DNA of 64,000 nucleotides from contig NZ_CP131914.1 of the NCBI RefSeq assembly GCF_040529045.1, forward strand, positions 3,022,501 through 3,086,500. The letters run 5' to 3'. Position numbers and translations under genes: made by a program. The first letter of the stretch is position 1. Each line of letters begins with the position of its first letter. Of this stretch, positions 1 through 64,000 are shown piece by piece. This DNA comes from Xanthomonas indica (GTDB lineage Bacteria > Pseudomonadota > Gammaproteobacteria > Xanthomonadales > Xanthomonadaceae). The notes under the pieces were generated by a model. It ran no database searches. It worked only from the letters and a program-made list of their open reading frames with translations, and was not told the origin of the DNA.

Positions 1-771
1 CGCCTGGCGCAGCGCGCCTTCCATCACCCAGGTGCCGATCTGCACGATCACGCCCAGCCGCTCGGCGGTGCGCATGAAGCGCTCCGGCACCAGGATGCCC
101 AGGGTCGGCGACTGCCAGCGCAGCAGCGATTCCATGCCGACCACGCGGCCGTCGCGGGCGCTGACCATCGGCTGGTAGCGCAGGCGCAGTTCGCCGTTGG
201 GAATGGCGTCGACGATCTGCCGCGAGATGATGCTCTCGCTGTGCGCGCTCGGCGGGCCGTCGGCGGCGTACAGGCGCACCAGGTTGCCGCCTTCGCGCGC
301 GGCCTGGTAGACCGCGTCCTCGGCGAAGTCGAGCAGGGTCGACAGCCGCGTGGAATGCTCCGGGCACAGGCTCACGCCGATCTTGCCGGTCATGAACAGG
401 GTGTACGGCAGCACCGACAGCGGCAGCTCGATCTGTTGCCGGATCTCCTCGGCGAAGGCTTCCGGTGGCGGCACGTCGGCGGTGCGCGGCACCGCCATCA
501 CCAGTTCGTCGCTGCCGTGGCGCCACAGCAGGCCGCGGCCGCGCAGGTGCGCCTGCAGCCGGTGCGCGAGCAGCGCCAGCGCCTGGTCGCCGACCTCCGG
601 ACTCATGTTCTCGTTGATCGAGGCGAAGTGGTCGATGTCGATGTGCAGCAGCATCACTCCCGGCCCGCCGGCCAAGGCCTCGGCGATCATGCCGGTCAGG
701 GCGGGGTGACCCGCACCCAGGCGCGACGGCAGTTCGTCGTCCACGGGTACGGCGCTGGCGGGATTCCACAT
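1..771 (-). CDS. GGDEF-EAL domain protein, C-terminus beyond left edge
   Basis: Only the first 257 residues lie in the window; the frame stays open to base 1. Residues ~20-170 read as a GGDEF domain (an LLHIDIDHFASIN segment near residue 40), but the signature is HGSDEL (85-90) instead of GGDEF, so cyclase activity is unlikely. An EAL domain begins near residue 180, with ESLLRW at 214-219 in place of EALLRW, which keeps the metal-binding Glu; catalytic competence cannot be judged because the rest is missing. The ATG is 4 bases after the stop of the upstream histidine kinase gene, so the two are probably translationally coupled and act in one pathway. Known of the family: turnover or sensing of cyclic di-GMP in the cytoplasm. 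Inference: a c-di-GMP phosphodiesterase or receptor output for the kinase. Confidence 0.85.
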   Translation of the reverse strand, partial: MWNPASAVPVDDELPSRLGAGHPALTGMIAEALAGGPGVMLLHIDIDHFASINENMSPEVGDQALALLAHRLQAHLRGRGLLWRHGSDELVMAVPRTADVPPPEAFAEEIRQQIELPLSVLPYTLFMTGKIGVSLCPEHSTRLSTLLDFAEDAVYQAAREGGNLVRLYAADGPPSAHSESIISRQIVDAIPNGELRLRYQPMVSARDGRVVGMESLLRWQSPTLGILVPERFMRTAERLGVIVQIGTWVMEGALRQA

Positions 772-775
772 CGGC

Positions 776-2878
776 TCAGGTTCCAGGAGGGGGCGACGGC
801 GGTGCCGCGGTGGTGTAGGGCAGGCACAGCGTCACCCGGGTGCCGGCGCCGGGCGCGGTGTCGATCTGCAGGGTACCGCCGGCGCTCTGTGCGCGCTCGC
901 GCATCACGATCAGGCCCAGGCCGCGCGGCCCGGCCGGATCGAAGCCGTCGCCATCGTCGACCACTTCCAGGCGTAGGCGCTGGCGTTCCTCGTCGCCCAG
1001 GGTCATCCGCACCTCGCCGGCGCTGGCATGGCGCAGCACGTTGGTCAGGCTCTCCTGGGCGATGCGGAAACAGGCCTGTTCGACCTCGCCGCTGGGCCGC
1101 TCGGGCAGGGGCGCGATGTCCAGTTGCAGGCGCACCGGCGAGGCGCGGAACAGCATGCCGGCCTGCCAGCGCAGCGCCGCCTCCAGGCCGAGCGCGTCCA
1201 GTTGCGGCGGCCGCAGCAGGGTGGAGAGGTTGCGCAGCTTGGTGATGCTGCTGTCGGCCAGCTGCACGATCTCGCTCAGGTCCTCGCGGCGGCGCTCGGC
1301 GTCGGTCTCGTCCAGCGCCGCGTGCGCGGACAGCTTCATCGCGGTGATCGCCTGGCCGATGTCGTCGTGCAGGTCGCGCGAGATCGCGCGGCGCTCGTCT
1401 TCCTGCAGCGAGAACAGGCGCCGCGCCATCGCCTGCAACTCGCGGTTGCTCTGCGCCAGCGCATCGCGCATGCGTTCCGGTTCGCTGAGGTCGCGCACGA
1501 TCAGCAGCTTGCAGTCGCGCCCGCTGTAGCGGACGTTGCCGAACGACAGCCCGGCGTGGAACAGCGAACCGTCGCGGCGGCACATGCGCGCGGTGGCGCC
1601 GCGCTCGCCCTTGGCGCCGGCCGCGCCCATCCGCTGCCGCACCAGCGCCAGGTCGGCGCTGTCGACCAAGCCCTGCAGCGGCTCGCCGAGCAGGTTCTCC
1701 CCCTCGAAGCCGAACTGCCCGGCGCAGGCGGCGTTGGCGTACAGCACGTGTTCCTGGTGCAGGATCGCCACACCGTCCGGCAGCACCCGCACCAGCTCGC
1801 GGAACTGCTCCTCGCGCTCGTGCAGCAGGCGCCGCGAGCGCTCGTGCTCGGTCACGTCCTGCAGGGTGCCGTGCACGCAGGCGCCGCCCGCGTCGTCGTC
1901 GGCCGATTCGGCGCGCAGATGCAGCATGCGCGCCTGGCCGTCGGCGGCCAGCACCGGCAGCAGCATGTCCAGTTGCAGCGGCGCGCTGCCGCACAGATCC
2001 TCGATCACCCGCTGGATGCGCGCCTGCGACGGCACGTCGGGCGGCACCAGCAGCTCTTCCAGGCGGTGCTGGCGCGGCTGGTCCGGCACGCGCCGGCCGA
2101 GCATCCGGTAGACCTGCTCGGAATAGCTGCCCAGGCCGCTGGCCCGGTCGAGCTGCCAGGAGCCCAGCCGCGCGATCGACTGCGCCTCCTGCAGATGTCG
2201 CAGGGCCAGGTCGCGGCGGCGCTGCGCGTCGTACTCGGCGCTGCGGTCGCTGATCACCACCAGCCGCGCCTGCCGGCCGTGGTAGTCCAGGCTGGTGCTG
2301 CGCGCCTCGGCCATGCACTGGCTGCCGTCGCGCAGGCGCAGGGGCTCGGCCACCACGCAGGTCTTGGACGGGGTCTGCCGGATCGTCTCGATCACCTCGG
2401 CCAGGCGGGCGCTGGCGCTGGGCGGCCACAGCCGGGACAGTTCCAGGCCGACGAACTCGTCGTGCGACCAGCCGAAGAAGGCGACCGCGGCGGGGTTCAC
2501 GTCGAGGATGCGCAGGCTTTCCAGGTCGTAGACCAGCATCGGGCTGGGATTGGCGTGGAACATCTGCCGGTAGCCGGCCTCCGACAGCGCCAGCCGGGTG
2601 TGCGCCTGCACCGCGGCGCGCACCAGCGGGCGCAGCAGGTAGTACAGGGCGACCGCGGTCAGCGCCAGGAACAGGGCGTCGTTGACCAGCTGCAAGACGA
2701 TCAACGTGCCGGGATCGTCTACGAAATGCACCAGAACCAGATCGCTGCCGATCGACAGCGCCAGTCCCAGCAGGACGTACAGGAGCACCACGCGCCAGAT
2801 GCCGCGGTCCAGGCGTTGCGCCAGGCGCATGCCGGAGGTCGCCTGAGGGGGCAGGGAACTGTCGCGTTGTGGTTGCAT
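776..2878 (-). CDS. Multi-PAS sensor histidine kinase (HisKA_3 / NarL type)
   Basis: 700-residue membrane sensor. Two hydrophobic segments (about residues 29-50 and 60-82) form a short membrane anchor, followed by about three PAS-like modules (roughly 95-215, 220-345 and 360-475). The dimerisation/phosphoacceptor segment ERRAISRDLHDDIGQ places the acceptor His at 504, the HisKA_3 pattern. The ATPase domain shows the N-box ESLTNVLRHA (609-618), a G1 box DDGDGFD (about 642-648) and GLGLIVMRERA. NarL-type kinases normally phosphorylate LuxR-type regulators; none is adjacent. Instead the gene is followed by a GGDEF-EAL gene 4 bases downstream. It diverges from another PAS-GGDEF-EAL gene across ~160 bp that must hold both promoters. 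The signal is unknown. Confidence 0.9.
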   Translation of the reverse strand: MQPQRDSSLPPQATSGMRLAQRLDRGIWRVVLLYVLLGLALSIGSDLVLVHFVDDPGTLIVLQLVNDALFLALTAVALYYLLRPLVRAAVQAHTRLALSEAGYRQMFHANPSPMLVYDLESLRILDVNPAAVAFFGWSHDEFVGLELSRLWPPSASARLAEVIETIRQTPSKTCVVAEPLRLRDGSQCMAEARSTSLDYHGRQARLVVISDRSAEYDAQRRRDLALRHLQEAQSIARLGSWQLDRASGLGSYSEQVYRMLGRRVPDQPRQHRLEELLVPPDVPSQARIQRVIEDLCGSAPLQLDMLLPVLAADGQARMLHLRAESADDDAGGACVHGTLQDVTEHERSRRLLHEREEQFRELVRVLPDGVAILHQEHVLYANAACAGQFGFEGENLLGEPLQGLVDSADLALVRQRMGAAGAKGERGATARMCRRDGSLFHAGLSFGNVRYSGRDCKLLIVRDLSEPERMRDALAQSNRELQAMARRLFSLQEDERRAISRDLHDDIGQAITAMKLSAHAALDETDAERRREDLSEIVQLADSSITKLRNLSTLLRPPQLDALGLEAALRWQAGMLFRASPVRLQLDIAPLPERPSGEVEQACFRIAQESLTNVLRHASAGEVRMTLGDEERQRLRLEVVDDGDGFDPAGPRGLGLIVMRERAQSAGGTLQIDTAPGAGTRVTLCLPYTTAAPPSPPPGT

Positions 2879-3041
2879 GCCCCGGCAGCCTGCTGCGGTG
2901 GTCCGTGTCCGGTAGACATCTTAGCCGCTGATGGCCGCCGCGGCCCATCGCCGGGCGGCGCCGGCGCTCAATTAATGCCACCGGGTGCCGTTATCACCTT
3001 CGACCGCTGGCCTTCAGGGCGGCGAAACGGAGTATCTCGGC

Positions 3042-5831
3042 GTGGATCAAGGCGTCATCGCAAGCTTGCTGCAGCACCCGCTCACCTCGGCGCTCGTCCT
3101 GCTGGACGCCGATGGCAGGCCGCTGGCGGCGAACCGGGCAGCGCAGGCACTGGAGTTGCCGCGCACCGTGGAGGCGTACGCCGAGCTGTTGCGTGCGGCC
3201 CGCGAGCGCCTGCTTGGCGGCGAGACCATGCTGGCCTGCGCCCTGCCGGGCACCGCCGGGCGACGCCTGGACGGCTGGCTGCGCGCGGTCCGCGACGACA
3301 GCGGCGGGCTGCTGGCCTACACCCTCAGCGTGCCCGAACCGGTCGGCAGCGACGGCGCCACCCGCTGGGAGATCGCCCTGGACAGCGCCGAGCACGGCCT
3401 GTGGGACTGGGACATCCCCAGCGACACCATTTTCCGCTCCGAGCGCTGGAAACGCATGCTCGGCTATGCCGGCGACGCCCCGGCCGACGGCCTGAACGCG
3501 CTGCTGCCGCTGGTCCACGGCGACGACCAGGAGCGCCTGCGCCAGGCGATCCGCTCGCATTTCGAGGGCCGTACCGAAACCTACATGTGCGAGTTCCGCC
3601 TGCGCCGGCAGGACGGGCAGTGGCACTGGATCCTGGACCGCGGCCGCATCGTCGCGCGCACCGCCGACGGCAGCCCGCTGCGCATGATCGGCACGCACAC
3701 CGACATCCACGAGCAGAAGCTGCTCGAGCAGCGCCTGCGCGACCAGCAGACCCTGCTGCGCGAGGCGCAGCGCATGACCCGCATGGGCAGCTGGTCCTGG
3801 GACCCGCTGGGCGACCGGGTGTGGTGCTCGCGCGAGTTCCTGCGCGTGACCGGCCTGGACGAACAACGCGCGCCGAGCAGCCGTGGCTGGCTGCGTCTGC
3901 TCAGCCGCGATTCGCGGGCGCAGCTGATCTCGATCTGGCGGCGCATGGCGCGCGAGGCCAAGCCGGCCAATTTCGAGGTCGAGCTGGTGCGCGGCAGCGA
4001 GTCGCCGCTGCACCTGCGGGTATGGGCGCAGCCGCAGGTGGAGGCCGACGGCCACATCCAGCGCGTGCTCGGCCAGGTGCAGAACATCACCGAGCAACGC
4101 CAGACCGACGCGCTGATCCGCTGGCGCACCGAACTGCTCAACCGCGTTTCGGCGCTGGGCAAGATCGGCGGTTGCGAGATCGAGGTCGGCACCCGGCGCA
4201 TGCAGTGGACCGAGGAGTGCTACCGCATCCATGGCCTGCGCAAGGAGGCCATCGATCTGGACCACGCGCTGGCGCTGTACACCCAGGACTCGCGCGATGC
4301 GTTCGAGTCGGCGCTGGTGCGCATCGCCGAGGGCGGCCTGCCGGAGCAGTTGGACCTGTGCTTCCACCGCCCGTCCGGGCAGCGCATCTGGGTGCAGGTG
4401 CTGATCGAACTGGACGAGCGCGACGGCCTGCCGCCGCGCTTCGTGGTGCTGTTCCGCGACATCACCCGCGAGCGCGAGGCCAGCGAGCGCATCGAACTGC
4501 TGGCCCACTACGACCTGCTGACCGGCCTGCCGAACCGGCAGCTGCTGCGCGAGCAGGCCGAGAAGGCGATGCACGATGCGGTGGAGCGCGGCACCACGCT
4601 GGCGATGCTGTTCGTCGACCTGGACGGCTTCAAGAGCATCAACGATTCCTTCGGCCACGCCACCGGCGACGCCTTGCTGAAGCTCGCGGCCACCCGCATG
4701 CACCAGCAACTGCGCACCAGCGACCTGTTCGGCCGCTTCAGCGGCGACGAATTCGTGGTGGTGCTGCGCGACCTGGCCGAGCCCGGCGACGCCGGGCACG
4801 TGGCGCGTAAGCTGATCGCGGCGCTGGCCGAGCCGCTGCACAGCGGCGAGAACGTGATCAAGATCGGCGCCAGCATCGGCATCGCGCTGATGGAGGAGGG
4901 CCGCCAGGACTTCGATGGCCTGCTGCGCGCAGCCGATGCGGCCATGTACGCGGCCAAGGAATCCGGGCGCAACACCTGCCATTACTACAGCCAGGATGTG
5001 CTGCTGCGCGCGCAGCGGCGCCTGGAGATCGAGCACGCCCTGCATGGCGCGCTGGACCGCGAGGAGTTCTCGCTGGTGTACCAGCCGCTGGTGCATGCGG
5101 CGGGCGAGCGCGCACCGGCGGTGGAAGCGCTGCTGCGCTGGCATCGCCCCGGCCACGGCCACTGCAATCCGGCCGAGTTCATCCCGATCGCCGAGGAATG
5201 CGGCGAGATCGTGCGGCTGGGCGACTGGGTGATCGGCGAGGCCTGCCGCCAGGCCGCGGCCTGGGATGCGGCGGGGCTGAGCTTCGACCGCGTCTCGGTG
5301 AACGTCTCGGCGATGCAGTTGCGCGACCGCGGCTTCGCCGAGCGGGTGATCGAACTGTGCCAGCGCAACGGCTGGTCGCCGAAGCGGCTGGAACTGGAGC
5401 TGACCGAGTCGGCGCTGATCCGCGACAGCGAGTCGCTGCGCCGCTGCTTCGAACTGTTCGAGCAGGAAGGCGTGCTGCTGGCGGTGGACGATTTCGGTAC
5501 CGGCTTCTCCAACCTGCATTACCTCAACCGCTTCCCGGTGCAGCGGCTGAAGATCGACCGCAGCTTCGTGCAGGACATGCTGCACGACAGCGGCACCGCC
5601 AAGGTCACCCAGGCGATCGTGCAACTCGGCCACGCGCTGGGCATGCAGGTGGTGGCCGAGGGCGTGGAGACGGTTCAGGAAGAGGCGTTGCTGCGCGAGC
5701 AGGGCTGCGACGAGATCCAGGGCTATCTGCACTCGCGGCCGCTGCCGCCGCGCGAGCTGGCGGCCTGGTTGCGCGCGCGCCAGCAAGTGGCGCCGGCGAC
5801 CCATCCGCGGCTGGTGCTGGCTGCGCAGTGA
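3042..5831 (+). CDS. PAS-PAS-PAS-GGDEF-EAL protein, probable c-di-GMP phosphodiesterase
   Basis: About 929 residues with no membrane segment. Three PAS/PAC-like modules occupy roughly the first 470 residues (WDWDIPSDTIFRSERWKRM is a typical PAS opening; IGTHTDIHEQK and GQVQNITEQRQ are PAC ends). The GGDEF domain carries SGDEF at 567-571, a partly degenerate signature. The EAL domain is canonical: EALLRW at 695-700 and DDFGTGFSNLHYL further on, so c-di-GMP hydrolysis is the likely activity. The GTG at 3042 is chosen because GGAG lies 9 bases upstream; an upstream in-frame GTG at 2985 has no ribosome-binding site but would add 19 residues. It is divergent from the kinase/GGDEF-EAL pair, which suggests one local c-di-GMP circuit. 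Confidence 0.9.
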   Translation: MDQGVIASLLQHPLTSALVLLDADGRPLAANRAAQALELPRTVEAYAELLRAARERLLGGETMLACALPGTAGRRLDGWLRAVRDDSGGLLAYTLSVPEPVGSDGATRWEIALDSAEHGLWDWDIPSDTIFRSERWKRMLGYAGDAPADGLNALLPLVHGDDQERLRQAIRSHFEGRTETYMCEFRLRRQDGQWHWILDRGRIVARTADGSPLRMIGTHTDIHEQKLLEQRLRDQQTLLREAQRMTRMGSWSWDPLGDRVWCSREFLRVTGLDEQRAPSSRGWLRLLSRDSRAQLISIWRRMAREAKPANFEVELVRGSESPLHLRVWAQPQVEADGHIQRVLGQVQNITEQRQTDALIRWRTELLNRVSALGKIGGCEIEVGTRRMQWTEECYRIHGLRKEAIDLDHALALYTQDSRDAFESALVRIAEGGLPEQLDLCFHRPSGQRIWVQVLIELDERDGLPPRFVVLFRDITREREASERIELLAHYDLLTGLPNRQLLREQAEKAMHDAVERGTTLAMLFVDLDGFKSINDSFGHATGDALLKLAATRMHQQLRTSDLFGRFSGDEFVVVLRDLAEPGDAGHVARKLIAALAEPLHSGENVIKIGASIGIALMEEGRQDFDGLLRAADAAMYAAKESGRNTCHYYSQDVLLRAQRRLEIEHALHGALDREEFSLVYQPLVHAAGERAPAVEALLRWHRPGHGHCNPAEFIPIAEECGEIVRLGDWVIGEACRQAAAWDAAGLSFDRVSVNVSAMQLRDRGFAERVIELCQRNGWSPKRLELELTESALIRDSESLRRCFELFEQEGVLLAVDDFGTGFSNLHYLNRFPVQRLKIDRSFVQDMLHDSGTAKVTQAIVQLGHALGMQVVAEGVETVQEEALLREQGCDEIQGYLHSRPLPPRELAAWLRARQQVAPATHPRLVLAAQ

Positions 5832-5982
5832 ATGCGTGGCGCCGCGGGCGCCGCGCGGACTTGCGGCGCAGCAGCAGCTGGCTATACTGCGCGCGCCCAT
5901 CGTTTCCCGGCCAGAGGCCACCTTCCTTGGACAGTCATCCTAGACCGACGCTGCAGCGACAGAGCTGACAGGACCGCCACGG

Positions 5983-6048
5983 TCTGGGTCGTCCCAGATG
6001 GGTCCCGTCCGCTCAGGACGGGATCGTTCGCCAGCCTCTCGCCGCTGG
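5983..6048 (+). promoter_or_regulatory. Candidate structured RNA leader (three tandem hairpins)
   Basis: The 517-base stretch 5832-6348 has no convincing gene. It contains three consecutive hairpins: TCTGGG/CCCAGA (5983-5988 with 5993-5998), CCCGTCC/GGACGGG (6004-6010 with 6016-6022) and CCAGC/GCTGG (6031-6035 with 6044-6048). They lie ~300 bases before the ABC permease start on the same strand, so a cis-regulatory leader is possible. I could not match it to a riboswitch class I know. High GC makes chance hairpins common, so confidence is low. Confidence 0.3.
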
Positions 6049-6348
6049 CCTTGATTCCGAGAATGCGCAAGCCCGATCCGCGAGGACTCCGAGCGTAGCC
6101 CCTGGCGTTTCCCATCGTCGGAGCCGCCCATGCGCCTGCCATCGCCATCGTCCCTGATTCGTTCGCCGCTGCGCGATTGCGTGGCGCGGCGACGGCGTGC
6201 GTGCGCCGCTCAGTCGGTGCATGCCCGCGCGGCCAGCGGCTGACGCACGGCGTACATCTTCCCCGGTCACACTGGGCGGTCCGCGTCGCGACCCGCGCCA
6301 GCGTCCTTTTACCTGCGGCGCCGCCTGCCGCTCCTGCCGGAACTTCCC

Positions 6349-8106
6349 ATGCTGCCATTCGCCCGCGACCGCTCCGCGCCCGGACAGCTCGCCGCACGTC
6401 CCGGCGTGCTGCCCAACCTGCACGATCTGGCGGTGTTCGCGCTGCTGCTGGGTCTGGGCGCGCTGCTGCTGCACGGCGCATCGGACATGCGCGCACCGCT
6501 GCCGCCGGCAGGCACCGCCGCGGTGTCGCTGGATCTGTGGCAGTTGCCCGAGTACGGCCTGCGCACCACCTTGCGGATGTTCGCGGCGATGGCCGCCTCC
6601 TTGCTCTTCACCTTCGTGGTGGCGACCCTGGCCGCCAAGAGCCGGCGCGCCGAACGGGTGATCGTGCCGGCGCTGGACATCCTGCAGTCGGTGCCGGTGC
6701 TAGGCTTCCTCACCTTCACCGTGACCTTCTTCCTGGGCCTGTTCCCCGGCCGCCAGATCGGCGCCGAACTGGCCTCGATCTTCGCCATCTTCACCAGCCA
6801 GGCCTGGAACATGGCGTTCTCGTTCTACCAGTCGCTGCGCAACGTGCCGCGCGACCTGGACGAGGTGGCGCGCGGCTTCGGGCTCAGCGCGTGGCAGCGC
6901 TTCTGGCGGCTGGAGGCGCCGTACGCCACGCCCTCGCTGATCTGGAACATGATGATGTCCATGTCCGGCGGCTGGTTCTTCGTGGTCGCCTCCGAGGCGA
7001 TCAGCGTCGGCGACCACACCCTGGAACTGCCCGGTATCGGCTCGTACCTGGCGCTGGCGATCGCCCAGCGCAATTTCGCCGCGGTCGGCTGGGCGGTGGT
7101 GGCGATGGCGGTGCTGATCGCGCTGTACGACCAGTTGCTGTTCCGCCCGATCGTGGCCTGGTCGGACAAGTTCCGCGCCGAGCTCACCGCCTCGCAGGAC
7201 AAGCCGCAGTCGTGGCTGTACGACCTGCTGCGGCGCACGCGCCTGGCCAAGCGGCTGGTCGCGCCGCTGGCCTGGGTCTGGCAGCGCGCCATGCTGGTGC
7301 GCTGGGCGCCGCGGCACAAGCCGCAGCCCGTGGCGACGACGCGCGAACCCGGCCGCAGTGGCGTGTGGGGCGATCGGTTGTGGAGCGCGGCGCTGGCGCT
7401 GGCCGGTGCGGCCGCGGCCTGGTTCGCCTACGACTATGGCCGTCGCCACCTGGGCCTGCACGACCTGGCCGAGGCCTTCGGTGGCGGTCTGGCCACGCTG
7501 CTGCGCGTGGTGGTGCTGATCGCCCTGGCCAGTGTGGTGTGGGTGCCGATCGGCGTGTGGATCGGGCTGCGCCCGAAGGTGGCGCAGCGGGTGCAGCCGC
7601 TGGCGCAGTTCCTGGCCGCGTTCCCGGCCAACGTGCTGTTCCCGTTCGCGGTGCTGGCCATCGTCAGCACCGGCGCCAATCCCAACATCTGGCTGTCGCC
7701 GCTGATGATTCTCGGCACCCAGTGGTACATCCTGTTCAACGTGATCGCCGGCGCCAGCGCGTTCCCCACCGATCTGCGCGAGGCGGCCACCATCTACCAC
7801 CTGCGTTCGTGGACCTGGTGGCGGCGGGTGATCCTGCCCGGCATCTTCCCGTACTACATCACCGGCGCGCTGACCGCCTCCGGCGGTTCCTGGAACGCCA
7901 GCATCGTCGCCGAGCTGGCCAGCTGGGGCCACACCCAGGTACAGGCCTACGGCCTCGGCGCCTACATCGCCCGCGCCACCGCCGCCGGCGATGGCCCGCG
8001 GGTGTTGCTCGGCGTGGCGGTGATGTCGCTGTTCGTGACCCTCTTCAACCGCGCGGTCTGGCGACGCCTGTACGTCTTCGCCGAACGCCGCCTGCGTTTC
8101 GACTGA
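6349..8106 (+). CDS. Fused double-permease subunit of a NitT/TauT-type ABC importer
   Basis: 585 residues, about twice the usual length, containing two binding-protein-dependent transport permease domains in one chain (roughly residues 80-275 and 370-580). Each has a recognisable EAA-type cytoplasmic loop: EVARGFGLSAWQRFWRLEAP in the first half and EAATIYHLRSWTWWRRVILP in the second. They are separated by a linker rich in Trp and basic residues. Sequence character is of the nitrate/sulfonate/taurine permease group in the inner membrane. The ATPase gene follows after 16 bases. No periplasmic substrate-binding protein is encoded nearby, so the substrate cannot be named. The start is weakly supported: GGA lies 7 bases before the ATG, with no better candidate. 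Confidence 0.88.
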   Translation: MLPFARDRSAPGQLAARPGVLPNLHDLAVFALLLGLGALLLHGASDMRAPLPPAGTAAVSLDLWQLPEYGLRTTLRMFAAMAASLLFTFVVATLAAKSRRAERVIVPALDILQSVPVLGFLTFTVTFFLGLFPGRQIGAELASIFAIFTSQAWNMAFSFYQSLRNVPRDLDEVARGFGLSAWQRFWRLEAPYATPSLIWNMMMSMSGGWFFVVASEAISVGDHTLELPGIGSYLALAIAQRNFAAVGWAVVAMAVLIALYDQLLFRPIVAWSDKFRAELTASQDKPQSWLYDLLRRTRLAKRLVAPLAWVWQRAMLVRWAPRHKPQPVATTREPGRSGVWGDRLWSAALALAGAAAAWFAYDYGRRHLGLHDLAEAFGGGLATLLRVVVLIALASVVWVPIGVWIGLRPKVAQRVQPLAQFLAAFPANVLFPFAVLAIVSTGANPNIWLSPLMILGTQWYILFNVIAGASAFPTDLREAATIYHLRSWTWWRRVILPGIFPYYITGALTASGGSWNASIVAELASWGHTQVQAYGLGAYIARATAAGDGPRVLLGVAVMSLFVTLFNRAVWRRLYVFAERRLRFD

Positions 8107-8122
8107 TTCCTGGAGACCGACC

Positions 8123-9442
8123 ATGAGCTATTCCGCAAGCGTGCCCGAGCGCGCCCCGCTGGTCCGCGTGCAGGGCGTGCGCAAGAGCTACGACAAGGGT
8201 GGGGCGACGCCGCTGGTGGTGCTGGAGGATGTCGACCTGACCCTGAACTCGGGGCAGATCGTGGGCCTGCTCGGGCGCTCCGGCTCGGGCAAGTCGACCC
8301 TGCTGCGCGCCATCGCCGGGCTGCTGCAGCCCAGCGCCGGCAGCATCGCCTTCCGCGACGCCGCGCCGGGCCAGGTGGCCGACGACATCGCCATGGTGTT
8401 CCAGAGCTTCGCCCTGTTTCCGTGGCTGACCGTGCTGCAGAACGTGGAAGTGGGCCTGGAGGCGCGCGGGGTGGCTGCCGACGAGCGCCGCCGGCGCGCC
8501 CTAGCGGCGATCGACCTGATCGGCCTGGACGGCTACGAAGGCGCCTACCCGAAGGAACTGTCCGGCGGCATGCGCCAGCGCGTGGGCCTGGCGCGGGCGC
8601 TGGTGGTGCGGCCGAAGCTGCTGCTGATGGACGAGCCGTTCTCCGCGCTGGACGTGCTGACCGCCGAGACCCTGCGCACCGACCTGCTGGACCTGTGGTC
8701 GGAAGGGCGCATGCCGATCGAATCGATCCTGATGGTCACCCACAACATCGAAGAAGCGGTGCTGATGTGCGACCGCATCGTCATCTTCGGCGCCAATCCC
8801 GGGCGGGTGATCGGCGAGATCGAGGTGACCCTGCCGCAGCCGCGCAATCGCCTGGCGCCGGCGTTCCGTGCGTTGGTCGACGACATCTATGCACGCATGA
8901 CCGCCAGCCCGCAGCGACCGCAGACCCGCGAAGGCGTGTTCCCGGGCAGCGGCATCGCCATGGTGTTGCCGCGCGTGTCGAGCAACCTGCTGGCCGGCCT
9001 GATCGAAGCGGTGGCGGCCGAGCCCTACCACGGCCGTGCCGACCTGCCGCCGCTGGCGGCCGGGCTGCAGCTGGAAGTGGACGAACTGTTCCCGATCGCC
9101 GAAACCCTGCAACTGCTGCGCTTCGCCGTGTTCGAGCAGGGCGACCTGCAACTGACGCCGGCCGGGCAGCGCTTCGCCGAACTGGGCACGGACGCGCGCA
9201 AGCAACTGTTCGCCCAGCACCTGGCCACCTACGTGCCGCTGGCGGCGCACATCCGCCGCGTGCTCGACGAACGTCCGGCGCATCACGCGCCGGCACGCCG
9301 TTTCCGCGACGAGTTGGAAGACCACATGTCCGAGAGCTATGCGGCTGAGACGGTGCAGGCGGTCACCAGCTGGGCGCGCTACGCCGAGTACTTCGCCTAC
9401 GACAAGCAGGCGGATCTGTTCTCGCTGGAAAATCCGAGCTGA
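8123..9442 (+). CDS. ABC transporter ATPase with AAA-associated C-terminal domain (NitT/TauT type)
   Basis: 439 residues. The N-terminal ~260 residues are an ABC ATPase: Walker A GRSGSGKST at 51-59, Q-loop in MVFQSFALFPW, signature LSGGMRQRVGLARAL, Walker B LLLMDEPFSALD and switch His in MVTHNIEEAV. The C-terminal ~160 residues form a second domain of the kind annotated as AAA-associated and found on nitrate/sulfonate-type ATPases; it starts around VFPGSGIAMVLP. The ATG has a GGAGA site 5 bases upstream and follows the permease stop by 16 bases, so the two form an operon. Energises the fused permease; substrate unknown. The gene is followed by a 720-base region of intergenic repeats. Confidence 0.9.
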   Translation: MSYSASVPERAPLVRVQGVRKSYDKGGATPLVVLEDVDLTLNSGQIVGLLGRSGSGKSTLLRAIAGLLQPSAGSIAFRDAAPGQVADDIAMVFQSFALFPWLTVLQNVEVGLEARGVAADERRRRALAAIDLIGLDGYEGAYPKELSGGMRQRVGLARALVVRPKLLLMDEPFSALDVLTAETLRTDLLDLWSEGRMPIESILMVTHNIEEAVLMCDRIVIFGANPGRVIGEIEVTLPQPRNRLAPAFRALVDDIYARMTASPQRPQTREGVFPGSGIAMVLPRVSSNLLAGLIEAVAAEPYHGRADLPPLAAGLQLEVDELFPIAETLQLLRFAVFEQGDLQLTPAGQRFAELGTDARKQLFAQHLATYVPLAAHIRRVLDERPAHHAPARRFRDELEDHMSESYAAETVQAVTSWARYAEYFAYDKQADLFSLENPS

Positions 9443-9464
9443 CCGGAGGCGGTGTAGGCGCCGC

Positions 9465-9992
9465 GTAGGAGCGGCTTCAGCCGCGACCCGAGGCCGAACA
9501 TTGCAGGAGTTGTGGCTGCCGCGACCGGGATTTCCCGGCAGCCGGGCGGCGGCGAATGGCGCGGCGTTGCAGCGTGCTGTCCCCACACGCAAGGCAGATT
9601 GGGGGAGGGATTTCAGTCCCGACGGCAGGAACATCACTACGCCGGACGGCGTCATGCGTCGCGACTGAAGTCGCTCCCACCGTGATGCGTTGCAGCGACC
9701 GGACGCTCCAGGTCGCGGAATGGCTCCAGTTGCGCGACTGGATGCCGTGCTTGCTGGTTTTTGCGCTGCGTAATGGCGTGCTGGTCGATGTGTCGCATCT
9801 CGCCACCGAATGCATCCTTGCATCACCGATGTCGGGGTCTGGGCGCGACACTTGTGGGAGGGACTTCAGTCCCGACTGCATGCGGCCGGCCGGGCACGTG
9901 TCGCTCGCTTATCGCGCCTGCACCGCGCATCGCGGCCGTTGCCGCGGTCTGCAAGATCCGCCGTCCCCGCGTAGGAGCGGCTTCGGCCGCGC
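9465..9992. repeat. Cluster of five xanthomonad REP-like palindromic repeats
   Basis: The 723-base gap 9443-10165 holds no convincing gene. It carries five copies or variants of a short palindromic element whose core is GGAGCGGCTTCAGCCGCGAC: 9465-9487 (+), 9600-9623 (+, GGGATTTCAGTCCC variant), 9658-9680 (inverted), 9854-9876 (+, GGGACTTCAGTCCC variant) and 9971-9992 (+, GGCTTCGGCC variant). Arm changes are compensated on the other side (GCGGC/GCCGC, GGGA/TCCC, GCGAC/GTCGC), so the stem-loop is conserved rather than the sequence. A further pair lies at 58479-58543. Such elements are widespread intergenic repeats in Xanthomonas; roles in transcript ends or mobilisation by REP-associated transposases are known for related families. 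Confidence 0.85.
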
Positions 9993-10165
9993 CGGGGCGT
10001 TCCCGCTACCGCCTCCACCCCTGCAGCCGCGCAGTGCGAATGGGCGCCCGGCCTCATGCGCCAGGCGAAATGGAGGGTAATGAGGTGGGGGGAACTTGTA
10101 GCGGTGCCCTGAACCCACTGCCACAGCAAGCGTCGCTCGCGACCAGTGCGGCCGCCGCGATCGAC

Positions 10166-10504
10166 TCAGTCGCCGTCGTAGAGCGGAAAGTGCACCAGCG
10201 GCGCCGGTGTGCCGGCGGCCGCCACCGCGCTGCCGTTCAGGCCCATGTCCCAGGCCAGGCCGGCCCAGACCGGGTCGGCGATGCGCGCGTCCTCGGGTGC
10301 CGGGGCGCGCGCGATCAGCAACTGCCGCAGTTCGGCCTGGGCCAGGGTCTCCAGCCGCCGCAGGGTGTGACCCGGCTGGCGCGGCGCGCTCACCGGGCGC
10401 GGCGCGGGGTCCGCCACCGGCTCGGACGAGGGCGCGTGTGCGCTGCTGCTTTCATCGCAGGACATGGCCGCAACTCGGGACAGGGACTGGAGAGGCATCG
10501 ACAT
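10166..10504 (-). CDS. Small hypothetical protein downstream of the chemoreceptor
   Basis: 112 residues, not recognised. The first ~45 residues are Ser/Pro/Ala-rich and probably disordered. Residues ~46-100 look folded, with an amphipathic stretch (TLRRLETLAQAELRQLLIAR) followed by ARIADPVWAGLAWDMGLNGS. No signal peptide or membrane segment. It follows the chemoreceptor gene by ~90 bases on the same strand, with a strong hairpin between them. Several ATGs compete for the start (residues 1, 3 and 14) and none has a good ribosome-binding site. It could be a short conserved xanthomonad protein or a chance frame in GC-rich DNA. Confidence 0.4.
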   Translation of the reverse strand: MSMPLQSLSRVAAMSCDESSSAHAPSSEPVADPAPRPVSAPRQPGHTLRRLETLAQAELRQLLIARAPAPEDARIADPVWAGLAWDMGLNGSAVAAAGTPAPLVHFPLYDGD

Positions 10505-10539
10505 CGACGGGGCCGGGCGGGAAGGGCAGAGACGACAAG

Positions 10540-10557
10540 CCCCGGCAGGGGCCGGGG
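10540..10557 (-). terminator. Hairpin after the chemoreceptor gene
   Basis: Perfect 7-bp stem CCCCGGC (10540-10546) with GCCGGGG (10551-10557) around a 4-base loop, 39 bases beyond the stop of the chemoreceptor gene. There is no clear T-tract, so intrinsic termination is plausible but not certain. Confidence 0.45.
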
Positions 10558-10595
10558 ACTCGTCGGTTCATGGCACGGAGGAGGGCAAGGCGGGC

Positions 10596-11786
10596 TTAGA
10601 ACAGCTCGACGGTGCCGGCGCCCATGCTCTGCTGCGCCACCGGCTTGTGCGGCGGACGCTCCCACTCGGTGCGCATGTCGCGCAGGCGGTTGCCGACCCG
10701 CTGCAGGGCGTCGATCAGTTCGTGATCGAACACGCCGCCATTGCGGTGCAGCAGTTCCTGCAGTGCTACGGCCTCGCGGTTGATCGCGGTCAGGCGGTCC
10801 AGGTGGGTGTGCACGCCGCCCAGGGCCTGGGTCGCGATGTCCTCGAACTGCAGGGCGCGCACCGCTTCGGCGACGCTGCTGTCGATGGCGCGGCCGCACT
10901 CGGAGATCTCGCGCATGCCGTCGCCCAGCGAGTGGTTGATCGCGGCCACGTTGTCCAGCATCGCCGCGGCCTCGGCCCGCGCCTCGCGGGAGCGGTCCAT
11001 GTCGCGCGAGGCCATGTTCGAGACCGTCTCGCGGACCTTGGCGATGGCGTCCTTGGAGCTGTGCGCCAGCTTGCGGATCTGCTCGTTGAAGGTAGTCGAG
11101 CGCTCGGAGAGGTTGCGCACCTCGTCGGCCACCACCGCGAAGCCGCGGCCTGCCTCGCCGGCGCGCGCCGCTTCGATCGCCGCGTTCAGCGCCAGCAGGT
11201 TGGTCTGGTCGGCGATCGACTTGACGTCCTCCAGCAGGGCGAAGATGCCGTCCAGGTGCTGGGACATGTCGTCGATGTAGTGCACCGTGGTGCTGCTCTG
11301 GCCGCTGACCTGCTCCAGCGCCTCCACCAGCTGCTCCATGCGCTGGCTGGCATGCTGGGCGAAGCGGGCCACGTCCACGCCGGCGCCACCGTCTTCGCCG
11401 GCGCGGTCGACGATGCGGGCCAGCGCCACGCTTTGCTGCCGCGACTTGCGGTTCATCGCCTCGAAGCTGCCGCCCAGGCCGCTGACCGCCTGGCGGATCA
11501 GCTCGCGGGCACGTTCGATCTCGGAGCGGGAGCCCTCGATCTCGTTGCCGACGAAGCTGCGCAGCTCGGTCAGCAGGTGGTCCTGCTCGCGCATGACCTT
11601 GGCCTGCTCCGGCGAGCGCCGGGTCTGGCTGTACGCGGTCCAGCCGGCGAAACCGAGCCAGCTCAGCGTCATCGTGGTGAGGATGGCCCAACGGACCGGG
11701 GCCGGCCAATCGAAACCGGCGGCGATGGGGAACAGCAGCGTCAGGGCGAGCGGGGCGGCCAGACGGATCAGGAGGCGTGAGTACAT
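10596..11786 (-). CDS. Methyl-accepting chemotaxis protein-like transducer without a large periplasmic sensor
   Basis: About 396 residues. Two closely spaced membrane segments at the N-terminus ([20 protein letters not shown] and [19 protein letters not shown]) are separated by only a few residues, so there is almost no periplasmic ligand domain. The rest is a long coiled-coil signalling domain ending in the conserved hairpin [20 protein letters not shown] followed by [17 protein letters not shown]. Known role: control of a CheA kinase array. Unusual points are the short length and the lack of a HAMP domain that I can see, suggesting an intracellular or membrane-proximal signal. The ATG at 11786 gives the cleaner N-terminus; a GTG at 11807 would add seven residues. 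No che genes are adjacent. Confidence 0.88.
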
Positions 11787-11948
11787 GGAAGTTCTCGGCA
11801 GATTCACGATTGCTGTATCGGCCGTCCCCCCCGGGTCTTTAGCAACGCGGTGAGCGGATCATCGAAACCTGCCGACATTCGTACGATCGACGTCGCAGAA
11901 CGGCGCGCGGGCGGCGCGCTGTCGCCCCCGCGCCAGCGCCCGAGAGGC

Positions 11949-12563
11949 TCAGCGCAGCGCGCGGTCCACGGTCTCGCGCATGCGCCGCTTGGCCAGCAGG
12001 AAGTCCCACAGGCTGCCGCCCATCTGCCGCCACAGCACCGCCGAGCGCACCGCCGCCAGCAGCAGCGCACGGATCTCGGCCACCACCCCGGCCTGGCCCA
12101 GGTAATGCGGGTTGCCCTGCACCATCACCCGCGGGCGCAGGTGGCTGATGGTGTCGGCATAGAGCTGGCCCAGCGCCGCGATCACCTCCGGGTGGGTGCT
12201 GTCGCCATGGCGCTCCAGCAGCGGCGCGATCCGGGCCAGGCCGGCGTCGACCTTGGCGTCGGTCTCGGCATCGCCGGCAAAGCGCCGTTCCAGTTGGATC
12301 ACCGCCAGCGCCAGCCGCGGCAGCACCTCGTCCTGGCCCTGGTTGCGGAAGTAGTTGTGCAGCAGGCGCAGGCCCGGCGCCAGGTCGGCGCGGCGGCCGT
12401 AGACCGCTTCGGGGCTGGGCGCATCGATGCGGAACACGCTGTCGAGCAGGGTACGCACCAGCGACGCCTCCGACTGGCCGGTCTCGGCGATGCGCCGCAC
12501 CTGCTGCAGGGCCTGGGCCACGCCCGCCAGCGCCAGCATGCGCGCGTCCATGGAATCGGTCAT
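11949..12563 (-). CDS. hflD: High-frequency lysogenization protein homologue HflD
   Basis: 204 residues, all-helical, no membrane segment predicted. Recognised by [18 protein letters not shown] near the N-terminus, the middle segment [22 protein letters not shown] and the C-terminal [24 protein letters not shown]. In E. coli HflD is a peripheral membrane protein that binds the lambda CII activator; its housekeeping role is not settled. The ATG overlaps the mnmA stop codon (ATGA), the same mnmA-hflD arrangement seen in other gammaproteobacteria, and this fixes the start. The 160 bases between this gene and the chemoreceptor show nothing further. Confidence 0.92.
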
Positions 12564-13702
12564 CGAATGGTGTCCTCGTGTACGGCGGGGGCCTGCTGCG
12601 CCAGGCGGCGCTCCAGCGGGGCATCGGTGGTGGCGATCACGGCGCCGCCCAGGCATTCCTCGCCCTGGTACAGCACCAGCGATTGGCCGGGGGTGACGGC
12701 GCGCTGCGGGCGCGCGAAGCGCACCGCCAGGCGGCCGTCGTCGCCGACCTCAACCGTGCACGGTTCGTCGGCCTGGCGGTAGCGGGTCTGTGCGGTGCAG
12801 TCGAAGCGCCGTGCCGGCGGCGCGCCGGCGATCCAGTGGGCGATCTCGGACTGCAGCCGGTTGGCCATCAGGTAGGGGCTGTCGCGGTCCTGGTCGACGT
12901 ACAGCACGTTGCGGGCGACGTCCTTGCCGACCACGTACCACGGCGCTGCGGCGCGGCCGCGCACCCCGCCGATGTTCAGGCCCTCGCGCTGGCCCAGAGT
13001 GAAGTAGAACACGCCCGGATGCTCGGCCACGACCTGCTCGTGCGGGTCGCGGATCTCGCCGCGCCGCGCCGGCAGGTACCGGCCCAGGAATTCGCGGAAA
13101 TCCCGTTCGCCGATGAAGCAGATGCCGGTGGAGTCCTTCTTGGCGTGGGTCGGCAGGCCGGCCTCGCGGGCGATGCGGCGCACCTGCTCCTTGGGCAGCT
13201 CGCCGACCGGGAACAGGGTCGCGGCCAGTTGCGCCTGGCCCAACTGGTGCAGGAAGTAGCTCTGGTCCTTGTTGCGGTCCAGCCCGCGCAGCAGCCGCCA
13301 GCGGCCGCCGACGCTGTCCACCCGCGCATAGTGGCCGGTGGCGATGCGCTCGGCGCCGAGCTCCCGCGCCGCGTCCAGGAAATGCTTGAACTTGACCTCG
13401 CGGTTGCACAGCACGTCCGGGTTGGGCGTACGCCCGGCGGCGTACTCGGCCAGGAAGTGCGCGAACACCCCTTGCCAGTACTCCTGCGAAAAATCGCGGA
13501 AATGGAACGGGATGCCGAGCCGGCCGCACACCGCCACCGCATCGCGGCGGTCGTCGTCGGCGCGGCAGTCGCCGCTGCCGTCGTCGGCCCAGTTCTGCAT
13601 GAACAGGCCGGACACCGCCGCGCCCTGCTGGACCAGTTGCCAGGCCGCCACCGACGAATCCACGCCGCCGGAGACCCCGACCATGACCGCTGCGCCGCTC
13701 AT
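12560..13702 (-). CDS. mnmA: tRNA-specific 2-thiouridylase MnmA
   Basis: 380 residues. Catalyses ATP-dependent 2-thiolation of the wobble uridine (U34) of Lys, Glu and Gln tRNAs in the cytoplasm, receiving sulfur from a relay. The PP-loop SGGVDSS lies at 11-17. The two catalytic cysteines are in place: Cys99 in [12 protein letters not shown] and Cys195 in [12 protein letters not shown], matching E. coli Cys102 and Cys199. The C-terminal half has the expected tRNA-binding and beta-barrel segments ([23 protein letters not shown]). The ATG overlaps the upstream Nudix stop and the gene's stop overlaps the hflD start, so translation of Nudix, mnmA and hflD is coupled. Confidence 0.97.
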
Positions 13703-14157
13703 GCCACCTGCCGCAACAGGTCCAGCGGGTAGCGGCGGCCGGCCAGGTAGTCGGCCACCACCTGCCACACCAGCGGGCTGCGCCAGCGCGGCGCGGCGGC
13801 CTCCAGCTCGGCCGGGGTCATCCACAGCGCCCGCACGATGCCGGTGTCCAGCGGCCGCTGCGGATCGTGCGCGACCGGGTCGGCGGCAAAGGCGAAGCGC
13901 AGATAATGGCGGCCGTTGTCGGCCTTCCACTGGTAGGCGCCGATGAAGGCGGTCGGCTGCACCTGCCAGCCGGTTTCCTCCAGCGTCTCGCGCACCGCGG
14001 CCTCGATCAGGCGCTCGTCCGGCTCCAGGTGGCCGGCCGGCTGGTTCAGCACCAGCGCACCGGCGATCGCTTCCTCGACCTGCAGCAGGCGCCCGTCGCG
14101 CACCACCACCGTGGCCACGGTCACATCCGGCTGCCAGGGTTCCGCGGTCGCCGTCAT
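13699..14157 (-). CDS. nudJ: Nudix hydrolase, NudJ-like phosphatase
   Basis: 152 residues. The Nudix box is complete: [23 protein letters not shown], written as G-x5-E-x7-RE-x2-EE-x-G (about residues 42-64). Overall sequence and its position before mnmA resemble NudJ, which hydrolyses nucleoside di- and triphosphates and the thiamin-precursor pyrophosphate HMP-PP; the exact substrate here is inference. It overlaps the upstream secreted-protein stop codon (TGATGA) and the downstream mnmA start (ATGA), so it lies in a tightly coupled operon. Confidence 0.9.
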
Positions 14158-14636
14158 CAGAACAGGTCCTTGCCGCCGTTGAGTTCGGCGTCCATCGCGT
14201 CGGCGCCGCGTGCGGCCGCCTCCAGCGCCTCGCGCAGCGCCGCATCGTCGGCATCGGCGGGGATCTTGACCACGAACACCGCGGTGCCGCCCTGGCGCAC
14301 CCAGCCGCCGAGGATGTCCGACTGCGCGTCCTCCAGCAGCCGGTTGGCGACCTTGGCCGGCAAGCTGTCGCCCTGGGCCTGGTAGGCCGGCGACCACACC
14401 TCGCGGATGCGGTAGCTGCCGAAGGTCTCCACCGGCGAGCGCACGTAGGTGAGCTGCTTGCGCTCGCCGCCGTTCTCGCGCAGGCCGAACAGCACCTGGT
14501 AGTCGCCGTCCTCGTCGGCCTGCGCGTCGTAGCCCAGCGCCTGCAGGCGCTTGCCCAGCGCCGCATCCGGCGGCGTGGCGGCCGCCGGCAGGGCGGCGGC
14601 GAGCAGCGCGGCGAACAGCGGAAGCTTGGGGAACAT
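14157..14636 (-). CDS. Secreted hypothetical protein
   Basis: About 159 residues. The N-terminus [21 protein letters not shown] is a clear Sec signal peptide with AxA-type cleavage near residue 20, so the mature protein is probably periplasmic. The mature part ([54 protein letters not shown]) looks like an alpha/beta fold in which a value is compared with an input. A resemblance to YbjN-like proteins is possible, but I cannot establish it. It is first in the run leading to nudJ-mnmA-hflD, overlapping the next start by one base. In-frame ATGs at 14648 and 14660 are alternatives. Confidence 0.75.
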
Positions 14637-14724
14637 CGTCGAATGCATGCGAAGCGCCATCGAAAGGAGGGGAATTGTGCGGGCAGGGCCGGCGATCGTC
14701 CAATCCGGGCCGGCGGCCCCCGTA

Positions 14725-14730
14725 TATAAT
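14725..14730 (+). promoter_or_regulatory. Consensus -10 element placing transcription start at or next to the clpS ATG
   Basis: A perfect TATAAT is followed by six bases (GGGGAG) and then the clpS ATG at 14737. Standard -10 to start-site spacing puts the first transcribed base at about 14736-14738. The only purine-rich sequence (GGGGAG) touches the ATG and is too close to act as a normal ribosome-binding site. A good -35 is not evident. This predicts a leaderless or near-leaderless clpS mRNA. Confidence 0.6.
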
Positions 14731-14736
14731 GGGGAG

Positions 14737-15057
14737 ATGCCCCGCAAGAATTCCCCCGAGCACGATCATGGCGTCATGGTGGAGTCCGGAAAGCCGGAAA
14801 TCGCCCGACCGCCGATGTATCAGGTGCTGCTGCTGAACGATGACTACACCCCGATGGACTTCGTGGTGACCGTGCTGCAGCAGTTCTTCTCCCTGGACCT
14901 GGAACGCGCCACCCAGGTGATGCTGCACGTGCATACCCGCGGCCGCGGCGTCTGCGGGGTGTATACCCGCGAGGTGGCTGAATCCAAGGTGGCTCAGGTG
15001 AACGAGTTCTCGCGGATGAACCAGCACCCCCTGTTGTGCACGATGGAAAAAGCCTGA
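14737..15057 (+). CDS. clpS: ATP-dependent Clp protease adaptor ClpS
   Basis: 106 residues, the usual length. ClpS delivers proteins with N-terminal Leu, Phe, Tyr or Trp (N-degrons) to ClpAP. The ClpS core is clear: [20 protein letters not shown] (about 34-53) contains the N-degron pocket residues in [10 protein letters not shown], followed by [20 protein letters not shown] with the pocket His. The first ~28 residues are the flexible N-terminal extension that engages ClpA. The gene is divergent from the secreted-protein/nudJ operon and precedes clpA by 124 bases. aat, which creates N-degrons, is 3 kb away. Confidence 0.97.
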
Positions 15058-15181
15058 TAGTGGGAGGCGTCGGCTCCCGGTCTGCCCGGACTAACGCGGT
15101 CTGAACACACTGATCCGATAGGGTTGTGGAAATTTCGCAGCTCAAGCCACATATCGTCGGCAACAGACGTCGGAGTGCACC

Positions 15182-17464
15182 ATGTTCAGCAAAGATCTCG
15201 AGCAGACCATCGGCCAGTGCTACAAGCGCGCCCGGGAAGCCCGTCATGAGTTCATGACGGTGGAACACCTGCTGTTGGCGCTGCTCGACAATCCCTCCGC
15301 TCAGGCCGTGCTCAAGGCCTGCGGCGCCGATGTCGACCGCCTGCGCAGCGACCTGGAACAGGCCATCGAAGCCTCGGTGGCGCGCCTGGCCGACGACGAC
15401 GGCCGCGACACCCAGCCCACCCTCGGCTTCCAGCGGGTGCTGCAGCGGGCGGTCTACCACGTGCAGTCCTCGGGCAAGAAGGAGGTCAGCGGCGCCAACG
15501 TGCTGGTGGCGATCTTCGGCGAGAAGGACTCGCACGCGGTGTACTTCCTGAACCAGCAGGACATCACCCGCCTGGACATCGTCAACTACCTGTCTCACGG
15601 CATCGCCAAGATGGGCGAGGACGGCGAGCACGCCGCCCCGGCCGACGGCGAGCCCAAGGGCGAGGCGGGCGAGGGCGAGCCGAAGGGCGACGCCCTGGCC
15701 GAGTACGCCACCAATCTGAACGAGCAGGCCCGCAACGGCCGCATCGACCCGCTGGTGGGCCGTGGCGACGAGATCGAGCGCACCATCCAGGTGCTGTGCC
15801 GCCGCCGCAAGAACAATCCGCTGTACGTGGGCGAGGCCGGCGTCGGCAAGACCGCCATCGCCGAGGGCCTGGCCAAGCGCATCGTCGAGGGCAGCGTGCC
15901 CCAGGTGCTGGCCGACGCGGTGATCTTCTCGCTCGACCTGGGCGCGCTGGTCGCCGGCACCAAGTACCGCGGCGACTTCGAGAAGCGGCTGAAGGGCGTG
16001 CTGACCTCGCTGAAGAAGGTGCCCAATGCGGTGCTGTTCATCGACGAGATCCACACCATCATCGGGGCCGGTTCCGCCTCCGGCGGCACCATGGACGCGT
16101 CCAACCTGATCAAGCCGGCGCTGTCCTCGGGCGAGCTGCGCTGCATCGGTTCGACCACGTTCCAGGAATACCGCGGCATCTTCGAGAAGGACCGCGCCCT
16201 GGCGCGGCGCTTCCAGAAGATCGACATCGTCGAGCCGACCGTGGGCGAGACCTTCGAGATCCTGCAGGGCCTCAAGCCCAAGTACGAGGCGCACCACGGC
16301 GTGACCTACGCCGACGACGCGCTGCAGGCCGCGGTGGACCTGTCGGTCAAGCACATCGGCGACCGCTTGCTGCCGGACAAGGCGATCGACGTGATCGACG
16401 AGGCCGGCGCGCGCCAGCGGCTGCTGCCGGAAGGCCAGCGCAAGGAACTGATCGACATCGAGGAGATCGAGACCATCGTCGCCAAGATGGCGCGGATCCC
16501 GGCCAAGCAGGTCAGCGCCACCGACAAGGACGTGCTGCAGCACCTGGAGCGCAACCTGAAGATGGTGATCTTCGGCCAGGATCCGGCGATCGAGACGCTG
16601 TCCTCGTCGATCAAGCTGGCGCGCTCGGGCCTGGGCAATCCGGAGAAGCCGATCGGCAACTTCCTGTTCGCCGGCCCCACCGGCGTGGGCAAGACCGAGG
16701 TCACCAAGCAGTTGGCGCTGCAGCTGGGCATCGAGCTGGTGCGCTTCGACATGTCCGAGTACATGGAGCCGCATTCGATCAGCCGCCTGATCGGTGCGCC
16801 CCCGGGCTACGTCGGCTTCGACCAGGGCGGCCTGCTGACCGAGAAGATCGTCAAGACCCCACACTGCGTGCTGCTGCTGGACGAGGTGGAGAAGGCGCAT
16901 CCGGATATCTTCAACATCCTGTTGCAGGTCATGGATCGCGGCGTGCTCACCGACACGAACGGGCGCGAGGCGAACTTCAAGAACGTGATCCTGGTGATGA
17001 CCACCAATGCCGGTGCAACCCAGGCCTCGCGGCGCTCGATCGGCTTCACCCAGCAGGACCACTCCACCGATGCGATGGAGATCATCCGCCGCAGCTTCAC
17101 CCCGGAGTTCCGCAACCGCCTGGACGCGGTGGTGCAGTTCCAGCCGCTGGCTTTCAGCCACATTCTGCGGGTGGTCGACAAGTTCGTGATCGAGCTGGAG
17201 ATGCTGCTGCAGGAGAAGCATGTGTCGCTGTCGGCGACCCCGACCGCGCGCGACTGGCTGGCCCAGCACGGCTTCGACCCGCTGATGGGCGCGCGGCCGA
17301 TGGCACGGGTGATCCAGGACAAGGTCAAGCGCCCGCTGGCCGACGAGTTGCTGTTCGGCAAGCTGGTCAACGGCGGCCGCGTCACCATCGACGTGCGCGA
17401 CGGCGAGCTGGTGGTGGAGACCCAGGCCGAGCCCGAGCGCCTGCTGCCGGCGACGGTGGACTGA
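15182..17464 (+). CDS. clpA: ATP-dependent Clp protease ATP-binding subunit ClpA
   Basis: 760 residues, matching E. coli ClpA (758). AAA+ unfoldase that forms a hexamer on ClpP. The Clp N-domain (residues 1-~150) is the ClpS docking site; a charged Gly/Glu/Lys linker follows (DGEPKGEAGEGEPKGD). D1 has Walker A GEAGVGKTA at 217-225 and Walker B LFIDEIHTIIGAG. D2 has Walker A GPTGVGKTE at 498-506 and Walker B LLLDEVEKAH. GGAG six bases upstream supports the ATG. The 124-base gap after clpS suggests it has its own promoter. A strong hairpin follows the stop. Confidence 0.98.
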   Translation: MFSKDLEQTIGQCYKRAREARHEFMTVEHLLLALLDNPSAQAVLKACGADVDRLRSDLEQAIEASVARLADDDGRDTQPTLGFQRVLQRAVYHVQSSGKKEVSGANVLVAIFGEKDSHAVYFLNQQDITRLDIVNYLSHGIAKMGEDGEHAAPADGEPKGEAGEGEPKGDALAEYATNLNEQARNGRIDPLVGRGDEIERTIQVLCRRRKNNPLYVGEAGVGKTAIAEGLAKRIVEGSVPQVLADAVIFSLDLGALVAGTKYRGDFEKRLKGVLTSLKKVPNAVLFIDEIHTIIGAGSASGGTMDASNLIKPALSSGELRCIGSTTFQEYRGIFEKDRALARRFQKIDIVEPTVGETFEILQGLKPKYEAHHGVTYADDALQAAVDLSVKHIGDRLLPDKAIDVIDEAGARQRLLPEGQRKELIDIEEIETIVAKMARIPAKQVSATDKDVLQHLERNLKMVIFGQDPAIETLSSSIKLARSGLGNPEKPIGNFLFAGPTGVGKTEVTKQLALQLGIELVRFDMSEYMEPHSISRLIGAPPGYVGFDQGGLLTEKIVKTPHCVLLLDEVEKAHPDIFNILLQVMDRGVLTDTNGREANFKNVILVMTTNAGATQASRRSIGFTQQDHSTDAMEIIRRSFTPEFRNRLDAVVQFQPLAFSHILRVVDKFVIELEMLLQEKHVSLSATPTARDWLAQHGFDPLMGARPMARVIQDKVKRPLADELLFGKLVNGGRVTIDVRDGELVVETQAEPERLLPATVD

Positions 17465-17485
17465 GGCCGGACAGGCACGACGAAA

Positions 17486-17510
17486 GGCGGCTGCAGAGGC
17501 TGCAGCCGCC
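17486..17510 (+). terminator. Strong hairpin after clpA
   Basis: Perfect 11-bp stem GGCGGCTGCAG (17486-17496) with CTGCAGCCGCC (17500-17510) and a 3-base loop, starting 21 bases past the clpA stop. No T-tract, but the stability and position suggest transcription termination. Confidence 0.6.
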
Positions 17511-17547
17511 TGGCGAGGTCACCGTCGTTCCATCGTTGCAGACGCGA

Positions 17548-17568
17548 AAGGCGGCCATTGGCCGCCTT
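17548..17568. terminator. Bidirectional terminator hairpin between clpA and infA
   Basis: Perfect 9-bp stem AAGGCGGCC (17548-17556) with GGCCGCCTT (17560-17568), loop ATT, flanked by short T-rich or A-rich stretches on both sides. It lies 22 bases beyond the infA stop on the minus strand and between convergent clpA and infA, as expected for a two-way terminator. Confidence 0.7.
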
Positions 17569-17590
17569 CTTCATGTCCGCCCGTGGCGGA

Positions 17591-17809
17591 TTACTTCATG
17601 CGGTAGGTGATGCGACCCTTGGTCAGGTCGTACGGGGTCATTTCGACCTTCACCCGGTCGCCGGTCAGGATGCGGATGTAGTTCTTGCGCATGCGGCCGG
17701 AGATGTGGGCGATGATTTCGTGCCCGTTTTCCAGCTTGACCCGGAACGTGGTATTGGGCAACGTCTCGCTGACGGTGCCTTCGAATTCGATGGAGTCGTC
17801 TTTCGACAT
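17591..17809 (-). CDS. infA: Translation initiation factor IF-1
   Basis: 72 residues, exactly the family length. Single OB-fold protein that binds the 30S A-site during initiation. Hallmarks are [39 protein letters not shown] and the C-terminal [10 protein letters not shown] ribosome-binding site AGGA lies four bases before the ATG. It is convergent with clpA and downstream of aat, the aat-infA-clpA neighbourhood common in gammaproteobacteria, although no tRNA gene lies between infA and clpA here. Confidence 0.98.
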
Positions 17810-17901
17810 GTAATCCTGTGCGATTCGGAACGGCCAAAGGCCTGAAGAGCGAGGATTTTACTCGCCTGGGCCGCGCCATGCAAAGTTTGCGTTAATCCCG
17901 C

Positions 17902-18639
17902 TCAGCCCTGGGCCAGTTCCAGCGCCGCCAGCGCCCCGAATCGCGACGTCCACGGCCCGGTCTCGGCAGGCGTCGCCACCAACGGGGCGATGGCCTCCAG
18001 GAAGCGTGCACGCGGCCAGCGCTCGGCGCCCAGGCGCAGCAGGTGGTCGTTCTCCACCTGCGCGTCGATCAGCGGCCAGCCCCAGCCGTGCAGGCGCCGC
18101 GCCAGCGCCGCCAGCGCCACCTTGGAGCCGCCGCTGCGGGCGCTGAACATGCTCTCGCCGAAGAACATGTGCCCGCGCGCCACCCCGTAGATGCCGCCGA
18201 CCAGGTCGCTGCCGTCGAAGACCTCCACCGAATGCGCGTGGCCGGCCTGGTGCAGGGCCAGGTAGGCCGCGCGCATCGGTGCGGTGATCCAGGTGCCGTC
18301 CTGGCCGCGGCGCGGGAGTTGCGCGCAGGCGTCGATGACCTGGGCGAAGGCGGTATCGGCGCGCACCGTCCACGGCGAGCGTCGCAGGCTGCGGCGGAAG
18401 CGCGAGGACAGGCGCACCCCGTCGCTGCGGAACACGGTGCGCGGGTCCGGGCTCCACCACAGGATCGGCTCGCCATCGGAATACCAGGGGAAGATGCCCT
18501 GCGCATAGGCCGCGAGCAGCCGGGTCGGCGACAGGTCGCCGCCGACCGCGAGCAGGCCGTCAGGCTCGCGCAGGGCGCTGGACGGCGGAGGGAACGGCGC
18601 GGCGGGATCGGCCGCGAGCAGGGCAGGAAGACGACGCAT
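17902..18639 (-). CDS. aat: Leucyl/phenylalanyl-tRNA-protein transferase
   Basis: 245 residues. Transfers Leu or Phe from charged tRNA to the N-terminus of proteins starting with Lys or Arg, creating N-degrons read by ClpS. Diagnostic segments are FPPPSSALREPDGLLAVGGD, AYAQGIFPWYSDGEPILWWS, the VGGIYGVARGHMFFGESMFS core and KVALAALARRLHGWGWPLID. It lies between a FemAB-like gene (21 bases upstream) and infA, on the minus strand. Its partners clpS and clpA are within 3 kb on the other strand. Confidence 0.97.
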   Translation of the reverse strand: MRRLPALLAADPAAPFPPPSSALREPDGLLAVGGDLSPTRLLAAYAQGIFPWYSDGEPILWWSPDPRTVFRSDGVRLSSRFRRSLRRSPWTVRADTAFAQVIDACAQLPRRGQDGTWITAPMRAAYLALHQAGHAHSVEVFDGSDLVGGIYGVARGHMFFGESMFSARSGGSKVALAALARRLHGWGWPLIDAQVENDHLLRLGAERWPRARFLEAIAPLVATPAETGPWTSRFGALAALELAQG

Positions 18640-18660
18640 CGCCGGCAGCCTAGCCGATGC

Positions 18661-19785
18661 TCAGGCGTCGTGGCGGAACGGCGAATGGCGCTGCAGCGCC
18701 GCCGCGTGCTGGCGGACTTCGGCGCGCTCCTGCGCGCACCACTCGGCCAGCGGCACGCGGAAGCCGGGGTCGGCGATCCAGTGGCGGCTGCGCACCAGCC
18801 GCGGCAGGAAGCCGCGAGCGATCTTGTGCTGGCCCTGCGCGCCCGGCTCGAAGCGGGTCAGGCCCTCGCGCAGGCAATAGTCGATGCCCTGGTAGTAGCA
18901 GGTCTCGAAGTGCAGGCCGGGCAGGGACTCGCCGCCCCAGTAGCGGCCGTACAGCGTGTCGCCGCCGCGCAGGCAGAATGCGCCGGCTACCGGCACACCC
19001 TTGTGCATGGCCAGGAAGATCAGCAGGTTGCGCGGCATTGTTCGCGCAAGATGCGCGAAGAAGTCCAGGGTCAGCGCTGGCGAATTGCCGTAGTCGTCGA
19101 AGGTGCGCAGGTAGAACCCGTACATCGCCTCCAGGTCGGCAGCGCTGGCCTCGTCGCCGTGCAGTACGCGGAAGTCGATGCCGGCACGCTGCACCTTGGC
19201 CCGCTCCTGGCGGATGTTCTTGCGGTGCTTGTGGTCCATCGCGCCCAGGTAGTCGTCGAACTCGGCCCAGCCGGCCTCGTTGTGCCACTGGTACTGCACG
19301 TCGTTGCGCTCCAGCCAGTCGGCGCCGAACGCGGCGTCTTCCTCGGCGCGGTGGAAGTTGACGTGGGCCGAGGACAGGCCGGTGCTTTCGGCGAGCGCCT
19401 GCATGGCCGCCAACAACTCCTGCCAGGCGGCCAGGTCGCGCGCCAGCAGCCGCGGCCCGGTCACCGGCGAGTAGGGCACCGCGCAAAGCCACTTGGGGAA
19501 GTAGTCCTGGCCGTAGCGCGCGTAGGCATGCGCCCAGGCGTGGTCGAACACGAATTCGCCGTGCGAGTTGCTTTTCAGGTACCCGGGCGCGGCCGCGACC
19601 AGCGTCTCCCCGTCCCAGACGCTGAGATGCAGCGGGCTCCAGCCCCAGTCCGGGCGCAGGCAGCCATGCTGCTCCAGCCCGGCCAGGAAGGCGTGGGCGA
19701 CGAACGGATTGCGGCCGTCGTGCAGCGCGTCCCAGTCGGCGGCGGCGACGGTGTCGAGCCGGCGCAGCCAGCGGATCCGGCTCAT
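18661..19785 (-). CDS. FemAB-like GNAT-fold protein (DUF482 family)
   Basis: About 374 residues. Belongs to the proteobacterial family annotated as GNAT N-acetyltransferase or peptidogalycan-recognition protein (DUF482, PF04339). Typical segments are NPFVAHAFLAGLEQHGC, VFDHAWAHAYARYGQDYFPK, HVNFHRAEED, VQYQWHNEAGWAEFDDYL, LRGGDTLYGRYWGGE and GLHFETCYYQGIDYCLREGL. The double acyltransferase fold is known for the family, but substrate and reaction are not. No signal peptide. The ATG at 19785 (MSRIRWLRR) is preferred over an ATG four codons upstream. It lies between trxB and aat on the same strand, a conserved xanthomonad order. Confidence 0.88.
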   Translation of the reverse strand: MSRIRWLRRLDTVAAADWDALHDGRNPFVAHAFLAGLEQHGCLRPDWGWSPLHLSVWDGETLVAAAPGYLKSNSHGEFVFDHAWAHAYARYGQDYFPKWLCAVPYSPVTGPRLLARDLAAWQELLAAMQALAESTGLSSAHVNFHRAEEDAAFGADWLERNDVQYQWHNEAGWAEFDDYLGAMDHKHRKNIRQERAKVQRAGIDFRVLHGDEASAADLEAMYGFYLRTFDDYGNSPALTLDFFAHLARTMPRNLLIFLAMHKGVPVAGAFCLRGGDTLYGRYWGGESLPGLHFETCYYQGIDYCLREGLTRFEPGAQGQHKIARGFLPRLVRSRHWIADPGFRVPLAEWCAQERAEVRQHAAALQRHSPFRHDA

Positions 19786-19899
19786 CGCCCCGGCCACCGC
19801 AGCAGAAGGGCGCGCCGACCGCCGGTTGCGTCGCAGCGCGCGCTTGCCGGCGCGCGGCGACTGTCGACCCGGGGTCGGCGACTCAGGGCGAGCGCGGAC

Positions 19900-20961
<1,062 letters not shown>

Positions 20962-21102
20962 TCAAGCCGCGTGGCGGAAACGCTGCGGCCCGTCGCGACC
21001 GACGGCCTCCGCGGCGCGCCAGTGCATGCTGCCAGCAGGCGCCGCCGCGGCACAGCGGCGCGAGACCGCACGATTCAGGTAGCGCCTGCTGAAATGCAAG
21101 GG

Positions 21103-21140
21103 CGATTCGTTTATTATCAATCACTAACGATGCATTTCTA
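21103..21140 (+). promoter_or_regulatory. AT-rich island upstream of ftsK, probable promoter/operator
   Basis: In an otherwise very GC-rich intergenic region (20869-21155) the stretch 21103-21140 is strongly AT-rich (around TTTATTATCAATCAC and GATGCATTTC). It lies 15-50 bases before the ftsK GTG and is the only promoter-like composition between trxB and ftsK. I cannot assign a regulator; resemblance to a Fur site is weak. Confidence 0.3.
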
Positions 21141-21155
21141 AGGTCTGGTCATAGC

Positions 21156-23513
21156 GTGGCGAAGCAGGTTCCGGAACGCGGCAAATCCCAGGGCGCCAAT
21201 GCGGCGGCACGCAAGCAGGGCGCCGCGCCCAACCCACGCCGGCAGAAGCTGTGGCGCGATCTGGCGCTGATCGCGATCGCACCGCTGCTGCTGTACCTGC
21301 TGGCCAGCCTGGCGACCTATTCGGCTACCGATCCGGGCTGGTCGCATACCGGCAGCGTGGTCGCGCCGGTGCACAACATGGGCGGCAAGTTCGGCGCCTG
21401 GATCGCCGACGTGCTGCTGCAACTGTTCGGCTACGTGGCCTTCCTGCTGCCGGTGGTGATCGGCGCGATCTCCTGGATCGCGCTGTTCGGCATGGACCAG
21501 GACGGCGACGGCGAGGCCGACCTCGGCCCGGCGCTGCGCCTGGTCGGCATCGTCGGCTTCCTGATCGCCGCCACCGGGCTGCTGCACCTGCGCCTGTTCG
21601 CCGGCGACGTGGCCGGCGCCGGCGGCATCCTCGGCAAGCTGGTCGGCAATTCGCTGGGCGCCGGCTTCGGCGCGCTCGGTGCCAACCTGTTCGTGCTGGT
21701 GCTGCTGCTGGTGTCGGTGACCCTGGCCACCGGGCTGTCCTGGTTCGCGGTGATGGAGCGCATCGGCAAGGCGGTGATGACCCTGCCGGCGCTGGCCCGA
21801 CGCGGCACCCAGCAGGCCAACGAATGGCAGCAGACCCGCGCCATGCGCGAGGAACGCGAGGAAGTGCGCAAGGTCGACGCGGTGCAGCGCGCCAAGCGCG
21901 AGCCGGTCAAGATCGAGCCGCCGCCGGCGCCGGTGGTGGAGAAGAGCGAGCGCGCCAAGCGCGAGCAGCAGATCCCGCTGTTCCACGGTACCGGCAGCGA
22001 CCCCTCCGGGGTGCCGCCGCTGGCGCTGCTGGACGACCCCAAGCCGCAGGCCAAGGGCTATTCCGAGGAGACCCTGGAAACCCTGTCGCGGCAGATCGAG
22101 TTCAAGCTCAAGGACTTCCGCATCGAGGCGCAGGTGGTCGGCGCCTATCCCGGTCCGGTCATCACCCGCTTCGAGATCGAGCCGGCGCCGGGCATCAAGG
22201 TCAGCCAGATCAGCTCGCTGGACAAGGACATCGCCCGCGGCCTGTCGGTGAAGTCGGTGCGCGTGGTCGACGTGATCCCGGGCAAGTCGGTGATCGGCCT
22301 GGAAATCCCCAACGTCAGCCGCGAGATGATCTATCTCAGCGAACTGCTGCGCTCCAAGGAATACGACAAGTCGGCCAGCCCGCTGACCCTGGCCCTGGGC
22401 AAGGACATCGCCGGGCGTCCGACCGTGGCCGACCTGGCGCGCATGCCGCATTTGCTGGTCGCCGGTACCACCGGCTCGGGCAAGTCGGTGGCGGTCAACG
22501 CGATGGTGCTGAGCCTGCTGTACAAGGCCTCGGCCAAGGACCTGCGGATGCTGATGATCGACCCGAAGATGCTCGAACTGAGCGTCTACCAGGGCATCCC
22601 GCATCTGCTGGCGCCGGTGGTCACCGACATGAAGGAGGCCGCCAACGGCCTGCGCTGGTGCGTGGCGGAAATGGAGCGCCGCTACAAGCTGATGAGCGCG
22701 GTCGGCGTGCGCAACCTGGCCGGCTTCAACAAGAAGGTCAAGGACGCGCAGGACGCCGGGCAGCCGCTGATGGACCCGCTGTTCAAGCCCAACCCGGACC
22801 TGGCCGAGGCGCCGCGGCCGCTGGACACGCTGCCGTTCATCGTCATCTTCATCGACGAATTCGCCGACATGATGATGATCGTCGGCAAGAAGGTCGAAGA
22901 ACTGATCGCGCGCCTGGCGCAGAAGGCCCGCGCGGCCGGCATCCACCTGATCCTGGCCACCCAGCGTCCGTCGGTGGACGTGATCACCGGCCTGATCAAG
23001 GCCAACATCCCGACCCGCATCGCCTTCCAGGTCAGTTCCAAGATCGACTCGCGCACCATCCTCGACCAGTCCGGCGCCGAGACCCTGCTGGGCCATGGCG
23101 ACATGCTGTACCTGCCGCCGGGCACGGCGATGCCGGACCGCGTGCACGGCGCCTTCGTCAGCGACGAGGAAGTGCACCGCGTGGTGGAGCACCTGAAGGC
23201 CAGCGGCCCGGCCGACTACATCGAGGGCGTGCTCGACGAGGTGCAGACCATGGGCGACGGCACCGTGATCGGCGCCACCGGCCTGCCCGAAGCCGGCGGC
23301 GGTGGCGGCGACGAATCCGACCCGCTGTACGACGAGGCCCTGCGCATCGTCACCGAGACCCGCCGCGCCTCGATTTCCGGCGTACAGCGGCGGTTGAAGA
23401 TCGGCTACAACCGCGCCGCGCGGCTGATCGAGGCGATGGAAGCCGCCGGGGTGGTCAGCCCGCCCGAACACAACGGCGACCGCAGCGTGCTGGCGCCGCC
23501 GCCACCGAAGTGA
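21156..23513 (+). CDS. ftsK: DNA translocase FtsK
   Basis: 785 residues. Coordinates chromosome dimer resolution at dif with septation. The first ~200 residues hold about four membrane helices (starting [20 protein letters not shown]); a short charged linker follows (about 205-290) rather than the very long E. coli linker. The motor has Walker [10 protein letters not shown] at 437-445, LMIDPKML, and Walker [15 protein letters not shown]. The C-terminal winged-helix gamma domain that reads KOPS ([20 protein letters not shown] onward, about 719-785) is intact. GTG start at 21156. Its stop overlaps the next gene's GTG, so the two are coupled. Confidence 0.97.
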
Positions 23514-25510
23514 GCCGCACCGCGCCCTCCGCCGGCCATGGCCGGCGCCTGCGTGGACCGGCGCCACTGCGCGCGGTGCGATGGTTGCTCGGCTCGGCGC
23601 TGCTGGCGCTGGCCGGCCTCGCCGCGGCGCAACCGGCGCCGACCGCGGAGCGCGACACCGACCAGCCGGCCGCGGCTGCACCGGTGGTCAGCAACAACTA
23701 CAGCTACGTGCGCTACCGCGCCGACTACGAGGTGCGCGAGGACGCCACCAGCGTGGAGACCGACGAGGTCGAGCTGCTGCTCAAGACCAAGGCCGGCGTC
23801 GACCAGTTCAGCCAGGTGCGCCTGAGCTACAGCGAGAAGCTGGAGACGCTGGAGGTGCTGGCCGCCTACACGCTGACCCCGGACGGGCTGCGCCACGACG
23901 TGCCGGCCGACAAGATCTACACCCAGGAAAGCTATTCCAGCGCGGCAGCGGCGATGTACGCCGACCGCAAGGTCAAGGTGGTGGTGTTTCCCAACCTGAT
24001 GCCCGGCGCGCGCCTGGTGTACCGGGTGCGGCGCACCCAGAACGTGCCGTACTTCCCCGGCTACTTCAGCCTGTGGGAGACCTTCAGCGTGTTCTCCCAG
24101 TACGACGACGCCACGGTGACCCTGGTGGCGCCGCGGCGCCTGCAGATGATGCACCTGTACACGCGCGGCGTGCAGGGCAGCGACACGCCGCGGATCGACG
24201 GCGAGCAGGCGCGCTGGGAGTGGCACTACAGCCGCCGCGAGCCGATGAAGAGCCAGAACTGGTCGGCGGCGACCTGGGAGTTCAGCCCGACCATCATGGC
24301 CAGCAGCTTCCGCCGCTGGGCGCAGATGGCCCAGGCCTACCAGCACAGCAGCGCCGCCGCCGCGCAGGTCACGCCCAAGGTGCGCGCCCGCGCCGAGCAG
24401 ATCACCGCCGGCATCAGCGATCGCCGCGCACAGGCCGCGGCGCTGTACGAATGGGTGGCGCGCAACATCCGCTACGTGGCGGTGTACCTGGGCAACGGCG
24501 GGCTGCAGCCGAACAGCGCCGACAGCATCCTCGACAACCACTACGGCGACTGCAAGGACCACACCGTGGTGCTGGAAGCGCTGCTGGCGGCCAAGGGCAT
24601 CGCCAGCACGCCGGTGCTGATCGGCGCGCAGGGCGGGCCGACCCTGCCCGAGGTGCCGGTGCTGGGCCGGTTCAACCACGCCATCACCTATCTGCCCGAG
24701 TTCAAGCTGTACGTGGACTCCACCAGCCCGTACGCGCGCTTCGGCCAGTTGCCGGCCGGCGACCTCGGCGCGCCGGTGCTGCACACCGCCGACGGCACCC
24801 TGGCGCGCACGCCGCCGGACGATGCCAAGCGCAACCGCTACCTGGTCGAGACCGACTATCGCTTCGCCGCCGACGGCAGCCTGAGCGGCATCACCCGACT
24901 GGACAGCGGCGATGTCGGTGAGGTCGGCCTGCGCACGATGTTCGTGCAGCTCAACGCGCAGAACCGCACCCGCATCGAGGAATCGATCCTTGCCGCCTCC
25001 GGCTTCGACGGCAGCGGCGAGTTGCTGCTGCAGGGCGCGCCGCAGGACCTGCGCCGGCCGTTCGGCTACGCCTACCGCTTCCACGCGCACGACTACGTGG
25101 ACTTCGGCGTGGTCGGCGGCATGAGCCTGCCGCTGATGCCCGGCGCCGACTCGGTGCGCGGGGTCTACAGCACCGCCTCGGCCGAGCGCAATCTGACCCC
25201 GTTCTACTGCAACGACAACGCGCGCAGCGAGACCTATCGGCTGACCTTCCCGGACAGCGTGCCGATCATCGCGATCCCGGCCGACACCCATTTCCGCAAC
25301 GCCGCCGGCGAATACGCCGCGACCTGGGTGCGCGACGGACAGACCGTGACCGCCACGCACACGCTGCACCGGCGCGCGATCCACGGCCCGGCGGCGCTGT
25401 GCCAGCCGCAGGACTACGCCGCCTTCCGCGAGCTGTACCAGCAGGTGCGGCGCGGCTTCCGCGGGCAGATCCTGTACGGCGACCTGCGCCGGATGCAGAC
25501 CGGGCCGTAG
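23510..25510 (+). CDS. Exported DUF3857/transglutaminase-like protein
   Basis: About 666 residues, starting at a GTG that overlaps the ftsK stop (GTGA). An N-terminal basic stretch plus [17 protein letters not shown] is a signal peptide, so it is probably periplasmic. A DUF3857 domain (about 60-220, [20 protein letters not shown]) precedes a transglutaminase-like core with Cys348 in [15 protein letters not shown], His390 in RFNHAITY and Asp403 in [15 protein letters not shown]: a complete Cys-His-Asp triad, so activity is possible. The remainder is beta-rich. Known of the family: protease, amidase or cross-linking folds, role undefined. It sits in the ftsK-lolA-rarA block conserved in xanthomonads. 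Confidence 0.88.
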
Positions 25511-25596
25511 CCGTATCTTGGCCGGCGACGCCCTCTGATCGCCTATTCAGCCGCGCCGGGTCACACTTCCCACACCCCATCCGGAAATCCATCCGC

Positions 25597-26223
25597 ATGC
25601 TTCGCACACTCCGCTACACCGTCCTCGCCACCGCGCTGCTGGCCGGCTCCGCCTTCGCCGGCGCCCGTGAGGACCTCACTGCCTTCACCCGCGGGCTGAA
25701 GGGCCTGGACGGCCAGTTCGCGCAGAAGGTCTACGACGGCAAGGGCACGCTGAAGGAAAGCTCCAGCGGCCGCGTCGCCCTGTCGGCGCCGCGCCTGTTC
25801 CGCTGGGAGTACCGCAAGCCCTATACCCAGCTGATCGTCGCCGACGGCAGCAAGGTCTGGGTGTACGACCCGGACCTGAAGCAGGCCACGGTGCGCGCGC
25901 AGGGCAGCGAGGAACAGAACAGCCCGCTGACCGCGCTGATCGACCCGGGCAAGCTCGACCGCCAGTACGACGTCAGCGAGGAGGCGGTGGCCCGCGACGG
26001 GCTGCAGTGGCTGACCATGACGCCGAAGGTGGACACCGAGGCCAGCTTCCAGATGGCCAAGCTCGGCTTCGACCGCAACGGCCTGGCACGCATGGAAGTG
26101 GTGGATCCGGTCGGCCAGCGCACCGAGATCAGCTTCAGCGACTGGAAGCGCAATCCGGCCTTCGCCACCGGCACCTTCCGCTACGTCCCGGATAAGGACG
26201 TGGACGTGGTCGGCGACCGCTGA
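25597..26223 (+). CDS. lolA: Outer-membrane lipoprotein carrier protein LolA
   Basis: 208 residues. Periplasmic chaperone that carries lipoproteins from LolCDE to the outer-membrane receptor LolB. Signal peptide MLRTLRYTVLATALLAGSAFA with AFA cleavage at ~21. Family features include LKGLDGQFAQKVYDGKGTLK, the PRLFRWEYRKPYTQLIVADG core and VWVYDPDLKQATV. The position between ftsK and rarA is the standard gammaproteobacterial order, interrupted here by dmeF on the opposite strand. Confidence 0.96.
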   Translation: MLRTLRYTVLATALLAGSAFAGAREDLTAFTRGLKGLDGQFAQKVYDGKGTLKESSSGRVALSAPRLFRWEYRKPYTQLIVADGSKVWVYDPDLKQATVRAQGSEEQNSPLTALIDPGKLDRQYDVSEEAVARDGLQWLTMTPKVDTEASFQMAKLGFDRNGLARMEVVDPVGQRTEISFSDWKRNPAFATGTFRYVPDKDVDVVGDR

Positions 26224-26269
26224 GCCGGCTGCCGCCGCGCGCGGTCTCGGTGCGCGGCGGTCTTCCCGG

Positions 26270-27397
26270 TCACTCCGGGCAGGTCTGCACTTCGATGCTG
26301 ACGTGGCCCAGGGTGGCCACGCCCTGCAGGCGCGCGTGGTAGAACGCCGCCGGCCGCGGCCGGTGGGTCACCAGCGACACGATCGCCGCGTGCTGGCCGG
26401 GGCCGACCCGCCACACGTGCAGGTCGGCGATGCGTTCGTCGTCCTGCTGCAGGCGGTCGCGGATCTGCGCCTGCAGCGCCGCCGGCGCCGAGGCGTCGAG
26501 CAGCACCGCGCCGGTGTCGCGCAACAGCGCCAGCGACCAGCGTGCGATGACGATGGCGCCGACGATGCCCATCAACGCATCGGTCCAGGTCCAGCCCAGG
26601 TACTTGGCCAGCAGCAGGGCGACGATCGCCATCACCGAGGTCAGCGCGTCGGCCAGCACGTGCATGTAGGCCGAGCGCAGGTTGTGGTCGGCGTGCGCGT
26701 GCCGGTCGTGGCTGGCGGCCTGCGCGGGCGCGACGTGGGCGTGTGCGTGCCCGTGGCGATCGCGGGGGTGGTGATGGTCGTGACCGTGCGCGTGATCGTG
26801 GTCATGCCCATCGTGGTGCGCGTGCGCATGGTCGTCATGCCGATGCGTGGCATGGGCATGGCCGTGTTCGTGATGATGGCCGTGACTATGGCCGTGCCCG
26901 TGCCCGTGCCCATGCCCATGCCCATGATCATGATGATGGTCGGCGCCCAGCATCCAGGCGCTCAGCAGGTTCACCAGCAGGCCCAGTGCCGCGATCCACA
27001 GGGCCTCGTCGTAGGCGATGTGCACCGGCTGCGCCAGGCGCAATGCCGACTCCACGCCGATGCCGAGGGCGATCAGCGCCAGGATCAACGCGCTGGAGAA
27101 GCCGGCCAGGTCGCCGACCTTGCCGGTGCCGAAGGTGAAGCGCGGATTGTGCCGGTGCCGCCGCGCGAACCAGTAGGCGAAGCCGGCCAGCGACAGCGCG
27201 CCGGCGTGGGTGGCCATGTGCAGACCGTCGGCCAGCAGCGCCATCGAGCCGGTCCACCAGCCGGCGACGATCTCCACGCCCATCATCGCGGCGGTCAGCG
27301 CCACCACCGACCAGGTGCGGCGCGCGTTGCGCTCGTGGCGCGTGCCGAGGAAGTCGTGCTGATGGGTGAACGCGTCCAGGGTGTCGTGGTGGCTCAT
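26270..27397 (-). CDS. dmeF: Cation diffusion facilitator, DmeF-type Co/Ni efflux
   Basis: 375 residues. Inner-membrane proton-coupled exporter of divalent metals. The N-terminus (HQHDFLGTRHERNARRTWSV) and the helix-2 metal-site segment GSMALLADGLHMATHAGALS match DmeF, a CDF group linked to cobalt/nickel resistance; metal choice is inferred from family. Helix 5 carries HVLADALTSVMAIVALLLAK with the second His/Asp pair. Between helices 4 and 5 is an unusually long loop of ~88 residues with ~39 histidines, mostly alternating with Gly, Ala or Asp. The C-terminal cytoplasmic domain is present. It is convergent with lolA and divergent from rarA; no dmeR-like repressor is adjacent. Confidence 0.92.
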   Translation of the reverse strand: MSHHDTLDAFTHQHDFLGTRHERNARRTWSVVALTAAMMGVEIVAGWWTGSMALLADGLHMATHAGALSLAGFAYWFARRHRHNPRFTFGTGKVGDLAGFSSALILALIALGIGVESALRLAQPVHIAYDEALWIAALGLLVNLLSAWMLGADHHHDHGHGHGHGHGHGHSHGHHHEHGHAHATHRHDDHAHAHHDGHDHDHAHGHDHHHPRDRHGHAHAHVAPAQAASHDRHAHADHNLRSAYMHVLADALTSVMAIVALLLAKYLGWTWTDALMGIVGAIVIARWSLALLRDTGAVLLDASAPAALQAQIRDRLQQDDERIADLHVWRVGPGQHAAIVSLVTHRPRPAAFYHARLQGVATLGHVSIEVQTCPE

Positions 27398-27530
27398 GGC
27401 GGGGGGGGCGGCCGTGCGGTGGAGGCGTCGCGATTCTAGCGCTCGCATTGGCGCCACGCGGGCCTGCGGCGCCGGGCACGCCGGCAGCCGGGATACATGC
27501 CGGCGGCAAGGCGTACACGGGCCGCGGCGA

Positions 27531-27536
27531 TAGAAT
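27531..27536 (+). promoter_or_regulatory. -10 element six bases before the rarA ATG
   Basis: TAGAAT (in GATAGAATGGGCGC) is followed by six bases and then the rarA ATG at 27543, the same geometry as TATAAT-N6-ATG at clpS. No ribosome-binding site is visible. This predicts a leaderless or near-leaderless transcript. Confidence 0.5.
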
Positions 27537-27542
27537 GGGCGC

Positions 27543-28916
27543 ATGGCCAAACGCAGACCCTTCGCTTCCGATGCCCCCGACCTGCTGAGCGTCGACCGCG
27601 AGGCCATGCGCCCGCTGGCCGAGCGCATGCGCCCGCGCACGCTCGACGAGATGGTCGGGCAGAAGCGCCTGCTGGCGCCGACCAGTGCGCTGCGCCGTGC
27701 GGTCGCGTCCGGCCGGGTGCACTCGATGATCCTGTGGGGGCCGCCGGGCTGCGGCAAGACCACGCTGGCGCTGCTGTTGGCGCAATATGCCGAGGCCGAG
27801 TTCAAGGCGATCTCGGCGGTGCTGTCCGGCCTGCCCGAGGTGCGGCTGGTGCTGGCCGAGGCTGCGCAGCGTTTCGCCGACGGGCGCCGCACGGTGCTGT
27901 TCGTCGACGAGGTGCACCGTTTCAACAAGGCGCAGCAGGACGCGTTCCTGCCGCACATCGAGCGCGGCACCATCCTGTTCGTCGGCGCCACCACCGAGAA
28001 TCCGTCGTTCGAGCTGAATTCGGCGCTGCTGTCGCGCTGCCGCGTGCACGTGCTGGAGGCGGTGTCGCCGCAGGACATCGCCGAGGCGCTGCAGCGGGCG
28101 CTGCACGATCCCGAACGCGGACTCGGCGCCGAGCAACTGCAGGTCTCCGATGCGGCCTTGCTGGAGATCGCCGGCGCCGCCGATGGCGACGTGCGGCGCG
28201 CGCTGACGTTGCTGGAAATCGCCGCCGAGCTGGCCCAGGACGAGGGCGGCGAGATCACCGCGCAGACCCTGCAGCAGGTCCTGGCCGACCGCACCCGCCG
28301 CTTCGACAAGGGCGGCGAGCAGTTCTACGACCAGATCTCGGCGCTGCACAAGTCGGTGCGCAGCTCCAACCCGGACGCGGCGCTGTACTGGCTCACACGC
28401 ATGCTCGACGGCGGCTGCGACCCGTCCTACCTGGCGCGGCGGCTGACCCGCATGGCGATCGAGGACATCGGCCTGGCCGATCCGCGCGCGCAGTCGATGG
28501 CGCTGGAAGCCTGGGATATCTACGAGCGCCTGGGCAGCCCGGAAGGCGAACTGGCCTTCGCGCAGCTGGTGCTGTACCTGGCCAGCACCGCCAAGTCGAA
28601 CGCCGGCTATGCCGCCTTCAACCAGGCCAAGGCCGAAGTGCGCGAAACCGGCACCCAGGAGGTACCGCTGCATCTGCGCAACGCGCCGACCAAGCTGATG
28701 AAGACCCTGGGCTACGGCGCCGACTACCAGTACGACCACGACGCCGAAGGCGGCATCGCCCTGGACCAGACCGGCTTTCCCGATGCGATGGGCGAGCGGG
28801 TCTACTACCGGCCGGTGGAACGCGGCCTGGAGATCAAGCTCAAGGACAAGCTCGACCGCCTGCGCGCCGCGCGCGAGCAGGCGCGGGCTGACAAGGCCGG
28901 GCAGTCGGCTTCATAA
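27543..28916 (+). CDS. rarA: Replication-associated recombination protein RarA (MgsA)
   Basis: 457 residues. Clamp-loader-like AAA+ ATPase acting at stalled replication forks. Walker A GPPGCGKTT at 66-74, Walker B LFVDEVHRFNKAQQD near residue 120, sensor 1 ILFVGATTENPSFELN and an arginine finger in LLSRCRV. The C-terminal tetramerisation domain shows SNPDAALYWLTRMLDGG, RRLTRMAIEDIGLADP and the KSNAGYAAFNQAKAEV segment. The gene follows lolA (after dmeF on the other strand) and precedes the fluoride riboswitch. Confidence 0.97.
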   Translation: MAKRRPFASDAPDLLSVDREAMRPLAERMRPRTLDEMVGQKRLLAPTSALRRAVASGRVHSMILWGPPGCGKTTLALLLAQYAEAEFKAISAVLSGLPEVRLVLAEAAQRFADGRRTVLFVDEVHRFNKAQQDAFLPHIERGTILFVGATTENPSFELNSALLSRCRVHVLEAVSPQDIAEALQRALHDPERGLGAEQLQVSDAALLEIAGAADGDVRRALTLLEIAAELAQDEGGEITAQTLQQVLADRTRRFDKGGEQFYDQISALHKSVRSSNPDAALYWLTRMLDGGCDPSYLARRLTRMAIEDIGLADPRAQSMALEAWDIYERLGSPEGELAFAQLVLYLASTAKSNAGYAAFNQAKAEVRETGTQEVPLHLRNAPTKLMKTLGYGADYQYDHDAEGGIALDQTGFPDAMGERVYYRPVERGLEIKLKDKLDRLRAAREQARADKAGQSAS

Positions 28917-28923
28917 TCGGCGT

Positions 28924-28982
28924 ACAGGAGATGGCATTCCTCCTCGAACCGCCCGCAGCACTGCGTGCTGATGATGCCTGCC
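28924..28982 (+). promoter_or_regulatory. Fluoride riboswitch (crcB motif) controlling crcB
   Basis: The stretch fits the fluoride aptamer: stem GGAG (28927-28930) with CTCC (28940-28943), the conserved AACCGC single strand at 28947-28952, a hairpin AGCAC/GTGCT and the GCTGATGATGCC 3' end. The pseudoknot is complementary: GGCAT (28933-28937) with ATGCC (28974-28978). The next hairpin, GCCTGCC (28976-28982) with GGCAGGC (28999-29005) and inner CCCC/GGGG, reuses the 3' pseudoknot strand, which makes a terminator-type expression platform plausible. It sits ~115 bases before crcB, a fluoride channel gene, as expected. Confidence 0.93.
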
Positions 28983-29097
28983 CAACCCCCGCCGGGGTGG
29001 CAGGCGTGCGCCCCGGCATCGTCCTTGTGGAGAATCCGATGCCCGTTTCCTCTCGTTTTTCTGCTGCCGCTCCCGCGTTCGTTTCGCGGAGGCGCGC

Positions 29098-29517
29098 ATG
29101 AACCTGACCCTGTGGTGGCAGCAATTGCTGCTGGCGATGGCCGGCGGCGCAGTCGGCTCCGGCCTGCGTTTCGCGGTCGGCAGCGCGCTGCTGCAGCGCT
29201 ATGGCGCCGGCTTCCCGTGGGGCACGCTGGCGGTGAACCTGGCCGGCGCCTTCGTCGGCGGCTTCCTGCTGGTGTGGATCGAGGGGCGCGGCGCCAGCGC
29301 TCCGTACTGGCGGGCGCTGCTGATCGTGGGCCTGGTCGGCGGGCTGACCACGTTCTCCTCGTTGATGATGGAAAGCATGGTGTTCGTGCGTAACGGCCGC
29401 CTCGGCATGGTGCCGCTGTACCTGGCGATCACCCTGGCGGCGGGGCTGGTGCTGGTGTTCGCCGGCGCGCGCACCGCGGCCGAACTGCGGGCACCGACGG
29501 TGACCGCCGACCGCTGA
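29098..29517 (+). CDS. crcB: Fluoride ion channel CrcB (Fluc)
   Basis: 139 residues with four membrane helices. Forms dimeric channels that let fluoride out of the cell. Recognised by [20 protein letters not shown], the pore-lining [20 protein letters not shown] with its Asn, and the break motif [14 protein letters not shown]. Controlled by the fluoride riboswitch just upstream. It is the last gene of the lolA-rarA-crcB stretch and is convergent with the DUF3325 gene, 16 bases away. Confidence 0.96.
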
Positions 29518-29533
29518 ACGGCCGGGCGCGCGC

Positions 29534-29866
29534 TTATCCCAACAACGCGGCGCCGACGCCCAGCGGCGGCGCCAGCAACGCCAGCGGCACGATCAGCCGC
29601 GGCCGGTACGGCAGCAGGCCCAGGGTCAGCAGCGCCGCGCTGGCGCTGAGCGAACCCACCCACAGCACCGGGCCGATGCCCCAGCCGCGCGCGGCCACGC
29701 AGCAGGCGAACGCCGCGCTCAACAGCAGCCAGCCGGCGGCCTGCAGTTGCCGCAGGCGCGGCGCGGCGGCGCGGCGTGCGCCGTACAGGTCGAGCTGGTG
29801 CTTCTCCATGCCCAGGCACAGCGCGACGAAGCCGGAGAAGGCCAGGCACAGGCCGAGGACGGTCAT
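29534..29866 (-). CDS. DUF3325 small membrane protein
   Basis: 110 residues with three to four hydrophobic segments (TVLGLCLAFSGFVALCLGM, AAGWLLLSAAFACCVAARGW, VLWVGSLSASAALLTLGLLP, LIVPLALLAPPLGVGAALLG). The HQLDLYGARRAAAPRLR motif between helices is typical of DUF3325 proteins, which accompany PepSY and DUF3649 proteins in iron-regulated loci. The ATG overlaps the PepSY stop (ATGA), so it is the last gene of a three-gene operon. Molecular role unknown. Confidence 0.82.
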   Translation of the reverse strand: MTVLGLCLAFSGFVALCLGMEKHQLDLYGARRAAAPRLRQLQAAGWLLLSAAFACCVAARGWGIGPVLWVGSLSASAALLTLGLLPYRPRLIVPLALLAPPLGVGAALLG

Positions 29867-31479
29867 GCGCCCTCCGTGGCCAGGACCGGCTTGCCGGATC
29901 CGCCGCGGTCGTGGGCGCGGCGTTCGGCCGCCGACAGCGGCGGTTGCCAGCGCTGCATGCGCCGCGCGGCCAGCGCCAGGGCGATACCGAGGAACAGGCA
30001 GACCAGGTCGAATCCGGCCAGCGCCCAGTCTCCGGCCAGCAGGCTCACGCCCAGGTGCGCATCGGTGGTGACGGCGTTGAGCAGCGGCAGCAAGCCGAAC
30101 AGTGCCGCGCCCGCGTACAGTTGCCAGGCCCACATCGCGCGCTTCGGCCACACCTGCGCGGCGACCAGGGCCGCGGCCCAGGCCAGGAAGAACACCGCCG
30201 CTTCATTTTCCGGGCGCGACTCCAGGTGCAGCGGCAGCAGCCGGTTGCCCCAGAAATAGGCGGCGAAGGCGATCGGCAGCCCGGCCACGGTGCCGATGTT
30301 GAGCGCGTCGACCAGGCGCAGGCCCAGGCCGATGCGGCCGGCCTTGGCGTGCTTGGGCCGCTCCTTGACCGCCCACAGGATCGCGCCGCTGGCCACCATC
30401 AGGCAGCCGAGCAGGCCGCAGCCGAAGAACAGCCAGCGCAGCCAGGGACCGGCGAAGTGCGCCAGGTGCAGGCCGTACAGGGTGCTGCGGGTTTCCGCGG
30501 CGGCGCCCAGCGTGCCGCTGCGGCCGAGGATCTGGCCGCTGCCGGCGTCCAGCAGCAATGACGGCGTGGTGTAACCCAGGCGCTGGCCGTCGCCCTGGCG
30601 GATCTGGATGGCCGCGGCCGCGTCGCCGGCGTTGTACACGGTGAATCCGGCGATCGGCGCCTGCGGGCCCCATTCGCGGCGCGCCACGTCCAGCAGTTGC
30701 GCGATCGGCAGCATGCGCCCGGGCGTACCGCTGGCCTCGCGCAGGTTCTCCGGTTCCTGGAACGCCTCGGCGTAGAACGCCTGCTCGGCGTCGGGGTAGG
30801 CGGTCTTGATGCCCCAGGGCAGGTACATCAGCATCAGTGTGACCAGCCCGGTGTAGGTGATCATCGCGTGGTAGGGCAGGGCGAGCACCGCGCTGGCATT
30901 GTGGAAGTCCAGCCACGAGCGCTGGCCCTTGGCCGGGCGGAAGGTGAAGAAGTCCTTGAAGATCTTCTTGTGGGTGATCACGCCGCTGATGATCGCCACC
31001 AGCATGAACATCGCGCAGAAGCCGACGATGTAGCGCGCCCAGAGCGCCGGGATGTAGTGCAGGTCGAAGTGCAGGCGGTAGAAGAAGTCGCCGCCGCGGG
31101 TGTCGCGGGTCTGGCTGGCCTCGCCGCTGACCGGGTCGAGCAAGGCGTTGCCGAACATCTCCTTGCGGCTCTGGCGGGCGCCGTCGGCCGGCGGCGGATT
31201 GCGCCAGAACAGGTCGGTGAACGGCGCGCGCGGATTGGCCAGCGACACGAACCACTGCGGCGACTGCGGTGCCTCGCGCTGCAGCAGCGCCACCGCACGG
31301 GCGGCCACCACGTCGGTGCTCGGTTGCGCCTGCGGCAGTTCCGGACGCATCCAGCGGCTGATCTCGTTGCGGAAATAGCTGGCGGTGCCGGCCATGAAGA
31401 TCAGCAGCAGCACCCAGGACACCAGCAGGCCGCTCCAGGTGTGCAGCCAGGCCATCGATTGGCGCAATCCCTGCTTCAT
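29863..31479 (-). CDS. PepSY-associated transmembrane protein, iron-uptake linked
   Basis: 538 residues in the inner membrane. The N-terminus (MKQGLRQSMAWLHTWSGLLVSWVLLLIF) is the hallmark of PepSY-associated TM proteins. Conserved features are FFYRLHFDLHYIPALWARYIVG, the WLDFHNASAVLALPYHAMI helix and YGLHLAHFAGPWLRWLFFGC, containing several in-membrane His residues that could ligate haem. Relatives are thought to reduce ferric siderophores or haem at the inner membrane. It overlaps DUF3649 upstream and DUF3325 downstream by 4 bases each, the common DUF3649-PepSY-DUF3325 order. A Fur-like box lies upstream of the operon. No TonB-dependent receptor, usually a partner, is in the window. Confidence 0.88.
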   Translation of the reverse strand: MKQGLRQSMAWLHTWSGLLVSWVLLLIFMAGTASYFRNEISRWMRPELPQAQPSTDVVAARAVALLQREAPQSPQWFVSLANPRAPFTDLFWRNPPPADGARQSRKEMFGNALLDPVSGEASQTRDTRGGDFFYRLHFDLHYIPALWARYIVGFCAMFMLVAIISGVITHKKIFKDFFTFRPAKGQRSWLDFHNASAVLALPYHAMITYTGLVTLMLMYLPWGIKTAYPDAEQAFYAEAFQEPENLREASGTPGRMLPIAQLLDVARREWGPQAPIAGFTVYNAGDAAAAIQIRQGDGQRLGYTTPSLLLDAGSGQILGRSGTLGAAAETRSTLYGLHLAHFAGPWLRWLFFGCGLLGCLMVASGAILWAVKERPKHAKAGRIGLGLRLVDALNIGTVAGLPIAFAAYFWGNRLLPLHLESRPENEAAVFFLAWAAALVAAQVWPKRAMWAWQLYAGAALFGLLPLLNAVTTDAHLGVSLLAGDWALAGFDLVCLFLGIALALAARRMQRWQPPLSAAERRAHDRGGSGKPVLATEGA

Positions 31480-31814
31480 GGCGCGTGCTGCTGCAGCCAG
31501 GCGATGGCCAGGGCCATCGGCGCCAGCAGCGCGGCGATGCCCAGCCAGGCGCGCCCGGCGCTGCGCGCGGCGAACGCCCACAGCGCGGTGCAGGCGCAGA
31601 CCAGGATGCCCAGCATCATCCCGCTCAACACCGCCTGCGCGCGCACCGAAGGCCACAGCAGCGGCAGCAGCACCGCAGTGGCCGCGGCCAGCGCATAACC
31701 GCCGACGATCGCCGCCAGGGTGCGCGCCAGCACGCCCAGCCAGGGCGGCAGGGAGCGGCGCCGCGGCGTCGCCGGGGCGTCAGGGACGTGGAGCGAGGTG
31801 GAAGAAGAAGACAT
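31476..31814 (-). CDS. DUF3649 small membrane protein, first gene of iron-linked operon
   Basis: 112 residues. A cytoplasmic N-terminal tail with a basic stretch (TPRRRSLPP) is followed by three hydrophobic segments (VLARTLAAIVGGYALAAATA, AVLSGMMLGILVCACTALWA, AWLGIAALLAPMALAIAWL). Length and pattern match DUF3649 proteins, which precede PepSY membrane proteins in siderophore loci of Xanthomonas and Pseudomonas. Stop overlaps the PepSY start. A Fur-like palindrome is ~70 bases upstream. Confidence 0.82.
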   Translation of the reverse strand: MSSSSTSLHVPDAPATPRRRSLPPWLGVLARTLAAIVGGYALAAATAVLLPLLWPSVRAQAVLSGMMLGILVCACTALWAFAARSAGRAWLGIAALLAPMALAIAWLQQHAP

Positions 31815-31880
31815 GCAGGCCCGTGGGGAGGAAGCACCGGCTGGGCAGCGGACAGCGCGTGGCGGCGGTGGGTGAGATGT

Positions 31881-31905
31881 CGGTTAATGATACGCATTCC
31901 TATCT
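31881..31905 (-). promoter_or_regulatory. Fur-box-like palindrome upstream of the DUF3649-PepSY-DUF3325 operon
   Basis: The palindrome AATG (31886-31889), five bases, CATT (31895-31898) in a locally AT-rich patch (GTTAATGATACGCATTCC) resembles the AATGATnnTCATT core of Fur sites. It lies 67 bases upstream of the first gene of an iron-type operon, which makes iron repression likely. Confidence 0.6.
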
Positions 31906-32088
31906 TCGGTGCAAATGCGGGGAGATGAACCGTGCGCTGGTGTAGTTGGCGCTGCCGCCGCGCTGGGCTGCGTCATGGCATGTTCCGCGATCCCGGCATG
32001 CCAAGCCGTCGCCGCGGACACACTGAAACGCATGCGCGAGCAGGCTCTCTGAACAACCCGCGTCGCCGCCGCGATCGCTGCGACCGCG

Positions 32089-32739
32089 TCAGCGCAGCGT
32101 TGCGTTCCCCGGCGAGCCATTGGCCGCCATTGCCTCAGCCGTGGTGATCTTCTGCGTCACCGTCTCGCGCAGCGGCGATGCGGCGGGCAGCAGGGTGAAC
32201 AAGTGGTGCCAGTCGCCTGCCGCATCGGCATAGCGTTGCTGCTGGAACGCGGCGATGCCGCGAATCCACAGCGCCCGCTGGTTGTCCGGTTGCTGCGCCA
32301 GCACCCGGTCGAGCATGGCGCGTGCGGCGTTGCCGACGGCGAGATCGGCGCGTTGCGCCATGTCGGTCTCGGCCCAGCCGAGCAGCGCCTCGACATTGTC
32401 CGGGGCGATCCGCAGGGCCTGCGCATAGGCCTGCTGCGCGTCGTGCGGGCGCTGCGCCTGTTGCGCGTCCCAGGCCTGCTGCAGCCAGCCTTGCAGCCGT
32501 TGCGCGGTCTGCTCCGGCGCAGCCGGCGGCTGCGGTTGCAGGGGGACGCCGGCCAGGGCCGTCGGCGTGCCGATGCGCCAATACAGGCCGGCGCCGAGCA
32601 ACGGCAGCAGCAGCGCCAGCAGCAGGGCGATGCCACGTTGCGGACGTATGCCGGGACGCTGGGCGAGCAGGGGACGCAGCACGGCGACCAGGGCGATGCC
32701 GAGCATCGTCGCGGCGGTGAGGGCGAAGCCGGGCGTCAC
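32089..32739 (-). CDS. ccmI: Cytochrome c biogenesis TPR protein CcmI
   Basis: 216 residues, starting at a GTG that overlaps the ccmH stop (GTGA). Two membrane segments at the N-terminus (FALTAATMLGIALVAVLRPL and IALLLALLLPLLGAGLYWRIG) are followed by a periplasmic TPR domain (ARAMLDRVLAQQPDNQRALW, AAFQQQRYADAAGDWHHLF). In Ccm systems CcmI holds apocytochrome c for haem ligation. It is shorter than the E. coli CcmH C-terminal equivalent and ends the ccm operon. The 270 bases to the next gene on the right hold a Fur-like site only. Confidence 0.85.
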   Translation of the reverse strand: MTPGFALTAATMLGIALVAVLRPLLAQRPGIRPQRGIALLLALLLPLLGAGLYWRIGTPTALAGVPLQPQPPAAPEQTAQRLQGWLQQAWDAQQAQRPHDAQQAYAQALRIAPDNVEALLGWAETDMAQRADLAVGNAARAMLDRVLAQQPDNQRALWIRGIAAFQQQRYADAAGDWHHLFTLLPAASPLRETVTQKITTAEAMAANGSPGNATLR

Positions 32740-33212
32740 CAGGCGTCCTCCGCGTCGGCGTCTGCCGTTGCGGCACCGATGGCACGACGACGGTGCCGCA
32801 GCGTCGCCACGACCATGCCGGCGCCGCCCAGCAGCAACAGCGCCGGCCCGAACCACAGCAGCCAGGTGCCCGGCGCCAGTGGTGGGTCGTACAGCACGAA
32901 AGCCGAGTAGCGATCGACCATGTACTGCTTGATCTGGGCATCGCTGCGCCCGGCCTTCAGTTGTGCGAACACCTGGTGGCGCAGGTCGCGCGCCAGGGTG
33001 GCGTCGGAATCGGCCAGGTTCTCGTTCTGGCAGACCAGGCAGCGCAATTGCGCGGTCAGGTGCTGGAAACGCTGCTCCTGCACGCGGTCCTTGAAGGGCA
33101 ACGGATCGACCGCCTGGGCGGAGGCCGGCAGTGCGCCGCCTATCACCCACAGGAGCACCAGCAACCGCCACCACGGCATGCGCCGGGGCGTCCGTGCGAC
33201 GAGGACGCTCAT
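32736..33212 (-). CDS. ccmH: Cytochrome c maturation thiol-reductase subunit CcmH
   Basis: 158 residues. Periplasm-facing membrane protein that reduces the apocytochrome CxxCH disulfide before haem ligation. N-terminal signal/anchor (WWRLLVLLWVIGGALPASAQA), then the diagnostic QLRCLVCQNENLADSDA with the LRCxxC redox motif, QIKQYMVDRYSAFVLYDPP and a C-terminal membrane helix (WLLWFGPALLLLGGAGMVV). It overlaps ccmG upstream and ccmI downstream by 4 bases, so translation is coupled. Confidence 0.95.
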   Translation of the reverse strand: MSVLVARTPRRMPWWRLLVLLWVIGGALPASAQAVDPLPFKDRVQEQRFQHLTAQLRCLVCQNENLADSDATLARDLRHQVFAQLKAGRSDAQIKQYMVDRYSAFVLYDPPLAPGTWLLWFGPALLLLGGAGMVVATLRHRRRAIGAATADADAEDAW

Positions 33213-33751
33213 CGCCGCGCTCCGCCAAGCGCCGCAATCGCAGGGCGCACTTCGTCGGCCAGCACCTGCGGCGTCAGCACGCCGACGTGCTTGTAGCGGA
33301 CCACGCCGTCGGCATCGATCAGGAAGGTCTCCGGCGCGCCGTACACGCCCAGGTCGATCGCCCGCTGACCATCGCTGTCGACCAGCACCAACGCATACGG
33401 ATTGCCGCGCTGCGCCAGCCAGGCGGCGGTGTCGTGCGGATCGTCGCGGTAGGCGTAGCCAACCAGGGGCACGCCCAACTGCCGGGCCTGCGCCATCAGC
33501 AGCGGATGCTCCTCGCTGCAGGCCATGCACCAGCTGCCGAACACGTTGAGCAGATACGGGCGGCCGCGCAGCGCCTGGCTGCCGCTGCGCAGGTCCGGGC
33601 GGTCCAGGCGCGGCAGCGCGAACGGCGGCACCGGCTTGCCCAGCAGCGGCGAGGGCACGGCGCGCGGGTCGTGGCTGCGGCTCCACCACAGCCCGAACCC
33701 GAACAGCGCGGCCAGCAGCACGAACGCGGCCAGCGGCAGCAGCCGGCTCAT
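33209..33751 (-). CDS. ccmG: Thiol:disulfide interchange protein CcmG (DsbE)
   Basis: 180 residues. Membrane-anchored periplasmic thioredoxin-fold protein that passes electrons to CcmH or apocytochrome c. N-terminal helix LLPLAAFVLLAALFGFGLWW, then GKPVPPFALPRL, the active site GSWCMACSEEHPLL (CxxC as CMAC rather than CPTC), and the cis-Pro region GVYGAPETFLIDADGVV. Overlaps ccmF and ccmH. The CMAC variant keeps both cysteines. Confidence 0.94.
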   Translation of the reverse strand: MSRLLPLAAFVLLAALFGFGLWWSRSHDPRAVPSPLLGKPVPPFALPRLDRPDLRSGSQALRGRPYLLNVFGSWCMACSEEHPLLMAQARQLGVPLVGYAYRDDPHDTAAWLAQRGNPYALVLVDSDGQRAIDLGVYGAPETFLIDADGVVRYKHVGVLTPQVLADEVRPAIAALGGARR

Positions 33752-35718
33752 GGCGCGGCTCCGGCGAGCGCGGCCGGCGCGGTCGCGCTGTCCGCAGCCG
33801 GCTGCGCACGCAAGCGGCGCGCGCCAGCGCTGACGAAGCCGCCGAGCATCATCAGCAGGCCGCCGGCCCAGATCCAGCGGATGAAGGGCTTGTCGTACAG
33901 GCGCAGGGTCCAGCCGTATTCGATGTGCTGGTCTTCTACCGGCTCGCCCAGCGCGACATACAGGTCGCGCAGCACGCCGGCGTCGATCGCCGCCTCGGTC
34001 TGGATGCGTTCGCTGCTGTACAGACGCTTCTGCGGGTGCAGCACCGCCACGACGCCGCCGTCGCGCAACACGGTCACGGTGCCTTGCTCCGCCTTCCAGT
34101 TGGGGCCGTCGACCAGGCGCACGCCATCGAAGCGAAACGCATGGGCGCCGATCTGCGCACTCTGGCCGGGATCCAGGCGCACGTCGCGTTCCACCGACAG
34201 GCTTTCCGACAGCAGCACGCCGGCCACGAACACCGCCACCCCGGCATGCGCGAGCAGCATGCCGGCCAGTTCGGCGGGGAAGCGGCGGCCACGCGGCGCG
34301 CTGCGCCAGCGGGTCAGCGCATACAGGGCGGTGCCGACGCCGACCCAGGCCGCCGCCGCGACGCCGGCCACCGCGCGCAGCGTGCCCGCGCTCAGCAGCC
34401 ATGCCAGGAGCGCACAGGCCAGTGCGGCCAGCCCGGCGCGCGCGGCCACCGCGCGCAGTGCGCCCGGCTCGGTGCGACCCCAGCGCAGGTAGGGACCGAA
34501 CGGCAACAGCAGCACCACCGGCAGCATCAGCAGCGGGAACAGCAGGCCGAAGTAGGGCGGCCCGACCGAGAGCTTGCCCAGCCGCAGCGCATCGCCGAGC
34601 AGCGGGAACAGCGTGCCCAGCAGCACCATCGCCGCGGCCACGCTGAGCATCAGGTTGCCGACCAGGATCGCAGTCTCCCGCGACAACGCGGCGAACGGCT
34701 TGCCCGCGGCCAGGCGCGGCGCGCGCAGCGCGTACAGCAGCAACGAGCCGCCCACCACCAGCACCAGGAAGCCGAGGATGTACAGGCCGCGGCGCGGATC
34801 GGCGGCGAAGGCGTGCACCGAGGTCAGCACGCCCGAGCGCACCAGGAAGGTGCCCAGCAACGACAGCGAGAACGCCAGGATCGACAGCAGCAGGGTCCAG
34901 GCGCCGAGCGCGCCGCGCTTCTCGGTGACCGCCTGGGTGTGGATCAGCGCGGCGCCGACCAGCCACGGCATGAAGCTGGCGTTCTCCACCGGATCCCAGA
35001 ACCACCAACCGCCCCAGCCCAGCTCGGCGTAGGCCCACCAGCTGCCGGCGACGATGCCGGCGCTGAGGAAGCCCCAGGCGACGTTGGTCCACGGCCGCGC
35101 CCAGCGTACCCAGGCCTGTTGCTGCTCGCCGCCGAGCAACGCGGCGATGGCGAAGGCGAAGGCCACCGAGAAACCGACATAGCCGGTGTACAGCACCGGC
35201 GGATGCAGCACCATGCCCGGGTCCTGCAGCACCGGGTTGAGCTCGCTGCCGTCGCGCGGCATCGGCGACAGGCGCGCGAACGGATTGGAGGTGAACAGGA
35301 CGAAGGCGAGGAAGCCGCTGGCGATCAGCCCGAGCACGCCGAGTACGCGCGCGGCGAACGCTTCCGGCAGGTGCCGGCCGCTGCGCGCCAGCGCCACCGT
35401 CCACAGGTTGAGGATGGCGATCCACAGCAGCAGCGAGCCTTCATGCGCGCCCCACACCGCGGCCAGCCGGTAGTACCAGGGCTGCGCCAGGTTGGCGTTG
35501 GCGGCGACGTAGCGCACCGAGAAATCCAACTGCAGCAACACGTAGGCGAGCAGACCGAAGGCCAGCCAGGCGAAACCGGCCTGGGCATAGGCGGCCGGCC
35601 GCGCCACCGCCATCCAGGCGCGCTGGCCGCGCCAGGCGCCGAGCAGCGGCAGCACCGCCTGCACCAGCGCCAACAGCAAGGCCAGGATCAGGGCGCATTG
35701 GCCGAGTTCGGCGCTCAT
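33748..35718 (-). CDS. ccmF: Cytochrome c haem lyase subunit CcmF
   Basis: 656 residues, the usual length, with about 14 membrane helices. Core of the haem ligation complex. The WWD domain is intact: ELGWGGWWFWDPVENASFMP, preceded by LHPPVLYTGYVGFSVAFAF and followed by further His ligand segments. The start (MSAELGQCALILALLLALVQ) is chosen for the typical N-terminus. Separated from ccmE by 37 bases, the only non-overlapping junction in the operon apart from that before ccmC. Confidence 0.96.
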   Translation of the reverse strand: MSAELGQCALILALLLALVQAVLPLLGAWRGQRAWMAVARPAAYAQAGFAWLAFGLLAYVLLQLDFSVRYVAANANLAQPWYYRLAAVWGAHEGSLLLWIAILNLWTVALARSGRHLPEAFAARVLGVLGLIASGFLAFVLFTSNPFARLSPMPRDGSELNPVLQDPGMVLHPPVLYTGYVGFSVAFAFAIAALLGGEQQQAWVRWARPWTNVAWGFLSAGIVAGSWWAYAELGWGGWWFWDPVENASFMPWLVGAALIHTQAVTEKRGALGAWTLLLSILAFSLSLLGTFLVRSGVLTSVHAFAADPRRGLYILGFLVLVVGGSLLLYALRAPRLAAGKPFAALSRETAILVGNLMLSVAAAMVLLGTLFPLLGDALRLGKLSVGPPYFGLLFPLLMLPVVLLLPFGPYLRWGRTEPGALRAVAARAGLAALACALLAWLLSAGTLRAVAGVAAAAWVGVGTALYALTRWRSAPRGRRFPAELAGMLLAHAGVAVFVAGVLLSESLSVERDVRLDPGQSAQIGAHAFRFDGVRLVDGPNWKAEQGTVTVLRDGGVVAVLHPQKRLYSSERIQTEAAIDAGVLRDLYVALGEPVEDQHIEYGWTLRLYDKPFIRWIWAGGLLMMLGGFVSAGARRLRAQPAADSATAPAALAGAAP

Positions 35719-35755
35719 CGCGTGGCTCTCCCGGTGCGGTGGCGCGCGATCGGCC

Positions 35756-36238
35756 TCATGGCCGCGCCGTCGCTGCAGCGGCGGCCGCTGCTGTGCGAGC
35801 GACATGCACCCGATCGGCATGCGCCTGCGCCATCGCGTCCTTCAGTTCCTGCGGCATGTAGGTCTCGTCGTGCTTGGCCAGCACTTCGGTGGCGACGAAG
35901 CGCGCACCCTGCATCGAGCCGGTGGCGATCACCGCCTGGTTGTCGCGGAACAGGTCGGGCAGGATGCCGGTGTAGGCGACCGCCGTGGCGCCGGCCTTGT
36001 CGATCACGGTGAACTGCACCTGCAGCGCATCGGCGCTGCGCGTGATCGAGCCGGCCTTGACCATGCCGCCGAGCCGGAATACCCGGTAGTCCTTGGCCGC
36101 GCCGGCCTGCACCTGGCTCGGCGTGAACAGGTAGCTGATGTTGTGCTGCAGGGCCAGCACGAGCAGGCCGGTGGCCAGCGCCGCGGCGCCGAGCAACAGC
36201 AGTACCAGCAGCAGGCGGCGCCTACGGGTGGGATGCAT
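35756..36238 (-). CDS. ccmE: Haem chaperone CcmE
   Basis: 160 residues. Periplasmic OB-fold chaperone that binds haem covalently through His. Basic N-terminus and one anchor helix ([22 protein letters not shown]), [24 protein letters not shown], and the haem-binding [12 protein letters not shown] with the HxxxY motif. The C-terminal tail is Ala-rich. It overlaps the end of ccmD by 17 bases. Confidence 0.95.
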
Positions 36239-36434
36239 CGCCAACTCCAGGGACGACGGCATTGCCGCGGGCGCGGCGGGCCTGTTCGCGGGCCGCTTGC
36301 GCGCGGATACCAGCGAGCAGGCGGCGCTGGCGGCGGCGTGGCAGCAGGCTGTCCAGGAGCAGCACTACGAAGACCAGCGCGTACGCGCTCCACACGTAGA
36401 CGGCGTAGCCGCCCATCGCCCAGAACCCGCTCAT
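36222..36434 (-). CDS. ccmD: Haem exporter subunit CcmD
   Basis: 70 residues: a short N-terminus, one membrane helix ([20 protein letters not shown]) and a basic cytoplasmic tail ([16 protein letters not shown]), the CcmD pattern. It works with CcmC and the CcmAB ATPase to release holo-CcmE. It overlaps ccmC upstream (4 bases) and ccmE downstream (17 bases). Confidence 0.9.
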
Positions 36435-37234
36435 GCCGCGTGCTCCGCGGGCAGCGGCACGGTGTCCGCGTGCGTCGCCGCCGGCGCTGCCTGCAGCGCG
36501 AGCGCACGCACCCAGGCCTTGCCGCGCTCCAGCGCCAGCAGGTCGGTGCGCATGCGTCCGCACAGGCTGGCGACGTAGTAGCACTTGCTGGCGACCACGC
36601 CGAACAGCAGCGGCCACAGCATCGACAGCGGCATCTTCGACGGGCCGAGCACGCGCACGGTGGAGCCCTGGTGCAGCGTGTTCCACCAGACCACCGAGTA
36701 ATGCACGATCGGCAGGTTGATCAGCCCGACCAGCGCCAGCAGCGCGGCGGCGCGCGCGCCCTGGCGCGGATCGTCGATGGCGCGGTGCAGGCCGATCACG
36801 CCCAGGTACAGGAACAGCAGCACCAGTTCCGAGGTCAGCCGCGCGTCCCAGGTCCACCAGGTGCCCCACATCGGCCGGCCCCACAGCGAGCCGGTGCACA
36901 GGGTGGCGAAGGTGAAGGCCGCGCCGATCGGCGCCGACGCCGTGCAGGCGATTTCCGCCAGTTTCACCCGCCACACCAGCGCGACCAGGCCGGCCACGCC
37001 CATCGCCGCGTAGACGAACAGGCTCATCCACGCGCAGGGCACGTGCACGAACATGATGCGGTAGGCGTCGTGCTGCTGGTAATCCGGCGGCGCCAGCACC
37101 AGCCCGCCGTAGCCGGCCACGGCGCCGAGCAGCACGGCCGCCGCCAGGCTCCACGGGCGCACCGCGCCGGCCACGCGGTAGAAGGTCGGGGGCGCACCGA
37201 GCCGGTGCAACCAGAGCGGGATCCAGGAACGCAT
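36431..37234 (-). CDS. ccmC: Haem exporter/loader CcmC
   Basis: 267 residues, six membrane helices. Loads haem onto CcmE. The WWD signature is present (GRPMWGTWWTWDARLTSEL), flanked by the haem-ligand His segments MFVHVPCAWMSLFVYAAMG and NLPIVHYSVVWWNTLHQG. It is the first ccm gene: the gene before it, nine bases upstream, is a subtilisin-like lipoprotein, not ccmB. Thus the ccm operon appears to be co-transcribed from the ECF sigma operon and to lack ccmAB locally. Confidence 0.95.
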   Translation of the reverse strand: MRSWIPLWLHRLGAPPTFYRVAGAVRPWSLAAAVLLGAVAGYGGLVLAPPDYQQHDAYRIMFVHVPCAWMSLFVYAAMGVAGLVALVWRVKLAEIACTASAPIGAAFTFATLCTGSLWGRPMWGTWWTWDARLTSELVLLFLYLGVIGLHRAIDDPRQGARAAALLALVGLINLPIVHYSVVWWNTLHQGSTVRVLGPSKMPLSMLWPLLFGVVASKCYYVASLCGRMRTDLLALERGKAWVRALALQAAPAATHADTVPLPAEHAA

Positions 37235-37243
37235 GGAGTGCCT

Positions 37244-38563
37244 CTAGCGGGCGAGGGGAGCGCTGCGCGGCAGCGCCTGCACCGCAGCGGCGGCGTCCAC
37301 CTGCAGCAGGCCGTCGCGCTGGCGGCTGGTGCGCAGCAGCAGGTCGTGCACGCTGCGCGCGTCCAGCTGCGGCGCCAGCGCCAGCAGCAGCGCGACCACG
37401 CCGCTGACGTGGGCCGTGGCCATCGACGAGCCGGAGGTGAAGTCGTAGCCGCCGTTGGGCTGGGTGGTGAGGATGTCCTCGCCCGGCGCGCTGAGCACGC
37501 CGGGCGGCGCCGGCGTGGCGGCGCTGCTGCGCACCACGATCACCCCGGGAATGCCGTCGGGAAACCCGTCCAGGCGGCCGTTGGGCGGCATCGCCGCGAC
37601 CACGATGCGGCCATCGCGCAACAGGTGTTCCAGCAACTTGCGCAGCAGCGGGTCGGCCGGGCCGCCGAGGCTGAGATTGATGATGCGAGTGCGGGTGTCG
37701 CCGATCGCCGCCAGCGCCTTGGCCAGGGTGAAGGAATTGCAGCCGGCGCCGGCGCCGGGCCGCTGCGGATACCAGCAGGCCTTGTACACGTCGAGCATCG
37801 CCTTCGGCGCGATGCCGACGATGCCCAGGTGGTTGTTGCTGCCGGCGGCGATGATGCCGGCGACCTCGGTGCCGTGGTGGTCGCGGTTGAACGCGCCCGG
37901 ATCGGCGGCGACCAGGTCGCGGGTGTTGCGCAGGCGCCCGCGCAGGTCCGGATGGGCGGTGTCCACGCCGGTGTCGACGATGGCCACGTCCACGCCCTGG
38001 CCCTGGCTCAGCGCCTGCGCGGTGGCCGCATTGGTGGCGGCGAAGCCGCGCTGCATGTCCACGTAGGGGTCGTTGTAGCGCAGCGGCTGCGCCGGCGCGG
38101 CGGCTTGGCTGTCGGCCGAATACGTGCCGAAATCCTGCAGCGGCTGCGACAGCGCCACGCGGTCGTCCTTGGCCAGTTGCGCCAGCAGCGCGGCACGGTC
38201 GCTGCCCGGCGCCGGCTCCAGCACCACGCAGTACAGCCCTAATGCCTTGATCGGCCAGCCGGCCACCTGGCGCAGGCCGTAGCGCTTGTTCAGCGCGTCC
38301 AGGGTGGCCACCGCCTGGGTGCCGGCGCCGTAGTAGCGCGCCGAGGCGTAGCCGAGCAGGTTGGAGCCGGCATGGCGGCTGGGCGCGGCCATCGGGTTGG
38401 CCACGGCGAGGACGATCTGGCGCTGGCTGTCCAGCGCCGGCGACGGATCCAGGCCGGGCAGCTTGGCCGCGGCCGCAGGATCGGCGACCGCCGTCGGCGC
38501 GGCGTGGGCGCAGGCGCCCAGGCCCAGGCAGGCGACGAGCAGGCTGGCAAGATGCAGCTTCAT
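37244..38563 (-). CDS. Subtilisin-like (S8) serine protease lipoprotein
   Basis: 439 residues. The N-terminus MKLHLASLLVACLGLGACAH has a lipobox (LGAC, Cys18), so it is probably a lipoprotein of the periplasmic or outer-membrane face. An N-terminal propeptide-like region (~40-160) precedes the S8 domain. The triad is complete: Asp197 (VAIVDTGVD), His230 (DHHGTEVAG) and Ser380 (TSGSSMATAHVSG). The usual oxyanion AAGN is replaced by AAMPPNG. The start overlaps the anti-sigma stop, so it is the third gene of sigma/anti-sigma/protease. A role in processing the anti-sigma factor or an envelope substrate is attractive but inferred. Confidence 0.9.
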   Translation of the reverse strand: MKLHLASLLVACLGLGACAHAAPTAVADPAAAAKLPGLDPSPALDSQRQIVLAVANPMAAPSRHAGSNLLGYASARYYGAGTQAVATLDALNKRYGLRQVAGWPIKALGLYCVVLEPAPGSDRAALLAQLAKDDRVALSQPLQDFGTYSADSQAAAPAQPLRYNDPYVDMQRGFAATNAATAQALSQGQGVDVAIVDTGVDTAHPDLRGRLRNTRDLVAADPGAFNRDHHGTEVAGIIAAGSNNHLGIVGIAPKAMLDVYKACWYPQRPGAGAGCNSFTLAKALAAIGDTRTRIINLSLGGPADPLLRKLLEHLLRDGRIVVAAMPPNGRLDGFPDGIPGVIVVRSSAATPAPPGVLSAPGEDILTTQPNGGYDFTSGSSMATAHVSGVVALLLALAPQLDARSVHDLLLRTSRQRDGLLQVDAAAAVQALPRSAPLAR

Positions 38564-39201
38564 GGTGCGGCGATCGGCTCCGCCAGGCGGATGCCGGCGG
38601 TGGCGCGCAGCTGCTGCACGCTGCGCTGCGGCTGCGCCGCCGCGCCGGCCTGGATCGGCACCACGGTGTAGGCGCCGGCCGCATTGGGGCCGCCGATCAC
38701 CCGCAGCTGCAGCTTGCGCAGCAGCGCGTCCCAGTCGGCCAGGGTCATGCGCGCATCCGGCACCACCCGGATCGCGTCGGCCGCCAGCGGCTGCGCGGCG
38801 TCGCTGAGGGTGCGGTAGGCGGTACTGCGCTCGTGCTCGGCCGACAGGCGCAGGCCCAGCACGCCCAGGCCCACCGCCTGCAGCAGCGCGGCAGCGACCA
38901 GCGCCCGCGTGGTCCAGCTGGCGCGGCTGCGCTGCGGCGGCGCCTGCGGGACCGGCGCGTCCAGGCGCTGCAGCAGGCGCTGCAGCCCGGCCTCGGCGTC
39001 CACCGGCACGTCGCTGGGCAGGGTCATGGCCATGCGCAGGCGGCTCTGCTGGGCGAACTCGGCGCTGCAGTGCCGGCACTTGGCCAGGTGCGCCACCAGC
39101 CACGCGTTTTCTTGTTCCGTGGCGCTGTCCTGCAGCACCCACGGCATCAGTTCCCAGGCGTGCGCGCACTCGTTGCCTGGCTCGTTGAAGCCCGATTTCA
39201 T
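38560..39201 (-). CDS. Zinc-finger anti-sigma factor with one membrane helix
   Basis: 213 residues. Residues His38, Cys42 and Cys45 (AHLAKCRHCSAEF) form the HxxxCxxC of zf-HC2 anti-sigma domains. One membrane helix follows at ~99-118 (RALVAAALLQAVGLGVLGLR), then a C-terminal periplasmic domain of ~95 residues (DAIRVVPDARMTLADWDALL, GAYTVVPIQAG). It overlaps both the sigma factor stop (TGATGA) and the protease start. Known logic: it holds the ECF sigma factor at the membrane until a signal releases it. Confidence 0.9.
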   Translation of the reverse strand: MKSGFNEPGNECAHAWELMPWVLQDSATEQENAWLVAHLAKCRHCSAEFAQQSRLRMAMTLPSDVPVDAEAGLQRLLQRLDAPVPQAPPQRSRASWTTRALVAAALLQAVGLGVLGLRLSAEHERSTAYRTLSDAAQPLAADAIRVVPDARMTLADWDALLRKLQLRVIGGPNAAGAYTVVPIQAGAAAQPQRSVQQLRATAGIRLAEPIAAP

Positions 39202-39782
39202 CACGCGCTCTCCGTCAGCGTGGACGCGCCACCGGCCAATCCCGGCAGCACGTTGCGAAGCTTGACCCGGGCATGGAACAGCCGGGCCTTGATGGTGCCC
39301 ACCGGGCACTGCATGATCGCGGCGACCTCTTCCAGCTTGTGGCCGAGGCCGTAGACCAGTTCCACCACCAGGCGCTGGTCGGCCGACAGGCGTTCCAGGC
39401 CCTTGCCCAGCCAGTCGCGCAGCTCGCGATCCTCGTCCGGGTCGGCGGCCGCCGCGTGGTCCTCGGCCATCGCCCCGTCGTCGATCGCATCGTCGCTGTG
39501 GTGGCGGATCGCCTTGAGCCCGCAGCGGTAGGCGATGCCCATGATCCAGGTCGAGACCTGCGAGTCGCCGCGGAAGTCGCCCGCCTTCTGCCAGACGATC
39601 CAGAAGCAGTCGTTGATCGCCTCCTCGATGATGTCCGGGCGACGAGTCAGCCGCGACAGGAACCGGCACAGGCGGCCGTGGTAGGCGCGGTACAGGCGGG
39701 CCAGGGCCTCGCGGTCGCTGGCCGCCATGCGCCGGAGCAGCATGCGGTCGGTGGCATCGCCGAGCAGGTCGGTGTCGTTCAT
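39201..39782 (-). CDS. ECF-family RNA polymerase sigma factor
   Basis: 193 residues. Region 2 (LARLYRAYHGRLCRFLSRLT ... DIIEEAINDCFWIVWQKAGD) and region 4 (LSADQRLVVELVYGLGHKLE with the helix-turn-helix EVAAIMQCPVGTIKARLFHA) are both clear; regions 1.1 and 3 are absent, as in ECF factors. The ATG at 39782 is preferred because a promoter motif shared with four other units (39813-39840) lies just upstream and would fall within a longer reading frame. Followed directly by its anti-sigma gene. Likely autoregulated and probably the activator of the flanking cytochrome and glycan genes. Confidence 0.92.
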   Translation of the reverse strand: MNDTDLLGDATDRMLLRRMAASDREALARLYRAYHGRLCRFLSRLTRRPDIIEEAINDCFWIVWQKAGDFRGDSQVSTWIMGIAYRCGLKAIRHHSDDAIDDGAMAEDHAAAADPDEDRELRDWLGKGLERLSADQRLVVELVYGLGHKLEEVAAIMQCPVGTIKARLFHARVKLRNVLPGLAGGASTLTESA

Positions 39783-39812
39783 GGGGGCAGGTATGGCAAC
39801 GGGCACCGGTAT

Positions 39813-39840
39813 GTGCCGGGGCGGCACGGAAAGGTTGCGC
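39813..39840 (-). promoter_or_regulatory. ECF-type promoter motif of the sigma operon
   Basis: Read on the minus strand: GCGCAACCTTT, 13 bases, GCACATA. It ends 31 bases before the sigma ATG. It shares GCGCAACCTTTCCG exactly with the fdtA promoter motif at 43334, and the GCAC-N-Y-A element at identical spacing with four other sites. Interpreted as -35 (AACC core) and -10 (GCAC) separated by 16 bases, normal ECF spacing. Confidence 0.75.
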
Positions 39841-39845
39841 TCGAC

Positions 39846-40601
39846 TCAGAAGCTGCGGGAGAGGCTGGCCACCCAAGGCCACAGGCCGCGGTCGGCATAG
39901 CCGGTGCGGGCGTTGCTGAACACGCGGTCCACCTCCAGGCTCCAGCGCCCGGCGTTCCAGATCAGCCCGGCGTGGCCGTAATGATAGTGCGCGGTGTACT
40001 CCAGTCCGTACAGGGCCGGCGGCGCCTGGCTGACGCCGGCCCCCACCGACAACGACAGCGGGCCGGCCAGCGGCTGGTGCGCGGTCAGGTCGAGCGCGCC
40101 GTACCAGCGCTGCTGCAGGCCGCTGTCGGGCATGCGGAAGGCGGCCAGCGACAGGCTCAGGCGGTCGCGGTAGCTCCAGCCCAGGCTGACCTCGTCGCGG
40201 TTGAACAGGCGGTTGGCGCGCGACCCAGGGTAGCGGTACAGCAGCGCCTCGGCCTGCAGTTGCCAGCTGTCGGACAGGGTCCAGCTGCGCGACAGGCCGA
40301 CGCTGCCCATCAGCACCTTGCCCGGCGCATCCAGCGCCACGCTGGCCGCGCCGCTCAGCGACCAGCCCGGCGCCGGCAGCCAGAACAGTGCGCCCTGCAG
40401 GGTCGGGGTGCTGCGGGTCACGGCGATGCCGCGGTCGACCAGTTGCGAGCTGATCCCGGCGGCGCCGCCGACATCGCCGGCCGTGGCGACCGGCGCGTGC
40501 AGCGCAGCGAGCGCCAGGGCCACCGCCAGTGCCGCGCCGGCGCTTGCGCGCCATGACCGCCGGCCCGCGCCGGCAGCCCCGCCGATGCGGGCGCTCAGCA
40601 T
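39846..40601 (-). CDS. Outer-membrane beta-barrel protein of unknown function
   Basis: 251 residues. The signal peptide (a basic start, then GAALAVALALAALHAPVATA, cleavage near 41) is followed by alternating amphipathic strands (SGAASVALDAPGKVLMGSVG, WQLQAEALLYRYPG, EVSLGWSYRDRLSLSLAAF, SLEVDRVFSNARTGY) and a C-terminal Phe (SLSRSF), the outer-membrane insertion signature. A GGAG lies 10 bases before the ATG. It is the last gene of the leftward b561/barrel/cytochrome c group and ends six bases before the sigma promoter motif. Substrate unknown. Confidence 0.8.
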   Translation of the reverse strand: MLSARIGGAAGAGRRSWRASAGAALAVALALAALHAPVATAGDVGGAAGISSQLVDRGIAVTRSTPTLQGALFWLPAPGWSLSGAASVALDAPGKVLMGSVGLSRSWTLSDSWQLQAEALLYRYPGSRANRLFNRDEVSLGWSYRDRLSLSLAAFRMPDSGLQQRWYGALDLTAHQPLAGPLSLSVGAGVSQAPPALYGLEYTAHYHYGHAGLIWNAGRWSLEVDRVFSNARTGYADRGLWPWVASLSRSF

Positions 40602-40772
40602 GCGCGGCCCGCTCCGCGGCGCAGGAAGGCGGCGGGAGGCAGGGGCGACGCGCCGAGGGCGGCAGGGGGCAAACGCACGGTGGCTCGAGGCTCGCAGGTC
40701 AGGAATCGGGGACGGGCGCGGCGCGATGGCCGGCCCGTCGGGCGCCGAATATGACCGGATCGGGCAGCCAGT

Positions 40773-41165
40773 TCAATGCAGGCTGTGCAGGTAGGCGATC
40801 AGGTCCTGCAACTGCTTGGCATCGTCCAGACCGTCGTACTTCATCTTGCCGCCGGGCAGGGCCTTGGACGCCGGCTGCGACAGGTAGCTGCGCAACTTGT
40901 CGTCGCTCCAGGTCCACTGGCTCTGCTTCATCGCGTCGGAATAGGCGTAGTCGGGCACGCTGCCGGCGCGGCGTCCGACCACGCCGAACAGGGTCGGGCC
41001 TTTCTTGTTCTTGGCCGGCGCGGCGCTGTGGCATTCGGCGCATTCGCTGGCGAACACGCCGGCGCCGGGCGCGCCGCCGGCGGCATGCGCGGACGGCGCC
41101 ACCGCGGCGGCCAGCAGCAGGCCGGCGAGCAGGGTGCACAGGGGGAAGGCAGTGGCGGGTTTCAT
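40773..41165 (-). CDS. Periplasmic class I cytochrome c
   Basis: 130 residues. Signal peptide (TLLAGLLLAAAVAPSAHAA), one haem-c site CAECH (42-46), GPTLFGVVGRRAG and a distal Met ligand at 108 in PGGKMKYDG: the pattern of small soluble cytochromes c (c2/c550 type). GGAG eight bases before the ATG. It lies between two beta-barrel genes on the same strand; together with cytochrome b561 and the haem-bearing barrel it may form an electron path from quinol to periplasm or beyond. Its maturation needs the ccm genes 4-8 kb away. Confidence 0.93.
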   Translation of the reverse strand: MKPATAFPLCTLLAGLLLAAAVAPSAHAAGGAPGAGVFASECAECHSAAPAKNKKGPTLFGVVGRRAGSVPDYAYSDAMKQSQWTWSDDKLRSYLSQPASKALPGGKMKYDGLDDAKQLQDLIAYLHSLH

Positions 41166-41188
41166 GGGGGAAGCTCCGTGTGGGGACA

Positions 41189-42553
41189 TCAGAAAGCGAG
41201 GCTCAGGCTCAGCGCGAACTGATTGAGATCGCGCGGGCGGGTGACCGGGGAGGCGCCGAACACGTTGCCGGTGCTGCCGTTGAACTTGCTGAAACGGAAC
41301 CAGGTCGCGGACAGGCGCAGGTTGGAGATCGACGAAACGCTGTCGTCCTTGCCGAACGGCGCCCACGAGGCGCTGATCAGGTTGCTGGTGGTGTCCGGCG
41401 CGCCGTACGGGCGGTAGCGGAACGGATCGTCCGAACCGGTGTTGATGAAGTGCGCCAACAGCAGGCTGTAGCTCTGCCTGTAGGTGTAGTTGAGGCTGAT
41501 CGACTGGTCGCGCACGCTGGCCCGGCGCGGGCCGGCCAGGGCCGGGTCGGTGGGGTCGATCAGCGTGCTGCCGTAGCGGCGGCGCTCGTAGATGTTGAGG
41601 TAGCCGAGCTTGAGGATGTGCTCGCGGGTACCCAGGAACTGATAGTTGAGGTCGTAGCCGAGATCGGTGAAGTCGTCGCGCGGGCCGGTGCTGCGCGGCA
41701 GCTGCCGGCGCGTGGTCAGCGCGACCACACCGGCGGAGAAGAACTGCCGCTTGAGGTCCTTCATGTAGCTCAGGCGCAGGTAGCCGGTGTCGCTGAGCTT
41801 GCCCGGATCGCCGCCGACGGCGTAGCCCAGATCGTCCTGGGCCGAGACCGGCAGGGCGGTGTAGGTGCCGAGTTCGCCGTACCAGTTGCGGTCGTACAGG
41901 CCGTAGACGCTGGTGCCGATCACCCGGTTGGACAGCGCCGACTGGTTGAGCAGCGTGGTCGAACTGGCATAGGCCGAGGCCGGGCCCAGGCCGGAGGCGT
42001 TGGGCAGCATGCCGATCGGATCCTGGCTGCCGGGATTGTTGTTGACGCTGACGCCGAGCAGGGTGTCCTTGCCGCCGAGCTGGAAGCTCTTGAGCACCGC
42101 GCGCAGGTCCACGTTGTCCAGGCGCGTGGTGTAGTCGTTCTTGCCGTTGTTGCTGGTGGCGACCTTGACGTAGCCGCCGACGTTGTCGGTGAGGCGCCCG
42201 GCCAGGTACAGGTCGGCCTCGCTGAAGCGGGTGCGGCTCTCGCCGCGCGCCGGCACGCTGCGGTTGGCGGTGAGCTGGGCGGAGGCCGGGATCTTGGTGC
42301 CGTTGCCGTCGCTGTCGGTATAGCCGCCGAGCTTGAAGCGCATGCCGTACGGGGTCAGCGCCGGGCCGTAGGCGCCGATGTGGCAGTCGGCGCAGGACGA
42401 GCCGGTCTGCCGTGCGAACGCCGGCACCGCCGCGGCGCGCGGGCTCAGCACCAGCAGCAGCGAGCCCAGCGCCGACCACAGCAGCGCCTGCTCGGCGCCG
42501 CGCGTCCTGTCGCTGCGGGAGTAGGTGGAGGGGGACGACGGGGCGCTGTGCAT
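41189..42553 (-). CDS. Beta-barrel outer-membrane protein with an N-terminal haem-c motif
   Basis: 454 residues. After a signal segment (LLWSALGSLLLVLSPRAAAV) comes one CxxCH site, CADCH at 54-58 (RQTGSSCADCHIGAYGPALT). The rest is a series of amphipathic beta strands (DNVGGYVKVATSNNGK, YLRLSYMKDLKRQFFSAGVV, QSISLNYTYRQSYSLLLAHF) ending in SLSLAF with terminal Phe. Thus it looks like a porin-sized barrel with a periplasmic covalent haem. AGGA eight bases before the ATG supports the start. Located between cytochrome b561 and cytochrome c, which suggests electron transfer to or across the outer membrane; that is inference. Confidence 0.82.
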   Translation of the reverse strand: MHSAPSSPSTYSRSDRTRGAEQALLWSALGSLLLVLSPRAAAVPAFARQTGSSCADCHIGAYGPALTPYGMRFKLGGYTDSDGNGTKIPASAQLTANRSVPARGESRTRFSEADLYLAGRLTDNVGGYVKVATSNNGKNDYTTRLDNVDLRAVLKSFQLGGKDTLLGVSVNNNPGSQDPIGMLPNASGLGPASAYASSTTLLNQSALSNRVIGTSVYGLYDRNWYGELGTYTALPVSAQDDLGYAVGGDPGKLSDTGYLRLSYMKDLKRQFFSAGVVALTTRRQLPRSTGPRDDFTDLGYDLNYQFLGTREHILKLGYLNIYERRRYGSTLIDPTDPALAGPRRASVRDQSISLNYTYRQSYSLLLAHFINTGSDDPFRYRPYGAPDTTSNLISASWAPFGKDDSVSSISNLRLSATWFRFSKFNGSTGNVFGASPVTRPRDLNQFALSLSLAF

Positions 42554-42614
42554 GCGGAGAGTCCTTTGGCGGGTGGGTGCGGCGACGGACGGAAGCGGGG
42601 AAGGGCGAATCGAC

Positions 42615-43202
42615 TCAGCGGCGGCGCAGGAACGGCAACATCCGTTGCAGCACGGCGTCGCGGCGCACGAGGTGGTGCCACAGCGCCGCGCCGATGTGCA
42701 GCAGGATCAGGGCCAGCAGCAACCAGGCCGCGTCCACGTGCCAGGCGCCCAAGGTGTCGGCGAGATCGGGATCGGGCGCGACCAGTTCCGGCAGGGTCGC
42801 GCCGAACAGATGCACCGGCTTGCCCATCGACTGGCTCAGCGCCCAGCCCAGCACTGGCAGGGTCAGCAGCAGTGCGTACATCACCACGTGGGTGGCGCCG
42901 GCCAGCAAGCGCAGCAGCGCCGAGCCGGCATCCGGGTCGTGGCGCTTGCCCAGGCGCATCCGCAGCGCGACGCGCAGGCAGAACAGGCCGAGCACGAACA
43001 GACCGAAGTGGCGGTGGCCTTCCAGCAGCCATTGCCGCCACATGCGGCCTTCGACTTCCTCGCGCAGCAGGATCAATCCCGCCGCCAGCACCAGGCACAG
43101 CACGGTGAGCCAGTGCAGCCAGACCATCGGCCGCGGCAACGCCGCCGACGCGGCAGCGGGGGGAACGGGCGGTGTCGGCGCGGCCGGCGTGGGCGAGGTC
43201 AT
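42615..43202 (-). CDS. Cytochrome b561 family membrane protein
   Basis: 195 residues with four helices. A Pro/Ala-rich N-terminus precedes MVWLHWLTVLCLVLAAGLIL. Haem-ligand His residues are seen in WLHWL, GHRHFGLFVLGLFCLRVALR, THVVMYALLLTLPVLGWAL and AWHVDAAWLLLALILLHIGA, the b561 pattern. Known role: quinol-linked electron transfer in the inner membrane, or superoxide oxidation in the CybB group. First gene of the leftward operon; promoter motif 43287-43313 lies 85 bases upstream. Divergent from the glycan cluster. Confidence 0.92.
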   Translation of the reverse strand: MTSPTPAAPTPPVPPAAASAALPRPMVWLHWLTVLCLVLAAGLILLREEVEGRMWRQWLLEGHRHFGLFVLGLFCLRVALRMRLGKRHDPDAGSALLRLLAGATHVVMYALLLTLPVLGWALSQSMGKPVHLFGATLPELVAPDPDLADTLGAWHVDAAWLLLALILLHIGAALWHHLVRRDAVLQRMLPFLRRR

Positions 43203-43286
43203 GGCGGTACGCGGTGTCCTTGGAGGCGACGAGGGGGCCCGCGGCGCGATGCGGCGCGGCATCGCGGCAGCGGTGGTCGTCGATGG

Positions 43287-43313
43287 GTGCTCGTGATGCG
43301 CCGAAAGGTTGCG
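43287..43313 (-). promoter_or_regulatory. ECF-type promoter motif of the cytochrome b561 operon
   Basis: Minus strand: CGCAACCTTT, 13 bases, GCACCCA. Its -35-like part forms an 11-bp perfect inverted repeat (GAAAGGTTGCG 43303-43313 with CGCAACCTTTC 43335-43345) with that of the divergent fdtA promoter. Same spacing as the sigma operon motif. Confidence 0.7.
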
Positions 43314-43333
43314 TCGCGCTGCGCGTCGCCATT

Positions 43334-43361
43334 GCGCAACCTTTCCGCGGACGCGCGGCAC
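43334..43361 (+). promoter_or_regulatory. ECF-type promoter motif of the glycan cluster
   Basis: Plus strand: GCGCAACCTTT, 13 bases, GCACTCA, ending 43 bases before the fdtA ATG. Back-to-back with the b561 promoter. It is the only promoter-like signal before the long run of overlapping glycan genes. Confidence 0.75.
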
Positions 43362-43404
43362 TCAGCCTGGACGCTCCGATGCGGAGCCCGGGTCGGGCAC
43401 TCTG

Positions 43405-43821
43405 ATGGCAATCGAACGAATCCAGTTGCGGACGCACGGCGACGCGCGCGGCCAGCTCGTGGCGCTGGAACAACAGCGCGACGTGCCTTTCGACATCCGC
43501 CGCGTGTACTACCTGTTCGCCACCCGCAACGGCGTGCACCGCGGCCAGCATGCGCACCGCCATCTCAACCAACTGGCGGTGGCGTTGCATGGGTCGGTGT
43601 CGTTCCTGCTCGACGACGGCAGCGGCCCGCTGCAGGTGGTGCTGGACGACCCGCGGCAAGGCCTGCTGCTGGGCAGCATGGTCTGGCGCGATCTGTACGA
43701 CTTCAGCGAGGACTGCGTGCTGATGGTGCTCGCCGACCAGGCCTACGACCCGACCGACTACATCTTCGACTACGACGAGTTCCTGCGCGAAGCCGCGGGC
43801 GTGCGCCGGCAGGAGGCCTAG
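43405..43821 (+). CDS. dTDP-6-deoxy-hexose 3,4-ketoisomerase, FdtA/QdtA/WxcM-like cupin
   Basis: 138 residues, the single-domain length of FdtA. The family isomerises dTDP-4-keto-6-deoxyglucose to the 3-keto sugar, the step before 3-amination to Fuc3N or Qui3N. Cupin motif HRGQHAHRHLNQLAVALHGS (His49 and His51 in the active site), an N-terminal DARGQLVALEQQRDVPFDIRR and C-terminal YDPTDYIFDYDEFL all fit. The ATG at 43405 lies 43 bases after the promoter motif; upstream codons in the same frame lie within the promoter. Precursor synthesis by RmlA and RmlB must be encoded elsewhere. The product (galacto or gluco epimer) cannot be told from sequence. Confidence 0.9.
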   Translation: MAIERIQLRTHGDARGQLVALEQQRDVPFDIRRVYYLFATRNGVHRGQHAHRHLNQLAVALHGSVSFLLDDGSGPLQVVLDDPRQGLLLGSMVWRDLYDFSEDCVLMVLADQAYDPTDYIFDYDEFLREAAGVRRQEA

Positions 43822-43824
43822 GCC

Positions 43825-44490
43825 ATGGCGCGTCCCCTGGTCATCGTCGGCGCCGGCGAACTGGCGCAGATCGCCTGCGAATACTTCACCCACGACAGCG
43901 ACTACGAGGTGCTGGCCTTCAGCGTGGAGCGCGACTACCTGTCCACGCCGACGATGGCCGGTCTCCCGGTGGTGGCCTATGAAGAGCTCGAGCAGCGCTA
44001 TCCGCCGTCGCAGGTGGACGTGTTCGTGGCGATCCCGGCCAGCGGCCTCAACCGGCTGCGCACGCGCTTCTACCTGGATGCCAAGCGTCGCGGCTACCGC
44101 ATGGCCAGCTACGTCAGCTCGCAGGCGTTCGTGTGGCGCAACGTGGAACTGGGCGAGCACTGCTTCGTGTTCGAGCATAACGTGCTGCAGCCGTTCACCC
44201 GCATCGGCGCCAACTGCATCCTGTGGAGCGGCAACCACGTCGGCCACCGCACGGTCCTCCACGATCACGTGTTCCTGGCCTCGCATGCGGTGATTTCGGG
44301 CTATTGCGAGATCGGCGCGAGCAGCTTCATCGGGGTCAATGCCACGCTCAGCGACCGGGTCAAGGTCGCCGCCGACAACGTGATCGGTGCCGGTGCGCTG
44401 CTGACTCGCGACACCGAGCCCGGACGCCTCTACGTCGGTGCGCCGGCGCGGGCAGTGGCCGGCAAGTCCAGCTTCGACGTGAACCTGTGA
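43825..44490 (+). CDS. NeuD/PglD-type left-handed beta-helix acyltransferase
   Basis: 221 residues. The N-terminal ~80 residues are a Rossmann-like PglD-N domain (LVIVGAGELAQIACEYF); the C-terminal part is a hexapeptide-repeat beta-helix (VELGEHCFVFEHNVLQPFTR, ILWSGNHVGHRTVLHDHVFL, VISGYCEIGASSFIGVNATL) with a catalytic-type His in NHVGH. The family acetylates amino sugars such as UDP-bacillosamine precursor or sialic acid. Here it most likely N-acylates the dTDP-3-amino sugar made by the cluster's aminotransferase. It starts three bases after fdtA. Confidence 0.87.
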   Translation: MARPLVIVGAGELAQIACEYFTHDSDYEVLAFSVERDYLSTPTMAGLPVVAYEELEQRYPPSQVDVFVAIPASGLNRLRTRFYLDAKRRGYRMASYVSSQAFVWRNVELGEHCFVFEHNVLQPFTRIGANCILWSGNHVGHRTVLHDHVFLASHAVISGYCEIGASSFIGVNATLSDRVKVAADNVIGAGALLTRDTEPGRLYVGAPARAVAGKSSFDVNL

Positions 44491-44495
44491 GACGC

Positions 44496-45455
44496 ATGTT
44501 CGCCTGGCACAAACGCGGCCTGGTGTTCGACACCGCACGCGACGGCGTCGGCGGCTGGATGCGGCATTCGGCGCTGACACCGACGCCGCTGCGGCTGGAT
44601 GCGCAGCGCCTGCGAATCTACGCCGGCTTCCGCGACGATGCCGGGATCAGCCGCATCGGCTATGTCGACGTGTGCGCCGACGATCCAACCCGGGTGCTCG
44701 GCGTCAGCGCCGCACCGGTGCTCGACATCGGCCGCGCCGGCTGTTTCGACGACAACGGCATGATCCTCGGCGATGTGGTGCACGGGCCGGACGGCCTGTC
44801 CATGTTCTATGTCGGCTTCCAGCAGGTGGCGCGGGCCAAGTTCCTGGCCTTTACCGGCCTGGCGGTGTCCACCGACGGCGGCGACACCTTCCAGCGTCGC
44901 CAGGACACGCCGCTGCTGGACCGCGCGCCCGGCCGCAGCACCATCGCCGCGGTACATTCGGCGCGTTATCGCGATGGCCGTTGGCAGCTGTGGTACGCGG
45001 TGGGCGACGACTGGGAATGGATCGGCGGCACGCCGTATCCGCGCTACCACATCCGCTGCGTTGAGACCGACGACCTGCAGGCGATTCCACGGCAGGACAC
45101 GGTCTGCCTGCAGCCGCAGGGCCAGGAGTACCGCATCGGCCGCCCGCGGGTGTACCGGCACGATGGCCGCCACCTGATGCTCTTCACCCACGGCAGCCAC
45201 GCCGGCGCCTATCTGCCGGGCATGGCGGTCAGCGACGACGGCTGCCACTGGCAGCGCTGCGACGCCGCACTGGGCCTGCCACTCTCGGCCGAGGGTTGGG
45301 ACGCGCGCACGCTGTGCTACCCGGCGCTGATCCGCCATGGCGGGCGCCTGCTGCTGTTCTACAACGGCAACGACATGGGCCGCGATGGCTTCGGCGTGGC
45401 CGAAGCGGTGCTGCCCGCCGGCATGGTCTGGGAGGACGCCGATGCTGTCGGTTAG
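44496..45455 (+). CDS. Beta-propeller glycosidase-related protein (GH43/GH130-like), role unknown
   Basis: 319 residues, no signal peptide. Repeated blades with SxDGxxF/W motifs: AVSTDGGDTFQRRQDTPLL, AVSDDGCHWQRCDAALGL, and LLLFYNGNDMGRDGFGVAEA near the C-terminus, reminiscent of the five-bladed propellers of GH43/GH130-type enzymes and their relatives in polysaccharide loci. Candidate acidic residues exist, but I cannot assign catalytic ones. Being cytoplasmic and inside a sugar-synthesis operon, it is more likely a sugar-processing or transferase-like enzyme than a degradative glycosidase. It overlaps the next gene by 14 bases. Confidence 0.75.
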   Translation: MFAWHKRGLVFDTARDGVGGWMRHSALTPTPLRLDAQRLRIYAGFRDDAGISRIGYVDVCADDPTRVLGVSAAPVLDIGRAGCFDDNGMILGDVVHGPDGLSMFYVGFQQVARAKFLAFTGLAVSTDGGDTFQRRQDTPLLDRAPGRSTIAAVHSARYRDGRWQLWYAVGDDWEWIGGTPYPRYHIRCVETDDLQAIPRQDTVCLQPQGQEYRIGRPRVYRHDGRHLMLFTHGSHAGAYLPGMAVSDDGCHWQRCDAALGLPLSAEGWDARTLCYPALIRHGGRLLLFYNGNDMGRDGFGVAEAVLPAGMVWEDADAVG

Positions 45456-46377
45456 GCCCTACACCGCGGCCGATGCGCCGACGTGGGATGCCGTGGTGGA
45501 GGCCTCGCGCAACGGCAATCTGCTGCACCGGCGCGGCTACATGGAGTATCACGCGCCGCGCTTCGTCGACGCCTCCTTGCTGGTCGAGGACGCCGGCACG
45601 CCGGTCGCGGTGTTCCCGGCCAACCGCGAGGGCGACGCGGTGACCAGCCACGCCGGCCTCAGCTATGCCGGCTTGGTCTCGACCCACGTGCTGCGCGCGA
45701 CGGCGACGCTGGAGGCGTTCGAGCGCATCGCGGCGCATTATCGCGGCGCCGGCGTGCGCACGCTGCTGTACAAGGCGGTGCCGCATCTGTTCCACCGCAG
45801 TCCGGCGGAAGAAGACCTGTACGCGCTGCACCGGCTGGGTGCGCGCCTGCACCGCCGCGACCTGTCCTCGGCGGTGCCGCTGCGCGCGCCGCCACGCTTC
45901 GCCGCCGCGCGCAAGCGGTCGGTGGCCAAGGCGCGCCGCGCCGGGCTGTGCGTGCAGCGCGTGGACGACCCGGCGCCGCTGCACGCGCTGCTGCGCGAGG
46001 TCCTGCAACGCCACGACGCGCGTCCGACCCACAGCCTGGAGGAACTGCGCCTGCTGTGCGCGCGCTTCCCGGCGCAGATCGTGCCCTACGAAGTCCGCGA
46101 CGGCGCGGAGCTGCTGGCCGGCACGCTGGTGTACGACTTCGGCAACGTCGTCCACACCCAGTACCTGGCCTGTTCGGAACAGGGCCGCCGTGCCGATGCG
46201 CTGAGCCTGCTGCTGGCCGAGCTGATCGAGCAGGTCTACGCGCAGCGCGAGTTCCTCAGCCTGGGCATTTCCACCGAGCAGCAGGGCCAGGTGCTCAATG
46301 CCGGCCTGGTCGAGCAGAAGGAGCGCTTCGGCGCGCGCGCCGTGGTCCACGATTTCTACCGTTGGGAGTTGCAATGA
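45442..46377 (+). CDS. GNAT/FemAB-fold acyltransferase of the glycan cluster
   Basis: 311 residues. N-terminal [20 protein letters not shown] and [20 protein letters not shown], then the C-terminal GNAT-like half with [20 protein letters not shown] and [20 protein letters not shown], consistent with FemAB-type double-GNAT proteins found in capsule and LPS loci. GGAGG seven bases upstream fixes the start inside the previous gene. Substrate unknown; acylation or aminoacylation of the amino sugar is plausible. Overlaps the aminotransferase start by 4 bases. Confidence 0.78.
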
Positions 46378-47504
46378 GCCTGCCGTCGGCCAGCGTGCCG
46401 TTCCTCGACCTGCGCGCCAGCAATGCGCGCTACGCCGACGAGCTGAAGGCCGCGGCGGCGCGGGTGATCGATTCCGGCTGGTACGTGCTGGGCGAGGAAC
46501 TGGACGCCTTCGAGCGCGAGTTCGCCGCCTACTGCGGCACCACCCACGCCATCGGCGTCGGCAACGGCATGGACGCGCTGACCCTGATCCTGCGCGGCTA
46601 CCGTGCGCTTGGCCGGTTGCACGAGGGCGACGAGGTGCTGGTGCCGGGCAATACCTTCATCGCCAGCTTCCTGGCGATCAGCGAGAGCCGGCTGCGGCCG
46701 GTGCCGCTGGAACCGGAGGCGGCCAGCTTCAATCTGGATCCGGCGCAGGTGGAGCGGGCGATCGGCCCGCGCACCAGGGCGATCCTGGCGGTGCACCTGT
46801 ACGGGCAGCTGGCCAACATGGCCGCGCTGCGCGCTATCGCCGAGCAGCATGGCCTGCTGCTGCTCGAGGACGCGGCGCAGGCGCATGGTGCGCGCCGCGA
46901 TGGCCGCCATGCCGGCAGCTTCGGCGATGCCGCCGGCTTCAGCTTCTTTCCCGGCAAGAACCTGGGCGCGCTCGGCGACGGCGGTGCAGTGACCACCGAC
47001 GACGACGCGCTCGCGGCGCAGATCCGGGTGCTGCGCAACTATGGATCGGACATCAAGTACCGGCATCTGCTGCAGGGCGTGAACTCGCGCCTGGACGAGC
47101 TGCAGGCGGCGTTGTTGCGGGTCAAGCTGCGGCATCTGGATGCCGACATCGCCGCGCGCCGTGCGATCGCCCAGCGCTACCTCGACGGCATCGCGCATCC
47201 GCAGATCGCGTTGCCGCAGGTGGCCGACCCGCCCGCGCATGCCTGGCACCTGTTCGTGGTGCGCTGTGCGCAGCGCGATGCGCTGCAGCAGCATTTGCAG
47301 GCTCACGGCGTGCAGTGCCTGGTGCATTACCCGACACCGCCGCACCGGCAGTCGGCCTATCCGGAACTGGCCGCGCTGCAGCTGCCGCTGTGCGAGCAGT
47401 TGGCGGCCGAAGTGCTCAGCCTGCCGATCGGTCCCACCCTGGACGATGCGGCGGTGGCGCAGGTGATCGACGCCTGCCAGCGTTTCGGCGGCGTGGCGGC
47501 ATGA
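46374..47504 (+). CDS. PLP-dependent sugar 3-aminotransferase (DegT/DnrJ/EryC1, FdtB-like)
   Basis: 376 residues. Fold type I aminotransferase converting the dTDP-3-keto-6-deoxy sugar from the ketoisomerase to the 3-amino sugar with glutamate. [20 protein letters not shown] at the N-terminus, [42 protein letters not shown], the PLP-lysine Lys195 in [14 protein letters not shown], and [20 protein letters not shown] all match the family. Presence with FdtA-like and NeuD-like genes makes a 3-acylamino-3,6-dideoxyhexose the likely product. Overlaps both neighbours by 4 bases. Confidence 0.92.
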
Positions 47505-48754
47505 ACGTGCTGCGCAGCGGCGCGTACAGCGGCATGGCCACCGCGGCCAAGCTCCTGGCCGCCTTGCTGGTGCTCAAGCTGGTGGCGGTGTACGCCGGCC
47601 CGGCCGGGGTCGCCCGGCTCGGCCAGTTCACCAGCCTGATGTCGTTGCTGGCGGTCGTGGCCGGCGGCGGCATCGGCGCCGGCGTGGTCAAGTACGTGGC
47701 CGAGTACCGCGACGATGCGCCGGTGCTGGCCCGGCTGCTCGGCAGCGCGCTGGGCTATGCCTGCGTGGCCGCCTGCGCGATGGGCGTGGCCGCACTGCTG
47801 TGCAGCCGCCTGATCGCCGAGCGCCTGCTCGGCGACGCGCAGTACCAGCCGCTGATCTGCGTGCTGGCGGTGGCGCAGCTCGGCATTGCGCTGGCCAACT
47901 ACATCCTGGCGGTGGTCAACGGCTTCATGGACGTGCGCCGGCTGGCCTTCATCCAGGTCGCGGGCGCGCTGCTGAGCGTGCTGCTGGTGGCCGCGCTGGC
48001 GTACGGCATGGGCCTGTACGGGGCGTTGCTCGGCCTGGTGCTGGGGCAGGTGGCCTGGCTGTGCACCGGGTTGCCCGCACTGCGGCGCAGCCCGTACTTC
48101 CGCCGCGAGATGCTGCGCATCCGCTTCGACCCGGCCATGGTGCGGCGGCTGGCCGCTTTCTCGACGATGACCCTGGCCTCGGCACTGCTGCCGCTGCTGG
48201 TCAACATCGGCGTGCGTGACCACCTGGCCGGCCAGTTCGGCTGGCAGCAGGTCGGCTATTGGCAGGCGGTGAGCCGCGTCTCCGATGCCTATCTGTTGTT
48301 TTTCACCACCGCCATCAACGTCTACTACCTGCCCAAGCTGGCGGCGCTGCAGACACGTGGCGCCCTGCTGCAAGAACTGCGCGGCGCCTACCGCTACGTG
48401 CTGCCGGCGGTGATCGTGGCTGCGGCGGCGGTGTACCTGTGCCGTGCCTGGATCACCCAGCTGCTGTTCTCGGCGGATTTCGCCGCCGCGCTGCCGCTGT
48501 ACGCGCCGCAACTGCTCGGCGACGTGCTCAAGATCGCCTCCTTCGTGCTGTCCTACCTGATGCTGGCCAAGGCGATGACCCGGCTGTTCGTGCTCTCCGA
48601 ATGCCTGTTCGCGGCCAGTTACCTGGGCCTGGTGGTGCTGTTCACCGCGCACATGGGCCTGATCGGCGCGGCCTACGCGTTCGCCTGCAACTACGCGCTG
48701 TACCTGGCGTTCAACGTGCTGGTGGTGCGCCGCTACCTGCGAGGACTGGGCTGA
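47501..48754 (+). CDS. Wzx-type lipid-linked oligosaccharide flippase
   Basis: 417 residues, about 12 membrane helices, of the MATE/Wzx family and closest in character to WzxE-type (O-antigen/ECA) translocases: [40 protein letters not shown] and [20 protein letters not shown]. It moves undecaprenyl-linked repeat units from cytoplasm to periplasm. It overlaps the aminotransferase stop (ATGA) and shares one base with the GT2 start, so it is translationally coupled to both. Confidence 0.9.
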
Positions 48755-49695
48755 TGGACCCACCGCACACGCCGCCGGCGCTCCCGCTGGTGTCGATCCT
48801 GATCCCGGCCTACAACCATGCGCCGTTCGTACAGCGCTGCCTGGACAGCGTGCTGGAGGATCCATACCCGAACAAGGAGTTGGTGATTGTCGACGACGGC
48901 TCCCGCGACGGCACCGCCGACCGCATCGCCGCGTGGATCGCGCAGCATGGCGACGCGCTGCACGTGCGCTTCTGGCCGCGCGAGAACCTCGGCATCGCCG
49001 CCACCCTCAACCACCTGGTGGCGATGGCCCGCGGTGAGTTCCTGCGCCTGGGCGCCAGCGACGACTATCTGCTGCCGGGCGGATTGGGTGTGCAGGTGGC
49101 GTACCTGGGCGCGCATCCGCACAAGGCCGCGGTGATCGGCGATGCCATCGTGGTCGACGCGCAGGATCGCACCGTGCACCAGAGCAGCATGCGCGACCTG
49201 CATGGCGTGGACAAACGCCTGTACCTGAGCGAGGCCGGCATCCGCCGCGCGGTGATCCGCCACTGGGCGGTGAGCGGGGCCGTGGCGCTGGTCCGGCGCA
49301 GCGCGCTGCAGCCGGGCGCGGCCTGGGACGAAGGCCTGCGCATCGAGGACTGGGATTTCTTCCTGCGCCTGGTCGCGCGCGACGCCTTGGGCTTCCTGGA
49401 CGTGGCGGTGTGCGCCTACCGCGTGCACGACCACAACGCCAGCCGCACCCGGCACCTGCCCAGCCGCCTGGCCAACCTGGCCGAGTCGCGGCAGGTCGCG
49501 CTGCGCCGCGCGCGCTTGTTCGATCCGGCCTGCCGCACATTGCTGCACGCGCAGGCGCACTACATCGCCGCCAAGATCGCGTTCCTGCGGCGCAGCCCGC
49601 TGGCGCTGGGCGGGCACTTGCTGGCGCATGCGTGGCTGTCGCTGTTGGCGCGGCTGCGCCAGGGCGGCCAGCCGGCGCTGGCCGAACGCGCATGA
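48754..49695 (+). CDS. Family 2 glycosyltransferase
   Basis: 313 residues, GT-A fold. LVSILIPAYNHAPFVQRCLD opening, VIVDDGSRDGTADRI nucleotide-sugar segment, the catalytic-metal region LGASDDYLLPGG and IEDWDFFLRLVA (ED motif for the acceptor base). No membrane helix except a weakly hydrophobic C-terminus. Adds one sugar of the repeat unit; donor unknown. One-base overlap with the flippase gene, 4-base overlap with the polymerase-like gene. Confidence 0.92.
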   Translation: MDPPHTPPALPLVSILIPAYNHAPFVQRCLDSVLEDPYPNKELVIVDDGSRDGTADRIAAWIAQHGDALHVRFWPRENLGIAATLNHLVAMARGEFLRLGASDDYLLPGGLGVQVAYLGAHPHKAAVIGDAIVVDAQDRTVHQSSMRDLHGVDKRLYLSEAGIRRAVIRHWAVSGAVALVRRSALQPGAAWDEGLRIEDWDFFLRLVARDALGFLDVAVCAYRVHDHNASRTRHLPSRLANLAESRQVALRRARLFDPACRTLLHAQAHYIAAKIAFLRRSPLALGGHLLAHAWLSLLARLRQGGQPALAERA

Positions 49696-50858
49696 AGCGG
49701 CTGCTGCGCCTGCCGTCGGCCTATTTCGGCCTGCCGCTGCTGCTGAGTTGCGCGCTGACCCTGCTCACCTTCGACCTGCCGCCGGGCTATCTCGCCGGCA
49801 TCGCGCTGCTGGCCGCCCTGGCGCTGGCGACGCTGGGCCTGGATGCAGTGTTCGGCATCCGCCTGCCGCCGCTGGCGAAGTTCCGGGCGCGCGATTACGC
49901 CGGCACCCGCGAGGCCTTCGTCGCGCTCGGCCTGGCTGCCGCAGTCGGGCTGTTCTGCCTGATGGACCTGTTGCTGTTCCCGATCCCGTTGCTGCACGAC
50001 CCCTCGGCGTACGCCGACCTGAGCCCGCTGCAGGCCCACGTGCGGCATGTGTCGAACATGTGCTGGATCCTGCCGCCGATCGGCATGCTGTGCGTGCGCG
50101 CGCGCAGCGTGCGCAACGCGCTGCTGCTGGCCGGCTTCGCCTTCCCGGTGCTGGTGATCGACCGCAACCGGCTGTTCGCGGCGGTGTTCAGTGTCGGCCT
50201 GTTGCTGTTGCTGCGCCGCGACCCGACGCGGCCGCTGCCGTGGAAGCGGGTGCTGGCGCTGCTGTGTGCCGGCGCTGCGGCGTTCTCGCTGCTGGGCACG
50301 CTGCGCTCCGGCTCGCTGGATTCGGTGGCGCTGCCGTTCGGTGCGCTGTACCGGTCCGCGCCGCAGGGCATCAAGTGGTTGCTGCTGTACATCGGCGCCG
50401 GCCCGTACAACTTCGGCGCGCTGCTCGGCAAGGGCTACGCCAACGCCAGTTTCCTGGTCAATCAGCTGGTGCCGCTGAGCGGTTCCATCGCCACCGCCGG
50501 CACCGGCATCCCGCTGGATGCGCCGAACATCAATGTCGGCACCGAGTTCCTGCCGTTCCTGCTGGCCGGCGGTCCGGGCGCCGCGCTGGCGGCGATGCTG
50601 GCGCTGTACGCGGCGCTGCTGTGGAGCGTGCGCCTGCTCGGCCGCGGCTTGGCGCTGTTCAACCTGCTGGTGTTCCTGCGCATCGCCTACGCCTGCGTGA
50701 TGTCGCCGTTCGCGCCGCAGGCCTTCACCTGGACCAATGCCGGCTTCGTCGCGCTGTGCCTGCTGCTGCATGCCTGCAGCGCCTTGCTGCCGAACCGCCG
50801 CTGCGCGGTACCGGCCGCGGGCCTGCCTTCCGTTTCCCCGAGATCCCCGCTGCCATGA
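49692..50858 (+). CDS. Polytopic membrane protein, probable Wzy-type repeat-unit polymerase
   Basis: 388 residues with about ten membrane helices and a large loop near the C-terminal third (SLDSVALPFGALYRSAPQGI ... GTGIPLDAPNINVGTEFLPF). Topology, size and position between flippase, GT2 and chain-length protein fit an O-antigen polymerase; such proteins share little sequence, so the call rests mainly on context. The segment VIDRNRLFAAVFSVGLLLLL with IDRN resembles the conserved Arg-rich loop of oligosaccharide-repeat polymerases. Confidence 0.8.
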   Translation: MKRLLRLPSAYFGLPLLLSCALTLLTFDLPPGYLAGIALLAALALATLGLDAVFGIRLPPLAKFRARDYAGTREAFVALGLAAAVGLFCLMDLLLFPIPLLHDPSAYADLSPLQAHVRHVSNMCWILPPIGMLCVRARSVRNALLLAGFAFPVLVIDRNRLFAAVFSVGLLLLLRRDPTRPLPWKRVLALLCAGAAAFSLLGTLRSGSLDSVALPFGALYRSAPQGIKWLLLYIGAGPYNFGALLGKGYANASFLVNQLVPLSGSIATAGTGIPLDAPNINVGTEFLPFLLAGGPGAALAAMLALYAALLWSVRLLGRGLALFNLLVFLRIAYACVMSPFAPQAFTWTNAGFVALCLLLHACSALLPNRRCAVPAAGLPSVSPRSPLP

Positions 50859-51715
50859 CCGATACCGCCATGCCCCAAGACGAAATCTACCTGATCGACC
50901 TGTGGCGGATCCTGCGACGGGAATGGCGCTGGTGCCTGCTGCCGTTGCTGCTGGCGTTGGCGCTGGCGGCGCTGTTCCTGCACGGCGCGACCCGCCAGTG
51001 GCAGGCCACCGCCTGGGTGCAGGTCGGCGAGTTCGGCCCGACCCCGTCCGGGCGCGACCCCAAGCTGGAGCCGTTCCAGCGGGTGATCGACCGGATCAAG
51101 ACGCGGCTGTTCCAGGAACAGGTGCTGCACAGCGCCGGCGTCGCGCCGGACAGCCGCCAGGCCGCGCTGTACCGCGACAGCCTCAAGCTGGACCCGGACC
51201 CGTACGCCAACCTGATCCAGTTGACCCTGCGCGCCGAATCGCCGCAGCAGGCGCGGCAACTCGCCGCGGCCACCATCGCACAGCTGCAGGCGTTGCACCG
51301 GCGCATCCAGGCCGGGCCGCTGCAGCAGGCCACTGCGCGGTTGCAGGAACTGGCCGCGGACATCGCCGCCACCCAGGCCGAGCGCGACCGCCTGTTGCAG
51401 CAGCAACGCGACGGCCGCGGCAGCGTCGAGCAGCAATTGCTCGGCAACATGCTGCTGTCGGAGAAGACCACCACGCTGCGCGGCCTCAAGGCCGAGCGCG
51501 AGGATCTGCTCGGCCGGCTCGGCGCCCGCTACACCTACGACACCTCGGCGCCCTGGCAGACCTACGTGCCGCCGCGCGCGGCGTTCCCAAACCCGGTGCT
51601 GGTGCTGGCGGCGGCCCTGTTGGCCGGTCTCGGCGGCGGTGTGCTGGCTGCGGTGGCGCGCAACGCACTGCGCCGGCGCCAGGCGCGGCCGGTACGGGCG
51701 CGCGCCATCGCCTGA
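50855..51715 (+). CDS. Wzz-type chain-length determinant / polysaccharide co-polymerase
   Basis: 286 residues. Two terminal membrane helices (about 29-46, LPLLLALALAALFLHGA, and near 255-275, PVLVLAAALLAGLGGGVLAA) enclose a periplasmic helical domain with coiled coil (LQQATARLQELAADIAATQA). N-terminal EIYLIDLWRILRREWRWCL is the Wzz start, and a PPRAAFPNPV motif precedes the second helix. No kinase domain, so it is PCP-1-like. Overlaps the polymerase-like gene by 4 bases. The next gene is 108 bases away, marking a block boundary. Confidence 0.88.
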   Translation: MTDTAMPQDEIYLIDLWRILRREWRWCLLPLLLALALAALFLHGATRQWQATAWVQVGEFGPTPSGRDPKLEPFQRVIDRIKTRLFQEQVLHSAGVAPDSRQAALYRDSLKLDPDPYANLIQLTLRAESPQQARQLAAATIAQLQALHRRIQAGPLQQATARLQELAADIAATQAERDRLLQQQRDGRGSVEQQLLGNMLLSEKTTTLRGLKAEREDLLGRLGARYTYDTSAPWQTYVPPRAAFPNPVLVLAAALLAGLGGGVLAAVARNALRRRQARPVRARAIA

Positions 51716-51823
51716 CGGCAACCCGCCGATTCAACCAAACGGCGCGATCGACGCACCTACCTGCACTACCACGCGATGGGTTCGCGCGGAGTCCGACAAG
51801 GGCAGGGCAGTGGAGAGGTGCAG

Positions 51824-52672
51824 GTGACAGCGAACGGCAAGGCGGGCGCGACGGCGCACACGACCACTCTGGACCCGGTGCGGTTGCTGGACACGCAGCG
51901 CGCCTTCGACAGCGTGGCTGCCGACTACGATGGCCCGCGCGGCAACAACGCGCTGATCCAGCGCATGCGCAAGACCCTGTGGGACACGGTGGGCACGCAG
52001 TTGCCGGTCGGCTCGCGGCTGGTCGACCTGGGTTGCGGCACCGGTCTGGACGCGCATGCCTTCGCCCAGCGCGGCTACCGCGTGCTGGCCACCGACTGGT
52101 CGCCGCAGATGGTGGAACGCACCCGTGGCCGCGCCCAGGATCCGAGCCTGCATGGGCGGCTCAGCGTGGCCCATGTCGGCATCCAGCAGCTGGATCTGCT
52201 CGACGGCGAGTTCGACGGCATGTACTCCAACTTCGGCCCGCTCAACTGCGCGCCGGATCTGCCCGAGGTCGCCGGCCACTGCGCTCGGCTGCTGCGCCGC
52301 GACGGCCGCCTGGTGTTTTCGGTGATCGGCCGGCTGTGTCCGTGGGAGCTGGGCCACTATCTGCTGCGCGGGCGGCTGCGCCGTGCCGCCGTCCGCGCCG
52401 CGCGTGGCGCCACCGCGGTGGGCATGAACGGGCACACGATCTGGACCTGGTACTACCTGCCACGCGAGTTCTACCGCGCGTTCGCACCGCATTTCGCGCT
52501 GGAGTCGTACCGCGCGCTCAGCCTGTGCCTGCCGCCGCCGTACCTGGTCGACCACTACCAGCGTCACCCGCGCCTGGGCGAGGCGCTGGGCCGCCTGGAC
52601 GACCGCATCGGCGGCTGGCCATTGCTGCGCGATATGGGCGATCACTTCCTGATCGTGATGCGTAAACGCTGA
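51824..52672 (+). CDS. Class I SAM-dependent methyltransferase
   Basis: 282 residues. SAM-binding motif I LVDLGCGTGLDAHAFAQRGY, followed by LATDWSPQMVERTRGR and motif III-like LRRDGRLVFSVIGRL. The C-terminal part is unusual, with HTIWTWYYLPREFYRAFAPH. The GTG at 51824 has GGAGAGG six bases upstream; an ATG at 51776 has none. First gene after a 108-base gap that follows the Wzz-like gene. Substrate unknown: sugar or peptide methylation are both possible. Confidence 0.85.
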   Translation: MTANGKAGATAHTTTLDPVRLLDTQRAFDSVAADYDGPRGNNALIQRMRKTLWDTVGTQLPVGSRLVDLGCGTGLDAHAFAQRGYRVLATDWSPQMVERTRGRAQDPSLHGRLSVAHVGIQQLDLLDGEFDGMYSNFGPLNCAPDLPEVAGHCARLLRRDGRLVFSVIGRLCPWELGHYLLRGRLRRAAVRAARGATAVGMNGHTIWTWYYLPREFYRAFAPHFALESYRALSLCLPPPYLVDHYQRHPRLGEALGRLDDRIGGWPLLRDMGDHFLIVMRKR

Positions 52673-52674
52673 GC

Positions 52675-53907
52675 ATGGCCGTGCCTGCCGCCCCCGTCGA
52701 CGTCTGCCTGGACGGTGTGCGCGTCGCGCATGCCGCCGGCGCGGTGCACGCGCCGCTGGCGCTGCGCGACGGCCGCATCGCCGCGGCGGCCACGCCGACC
52801 GCGCTGCGCATCGCCTTGCCTGGGCACGTGGTGCTGCCCGGCCTGATCAACGCGCACGACCATCTGCACGTCAATGCGGTGCCGCCGCTGCCTCAGACCG
52901 CGCCATTCGCCAACAGCTACGCCTGGATCGACGCCTTCGCCGCGCATTTCCGCACCCCGGCGGTCGCCGCCGCACTGGCGCTGCCCAAGCCGCTGCGGCT
53001 GCGTCACGGGGGGCTGAAGAACCTGCTGGGCGGGGTGACCTGCGTCGCCCACCACGATCCCTGGCATGCGGCGCTGGACGCGGCCGACTTCCCGGTGGCG
53101 CTGCTGCGCGAGTTCGGCTGGAGTTATACCTTGCAGGGCCCCGATTACGGCCCGCCGCTGGCGCAGAGTTTCGCCGCGGCGTCCGAATGCGGCTGGCCGT
53201 GGATGATCCACCTGGCCGAAGGCACCGACGCGGTGGCCGCCGGCGAACTTGCCGAGCTGGAGCGGCGCGGCTACCTGGCCGGCAACACGGTGCTGATCCA
53301 CGGCGTCGGCCTGAGCGCGGACGACGTCACGCGCGTGCTCGCCCGCGGCGCAGCCGTGGTGTGGTGCCCGAGCAGCAACCTGACCCTGCTCGGACGTACC
53401 CTGGACCCGCAGCGCCTGAACGCCGCCAGGCGCCTGGCACTGGGCAGCGATGCGCGCGTCAGCGGTGGCCGCGACCTGCTCGACGACCTGCGCCTGGCCG
53501 CCGCCCACGGCCTGGGCGCCACCCAGGCCCTGCGCCTGGCCACCACCGCGGCGGCCGACATCCTGCGCTTGCCGGATCGCGGCCATCTGGGGCCTGGCGC
53601 GCATGCCGATCTGTTGATCGTCGCTGATCGTGGCGGCGCGCCAGCCAAGAGCCTGGTCGGGCTGCCGCGCAGCGCACTGCGTGCGGTGGTGCGCGACGGG
53701 CGGCCGCGGATCGCCGATCCCGATTTCGCCGCGTGGTTCGACGCCGCCGGCGTGGACACCGTGCGGGTGACGCTGGACGGGCTCCCCAAGCTGCTGGCCG
53801 CGGAGCTCGCCGACCCGGCGCTGCTGGCGCTGGAGCCGGGCCTGGAACTTCAAGCTGCGCCGCCGCGTTCACGCATGGCGGACCTGCTGCAGGCGCGCCA
53901 GGCATGA
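52675..53907 (+). CDS. Amidohydrolase-superfamily metal-dependent hydrolase
   Basis: 410 residues. Cytoplasmic TIM-barrel hydrolase with the full metal set: HDHLH (His61, His63), His179 (WMIHLAEG), His209 (VLIHGVG) and Asp259 (LGSDARVSGG). This set, with WCPSSNLTL and the ATTAAADILRLPDRGHLGPG end, resembles the chlorohydrolase/deaminase (AtzA/TrzA/guanine deaminase-like) group. It starts two bases after one methyltransferase and overlaps the next by 4 bases. An amidohydrolase is not a normal Wzy-pathway enzyme; a role in trimming or deaminating a tailoring intermediate is inferred. Confidence 0.9.
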   Translation: MAVPAAPVDVCLDGVRVAHAAGAVHAPLALRDGRIAAAATPTALRIALPGHVVLPGLINAHDHLHVNAVPPLPQTAPFANSYAWIDAFAAHFRTPAVAAALALPKPLRLRHGGLKNLLGGVTCVAHHDPWHAALDAADFPVALLREFGWSYTLQGPDYGPPLAQSFAAASECGWPWMIHLAEGTDAVAAGELAELERRGYLAGNTVLIHGVGLSADDVTRVLARGAAVVWCPSSNLTLLGRTLDPQRLNAARRLALGSDARVSGGRDLLDDLRLAAAHGLGATQALRLATTAAADILRLPDRGHLGPGAHADLLIVADRGGAPAKSLVGLPRSALRAVVRDGRPRIADPDFAAWFDAAGVDTVRVTLDGLPKLLAAELADPALLALEPGLELQAAPPRSRMADLLQARQA

Positions 53908-54599
53908 GCGCGGTCCCGACCCTCGATCCGCTGGCCGCCTACGCCCTGTGGGCGGACAGCTACCCGGCGCAGGCGCACAACCCAGTGATGCAGGCCGAAC
54001 AGCGCGCCATGCTGGCCTTGCTGCCGCCGTCGGTGCGCGGGCAGCACGTGCTCGATGCCGGCTGCGGCAGCGGCCGCTATCTGCTGCATGCGCTGCAGCG
54101 GGGCGCCGACCACGTCACCGGCGTGGACCTGTCGCCGCAGATGCTGGCGCGCGCCGCGCAGGAGCTGGCCGACGTCGATGGCGGCCGCTGCAGCTTGCGC
54201 GAGGGCAGCCTGGAGGCCTTGCCGCTGGCCGACGCCAGCGTCGACCTGAGTCTCTGCGCGCTGGCGCTCGGACACCTGCCGCAGCTGCCGCCGGCCCTGG
54301 CGGAACTGCGCCGCGTCACCCGGCCCGGTGGCTGGGTGCTGTGCAGCGACGTGCACCCGATCGGCCCGGCGCTGGGATGGCGCCGCGACTTCAAGGCCGG
54401 CGGCCAGCGCTACGCCGTGCGCCATACCCAGCATCTGTACAGCCACTGGCATGCCGCCTGCGCCGCGCTCGGGCTGGCCATCGACGCCGTCAGCGAACCG
54501 ATGCTCGACCCGGCGGACATTCCCGCCGGCGCCCATTTCGATCCCGCTGCATTGCAGGTGCCGGTGGCCCTGGTGCTGCGCCTGCGGCGCCTGCCGTGA
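53904..54599 (+). CDS. Class I SAM-dependent methyltransferase (UbiE/Methyltransf_11 type)
   Basis: 231 residues. Motif I VLDAGCGSGRYLLHALQRGA, motif post-I VTGVDLSPQMLARAAQEL, LPLADASVDLSLCALALGHL and VTRPGGWVLCSDVHP are characteristic. The second half (RYAVRHTQHLYSHWHAACAA) is typical of small-molecule O-, N- or C-methyltransferases. Overlaps the amidohydrolase stop. Second methyltransferase in three genes; target unknown. Confidence 0.88.
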   Translation: MSAVPTLDPLAAYALWADSYPAQAHNPVMQAEQRAMLALLPPSVRGQHVLDAGCGSGRYLLHALQRGADHVTGVDLSPQMLARAAQELADVDGGRCSLREGSLEALPLADASVDLSLCALALGHLPQLPPALAELRRVTRPGGWVLCSDVHPIGPALGWRRDFKAGGQRYAVRHTQHLYSHWHAACAALGLAIDAVSEPMLDPADIPAGAHFDPAALQVPVALVLRLRRLP

Positions 54600-54620
54600 C
54601 CCCTCCTGCGTTCGCCCGCC

Positions 54621-56132
54621 ATGTCCTCCACACCCAACACGCTGCTGGTCAATCCCACCATCACCAAGCCGTCCAGCGCCCGCTTCCCGCTGTCGCTGCT
54701 GAACCTGGCGGCGGCGCTGGATCACCACGGCGACAGCCGCATCATCGACGGCAACGTCGAGCGCGATTTCATCGACCGCAGCCTGCAGGCGCTGCAGGAG
54801 CAGCACTATGACGCTGTCGGCATCAGCGTGATGGGCGGGCCGCAGCTGGCGCCGTCGATCGCATTGTCGCAGGCCATCCGCGCACGCTTCCCGGCGCTGC
54901 CGATCGTCTGGGGCGGCTACTTCCCCACGCTGTACCCGGACACCGCGCTGGCCGCGCCGTACGTGGATTACGCGATCCGCGCGCAGGGCGAGGCCACCTT
55001 GCCGGAACTGCTGGCCGCCTTGCGCGGCGAGGGACCCACGCTGGCGCAGGTCGATGGGCTGTCCTGGAAGCAGGACGGCGCCGTGGTGCACAACCGCAAC
55101 CGCGCCTTCCAGCGCGGCGACGCGCTGCCGTCGCTGCCGTACGAGAAGCTCGGCGAGCCGCGCCGCTATCTCGGCCGCACCTTCCTCGGCCGCCGCACCG
55201 CCTCGCACCAGGCCGCGCTGGGCTGTCGCTTCCGCTGCACCTTCTGCGGGGTGGCGGCGATGTTCGGCGGCGCCACCGCCTTGCCGACCGCGGCACGCCT
55301 GGAACGCGAGCTTGGGTATCTGAAGTACGGCCTGGGCGCCGATTCGATCCAGTTCTTCGACCACAACTTCTTCGACCGCGAAGCCGACATGATCCCGCTG
55401 CTGGAGGTGATGGCGAAGCTGGAACTGCCGTGGTGGTGCTATGCCCGCGCGGACGCGCTGCTCAACCTGTCCGAGAGCACCTGGAAGCTGGTGCGCAAGA
55501 GCCGCCTGCGCATGGCCTACATCGGCGCCGAGTCGCCGAGCGGGGCGATGCTCAAGGAGATCCGCAAGGGCACGCGGCCGGACCAGACCCTGGCAGTGGC
55601 CGAGCTGTGCCGGCGCAACGGGGTGATCCCCGAACTGTCGTTCATGGTCGCGCCACCACAGGACAGCGAGCGCGAGACCGAACAGACCTTCGAGTTCATC
55701 CGCGAGCTGAAGCGGATCAACCCGCAGTCGGAAATCATCGTCTACGTGTACACCCCGCTGCCCGAGAGCAGCCGCCACGAGAAGGACCGCGGCCGCCGCG
55801 CGGGCATGCCCTTGCTCGATCGCGACGGCGTACCGGTGCAGTTCCCGCGTACGCCGGAGGAATGGGCGCAGCCGCAGTGGGTGGACTACGCCTGCCACGC
55901 CGATGCGCCCTGGCTCACCGATGCGCTGCGCCAGCGCATCCGCGATTTCGTCACCGTGCTCGGCTGCCGCTATCCCACCGCGCAGGATCAGCGCTCGCCG
56001 GGCTGGGCCAAGCGCGGGCTCAGCGCGCTGGCCGCCTGGCGCTACCGCTACCGGCGCTACGACCGGCCGTGGGAGCTGAACCTGGCCAACCGGCTGGTGC
56101 GCCTGCACCGGCCGCAGGTGTCCGGAATCTGA
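54621..56132 (+). CDS. B12-binding-domain radical SAM enzyme
   Basis: 503 residues. The N-terminal ~150 residues are a cobalamin-binding Rossmann domain (NTLLVNPTITKPSSARFPLS, AVGISVMGGPQLAPSIAL, VWGGYFPTLYPDTALAAP); the DxHxxG motif of base-off B12 proteins is not seen, as in many of this class. The radical SAM core has Cys202, Cys206 and Cys209 (GCRFRCTFCG) for the 4Fe-4S cluster, then SIQFFDHNFFD and RMAYIGAESPSG. The family includes methyltransferases at unreactive carbons and lipid/hopanoid modifying enzymes. Reaction here unknown. Follows the methyltransferase by 21 bases. Confidence 0.9.
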   Translation: MSSTPNTLLVNPTITKPSSARFPLSLLNLAAALDHHGDSRIIDGNVERDFIDRSLQALQEQHYDAVGISVMGGPQLAPSIALSQAIRARFPALPIVWGGYFPTLYPDTALAAPYVDYAIRAQGEATLPELLAALRGEGPTLAQVDGLSWKQDGAVVHNRNRAFQRGDALPSLPYEKLGEPRRYLGRTFLGRRTASHQAALGCRFRCTFCGVAAMFGGATALPTAARLERELGYLKYGLGADSIQFFDHNFFDREADMIPLLEVMAKLELPWWCYARADALLNLSESTWKLVRKSRLRMAYIGAESPSGAMLKEIRKGTRPDQTLAVAELCRRNGVIPELSFMVAPPQDSERETEQTFEFIRELKRINPQSEIIVYVYTPLPESSRHEKDRGRRAGMPLLDRDGVPVQFPRTPEEWAQPQWVDYACHADAPWLTDALRQRIRDFVTVLGCRYPTAQDQRSPGWAKRGLSALAAWRYRYRRYDRPWELNLANRLVRLHRPQVSGI

Positions 56133-56134
56133 GC

Positions 56135-57283
56135 ATGGCCGGCACCGTCGCCCGTACCGTGCATGCCGTGCAGCTCAACTTCGTGCCGCTGCCGGACGGG
56201 GTGACGCCGGACCAAGCATTCGCACGGTGGCCGTCGTTGGCCGATATCGCCGAGGCGGTGGCCAGCGCCGGCACCCGCGTGTCGGTGATCCAGAGCGCCG
56301 CGGTCGATGCGCAGTTGCGGCGCAACGGCGTCGACTATCACTTCCTGCGCCGTGCCGATGCCGGGCGCCGGCGCCACCAGCGGCGCATCGCCGCGTTGCT
56401 GGCCGAACTCGACGCCGACGTGGTGCACGTGCACGGCCTGCAGTTCGCGCGCGAGGCGGCGACGCTGGCGCGCTGGCAGCCGTCGCGGCCGATCCTGCTG
56501 CAGGACCACGCCAATCGCCCGCCACGCTGGTGGCGGCGACCGCAGTGGCGGCGCTGGTACGCGGCGGCGGCCGGCATCGCCTTCACTTCGCTGGACCTGG
56601 CGCGCGGCTTCGTCGGTGCCGGGTTGTTCGCCGGGTCCACGCGCCTGTTCGCCATTCCCGAATCCAGTTGTCGTTTCACTCCCGGCGAGCGCGACCAGGC
56701 ACGCCGCGACAGCGGACTGCACGGCGCGCCCTGCGTGCTGTGGGTCGGCCATCTGAGCGAGGGCAAGGATCCGCTCACCGTGCTCGAAGGGGTGGCCCGG
56801 GCCAGCGAGCAATTGCCCGGACTGCAGCTGTTCTGCGCGTTCGGCACTGCGCCACTGCTGCCGATGGTGCAGCAGCGCATCCGGGCCGATCCGCGCCTGG
56901 CCGGCCGCGTGCACCTGCTGGGCAGGGTGGAGCACGCGCAGATCCAGACCATGATGCGTGCGGCCGACCTGTTCGTATCCGCCAGCCTGGCCGAGAGCTG
57001 CGGCTACGCCGCGCTTGAAGCCTATGCCTGCGGCGCGGTGCCGGTGCTGACCGACATTCCGGCGTTCCGTGCGCTCAGCGATGGCGGCCGGGTCGGGGCG
57101 CTGTGGCCCTGCGGCGACACCGAACGCCTGGCAGCTGCACTACTGCGGTCATCACGCGACGGGCCATCGCGGGCGCTGGTGCGCGCGCATTTCGATGCGC
57201 AGTTGTCGTTCGCGGCGGTGGGGCGGCGCTGGGCACGGGCCTATGCGCAGCTGCTCGGCGCCGCGCCGCGGAGCGCGCCATGA
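56135..57283 (+). CDS. Family 4 glycosyltransferase (first of a pair)
   Basis: 382 residues, GT-B fold. The C-terminal donor domain shows CVLWVGHLSEGKDPLTVLEG, RVHLLGRVEHAQIQTMMRAA and the E-x7-E segment SLAESCGYAALEAYACG. The N-terminal half holds DADVVHVHGLQFAREAATLA. It starts two bases after the radical SAM stop and its stop overlaps the next GT4 gene by 4 bases. Retaining transferase by family; donor and acceptor unknown. Confidence 0.9.
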   Translation: MAGTVARTVHAVQLNFVPLPDGVTPDQAFARWPSLADIAEAVASAGTRVSVIQSAAVDAQLRRNGVDYHFLRRADAGRRRHQRRIAALLAELDADVVHVHGLQFAREAATLARWQPSRPILLQDHANRPPRWWRRPQWRRWYAAAAGIAFTSLDLARGFVGAGLFAGSTRLFAIPESSCRFTPGERDQARRDSGLHGAPCVLWVGHLSEGKDPLTVLEGVARASEQLPGLQLFCAFGTAPLLPMVQQRIRADPRLAGRVHLLGRVEHAQIQTMMRAADLFVSASLAESCGYAALEAYACGAVPVLTDIPAFRALSDGGRVGALWPCGDTERLAAALLRSSRDGPSRALVRAHFDAQLSFAAVGRRWARAYAQLLGAAPRSAP

Positions 57284-58416
57284 AGCTGGCCCTTGTGGTG
57301 CCGGGCGGCGTCGACCGCAGCGGCGAGTACCGGGTGATTCCGGCCTTCCTGAGCCTCATCGAGCGCCTGGCGCGCGTGCACGACCTGCACGTGTTCGTGC
57401 TGCACCAGGAACCGCTGCCGGCGCAGTGGGAGCTACTGGGCGCGCGCATCCACAACATCGGCGCGGCGCGCACGCGCTGGCGCGCGATCGCGGCGATCCG
57501 CGCCGAACACCGCCGCGCGCCGTTCGACGCGGTGCAGTCGCTGTTCTCCGGCCACTGCAGCCTGATCGCGGTGGCGGCGGCGCGCTGGCTGCGGCGCCCG
57601 AGCCTGGTGCACATCGCCGGCGGCGAACTGGTCGCACTGCCCGCGATCGGTTACGGCGGCCGGCGCAAATGGCCGGGACGGCTGCGCGAGGCGCTGGTGT
57701 TGCGGCTGGCGGACGCGGTCACCGCGGCCAGCGCGCCCATCCTCGACAGCCTGCAGGCGCTGGGCATCGCCGCCGAACGCGTGCCGCTGGGCGTGGACCT
57801 GCGCGCCTGGCCGCCACGCGCGCCGCGTCCGCGCGGCGACGGGCCGGCGCGGCTGCTGCACGTGGCAAGCCTCAACCCGGTCAAGGACCAGCCGACCCTG
57901 CTGCGCGCCCTCGCTGCGCTGGCCCGCGCCGGAGTCGACTTCCGCATCGATCTGGTCGGCGTGGACACGCTCGACGGTGCGATGCAGCGCCTGGCCGCCA
58001 CGCTGGGCCTGAGCGAGCGAGTGCGCTTCCTCGGCTTCAAGACCCAGCGCGACCTGCGGCCGCTGGTGGAGGCGGCGGATCTGCTGGTGCTGTCGTCGCA
58101 GCACGAAGCCGGGCCGCTGGTGCTGCTGGAAGCGGCGGTGGCCGGGGTGCCGACGGTGGGGACCTCGGTCGGTCATCTGCAGGAGTGGTCGCCATCGGCG
58201 GCGCTGGCGGTACCGGTCGGCGACTGGGCCGGGCTGGCCGATGCGCTGCGCCAGGTGCTCAGCGACGACGAACTGCGCCTGCGCCTGGCCTGGGCGGCGC
58301 AATGCCGGGCCGTGCGCGAGGATGCCGACTGCAGCGTGCGCGGCTTCACCGCGCTGTACCAGCGTGTGTGCGTACCGCGCAACGCCGATGGCCGACGCGC
58401 AGTGCGGAATGGTTGA
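57280..58416 (+). CDS. Family 4 glycosyltransferase (second of a pair)
   Basis: 378 residues, GT-B fold. LALVVPGGVDRSGEYRVIPA start, LVHIAGGELVALPAIGYGG, ARLLHVASLNPVKDQPTLLR, RVRFLGFKTQRDLRPLVEAA and the E-x7-E motif HEAGPLVLLEAAVAGVP. Only distantly like the preceding GT4. Last plus-strand gene of this block; followed by a palindromic repeat pair and then by convergent minus-strand genes. Confidence 0.9.
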   Translation: MKLALVVPGGVDRSGEYRVIPAFLSLIERLARVHDLHVFVLHQEPLPAQWELLGARIHNIGAARTRWRAIAAIRAEHRRAPFDAVQSLFSGHCSLIAVAAARWLRRPSLVHIAGGELVALPAIGYGGRRKWPGRLREALVLRLADAVTAASAPILDSLQALGIAAERVPLGVDLRAWPPRAPRPRGDGPARLLHVASLNPVKDQPTLLRALAALARAGVDFRIDLVGVDTLDGAMQRLAATLGLSERVRFLGFKTQRDLRPLVEAADLLVLSSQHEAGPLVLLEAAVAGVPTVGTSVGHLQEWSPSAALAVPVGDWAGLADALRQVLSDDELRLRLAWAAQCRAVREDADCSVRGFTALYQRVCVPRNADGRRAVRNG

Positions 58417-58478
58417 CGCGCAGCGCGGCGTCAGGACAACGCGCGTTCGCGACGAATCCGGTCGTATCGACTTGTCTT

Positions 58479-58543
58479 GTAGGAGCGGCTTCAGCCGCGA
58501 CAGCCATCAGCGGTGACGCGTGGCGCGGCTGCAGCCGCGCCTA
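58479..58543. repeat. Inverted pair of REP-like palindromes between convergent genes
   Basis: A copy of the window's intergenic repeat (58479-58501, GTAGGAGCGGCTTC then AGCCGCGAC) faces an inverted relative (58523-58543, CGCGGCTGCAGCCGCGCCTAC). The two together can fold into one long hairpin. They occupy the 165-base gap between convergent GT4 and nucleotidyltransferase genes, a position where such pairs often serve as transcript ends. Confidence 0.8.
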
Positions 58544-58581
58544 CAACGGCGGTTCACCGCGCTCCCTGGTGACAGCGAGCG

Positions 58582-59865
58582 TCAGTCCGACGACGGCGCA
58601 TAGCCTTGCAGCGCGGTCCGCACCGCGTACAGCGTGTCCATCCGCGGCACCGGGTGCAGCAGCCGCTGCAGCACGCGGCGGCGCTGCGGCAGGCGCACCC
58701 AGTCCTGGCCCTGCAACCACAGTTGGGTGCGGATCATCTCGGCACGTTCCTGCCGGCTTTCCGCCGAGGGCTGCAGGCGCTGACGCAGATAGTCCAGCAC
58801 TTCGCGGCCAGAGCGTGCCCATTCGATGCCCGGCAGTGACGGCAGCCACAGTTGCGAACACGACGCCGCGGTCAGGTCCAGCCCGCGTGCGCGCAGCCGC
58901 AGCAGCGGCGGACATTGCGCACGCAGTTGCTTCAGGACCGCCGGCGGAATCGCCGCGCGGTAATAGCGCAACATCAGCCGCAGCGGCGGCCACGCCCACC
59001 AGGCATCGGCTCCGGCCACGAGCTGCCAGTCGCTGGCACGCATGTGCGGGGCGAGCAGGGCCAGGTCGTGCAGGTGCATCAGCCGCAGGCTGCGGCTGCA
59101 CAGCCCGCCGGCCGCGTGCAGCAGCAGATGGCGCATCAGCGCGCCGTTGCTCGGGTAGGGACGCAAGCCGGGCTTGCCGTCGCGCGGCAGGAGTTGCGTG
59201 CCGAGGTCGACGGTGCGCAGCGGCAGGCGCTCCTGGATGCGCACATGCAGTTCGATGTTGATCGGCGTATCGCGGTGCTCGCCCAGCGCCGGCACGGCCT
59301 TCGCATCTGCCGGGCGGAAGGTCTGGTGCTTCCACTGCGCGAACTCGGCCACGTAGCCCAGTGCGCCGAGCAGCGTCGCTGCGCGCTCGGCGTCCTCCGG
59401 ACGCACCAGCAGGTCGATGTCGGCCATTGGCCGGTCGCCCGGCCGATACAGGCCTTGCGCATGCAGCGCCGCACCCTTCAGCGGCACGATCGCCAGGCCG
59501 GCGGTCTGCGCCAGGGCGTCGATCCGCTGCAGCAGTGCGGCGATGCGCTGGTAGCGCTGCGCCACGTGCTCGCGCTGTGCGTCGAGGAAGGCGCGCCACC
59601 GCCGGTCCGGCCACTGCGAGCGCCGGCTCAGCAACGGCGCCACGCCATGCGCCACCGCCGCCGCCGCGGCCAGTTGCCAGTGCAGGCCGTTCCAGGCCGG
59701 CATCGGCGCGCCGGGCCGCGCCAGTTCGCGCGCCAGGGTCTCGGTGGCCAGGCGCAGGCCGCGGCCGATGCGCCGCAACGGCAGTGACGCGGGCGCCGCC
59801 GCCGGTGCGGCTGTCGGCAGGTCGGCCGCCACGGCCGGATGCGATGGCGTCGCCACGTCGGTCAT
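58582..59865 (-). CDS. Uncharacterised nucleotidyltransferase (NTP_transf_5 family)
   Basis: 427 residues. The nucleotidyltransferase motif is GDRPMADIDLLV (143-154) with Asp149 and Asp151 as metal ligands, preceded by VPLKGAALHAQGLY; this LKG...DxDLLV pattern matches NTP_transf_5 (PF14907). NIELHVRIQERLPL provides the third acidic position (Glu in IELH). An Ala/Pro-rich tail of ~30 residues opens the protein. Members sit beside HprK-like kinases in lasso-peptide clusters and some exopolysaccharide/exosortase loci; reaction unknown. It overlaps the radical SAM gene upstream (ATGA). Products of the divergent HprK-like/ABC operon are likely partners. Confidence 0.87.
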   Translation of the reverse strand: MTDVATPSHPAVAADLPTAAPAAAPASLPLRRIGRGLRLATETLARELARPGAPMPAWNGLHWQLAAAAAVAHGVAPLLSRRSQWPDRRWRAFLDAQREHVAQRYQRIAALLQRIDALAQTAGLAIVPLKGAALHAQGLYRPGDRPMADIDLLVRPEDAERAATLLGALGYVAEFAQWKHQTFRPADAKAVPALGEHRDTPINIELHVRIQERLPLRTVDLGTQLLPRDGKPGLRPYPSNGALMRHLLLHAAGGLCSRSLRLMHLHDLALLAPHMRASDWQLVAGADAWWAWPPLRLMLRYYRAAIPPAVLKQLRAQCPPLLRLRARGLDLTAASCSQLWLPSLPGIEWARSGREVLDYLRQRLQPSAESRQERAEMIRTQLWLQGQDWVRLPQRRRVLQRLLHPVPRMDTLYAVRTALQGYAPSSD

Positions 59866-61364
59866 GCGCGTTGCACCAGCGGAATCCGGCGGCGGCCGCC
59901 AGCGCCGAGCACTTTTTCCGCCTGCGCGGGCGGCGCCTCGGTCCGATGCTGCGCCTCCCGCGCGATCAGCGCCGCCCAGTCGGCGTCCAGCACTGTCCAG
60001 TCCTGCGCGTGCGCCGGGGCCGCGTCTTCGCGGCATTGCAGGTCCACCTGCCGGTGCAGCAGGTCGCGCACCTGGCGGTAGAACGCCGAGTCGTAGGCGC
60101 CGCGAAACATCATCGCCAGGTCGTCGCTGTCCTGCCAATGCGTCTTGCGCCCGAGCTGATCCTTGACCTGCTGGTAGAACACGGTGCCGGGCAGCGGATA
60201 GGACACGCTGACGCCGATGTCGTCCGGGCGCGCCTGCGCCACCAGCCGGCGCGTGGCGAGGATGTCCTCCAGCTGTTCGTCCAGGTAGCCCAGCTGCAGG
60301 AAGAAGCCGACGCGAATCCCTTGCGCCCCCAAGCGCTGGCGTGCGGCGATCACACCCTCCACGTCGGTGCCCTTGGTCATCTTGTCGAGGATGCGCTGGC
60401 TGCCGCTCTCGGCGCCGATCCAGGCCTCGCGGCAACCGGCCCGCGCCAGGGCCGCTGTCATGCGCTCGCTGCACAGGTCGGCGCGGGTCTGGATGGTGAA
60501 GGGCACCGCGCCATCGGCGGCGGCCAGCGCGTCGGCGAACTCCTCCACCCAGTCGACGTGGAAGCCGAAGATGTCGTCGGCCATCCACACATGATCGGGC
60601 GCGACGTTGCGCTTGAGTTGGGTCATCTCCGCGGCCACGTCCTGCGCCTCGCGGCGCTTGTAGTGATTGCCCCAGATCGGCTTGGCGCACCAGTTGCAGC
60701 GGAACGGGCAGCCGCGCGAGGCGGCCATGTTCAGGCTGAAATGGCCGTGCCGCTGCTGCCAGAACGCACGGTAACGTGCGATGTCCAGCAAGTCCCAGGC
60801 CGCCGTCACCGACAGCCGCGGATCCGGCGGCCGCGCGCCGATCTGCGCGCGCTTGAGCTGCGGCAGCACCGCGCTGGCCACCTCGGCCAGGCCAGCCACC
60901 CAGCGCGCCGGGTCGATGTCCGGCTCCGCCTGCAGGCGCGCCACCAGTTCCAGCAAGGCCGCGATGCCTTCGCCGATCAGCACCGCGTCGGCACCGGCGG
61001 CAAGGAATGCCTCCGGATGGTCCGATGCGTCGGAGCCGGCGACGATCACGCGGCTACCGCCGGCGCGCGCCTCGGCGATCATCCGGCACGCGGCCTCGCG
61101 CATCCGGCTCAGGCACATCTTGGTGAGAAAGTTGAAGTTGTCCTCGTAGACCACCACCAGGTCCGGCTGCTGTGTGCGCACGGCGTCGTTGTAGTCCTCC
61201 ACGCCCTCGGCCAGCATCGCGTCGAACAGCGTCACGTGGTGCCCGTGCTGGCGCAGCAGCGCCGCCACCTGCAGCGTGGCCAGCGGCGGGTACGGTTTTC
61301 CGCGTTCCCATTGCTTGGAGTCGTAGCGCAGGAAGTAGGAGTGGCTGACCTGGATCTTGAGCAT
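59862..61364 (-). CDS. Second B12-binding-domain radical SAM enzyme
   Basis: 500 residues. A cobalamin-binding-like N-terminal domain (QVSHSYFLRYDSKQWERGKP, HHVTLFDAMLAEGVEDYND, VIVAGSDASDHPEAFLAAGA, AVLIGEGIAALLELV) precedes a radical SAM core with Cys219, Cys223 and Cys226 (GCPFRCNWCAKPIWG). HVWMADDIFGFHVDWVEEF and EAWIGAESGSQRILDKM are the conserved later strands. It differs clearly from the plus-strand B12 radical SAM enzyme. Expressed with the nucleotidyltransferase from the ECF-type motif at 61442-61469. Substrate unknown. Confidence 0.9.
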   Translation of the reverse strand: MLKIQVSHSYFLRYDSKQWERGKPYPPLATLQVAALLRQHGHHVTLFDAMLAEGVEDYNDAVRTQQPDLVVVYEDNFNFLTKMCLSRMREAACRMIAEARAGGSRVIVAGSDASDHPEAFLAAGADAVLIGEGIAALLELVARLQAEPDIDPARWVAGLAEVASAVLPQLKRAQIGARPPDPRLSVTAAWDLLDIARYRAFWQQRHGHFSLNMAASRGCPFRCNWCAKPIWGNHYKRREAQDVAAEMTQLKRNVAPDHVWMADDIFGFHVDWVEEFADALAAADGAVPFTIQTRADLCSERMTAALARAGCREAWIGAESGSQRILDKMTKGTDVEGVIAARQRLGAQGIRVGFFLQLGYLDEQLEDILATRRLVAQARPDDIGVSVSYPLPGTVFYQQVKDQLGRKTHWQDSDDLAMMFRGAYDSAFYRQVRDLLHRQVDLQCREDAAPAHAQDWTVLDADWAALIAREAQHRTEAPPAQAEKVLGAGGRRRIPLVQRA

Positions 61365-61441
61365 CGGCGGAAGGTCTCGTTCGGCGCCGCGGGGGAAGGG
61401 CGCATGCAGCGATGGCCGCGCGCAGGTGGCCGTGGCGGTAG

Positions 61442-61469
61442 GTGCCGGGGCTGCGCCGTTTGGTTGCGC
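61442..61469 (-). promoter_or_regulatory. ECF-type promoter motif of the radical SAM/nucleotidyltransferase operon
   Basis: Minus strand: GCGCAACCAAA, 13 bases, GCACCTA, ending 77 bases before the radical SAM ATG. AAA replaces TTT after AACC, but spacing and the GCAC-N-Y-A part are as in the other four sites. GGTTGCGC (61462-61469) is inverted against GCGCAACC (61488-61495) of the divergent promoter. Confidence 0.62.
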
Positions 61470-61487
61470 GCCGCGTGGTTGCCGCCG

Positions 61488-61515
61488 GCGCAACCTTTGG
61501 CTGCGGCAGGCGCAC
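61488..61515 (+). promoter_or_regulatory. ECF-type promoter motif of the HprK-like/ABC operon
   Basis: Plus strand: GCGCAACCTTT, 13 bases, GCACCCA, ending 33 bases before the HprK-like ATG. Back-to-back with the radical SAM promoter, repeating the architecture of the b561/fdtA divergent region. Confidence 0.7.
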
Positions 61516-61548
61516 CCACGCTGCATCCCCTCAAGCGACTCTTCTCAG

Positions 61549-62610
61549 ATGCCGCGATCGACCCTGCGTGTCCTGGACGCGGCGGCCAGCGACCACGCCA
61601 CGCCCGTCGTCGCTGCTGGCGGCGCCTGCGATCCGTTCCACACCCGATTGCGGCGCCCGCACACGCTCAGCAAGCAACTGCTCGGCGGCCGCTTCCACTT
61701 CGAAAGCAACAGTCCGGCGCTGCTGGCCTTGGTCGAAGCGGCCTTCGGCGCGGTACCGGCGCATCGCCTGCCGGAGAGCGCTTCGTTCCGCATCGAGCTG
61801 ACCCTGGTGGACCGCGGCGACGCACCCTACGCGCTGGCGGTGGAGCCGCCGCCGGTGCAGACCCATTCCGGCGCCGGCGTGCTGAGCGGGGTGATCGATG
61901 CGCACAACTACGTGGTGCTGGTGCCCGAGCAGGGCAGGGCGCTGGTGGTGGTGTCCGAGGACATGCTCGCTCACGCCTACCATGTGCGTTACGAACTGAT
62001 CGAATTCGCGGTGTTCGTCCTGGCCGCGCGCGGCATGCATCTGGTGCCGCTGCACGGCGCCTGCGTCGGCCGCGATGGCCGCGGCGTGCTGCTGCTCGGC
62101 GGCAGCGGCGCCGGCAAGTCGACGCTGGCCCTGCACAGTCTGCTGCGCGGGCTGGAGTTCCTCGCCGAGGACGCCCTGTTCGTCGCACCGCAGTACCTGC
62201 TCGCCACCGGCATCGGCAACTTCCTGCACCTGCGGCCGGAGCTGTTGCGTCTGCTCGATCCGCAGACCCGCGCCTGGATCGCCGCGGCGCCGCTGATCCG
62301 CCGCCGTAGCGGTGCGCTCAAGCACGAGGTGGACATCCGCCACGGCGACGGACGCCTGGCCCAGGCACCGTTGCGCCTGGTCGCGGCGGTGTTCGTCTCG
62401 GCCACCCTGGCGGCCGATCCACAGCGGATGCTGCAGCCGGTCGCCGACGCGGACGTGGCCGCGCGCCTGGCCGCGGACCAGCCCTATGCCGCTGGCCAGC
62501 CGCATTGGCCATTGTTCGCGCGCCAGTTGCAGCGGCTGGGCGTGTACGAGCTGCAGCGCGGCGCGCATCCGGAGGCTTCGGTCGATGCACTGCAGACGCT
62601 GTTGGCTTGA
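61549..62610 (+). CDS. HprK-like serine kinase-type P-loop protein
   Basis: 353 residues. The C-terminal half has Walker A LLGGSGAGKSTLALHSL (P-loop Gly184-Ser191) right after MHLVPLHGACVGRDGRGVLL, then FLAEDALFVA, the layout of HPr kinase/phosphorylase-related proteins. The N-terminal ~170 residues (LLGGRFHFESNSPALLALVE, SASFRIELTLVDRGD) form a separate domain. True HprK regulates PTS sugar uptake; this divergent, cluster-associated type is known beside nucleotidyltransferases in lasso-peptide and exosortase/EPS loci. In lasso systems such kinases phosphorylate the precursor. Substrate here unknown. The 99-base gap downstream holds nothing I can call. Confidence 0.85.
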   Translation: MPRSTLRVLDAAASDHATPVVAAGGACDPFHTRLRRPHTLSKQLLGGRFHFESNSPALLALVEAAFGAVPAHRLPESASFRIELTLVDRGDAPYALAVEPPPVQTHSGAGVLSGVIDAHNYVVLVPEQGRALVVVSEDMLAHAYHVRYELIEFAVFVLAARGMHLVPLHGACVGRDGRGVLLLGGSGAGKSTLALHSLLRGLEFLAEDALFVAPQYLLATGIGNFLHLRPELLRLLDPQTRAWIAAAPLIRRRSGALKHEVDIRHGDGRLAQAPLRLVAAVFVSATLAADPQRMLQPVADADVAARLAADQPYAAGQPHWPLFARQLQRLGVYELQRGAHPEASVDALQTLLA

Positions 62611-62709
62611 GGCCCCGCGCGCCACCAGGAAACCGGCGACGCATGATGCCGGCGCGCATGCGCGGCGGCTGGGCGCGGCATCGATCGCCCATCACGCAGA
62701 CGCCAGCGG

Positions 62710-64000
62710 ATGAGCGCGCGTCCGGACCCCGCATCGCACTTGCTGCGCGCCTTCGTCGCCGTGCTCGGCCGTGGCGAGCGCCTGCGCATCGCCGGGTACG
62801 TGCTGCTGTCGCTGCTCGGCGCGCTGGCCGGCGCGCTCGCCGCGGTCGCATTGGTGCCGCTGGTGCAACCCGGCCATGTGCTGGCCCTGGCCGGCCGCGC
62901 ATTGCCGTTGCCGGCCAGTTTCTTCGCGCAGACCCTGCTGTTCGTCGCCGCCAGCAGTGGCTTCGCGCTGCTGCGCTGGTGGGGGACGCGACTGGCCGCG
63001 GACCTGGCCAGCCGCCACGCGCTGGGTCTGCGCAGGCACGTGCACGCGCGCTTGCTGCAGGTGCCATTGCCGGCACTGGCCGATGCCAGTTCGGCGGAAA
63101 TCGCCAACCTGCTCACCTACAACGTCGAGATCGTGGTACAGGGCTTCAGCGCGCTGCTGCAGCTGCTGGTGGCGGCGATCACCGCGGCGGTGAGCCTGGC
63201 CGCCGCGTTCCTGGTCTCGCCCATCCTGGTGCTGGCGCTGCCGCCGCTGCTGGCGCTGGGCCTGCTCGCCTTCCGCATCGCTGGCCACGAGCAGGCCCGG
63301 GTCAGCCGCCAGTACGTCGCCGACATGACCCGGCTGTTCTGGCTCAGCGAGGATTTCCCGCGGCGCCTGCGCCACGTGCGCTCGTTCGCCCGCGAGGCGC
63401 GCGAGCAGGAAGCCTACGACGCGATCGCCGGTCGGCTCGCCGACGGCTATGCGCGGCAGCAGGCGCTGGTCGCCTCCGGCCGCCTGCTGCTGGAACTGGC
63501 GGCGGTAGCGGCCATCGCCGCGATCATGCTGCTGGCCGGGGTCTGGCACGGCATCGACCGCGGCGCGCTGATCACCGTCGGCCTGCTGCTGGGGCGGCTG
63601 TTGCCATACCTGGTCTCGACCCGGCAGAGCGTGCAGCAACTGCGCTCGGCCGCGCCGGCATTGGACCTGTGGCAGCGCTACGTCGCACTTGGCACGCCAT
63701 CGCCCGCATTGCAGGCCCCGGCGGCGGCACAGCCCGCTGCAGCGGCCGCGCTGGCACCGCCGCCACCGATCCAGATCGAACGCATCGGGCTGGCACCGCC
63801 ACTGGCCGCGGTCGCCTTGAACGACCTGCTCCTGGCGCCGGGCACCCTGACGTTGATCAGCGGCCCGTCCGGAGTCGGCAAAAGCAGCCTGATGGACGCC
63901 TTGGCCGGCATGGTCGCGCCCCCGCAGTTCGCCGCCCACTGCGACGGCTGCACGCTCGACTTCGCCGGCTATCGCGCCGCGCTGCAGCCTTTGGCCTATG
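62710..64000 (+). CDS. ABC exporter with fused membrane and ATPase domains, cut by right edge
   Basis: 430 residues are in the window. An exporter-type membrane domain (about residues 10-320, with hydrophobic segments at IAGYVLLSLLGALAGALAAV, LLFVAASSGFALLRW, LLVAAITAAVSLAAAFLVSP, ILVLALPPLLALGLLAFRIA and LLELAAVAAIAAIMLLAGVW) is followed by a Pro/Ala-rich linker and the start of the ATPase domain with Walker A GPSGVGKSS at 385-393. No N-terminal C39 peptidase domain, so if it exports a peptide it does not cleave a leader itself. The motif SFAREARE is typical of the intracellular coupling region. Co-directional with the HprK-like gene; likely the transport step of the right-hand module. Confidence 0.88.
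   Translation, partial: MSARPDPASHLLRAFVAVLGRGERLRIAGYVLLSLLGALAGALAAVALVPLVQPGHVLALAGRALPLPASFFAQTLLFVAASSGFALLRWWGTRLAADLASRHALGLRRHVHARLLQVPLPALADASSAEIANLLTYNVEIVVQGFSALLQLLVAAITAAVSLAAAFLVSPILVLALPPLLALGLLAFRIAGHEQARVSRQYVADMTRLFWLSEDFPRRLRHVRSFAREAREQEAYDAIAGRLADGYARQQALVASGRLLLELAAVAAIAAIMLLAGVWHGIDRGALITVGLLLGRLLPYLVSTRQSVQQLRSAAPALDLWQRYVALGTPSPALQAPAAAQPAAAAALAPPPPIQIERIGLAPPLAAVALNDLLLAPGTLTLISGPSGVGKSSLMDALAGMVAPPQFAAHCDGCTLDFAGYRAALQPLAY

Follow-up and report, generated by a model that had tools for sequence, protein, structure and literature searches.

The gene for an ECF sigma factor in this Xanthomonas locus stands among genes for cytochromes and glycan synthesis, and the locus raises the question of whether a bipartite sequence in front of several of these transcription units is a promoter read by that sigma factor, and how far such a regulon would reach. 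The window, i.e., the whole stretch of DNA analysed, comprises 64,000 nt; its features are collected in Table 1.

The bipartite motif and its six sites

The bipartite promoter motif is real in the window: the pattern CAACCWWW-N13-GCACNYA was matched six times (mean 0.00 in 100 dinucleotide shuffles). The whole genome (4,807,150 bases) holds six matches, all inside 21.7 kb, and none to the pattern read backwards. The sequence-only reading had named five sites, whose places and strands were borne out by re-reading the window, as was its sequence for the b561 copy (ACGCAACC), but it had overlooked a further one, site 4, which brings the total to six. Site 4 begins TCAACC, and the genus genomes have a site in the matching place. 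The constant 13-base gap and the A as third base past GCAC, both claimed earlier, are found in 6/6 sites, as the pattern itself demands. The motif is not palindromic, and every site is oriented toward its downstream gene, with 16 to 81 bases (by eye) between the motif and the likely start codon.

Promoters of ECF sigma factors typically carry AAC in the -35 element, with a spacing of about 16 bases. Here GCAACC would be the -35 and GCACNYA the -10 element, with 16 bases between them, and the sigma gene would be autoregulated via site 1. Very probably, the ECF sigma factor encoded at 39201-39782, whose nearest solved chains are of the sigma-E type, recognises all six sites as its promoters, and its regulon is confined to the island. 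The predicted regulon would comprise six units, namely sigma/anti-sigma/subtilase, b561 with the Cyc2-like cytochrome-porin and cytochrome c, and four glycan units.

The genome-wide scan, which had been proposed as a check, found the exact matches confined to the island. With one mismatch allowed, 23 matches were counted in the genome, 17 of them outside the island and 6 within it, compared to 16 for the backwards pattern; because the 17 outside show no excess over this control, additional members outside the island were rejected and none is claimed.

Table 1. Predicted promoter sites and genes of the window (positions in the window; distances from motif to start codon in nt).
Feature	Position	Strand	Evidence or remark
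Predicted promoter site 1, ECF sigma gene (autoregulation)	39810..39837	-	CAACCTTT-N13-GCACATA, 27 nt before ATG 39782
Predicted promoter site 2, b561/Cyc2-like porin/cytochrome c unit	43284..43311	-	81 nt before likely ATG 43202
Predicted promoter site 3, FdtA + glycan cluster	43337..43364	+	40 nt before likely ATG 43405
Predicted promoter site 4, methyltransferase/amidohydrolase/radical SAM/glycosyltransferase unit	51732..51759	+	ATG 51776 or later
Predicted promoter site 5, radical SAM 2/NTP_transf_5 unit	61439..61466	-	74 nt before likely ATG 61364
Predicted promoter site 6, HprK-like kinase/ABC transporter unit	61491..61518	+	30 nt before likely ATG 61549
S8 subtilase with N-terminal propeptide	37244..38563	-	Pfam Peptidase_S8, model
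Anti-sigma factor, HxxxCxxC zinc-finger-like motif	38560..39201	-	motif, alignment, model
ECF sigma factor, regions 2 and 4 only	39201..39782	-	Pfam Sigma70_r2, r4, r4_2
Small putative outer-membrane barrel, TorF-like below cut-off	39846..40601	-	NCBIfam TIGR02001 30.9 bits, cut-off 47.15
Cytochrome c	40773..41222	-	Pfam Cytochrom_C
Cyc2-like fused monoheme cytochrome-porin	41189..42553	-	AVPAFARQT-GSS-CADCH-IGAYG-PAL
Cytochrome b561	42615..43202	-	Pfam Ni_hydr_CYTB
Glycan unit: FdtA, hexapeptide transferase, glycoside-phosphorylase-like protein (very weakly), GNAT, DegT, flippase, GT2, Wzz-like	43405..51715	+	
Methyltransferase, amidohydrolase, methyltransferase, B12 radical SAM 1, GT1	51776..58416	+	
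B12 radical SAM 2 + NTP_transf_5 nucleotidyltransferase	58582..61364	-	
HprK-like kinase (under curated cut-offs)	61549..62610	+	then ABC transporter extending beyond window end

Inheritance of the sites with the sigma gene

Within the genus, sites were found in 17/20 genomes (exactly six in 14 of them), and only 2 of the 96 exact sites lay off the island, both in one genome (G012). The other three genomes are without sites, sigma factor, radical SAM 2 and Cyc2-like gene all together. Among 297 family genomes, at least two sites were present in 33 of the 35 that carry a sigma orthologue (E <= 1e-80) and in none of the 262 that lack one (Fisher p 8e-42, relatedness ignored); ten genomes with weaker sigma matches (E 2e-42 to 1e-31) were counted among the latter, and no site occurs in them. 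The comparison of orthologous promoters, another check that had been suggested, found the sites conserved along with the sigma gene. Because the motif is inherited with this gene, the sigma factor very probably switches on the glycan and outer-membrane electron-carrier genes together, and the earlier proposal of one ECF sigma regulon joining the island and the envelope redox genes is supported by this co-inheritance as well as by the confinement of the sites.

To a chance or compositional repeat we assign a negligible probability. Single matches in 13/262 sigma-less genomes indicate a chance occurrence of roughly one per 20 genomes, and the backwards pattern also occurs, in 23/297 family genomes (twice in two of them); however, none of the 262 has two matches, and here six lie within 21.7 kb. 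Window shuffles, the whole-genome count, the family scan and shuffles of upstream regions all spoke against such an origin, which was rejected.

The upstream regions were taken from 80 loci, the best 80 of 139 sigma relatives, several of which stop at contig ends. A relaxed site (at most one mismatch) precedes the sigma gene in 76/80 of these relatives vs 3/2000 shuffles, and CAACC-N16-G[CT]AC was found there in 71/80 loci, other spacings from 8 to 25 giving 0 to 4. The form tolerated in relatives is CAACC[AT][AT][TCA]-N13-G[CT]AC-N-[CTG]-A; columns aligned on the start codon were counted in 31/33 Xanthomonas loci (L038 and L051, with the site shifted by one base, were omitted). The 80 loci hold 193 relaxed sites, of which 188 have sigma, b561/porin, FdtA or MTase1 downstream on their own strand (57 b561, 57 FdtA and 7 MTase1, the last gene being present in just 11/80 loci). 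Only same-strand genes were considered in this assignment, and in 25 FdtA cases the tblastn alignment was allowed to overlap the site. Sites in odd places stand before a methyltransferase in L072 and before an acyltransferase in L124.

A conserved bipartite element could also be an operator, bound by some ordinary transcription factor whose gene lies in the island or close to it, and the promoter reading itself comes from sequence. We regard an operator as very unlikely, since the motif is non-palindromic, is followed on its own strand by an island gene in 188/193 cases, has essentially a single spacing, contains AAC in its -35 half as ECF promoters do, and tracks the sigma gene across families. 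Another ECF sigma factor of the same genome might serve the sites instead: a first look at the genome G000 gave 12 candidate stretches (one with E <= 1e-30), which makes the presence of further sigma factors probable. This we judge highly improbable, because the motif is missing in 10 genomes that have only distant ECF relatives (39-46% identity) and because it precedes this sigma factor's own gene. Recognition of the sites by the sigma factor of the island, and transcription from them, we infer from these patterns of conservation.

The arrangement resembles sigma-E/RseA and SigW/RsiW in the ECF sigma factor with an adjoining zinc-finger-like membrane anti-sigma factor, the site before its own gene, AAC in the -35 element, the 16-base spacer and a likely proteolytic release. 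It differs from them in the -10 element GCACNYA, in a predicted regulon limited to one island with glycan and outer-membrane electron-transfer genes, and in a co-encoded subtilase whose propeptide appears to resemble the outer domain of the anti-sigma factor. As described in the accessible parts of PMC10880074 and PMC6883643, ECF22 serves as a synthetic switch (that of X. campestris in the former); it is likewise an ECF sigma factor from Xanthomonas, which does not imply orthology to the sigma factor of the window. Neither the motif letters nor a subtilase-linked ECF group was found in the accessible parts of PMC3817407, PMC8103513, PMC8999054, PMC7406223, PMC10880074, PMC6883643 and PMC12655853. 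ECF logic is already known, and no paper on this regulon or its putative propeptide-like sensor was found in searches of open-licence PMC papers. The sites delimit a sharply bounded predicted regulon for an ECF sigma factor conserved in Xanthomonas and relatives.

Predicted coupling of redox genes to glycan synthesis

In the accessible text of PMC8406198, the Cyc2 signature consists of AXPXFAR[Q/K][T/Y] 5 amino acids upstream of CXXCH and PXL 4 downstream, in proteins of at least 365 residues. The porin of the window (454 aa) has AXPXFAR[Q/K][T/Y], followed after three residues (vs 5 in that wording) by CXXCH in the form CADCH, and PAL follows after 5 residues (vs 4). Among 63 porin relatives, the first part is strict in 33, with Y for F in 27 and A for P in two (one was unreadable), and CXXCH is present in 62/63 loci having a relative. 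The porin gave no Pfam match even at E 10 and no sequence match in the PDB; the small barrel likewise had no Pfam match even at E 10. The protein is like Cyc2 of PMC8406198, as far as that text is accessible, in signature residues, length and the adjoining b561 and cytochrome c genes (in Xanthomonas also ccm genes); it is unlike it in the gaps between the three signature parts, which are off by one or two residues, and in a predicted ECF-type promoter common to glycan genes. The envelope redox genes of the sequence-only reading thus include an apparent Cyc2-like outer-membrane electron conduit, predicted from the sequence of the porin, and since it bears the signature residues and lies beside b561, the regulon would couple an apparent electron conduit to glycan genes. 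In soil bacteria and in those associated with plants, a Cyc2-like cytochrome-porin, of a family used as an iron-oxidation marker, would in this way be tied to the synthesis of glycan.

The ccm genes (Pfam CcmF_C, CcmE, Cytochrom_C_asm) were found in 32/33 Xanthomonas loci (L044 stops before them) and in 0/47 other loci. The sequence-only reading had extended the sigma/anti-sigma/protease unit to ccm; because of this restriction to Xanthomonas, the ccm genes fall outside the conserved unit.

Anti-sigma factor and subtilase

A cognate zinc-finger-like anti-sigma factor is encoded beside the sigma gene. It scored 36 bits with the NCBIfam anti-sigma profile (cut-off 100), and HxxxCxxC was found in 76/80 loci, the motif being the picking rule. 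It has one long helix (96-124), taken as a membrane helix, and a propeptide-like periplasmic domain (about 140-213), in which a beta-alpha-beta-beta-alpha-beta fold was found in the predicted model. The alignment comprised 34 relatives and the window protein, all picked by HxxxCxxC. Selection by G[TS]SMA together with an N-terminal motif yielded subtilases from 63/80 loci, and 27 were aligned with that of the window; D197/H230/S380 are present in all 28 sequences of this alignment, G[TS]SMA around the serine having served as the picking rule. The residues of HxxxCxxC and G[TS]SMA are therefore invariant by selection.

Aligned by hhalign with the propeptide of the neighbouring subtilase, the periplasmic domain reached a probability of 88 (33 to 67 with lineages split). 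Of the 47 controls, the 40 column shuffles did not exceed 4.3 and the 7 other segment pairs did not exceed 0.33. Realignment of structures placed subtilase prodomains on top, with one unrelated chain in a tie, and Foldseek E values were above 0.001, i.e., not significant. The domain shares with subtilase propeptides and free inhibitors (PC1/3 prodomain, BPN' prosegment, POIA1) the beta-alpha-beta-beta-alpha-beta order and the top realignment rows; unlike these, it ends a membrane anti-sigma factor and does not stand ahead of a protease.

The resemblance suggests control via the neighbouring protease. The zinc-finger anti-sigma factor would hold the sigma factor at the membrane, its periplasmic domain probably docks on the S8 subtilase, and the latter may be the site-1 protease or a signal-gated partner that frees the sigma factor. 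Tentatively, the anti-sigma factor might be a tethered mimic of the propeptide of its partner subtilase, bound in the same manner, with an envelope redox or glycan signal setting whether it is held or cut, and cutting might free the sigma factor that builds the Cyc2-type conduit and the surface glycan. If so, surface polymer output would be gated by outer-membrane electron flow, since the freed sigma factor would build both. An anti-sigma factor that is a look-alike of a dedicated subtilase's propeptide suggests a route of envelope sensing. The subtilase also contains a lipobox-like LGAC (by eye).

Six sites of a bipartite motif in the island

Six matches to the strict pattern CAACCWWW-N13-GCACNYA occur in the window, against none in 100 shuffles, and the genome-wide scan proposed by the sequence-only reading recovered exactly these six in 4,807,150 bases, with no match in the same genome for the pattern read backwards. 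The five sites of that reading were all found in their places, but its count of five promoters missed a sixth, downstream of which lies a methyltransferase/amidohydrolase/methyltransferase/radical SAM/glycosyltransferase run. The observation of a bipartite motif is thus confirmed and extended. No larger regulon emerged from a relaxed one-mismatch search of the genome, which gave the six and 17 others (16 for the backwards pattern). Relatives allow the looser form CAACC[AT][AT][TCA]-N13-G[CT]AC-N-[CTG]-A. In the genus scan, the promoters of MTase1 and radical SAM 2 retained AAA after CAACC, and the other sites TTT.

Coordinates of the features discussed (first six rows, window; others, locus stretches)
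Feature	Positions	Strand	Observation
S8 subtilase	37244-38563	-	
Anti-sigma	38560-39201	-	
ECF sigma factor	39201-39782	-	
All six sites	39810-61518		
MTase1 site	51732-51759	+	Begins TCAACC instead of GCAACC
Radical SAM 2 site	61439-61466		
L116 (genome G270)	6415-13211		Sigma, anti-sigma and subtilase retained; Cyc2-like porin in pieces
L122 (genome G012)	7820-13791		Rearranged copy; MTase1 site adjoins b561 unit
L107 (Burkholderiales)	12582-13265		Strict site behind subtilase, before small membrane protein with weak similarity to DUF6644/DUF2214 (below cut-offs)
L111 (Ideonella contig)	2749-4803		One-mismatch site between subtilase and redoxin/DUF4266/DUF3570 run

Spacing and placement were analyzed in the loci of the best 80 of 139 sigma relatives (33 from Xanthomonas; 47 from Dyella, Luteibacter, Rhodanobacter, Burkholderiales and others). 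Among these 80, the strict pattern with a 13-base spacer had 146 matches in 66 loci, compared with three for 14 bases, one for 15 and none for 6-12 or 16-21. In the region preceding the sigma gene (up to 400 bases), a relaxed-core site (at most one mismatch) was present in 76/80 (3/2000 in shuffled regions), and the distance from CAACC to G[CT]AC, left free, was 16 bases in 71/80 (39 of the 47 outside Xanthomonas). A start-codon alignment of this region from 31 of 33 Xanthomonas loci showed no variation in CAACCTTT, in CAC or in the final A, whereas the spacer varied. The same-strand gene following the 193 relaxed sites of the 80 loci was sigma (66), b561 (57), porin (1), FdtA (57) or MTase1 (7); the remaining five preceded other genes or, in an X. 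albilineans locus, no recognised island gene.

Co-occurrence of sites and sigma gene

The strict pattern is present in 17 of the 20 genus genomes, own genome counted: exactly six sites in 14, five in G009 and G012, and two in G001, which retains sigma and porin and lacks radical SAM 2. No sites, sigma, radical SAM 2 or Cyc2-like porin were found in the other three (G015, G016, G019). Across the family, 46/297 genomes had any strict match and 35/297 a sigma orthologue (E <= 1e-80, identity 67% or more). Sites accompany the sigma gene: at least two occur in 33/35 genomes with the orthologue versus 0/262 without, 13 of the latter having a single site (Fisher p = 8e-42, a descriptive value rather than an independent test, since the genomes are related). 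The backwards pattern matched in 23/297, twice each in G225 and G260.

The two sigma-bearing genomes with fewer sites are explained in part by locus state. In G270, the stretch examined holds a GCACTGA variant site, and b561 and most glycan genes were not found there (fragments of one glycan gene only); it is a decaying copy of the regulon. The sigma gene of G181 is on a contig of 5.8 kb that has a single one-mismatch site. The FdtA-to-GT2 genes were not found in the rearranged L122 stretch.

Content of the putative regulon

Besides cytochrome b561 and a cytochrome c, the b561 unit encodes a Cyc2-like protein of 454 residues, which matches no Pfam family and contains AVPAFARQT-GSS-CADCH-IGAYG-PAL. 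The Cyc2 signature described in PMC8406198 is AXPXFAR[Q/K][T/Y] ahead of CXXCH, then PXL (minimum length used, 365); the signature residues agree, whereas the gaps between its parts differ by one or two residues. That paper dropped several Xanthomonas sequences as over-sampled and warns that distant homologues may have other functions. CXXCH is conserved in 62/63 loci with a relative (among the best 80 of 139).

The glycan units encode FdtA, a hexapeptide transferase, DegT, a flippase, GT2, Wzz-like and GT1 proteins, NTP_transf_5 and two B12 radical SAM proteins. They also include an ABC transporter together with an HprK-like kinase that scored below cut-offs. FdtA, DegT and the hexapeptide transferase presumably point to a 3-acetamido-3,6-dideoxyhexose, the hexapeptide gene being absent from the stretch in 8/33 Xanthomonas loci. 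The ccm genes (CcmF_C, CcmE, Cytochrom_C_asm) lie downstream of the protease in 32/33 Xanthomonas loci versus 0/47 others (best 80 of 139).

In the eight Burkholderiales loci (L107-L114) no glycan genes were found, except that L112 has a radical SAM match (25%). Sites in L107 precede a lipoprotein weakly resembling a cytochrome and a CXXCH-bearing protein, as well as a membrane protein; in L111 a redoxin/DUF4266/DUF3570 run follows a site. To judge from these few loci, the older members of the regulon may be its envelope-redox targets.

Relation to known ECF systems

The genome scan and the relatives support, at the level of sequence, the proposed ECF sigma interpretation, with the sites as putative ECF-type promoters. 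The promoter logic alone is that of known ECF systems; with its regulon content and propeptide-like anti-sigma, the system is a variant of them. Motifs for 29 ECF groups have been published (PMC3817407), and the island motif may or may not be among them.

The C-terminal part of the anti-sigma is a propeptide-like domain, and in 35 anti-sigma sequences an invariant proline is the last residue (33) or the last but one (2). In propeptides, that same end sits in the protease active site.
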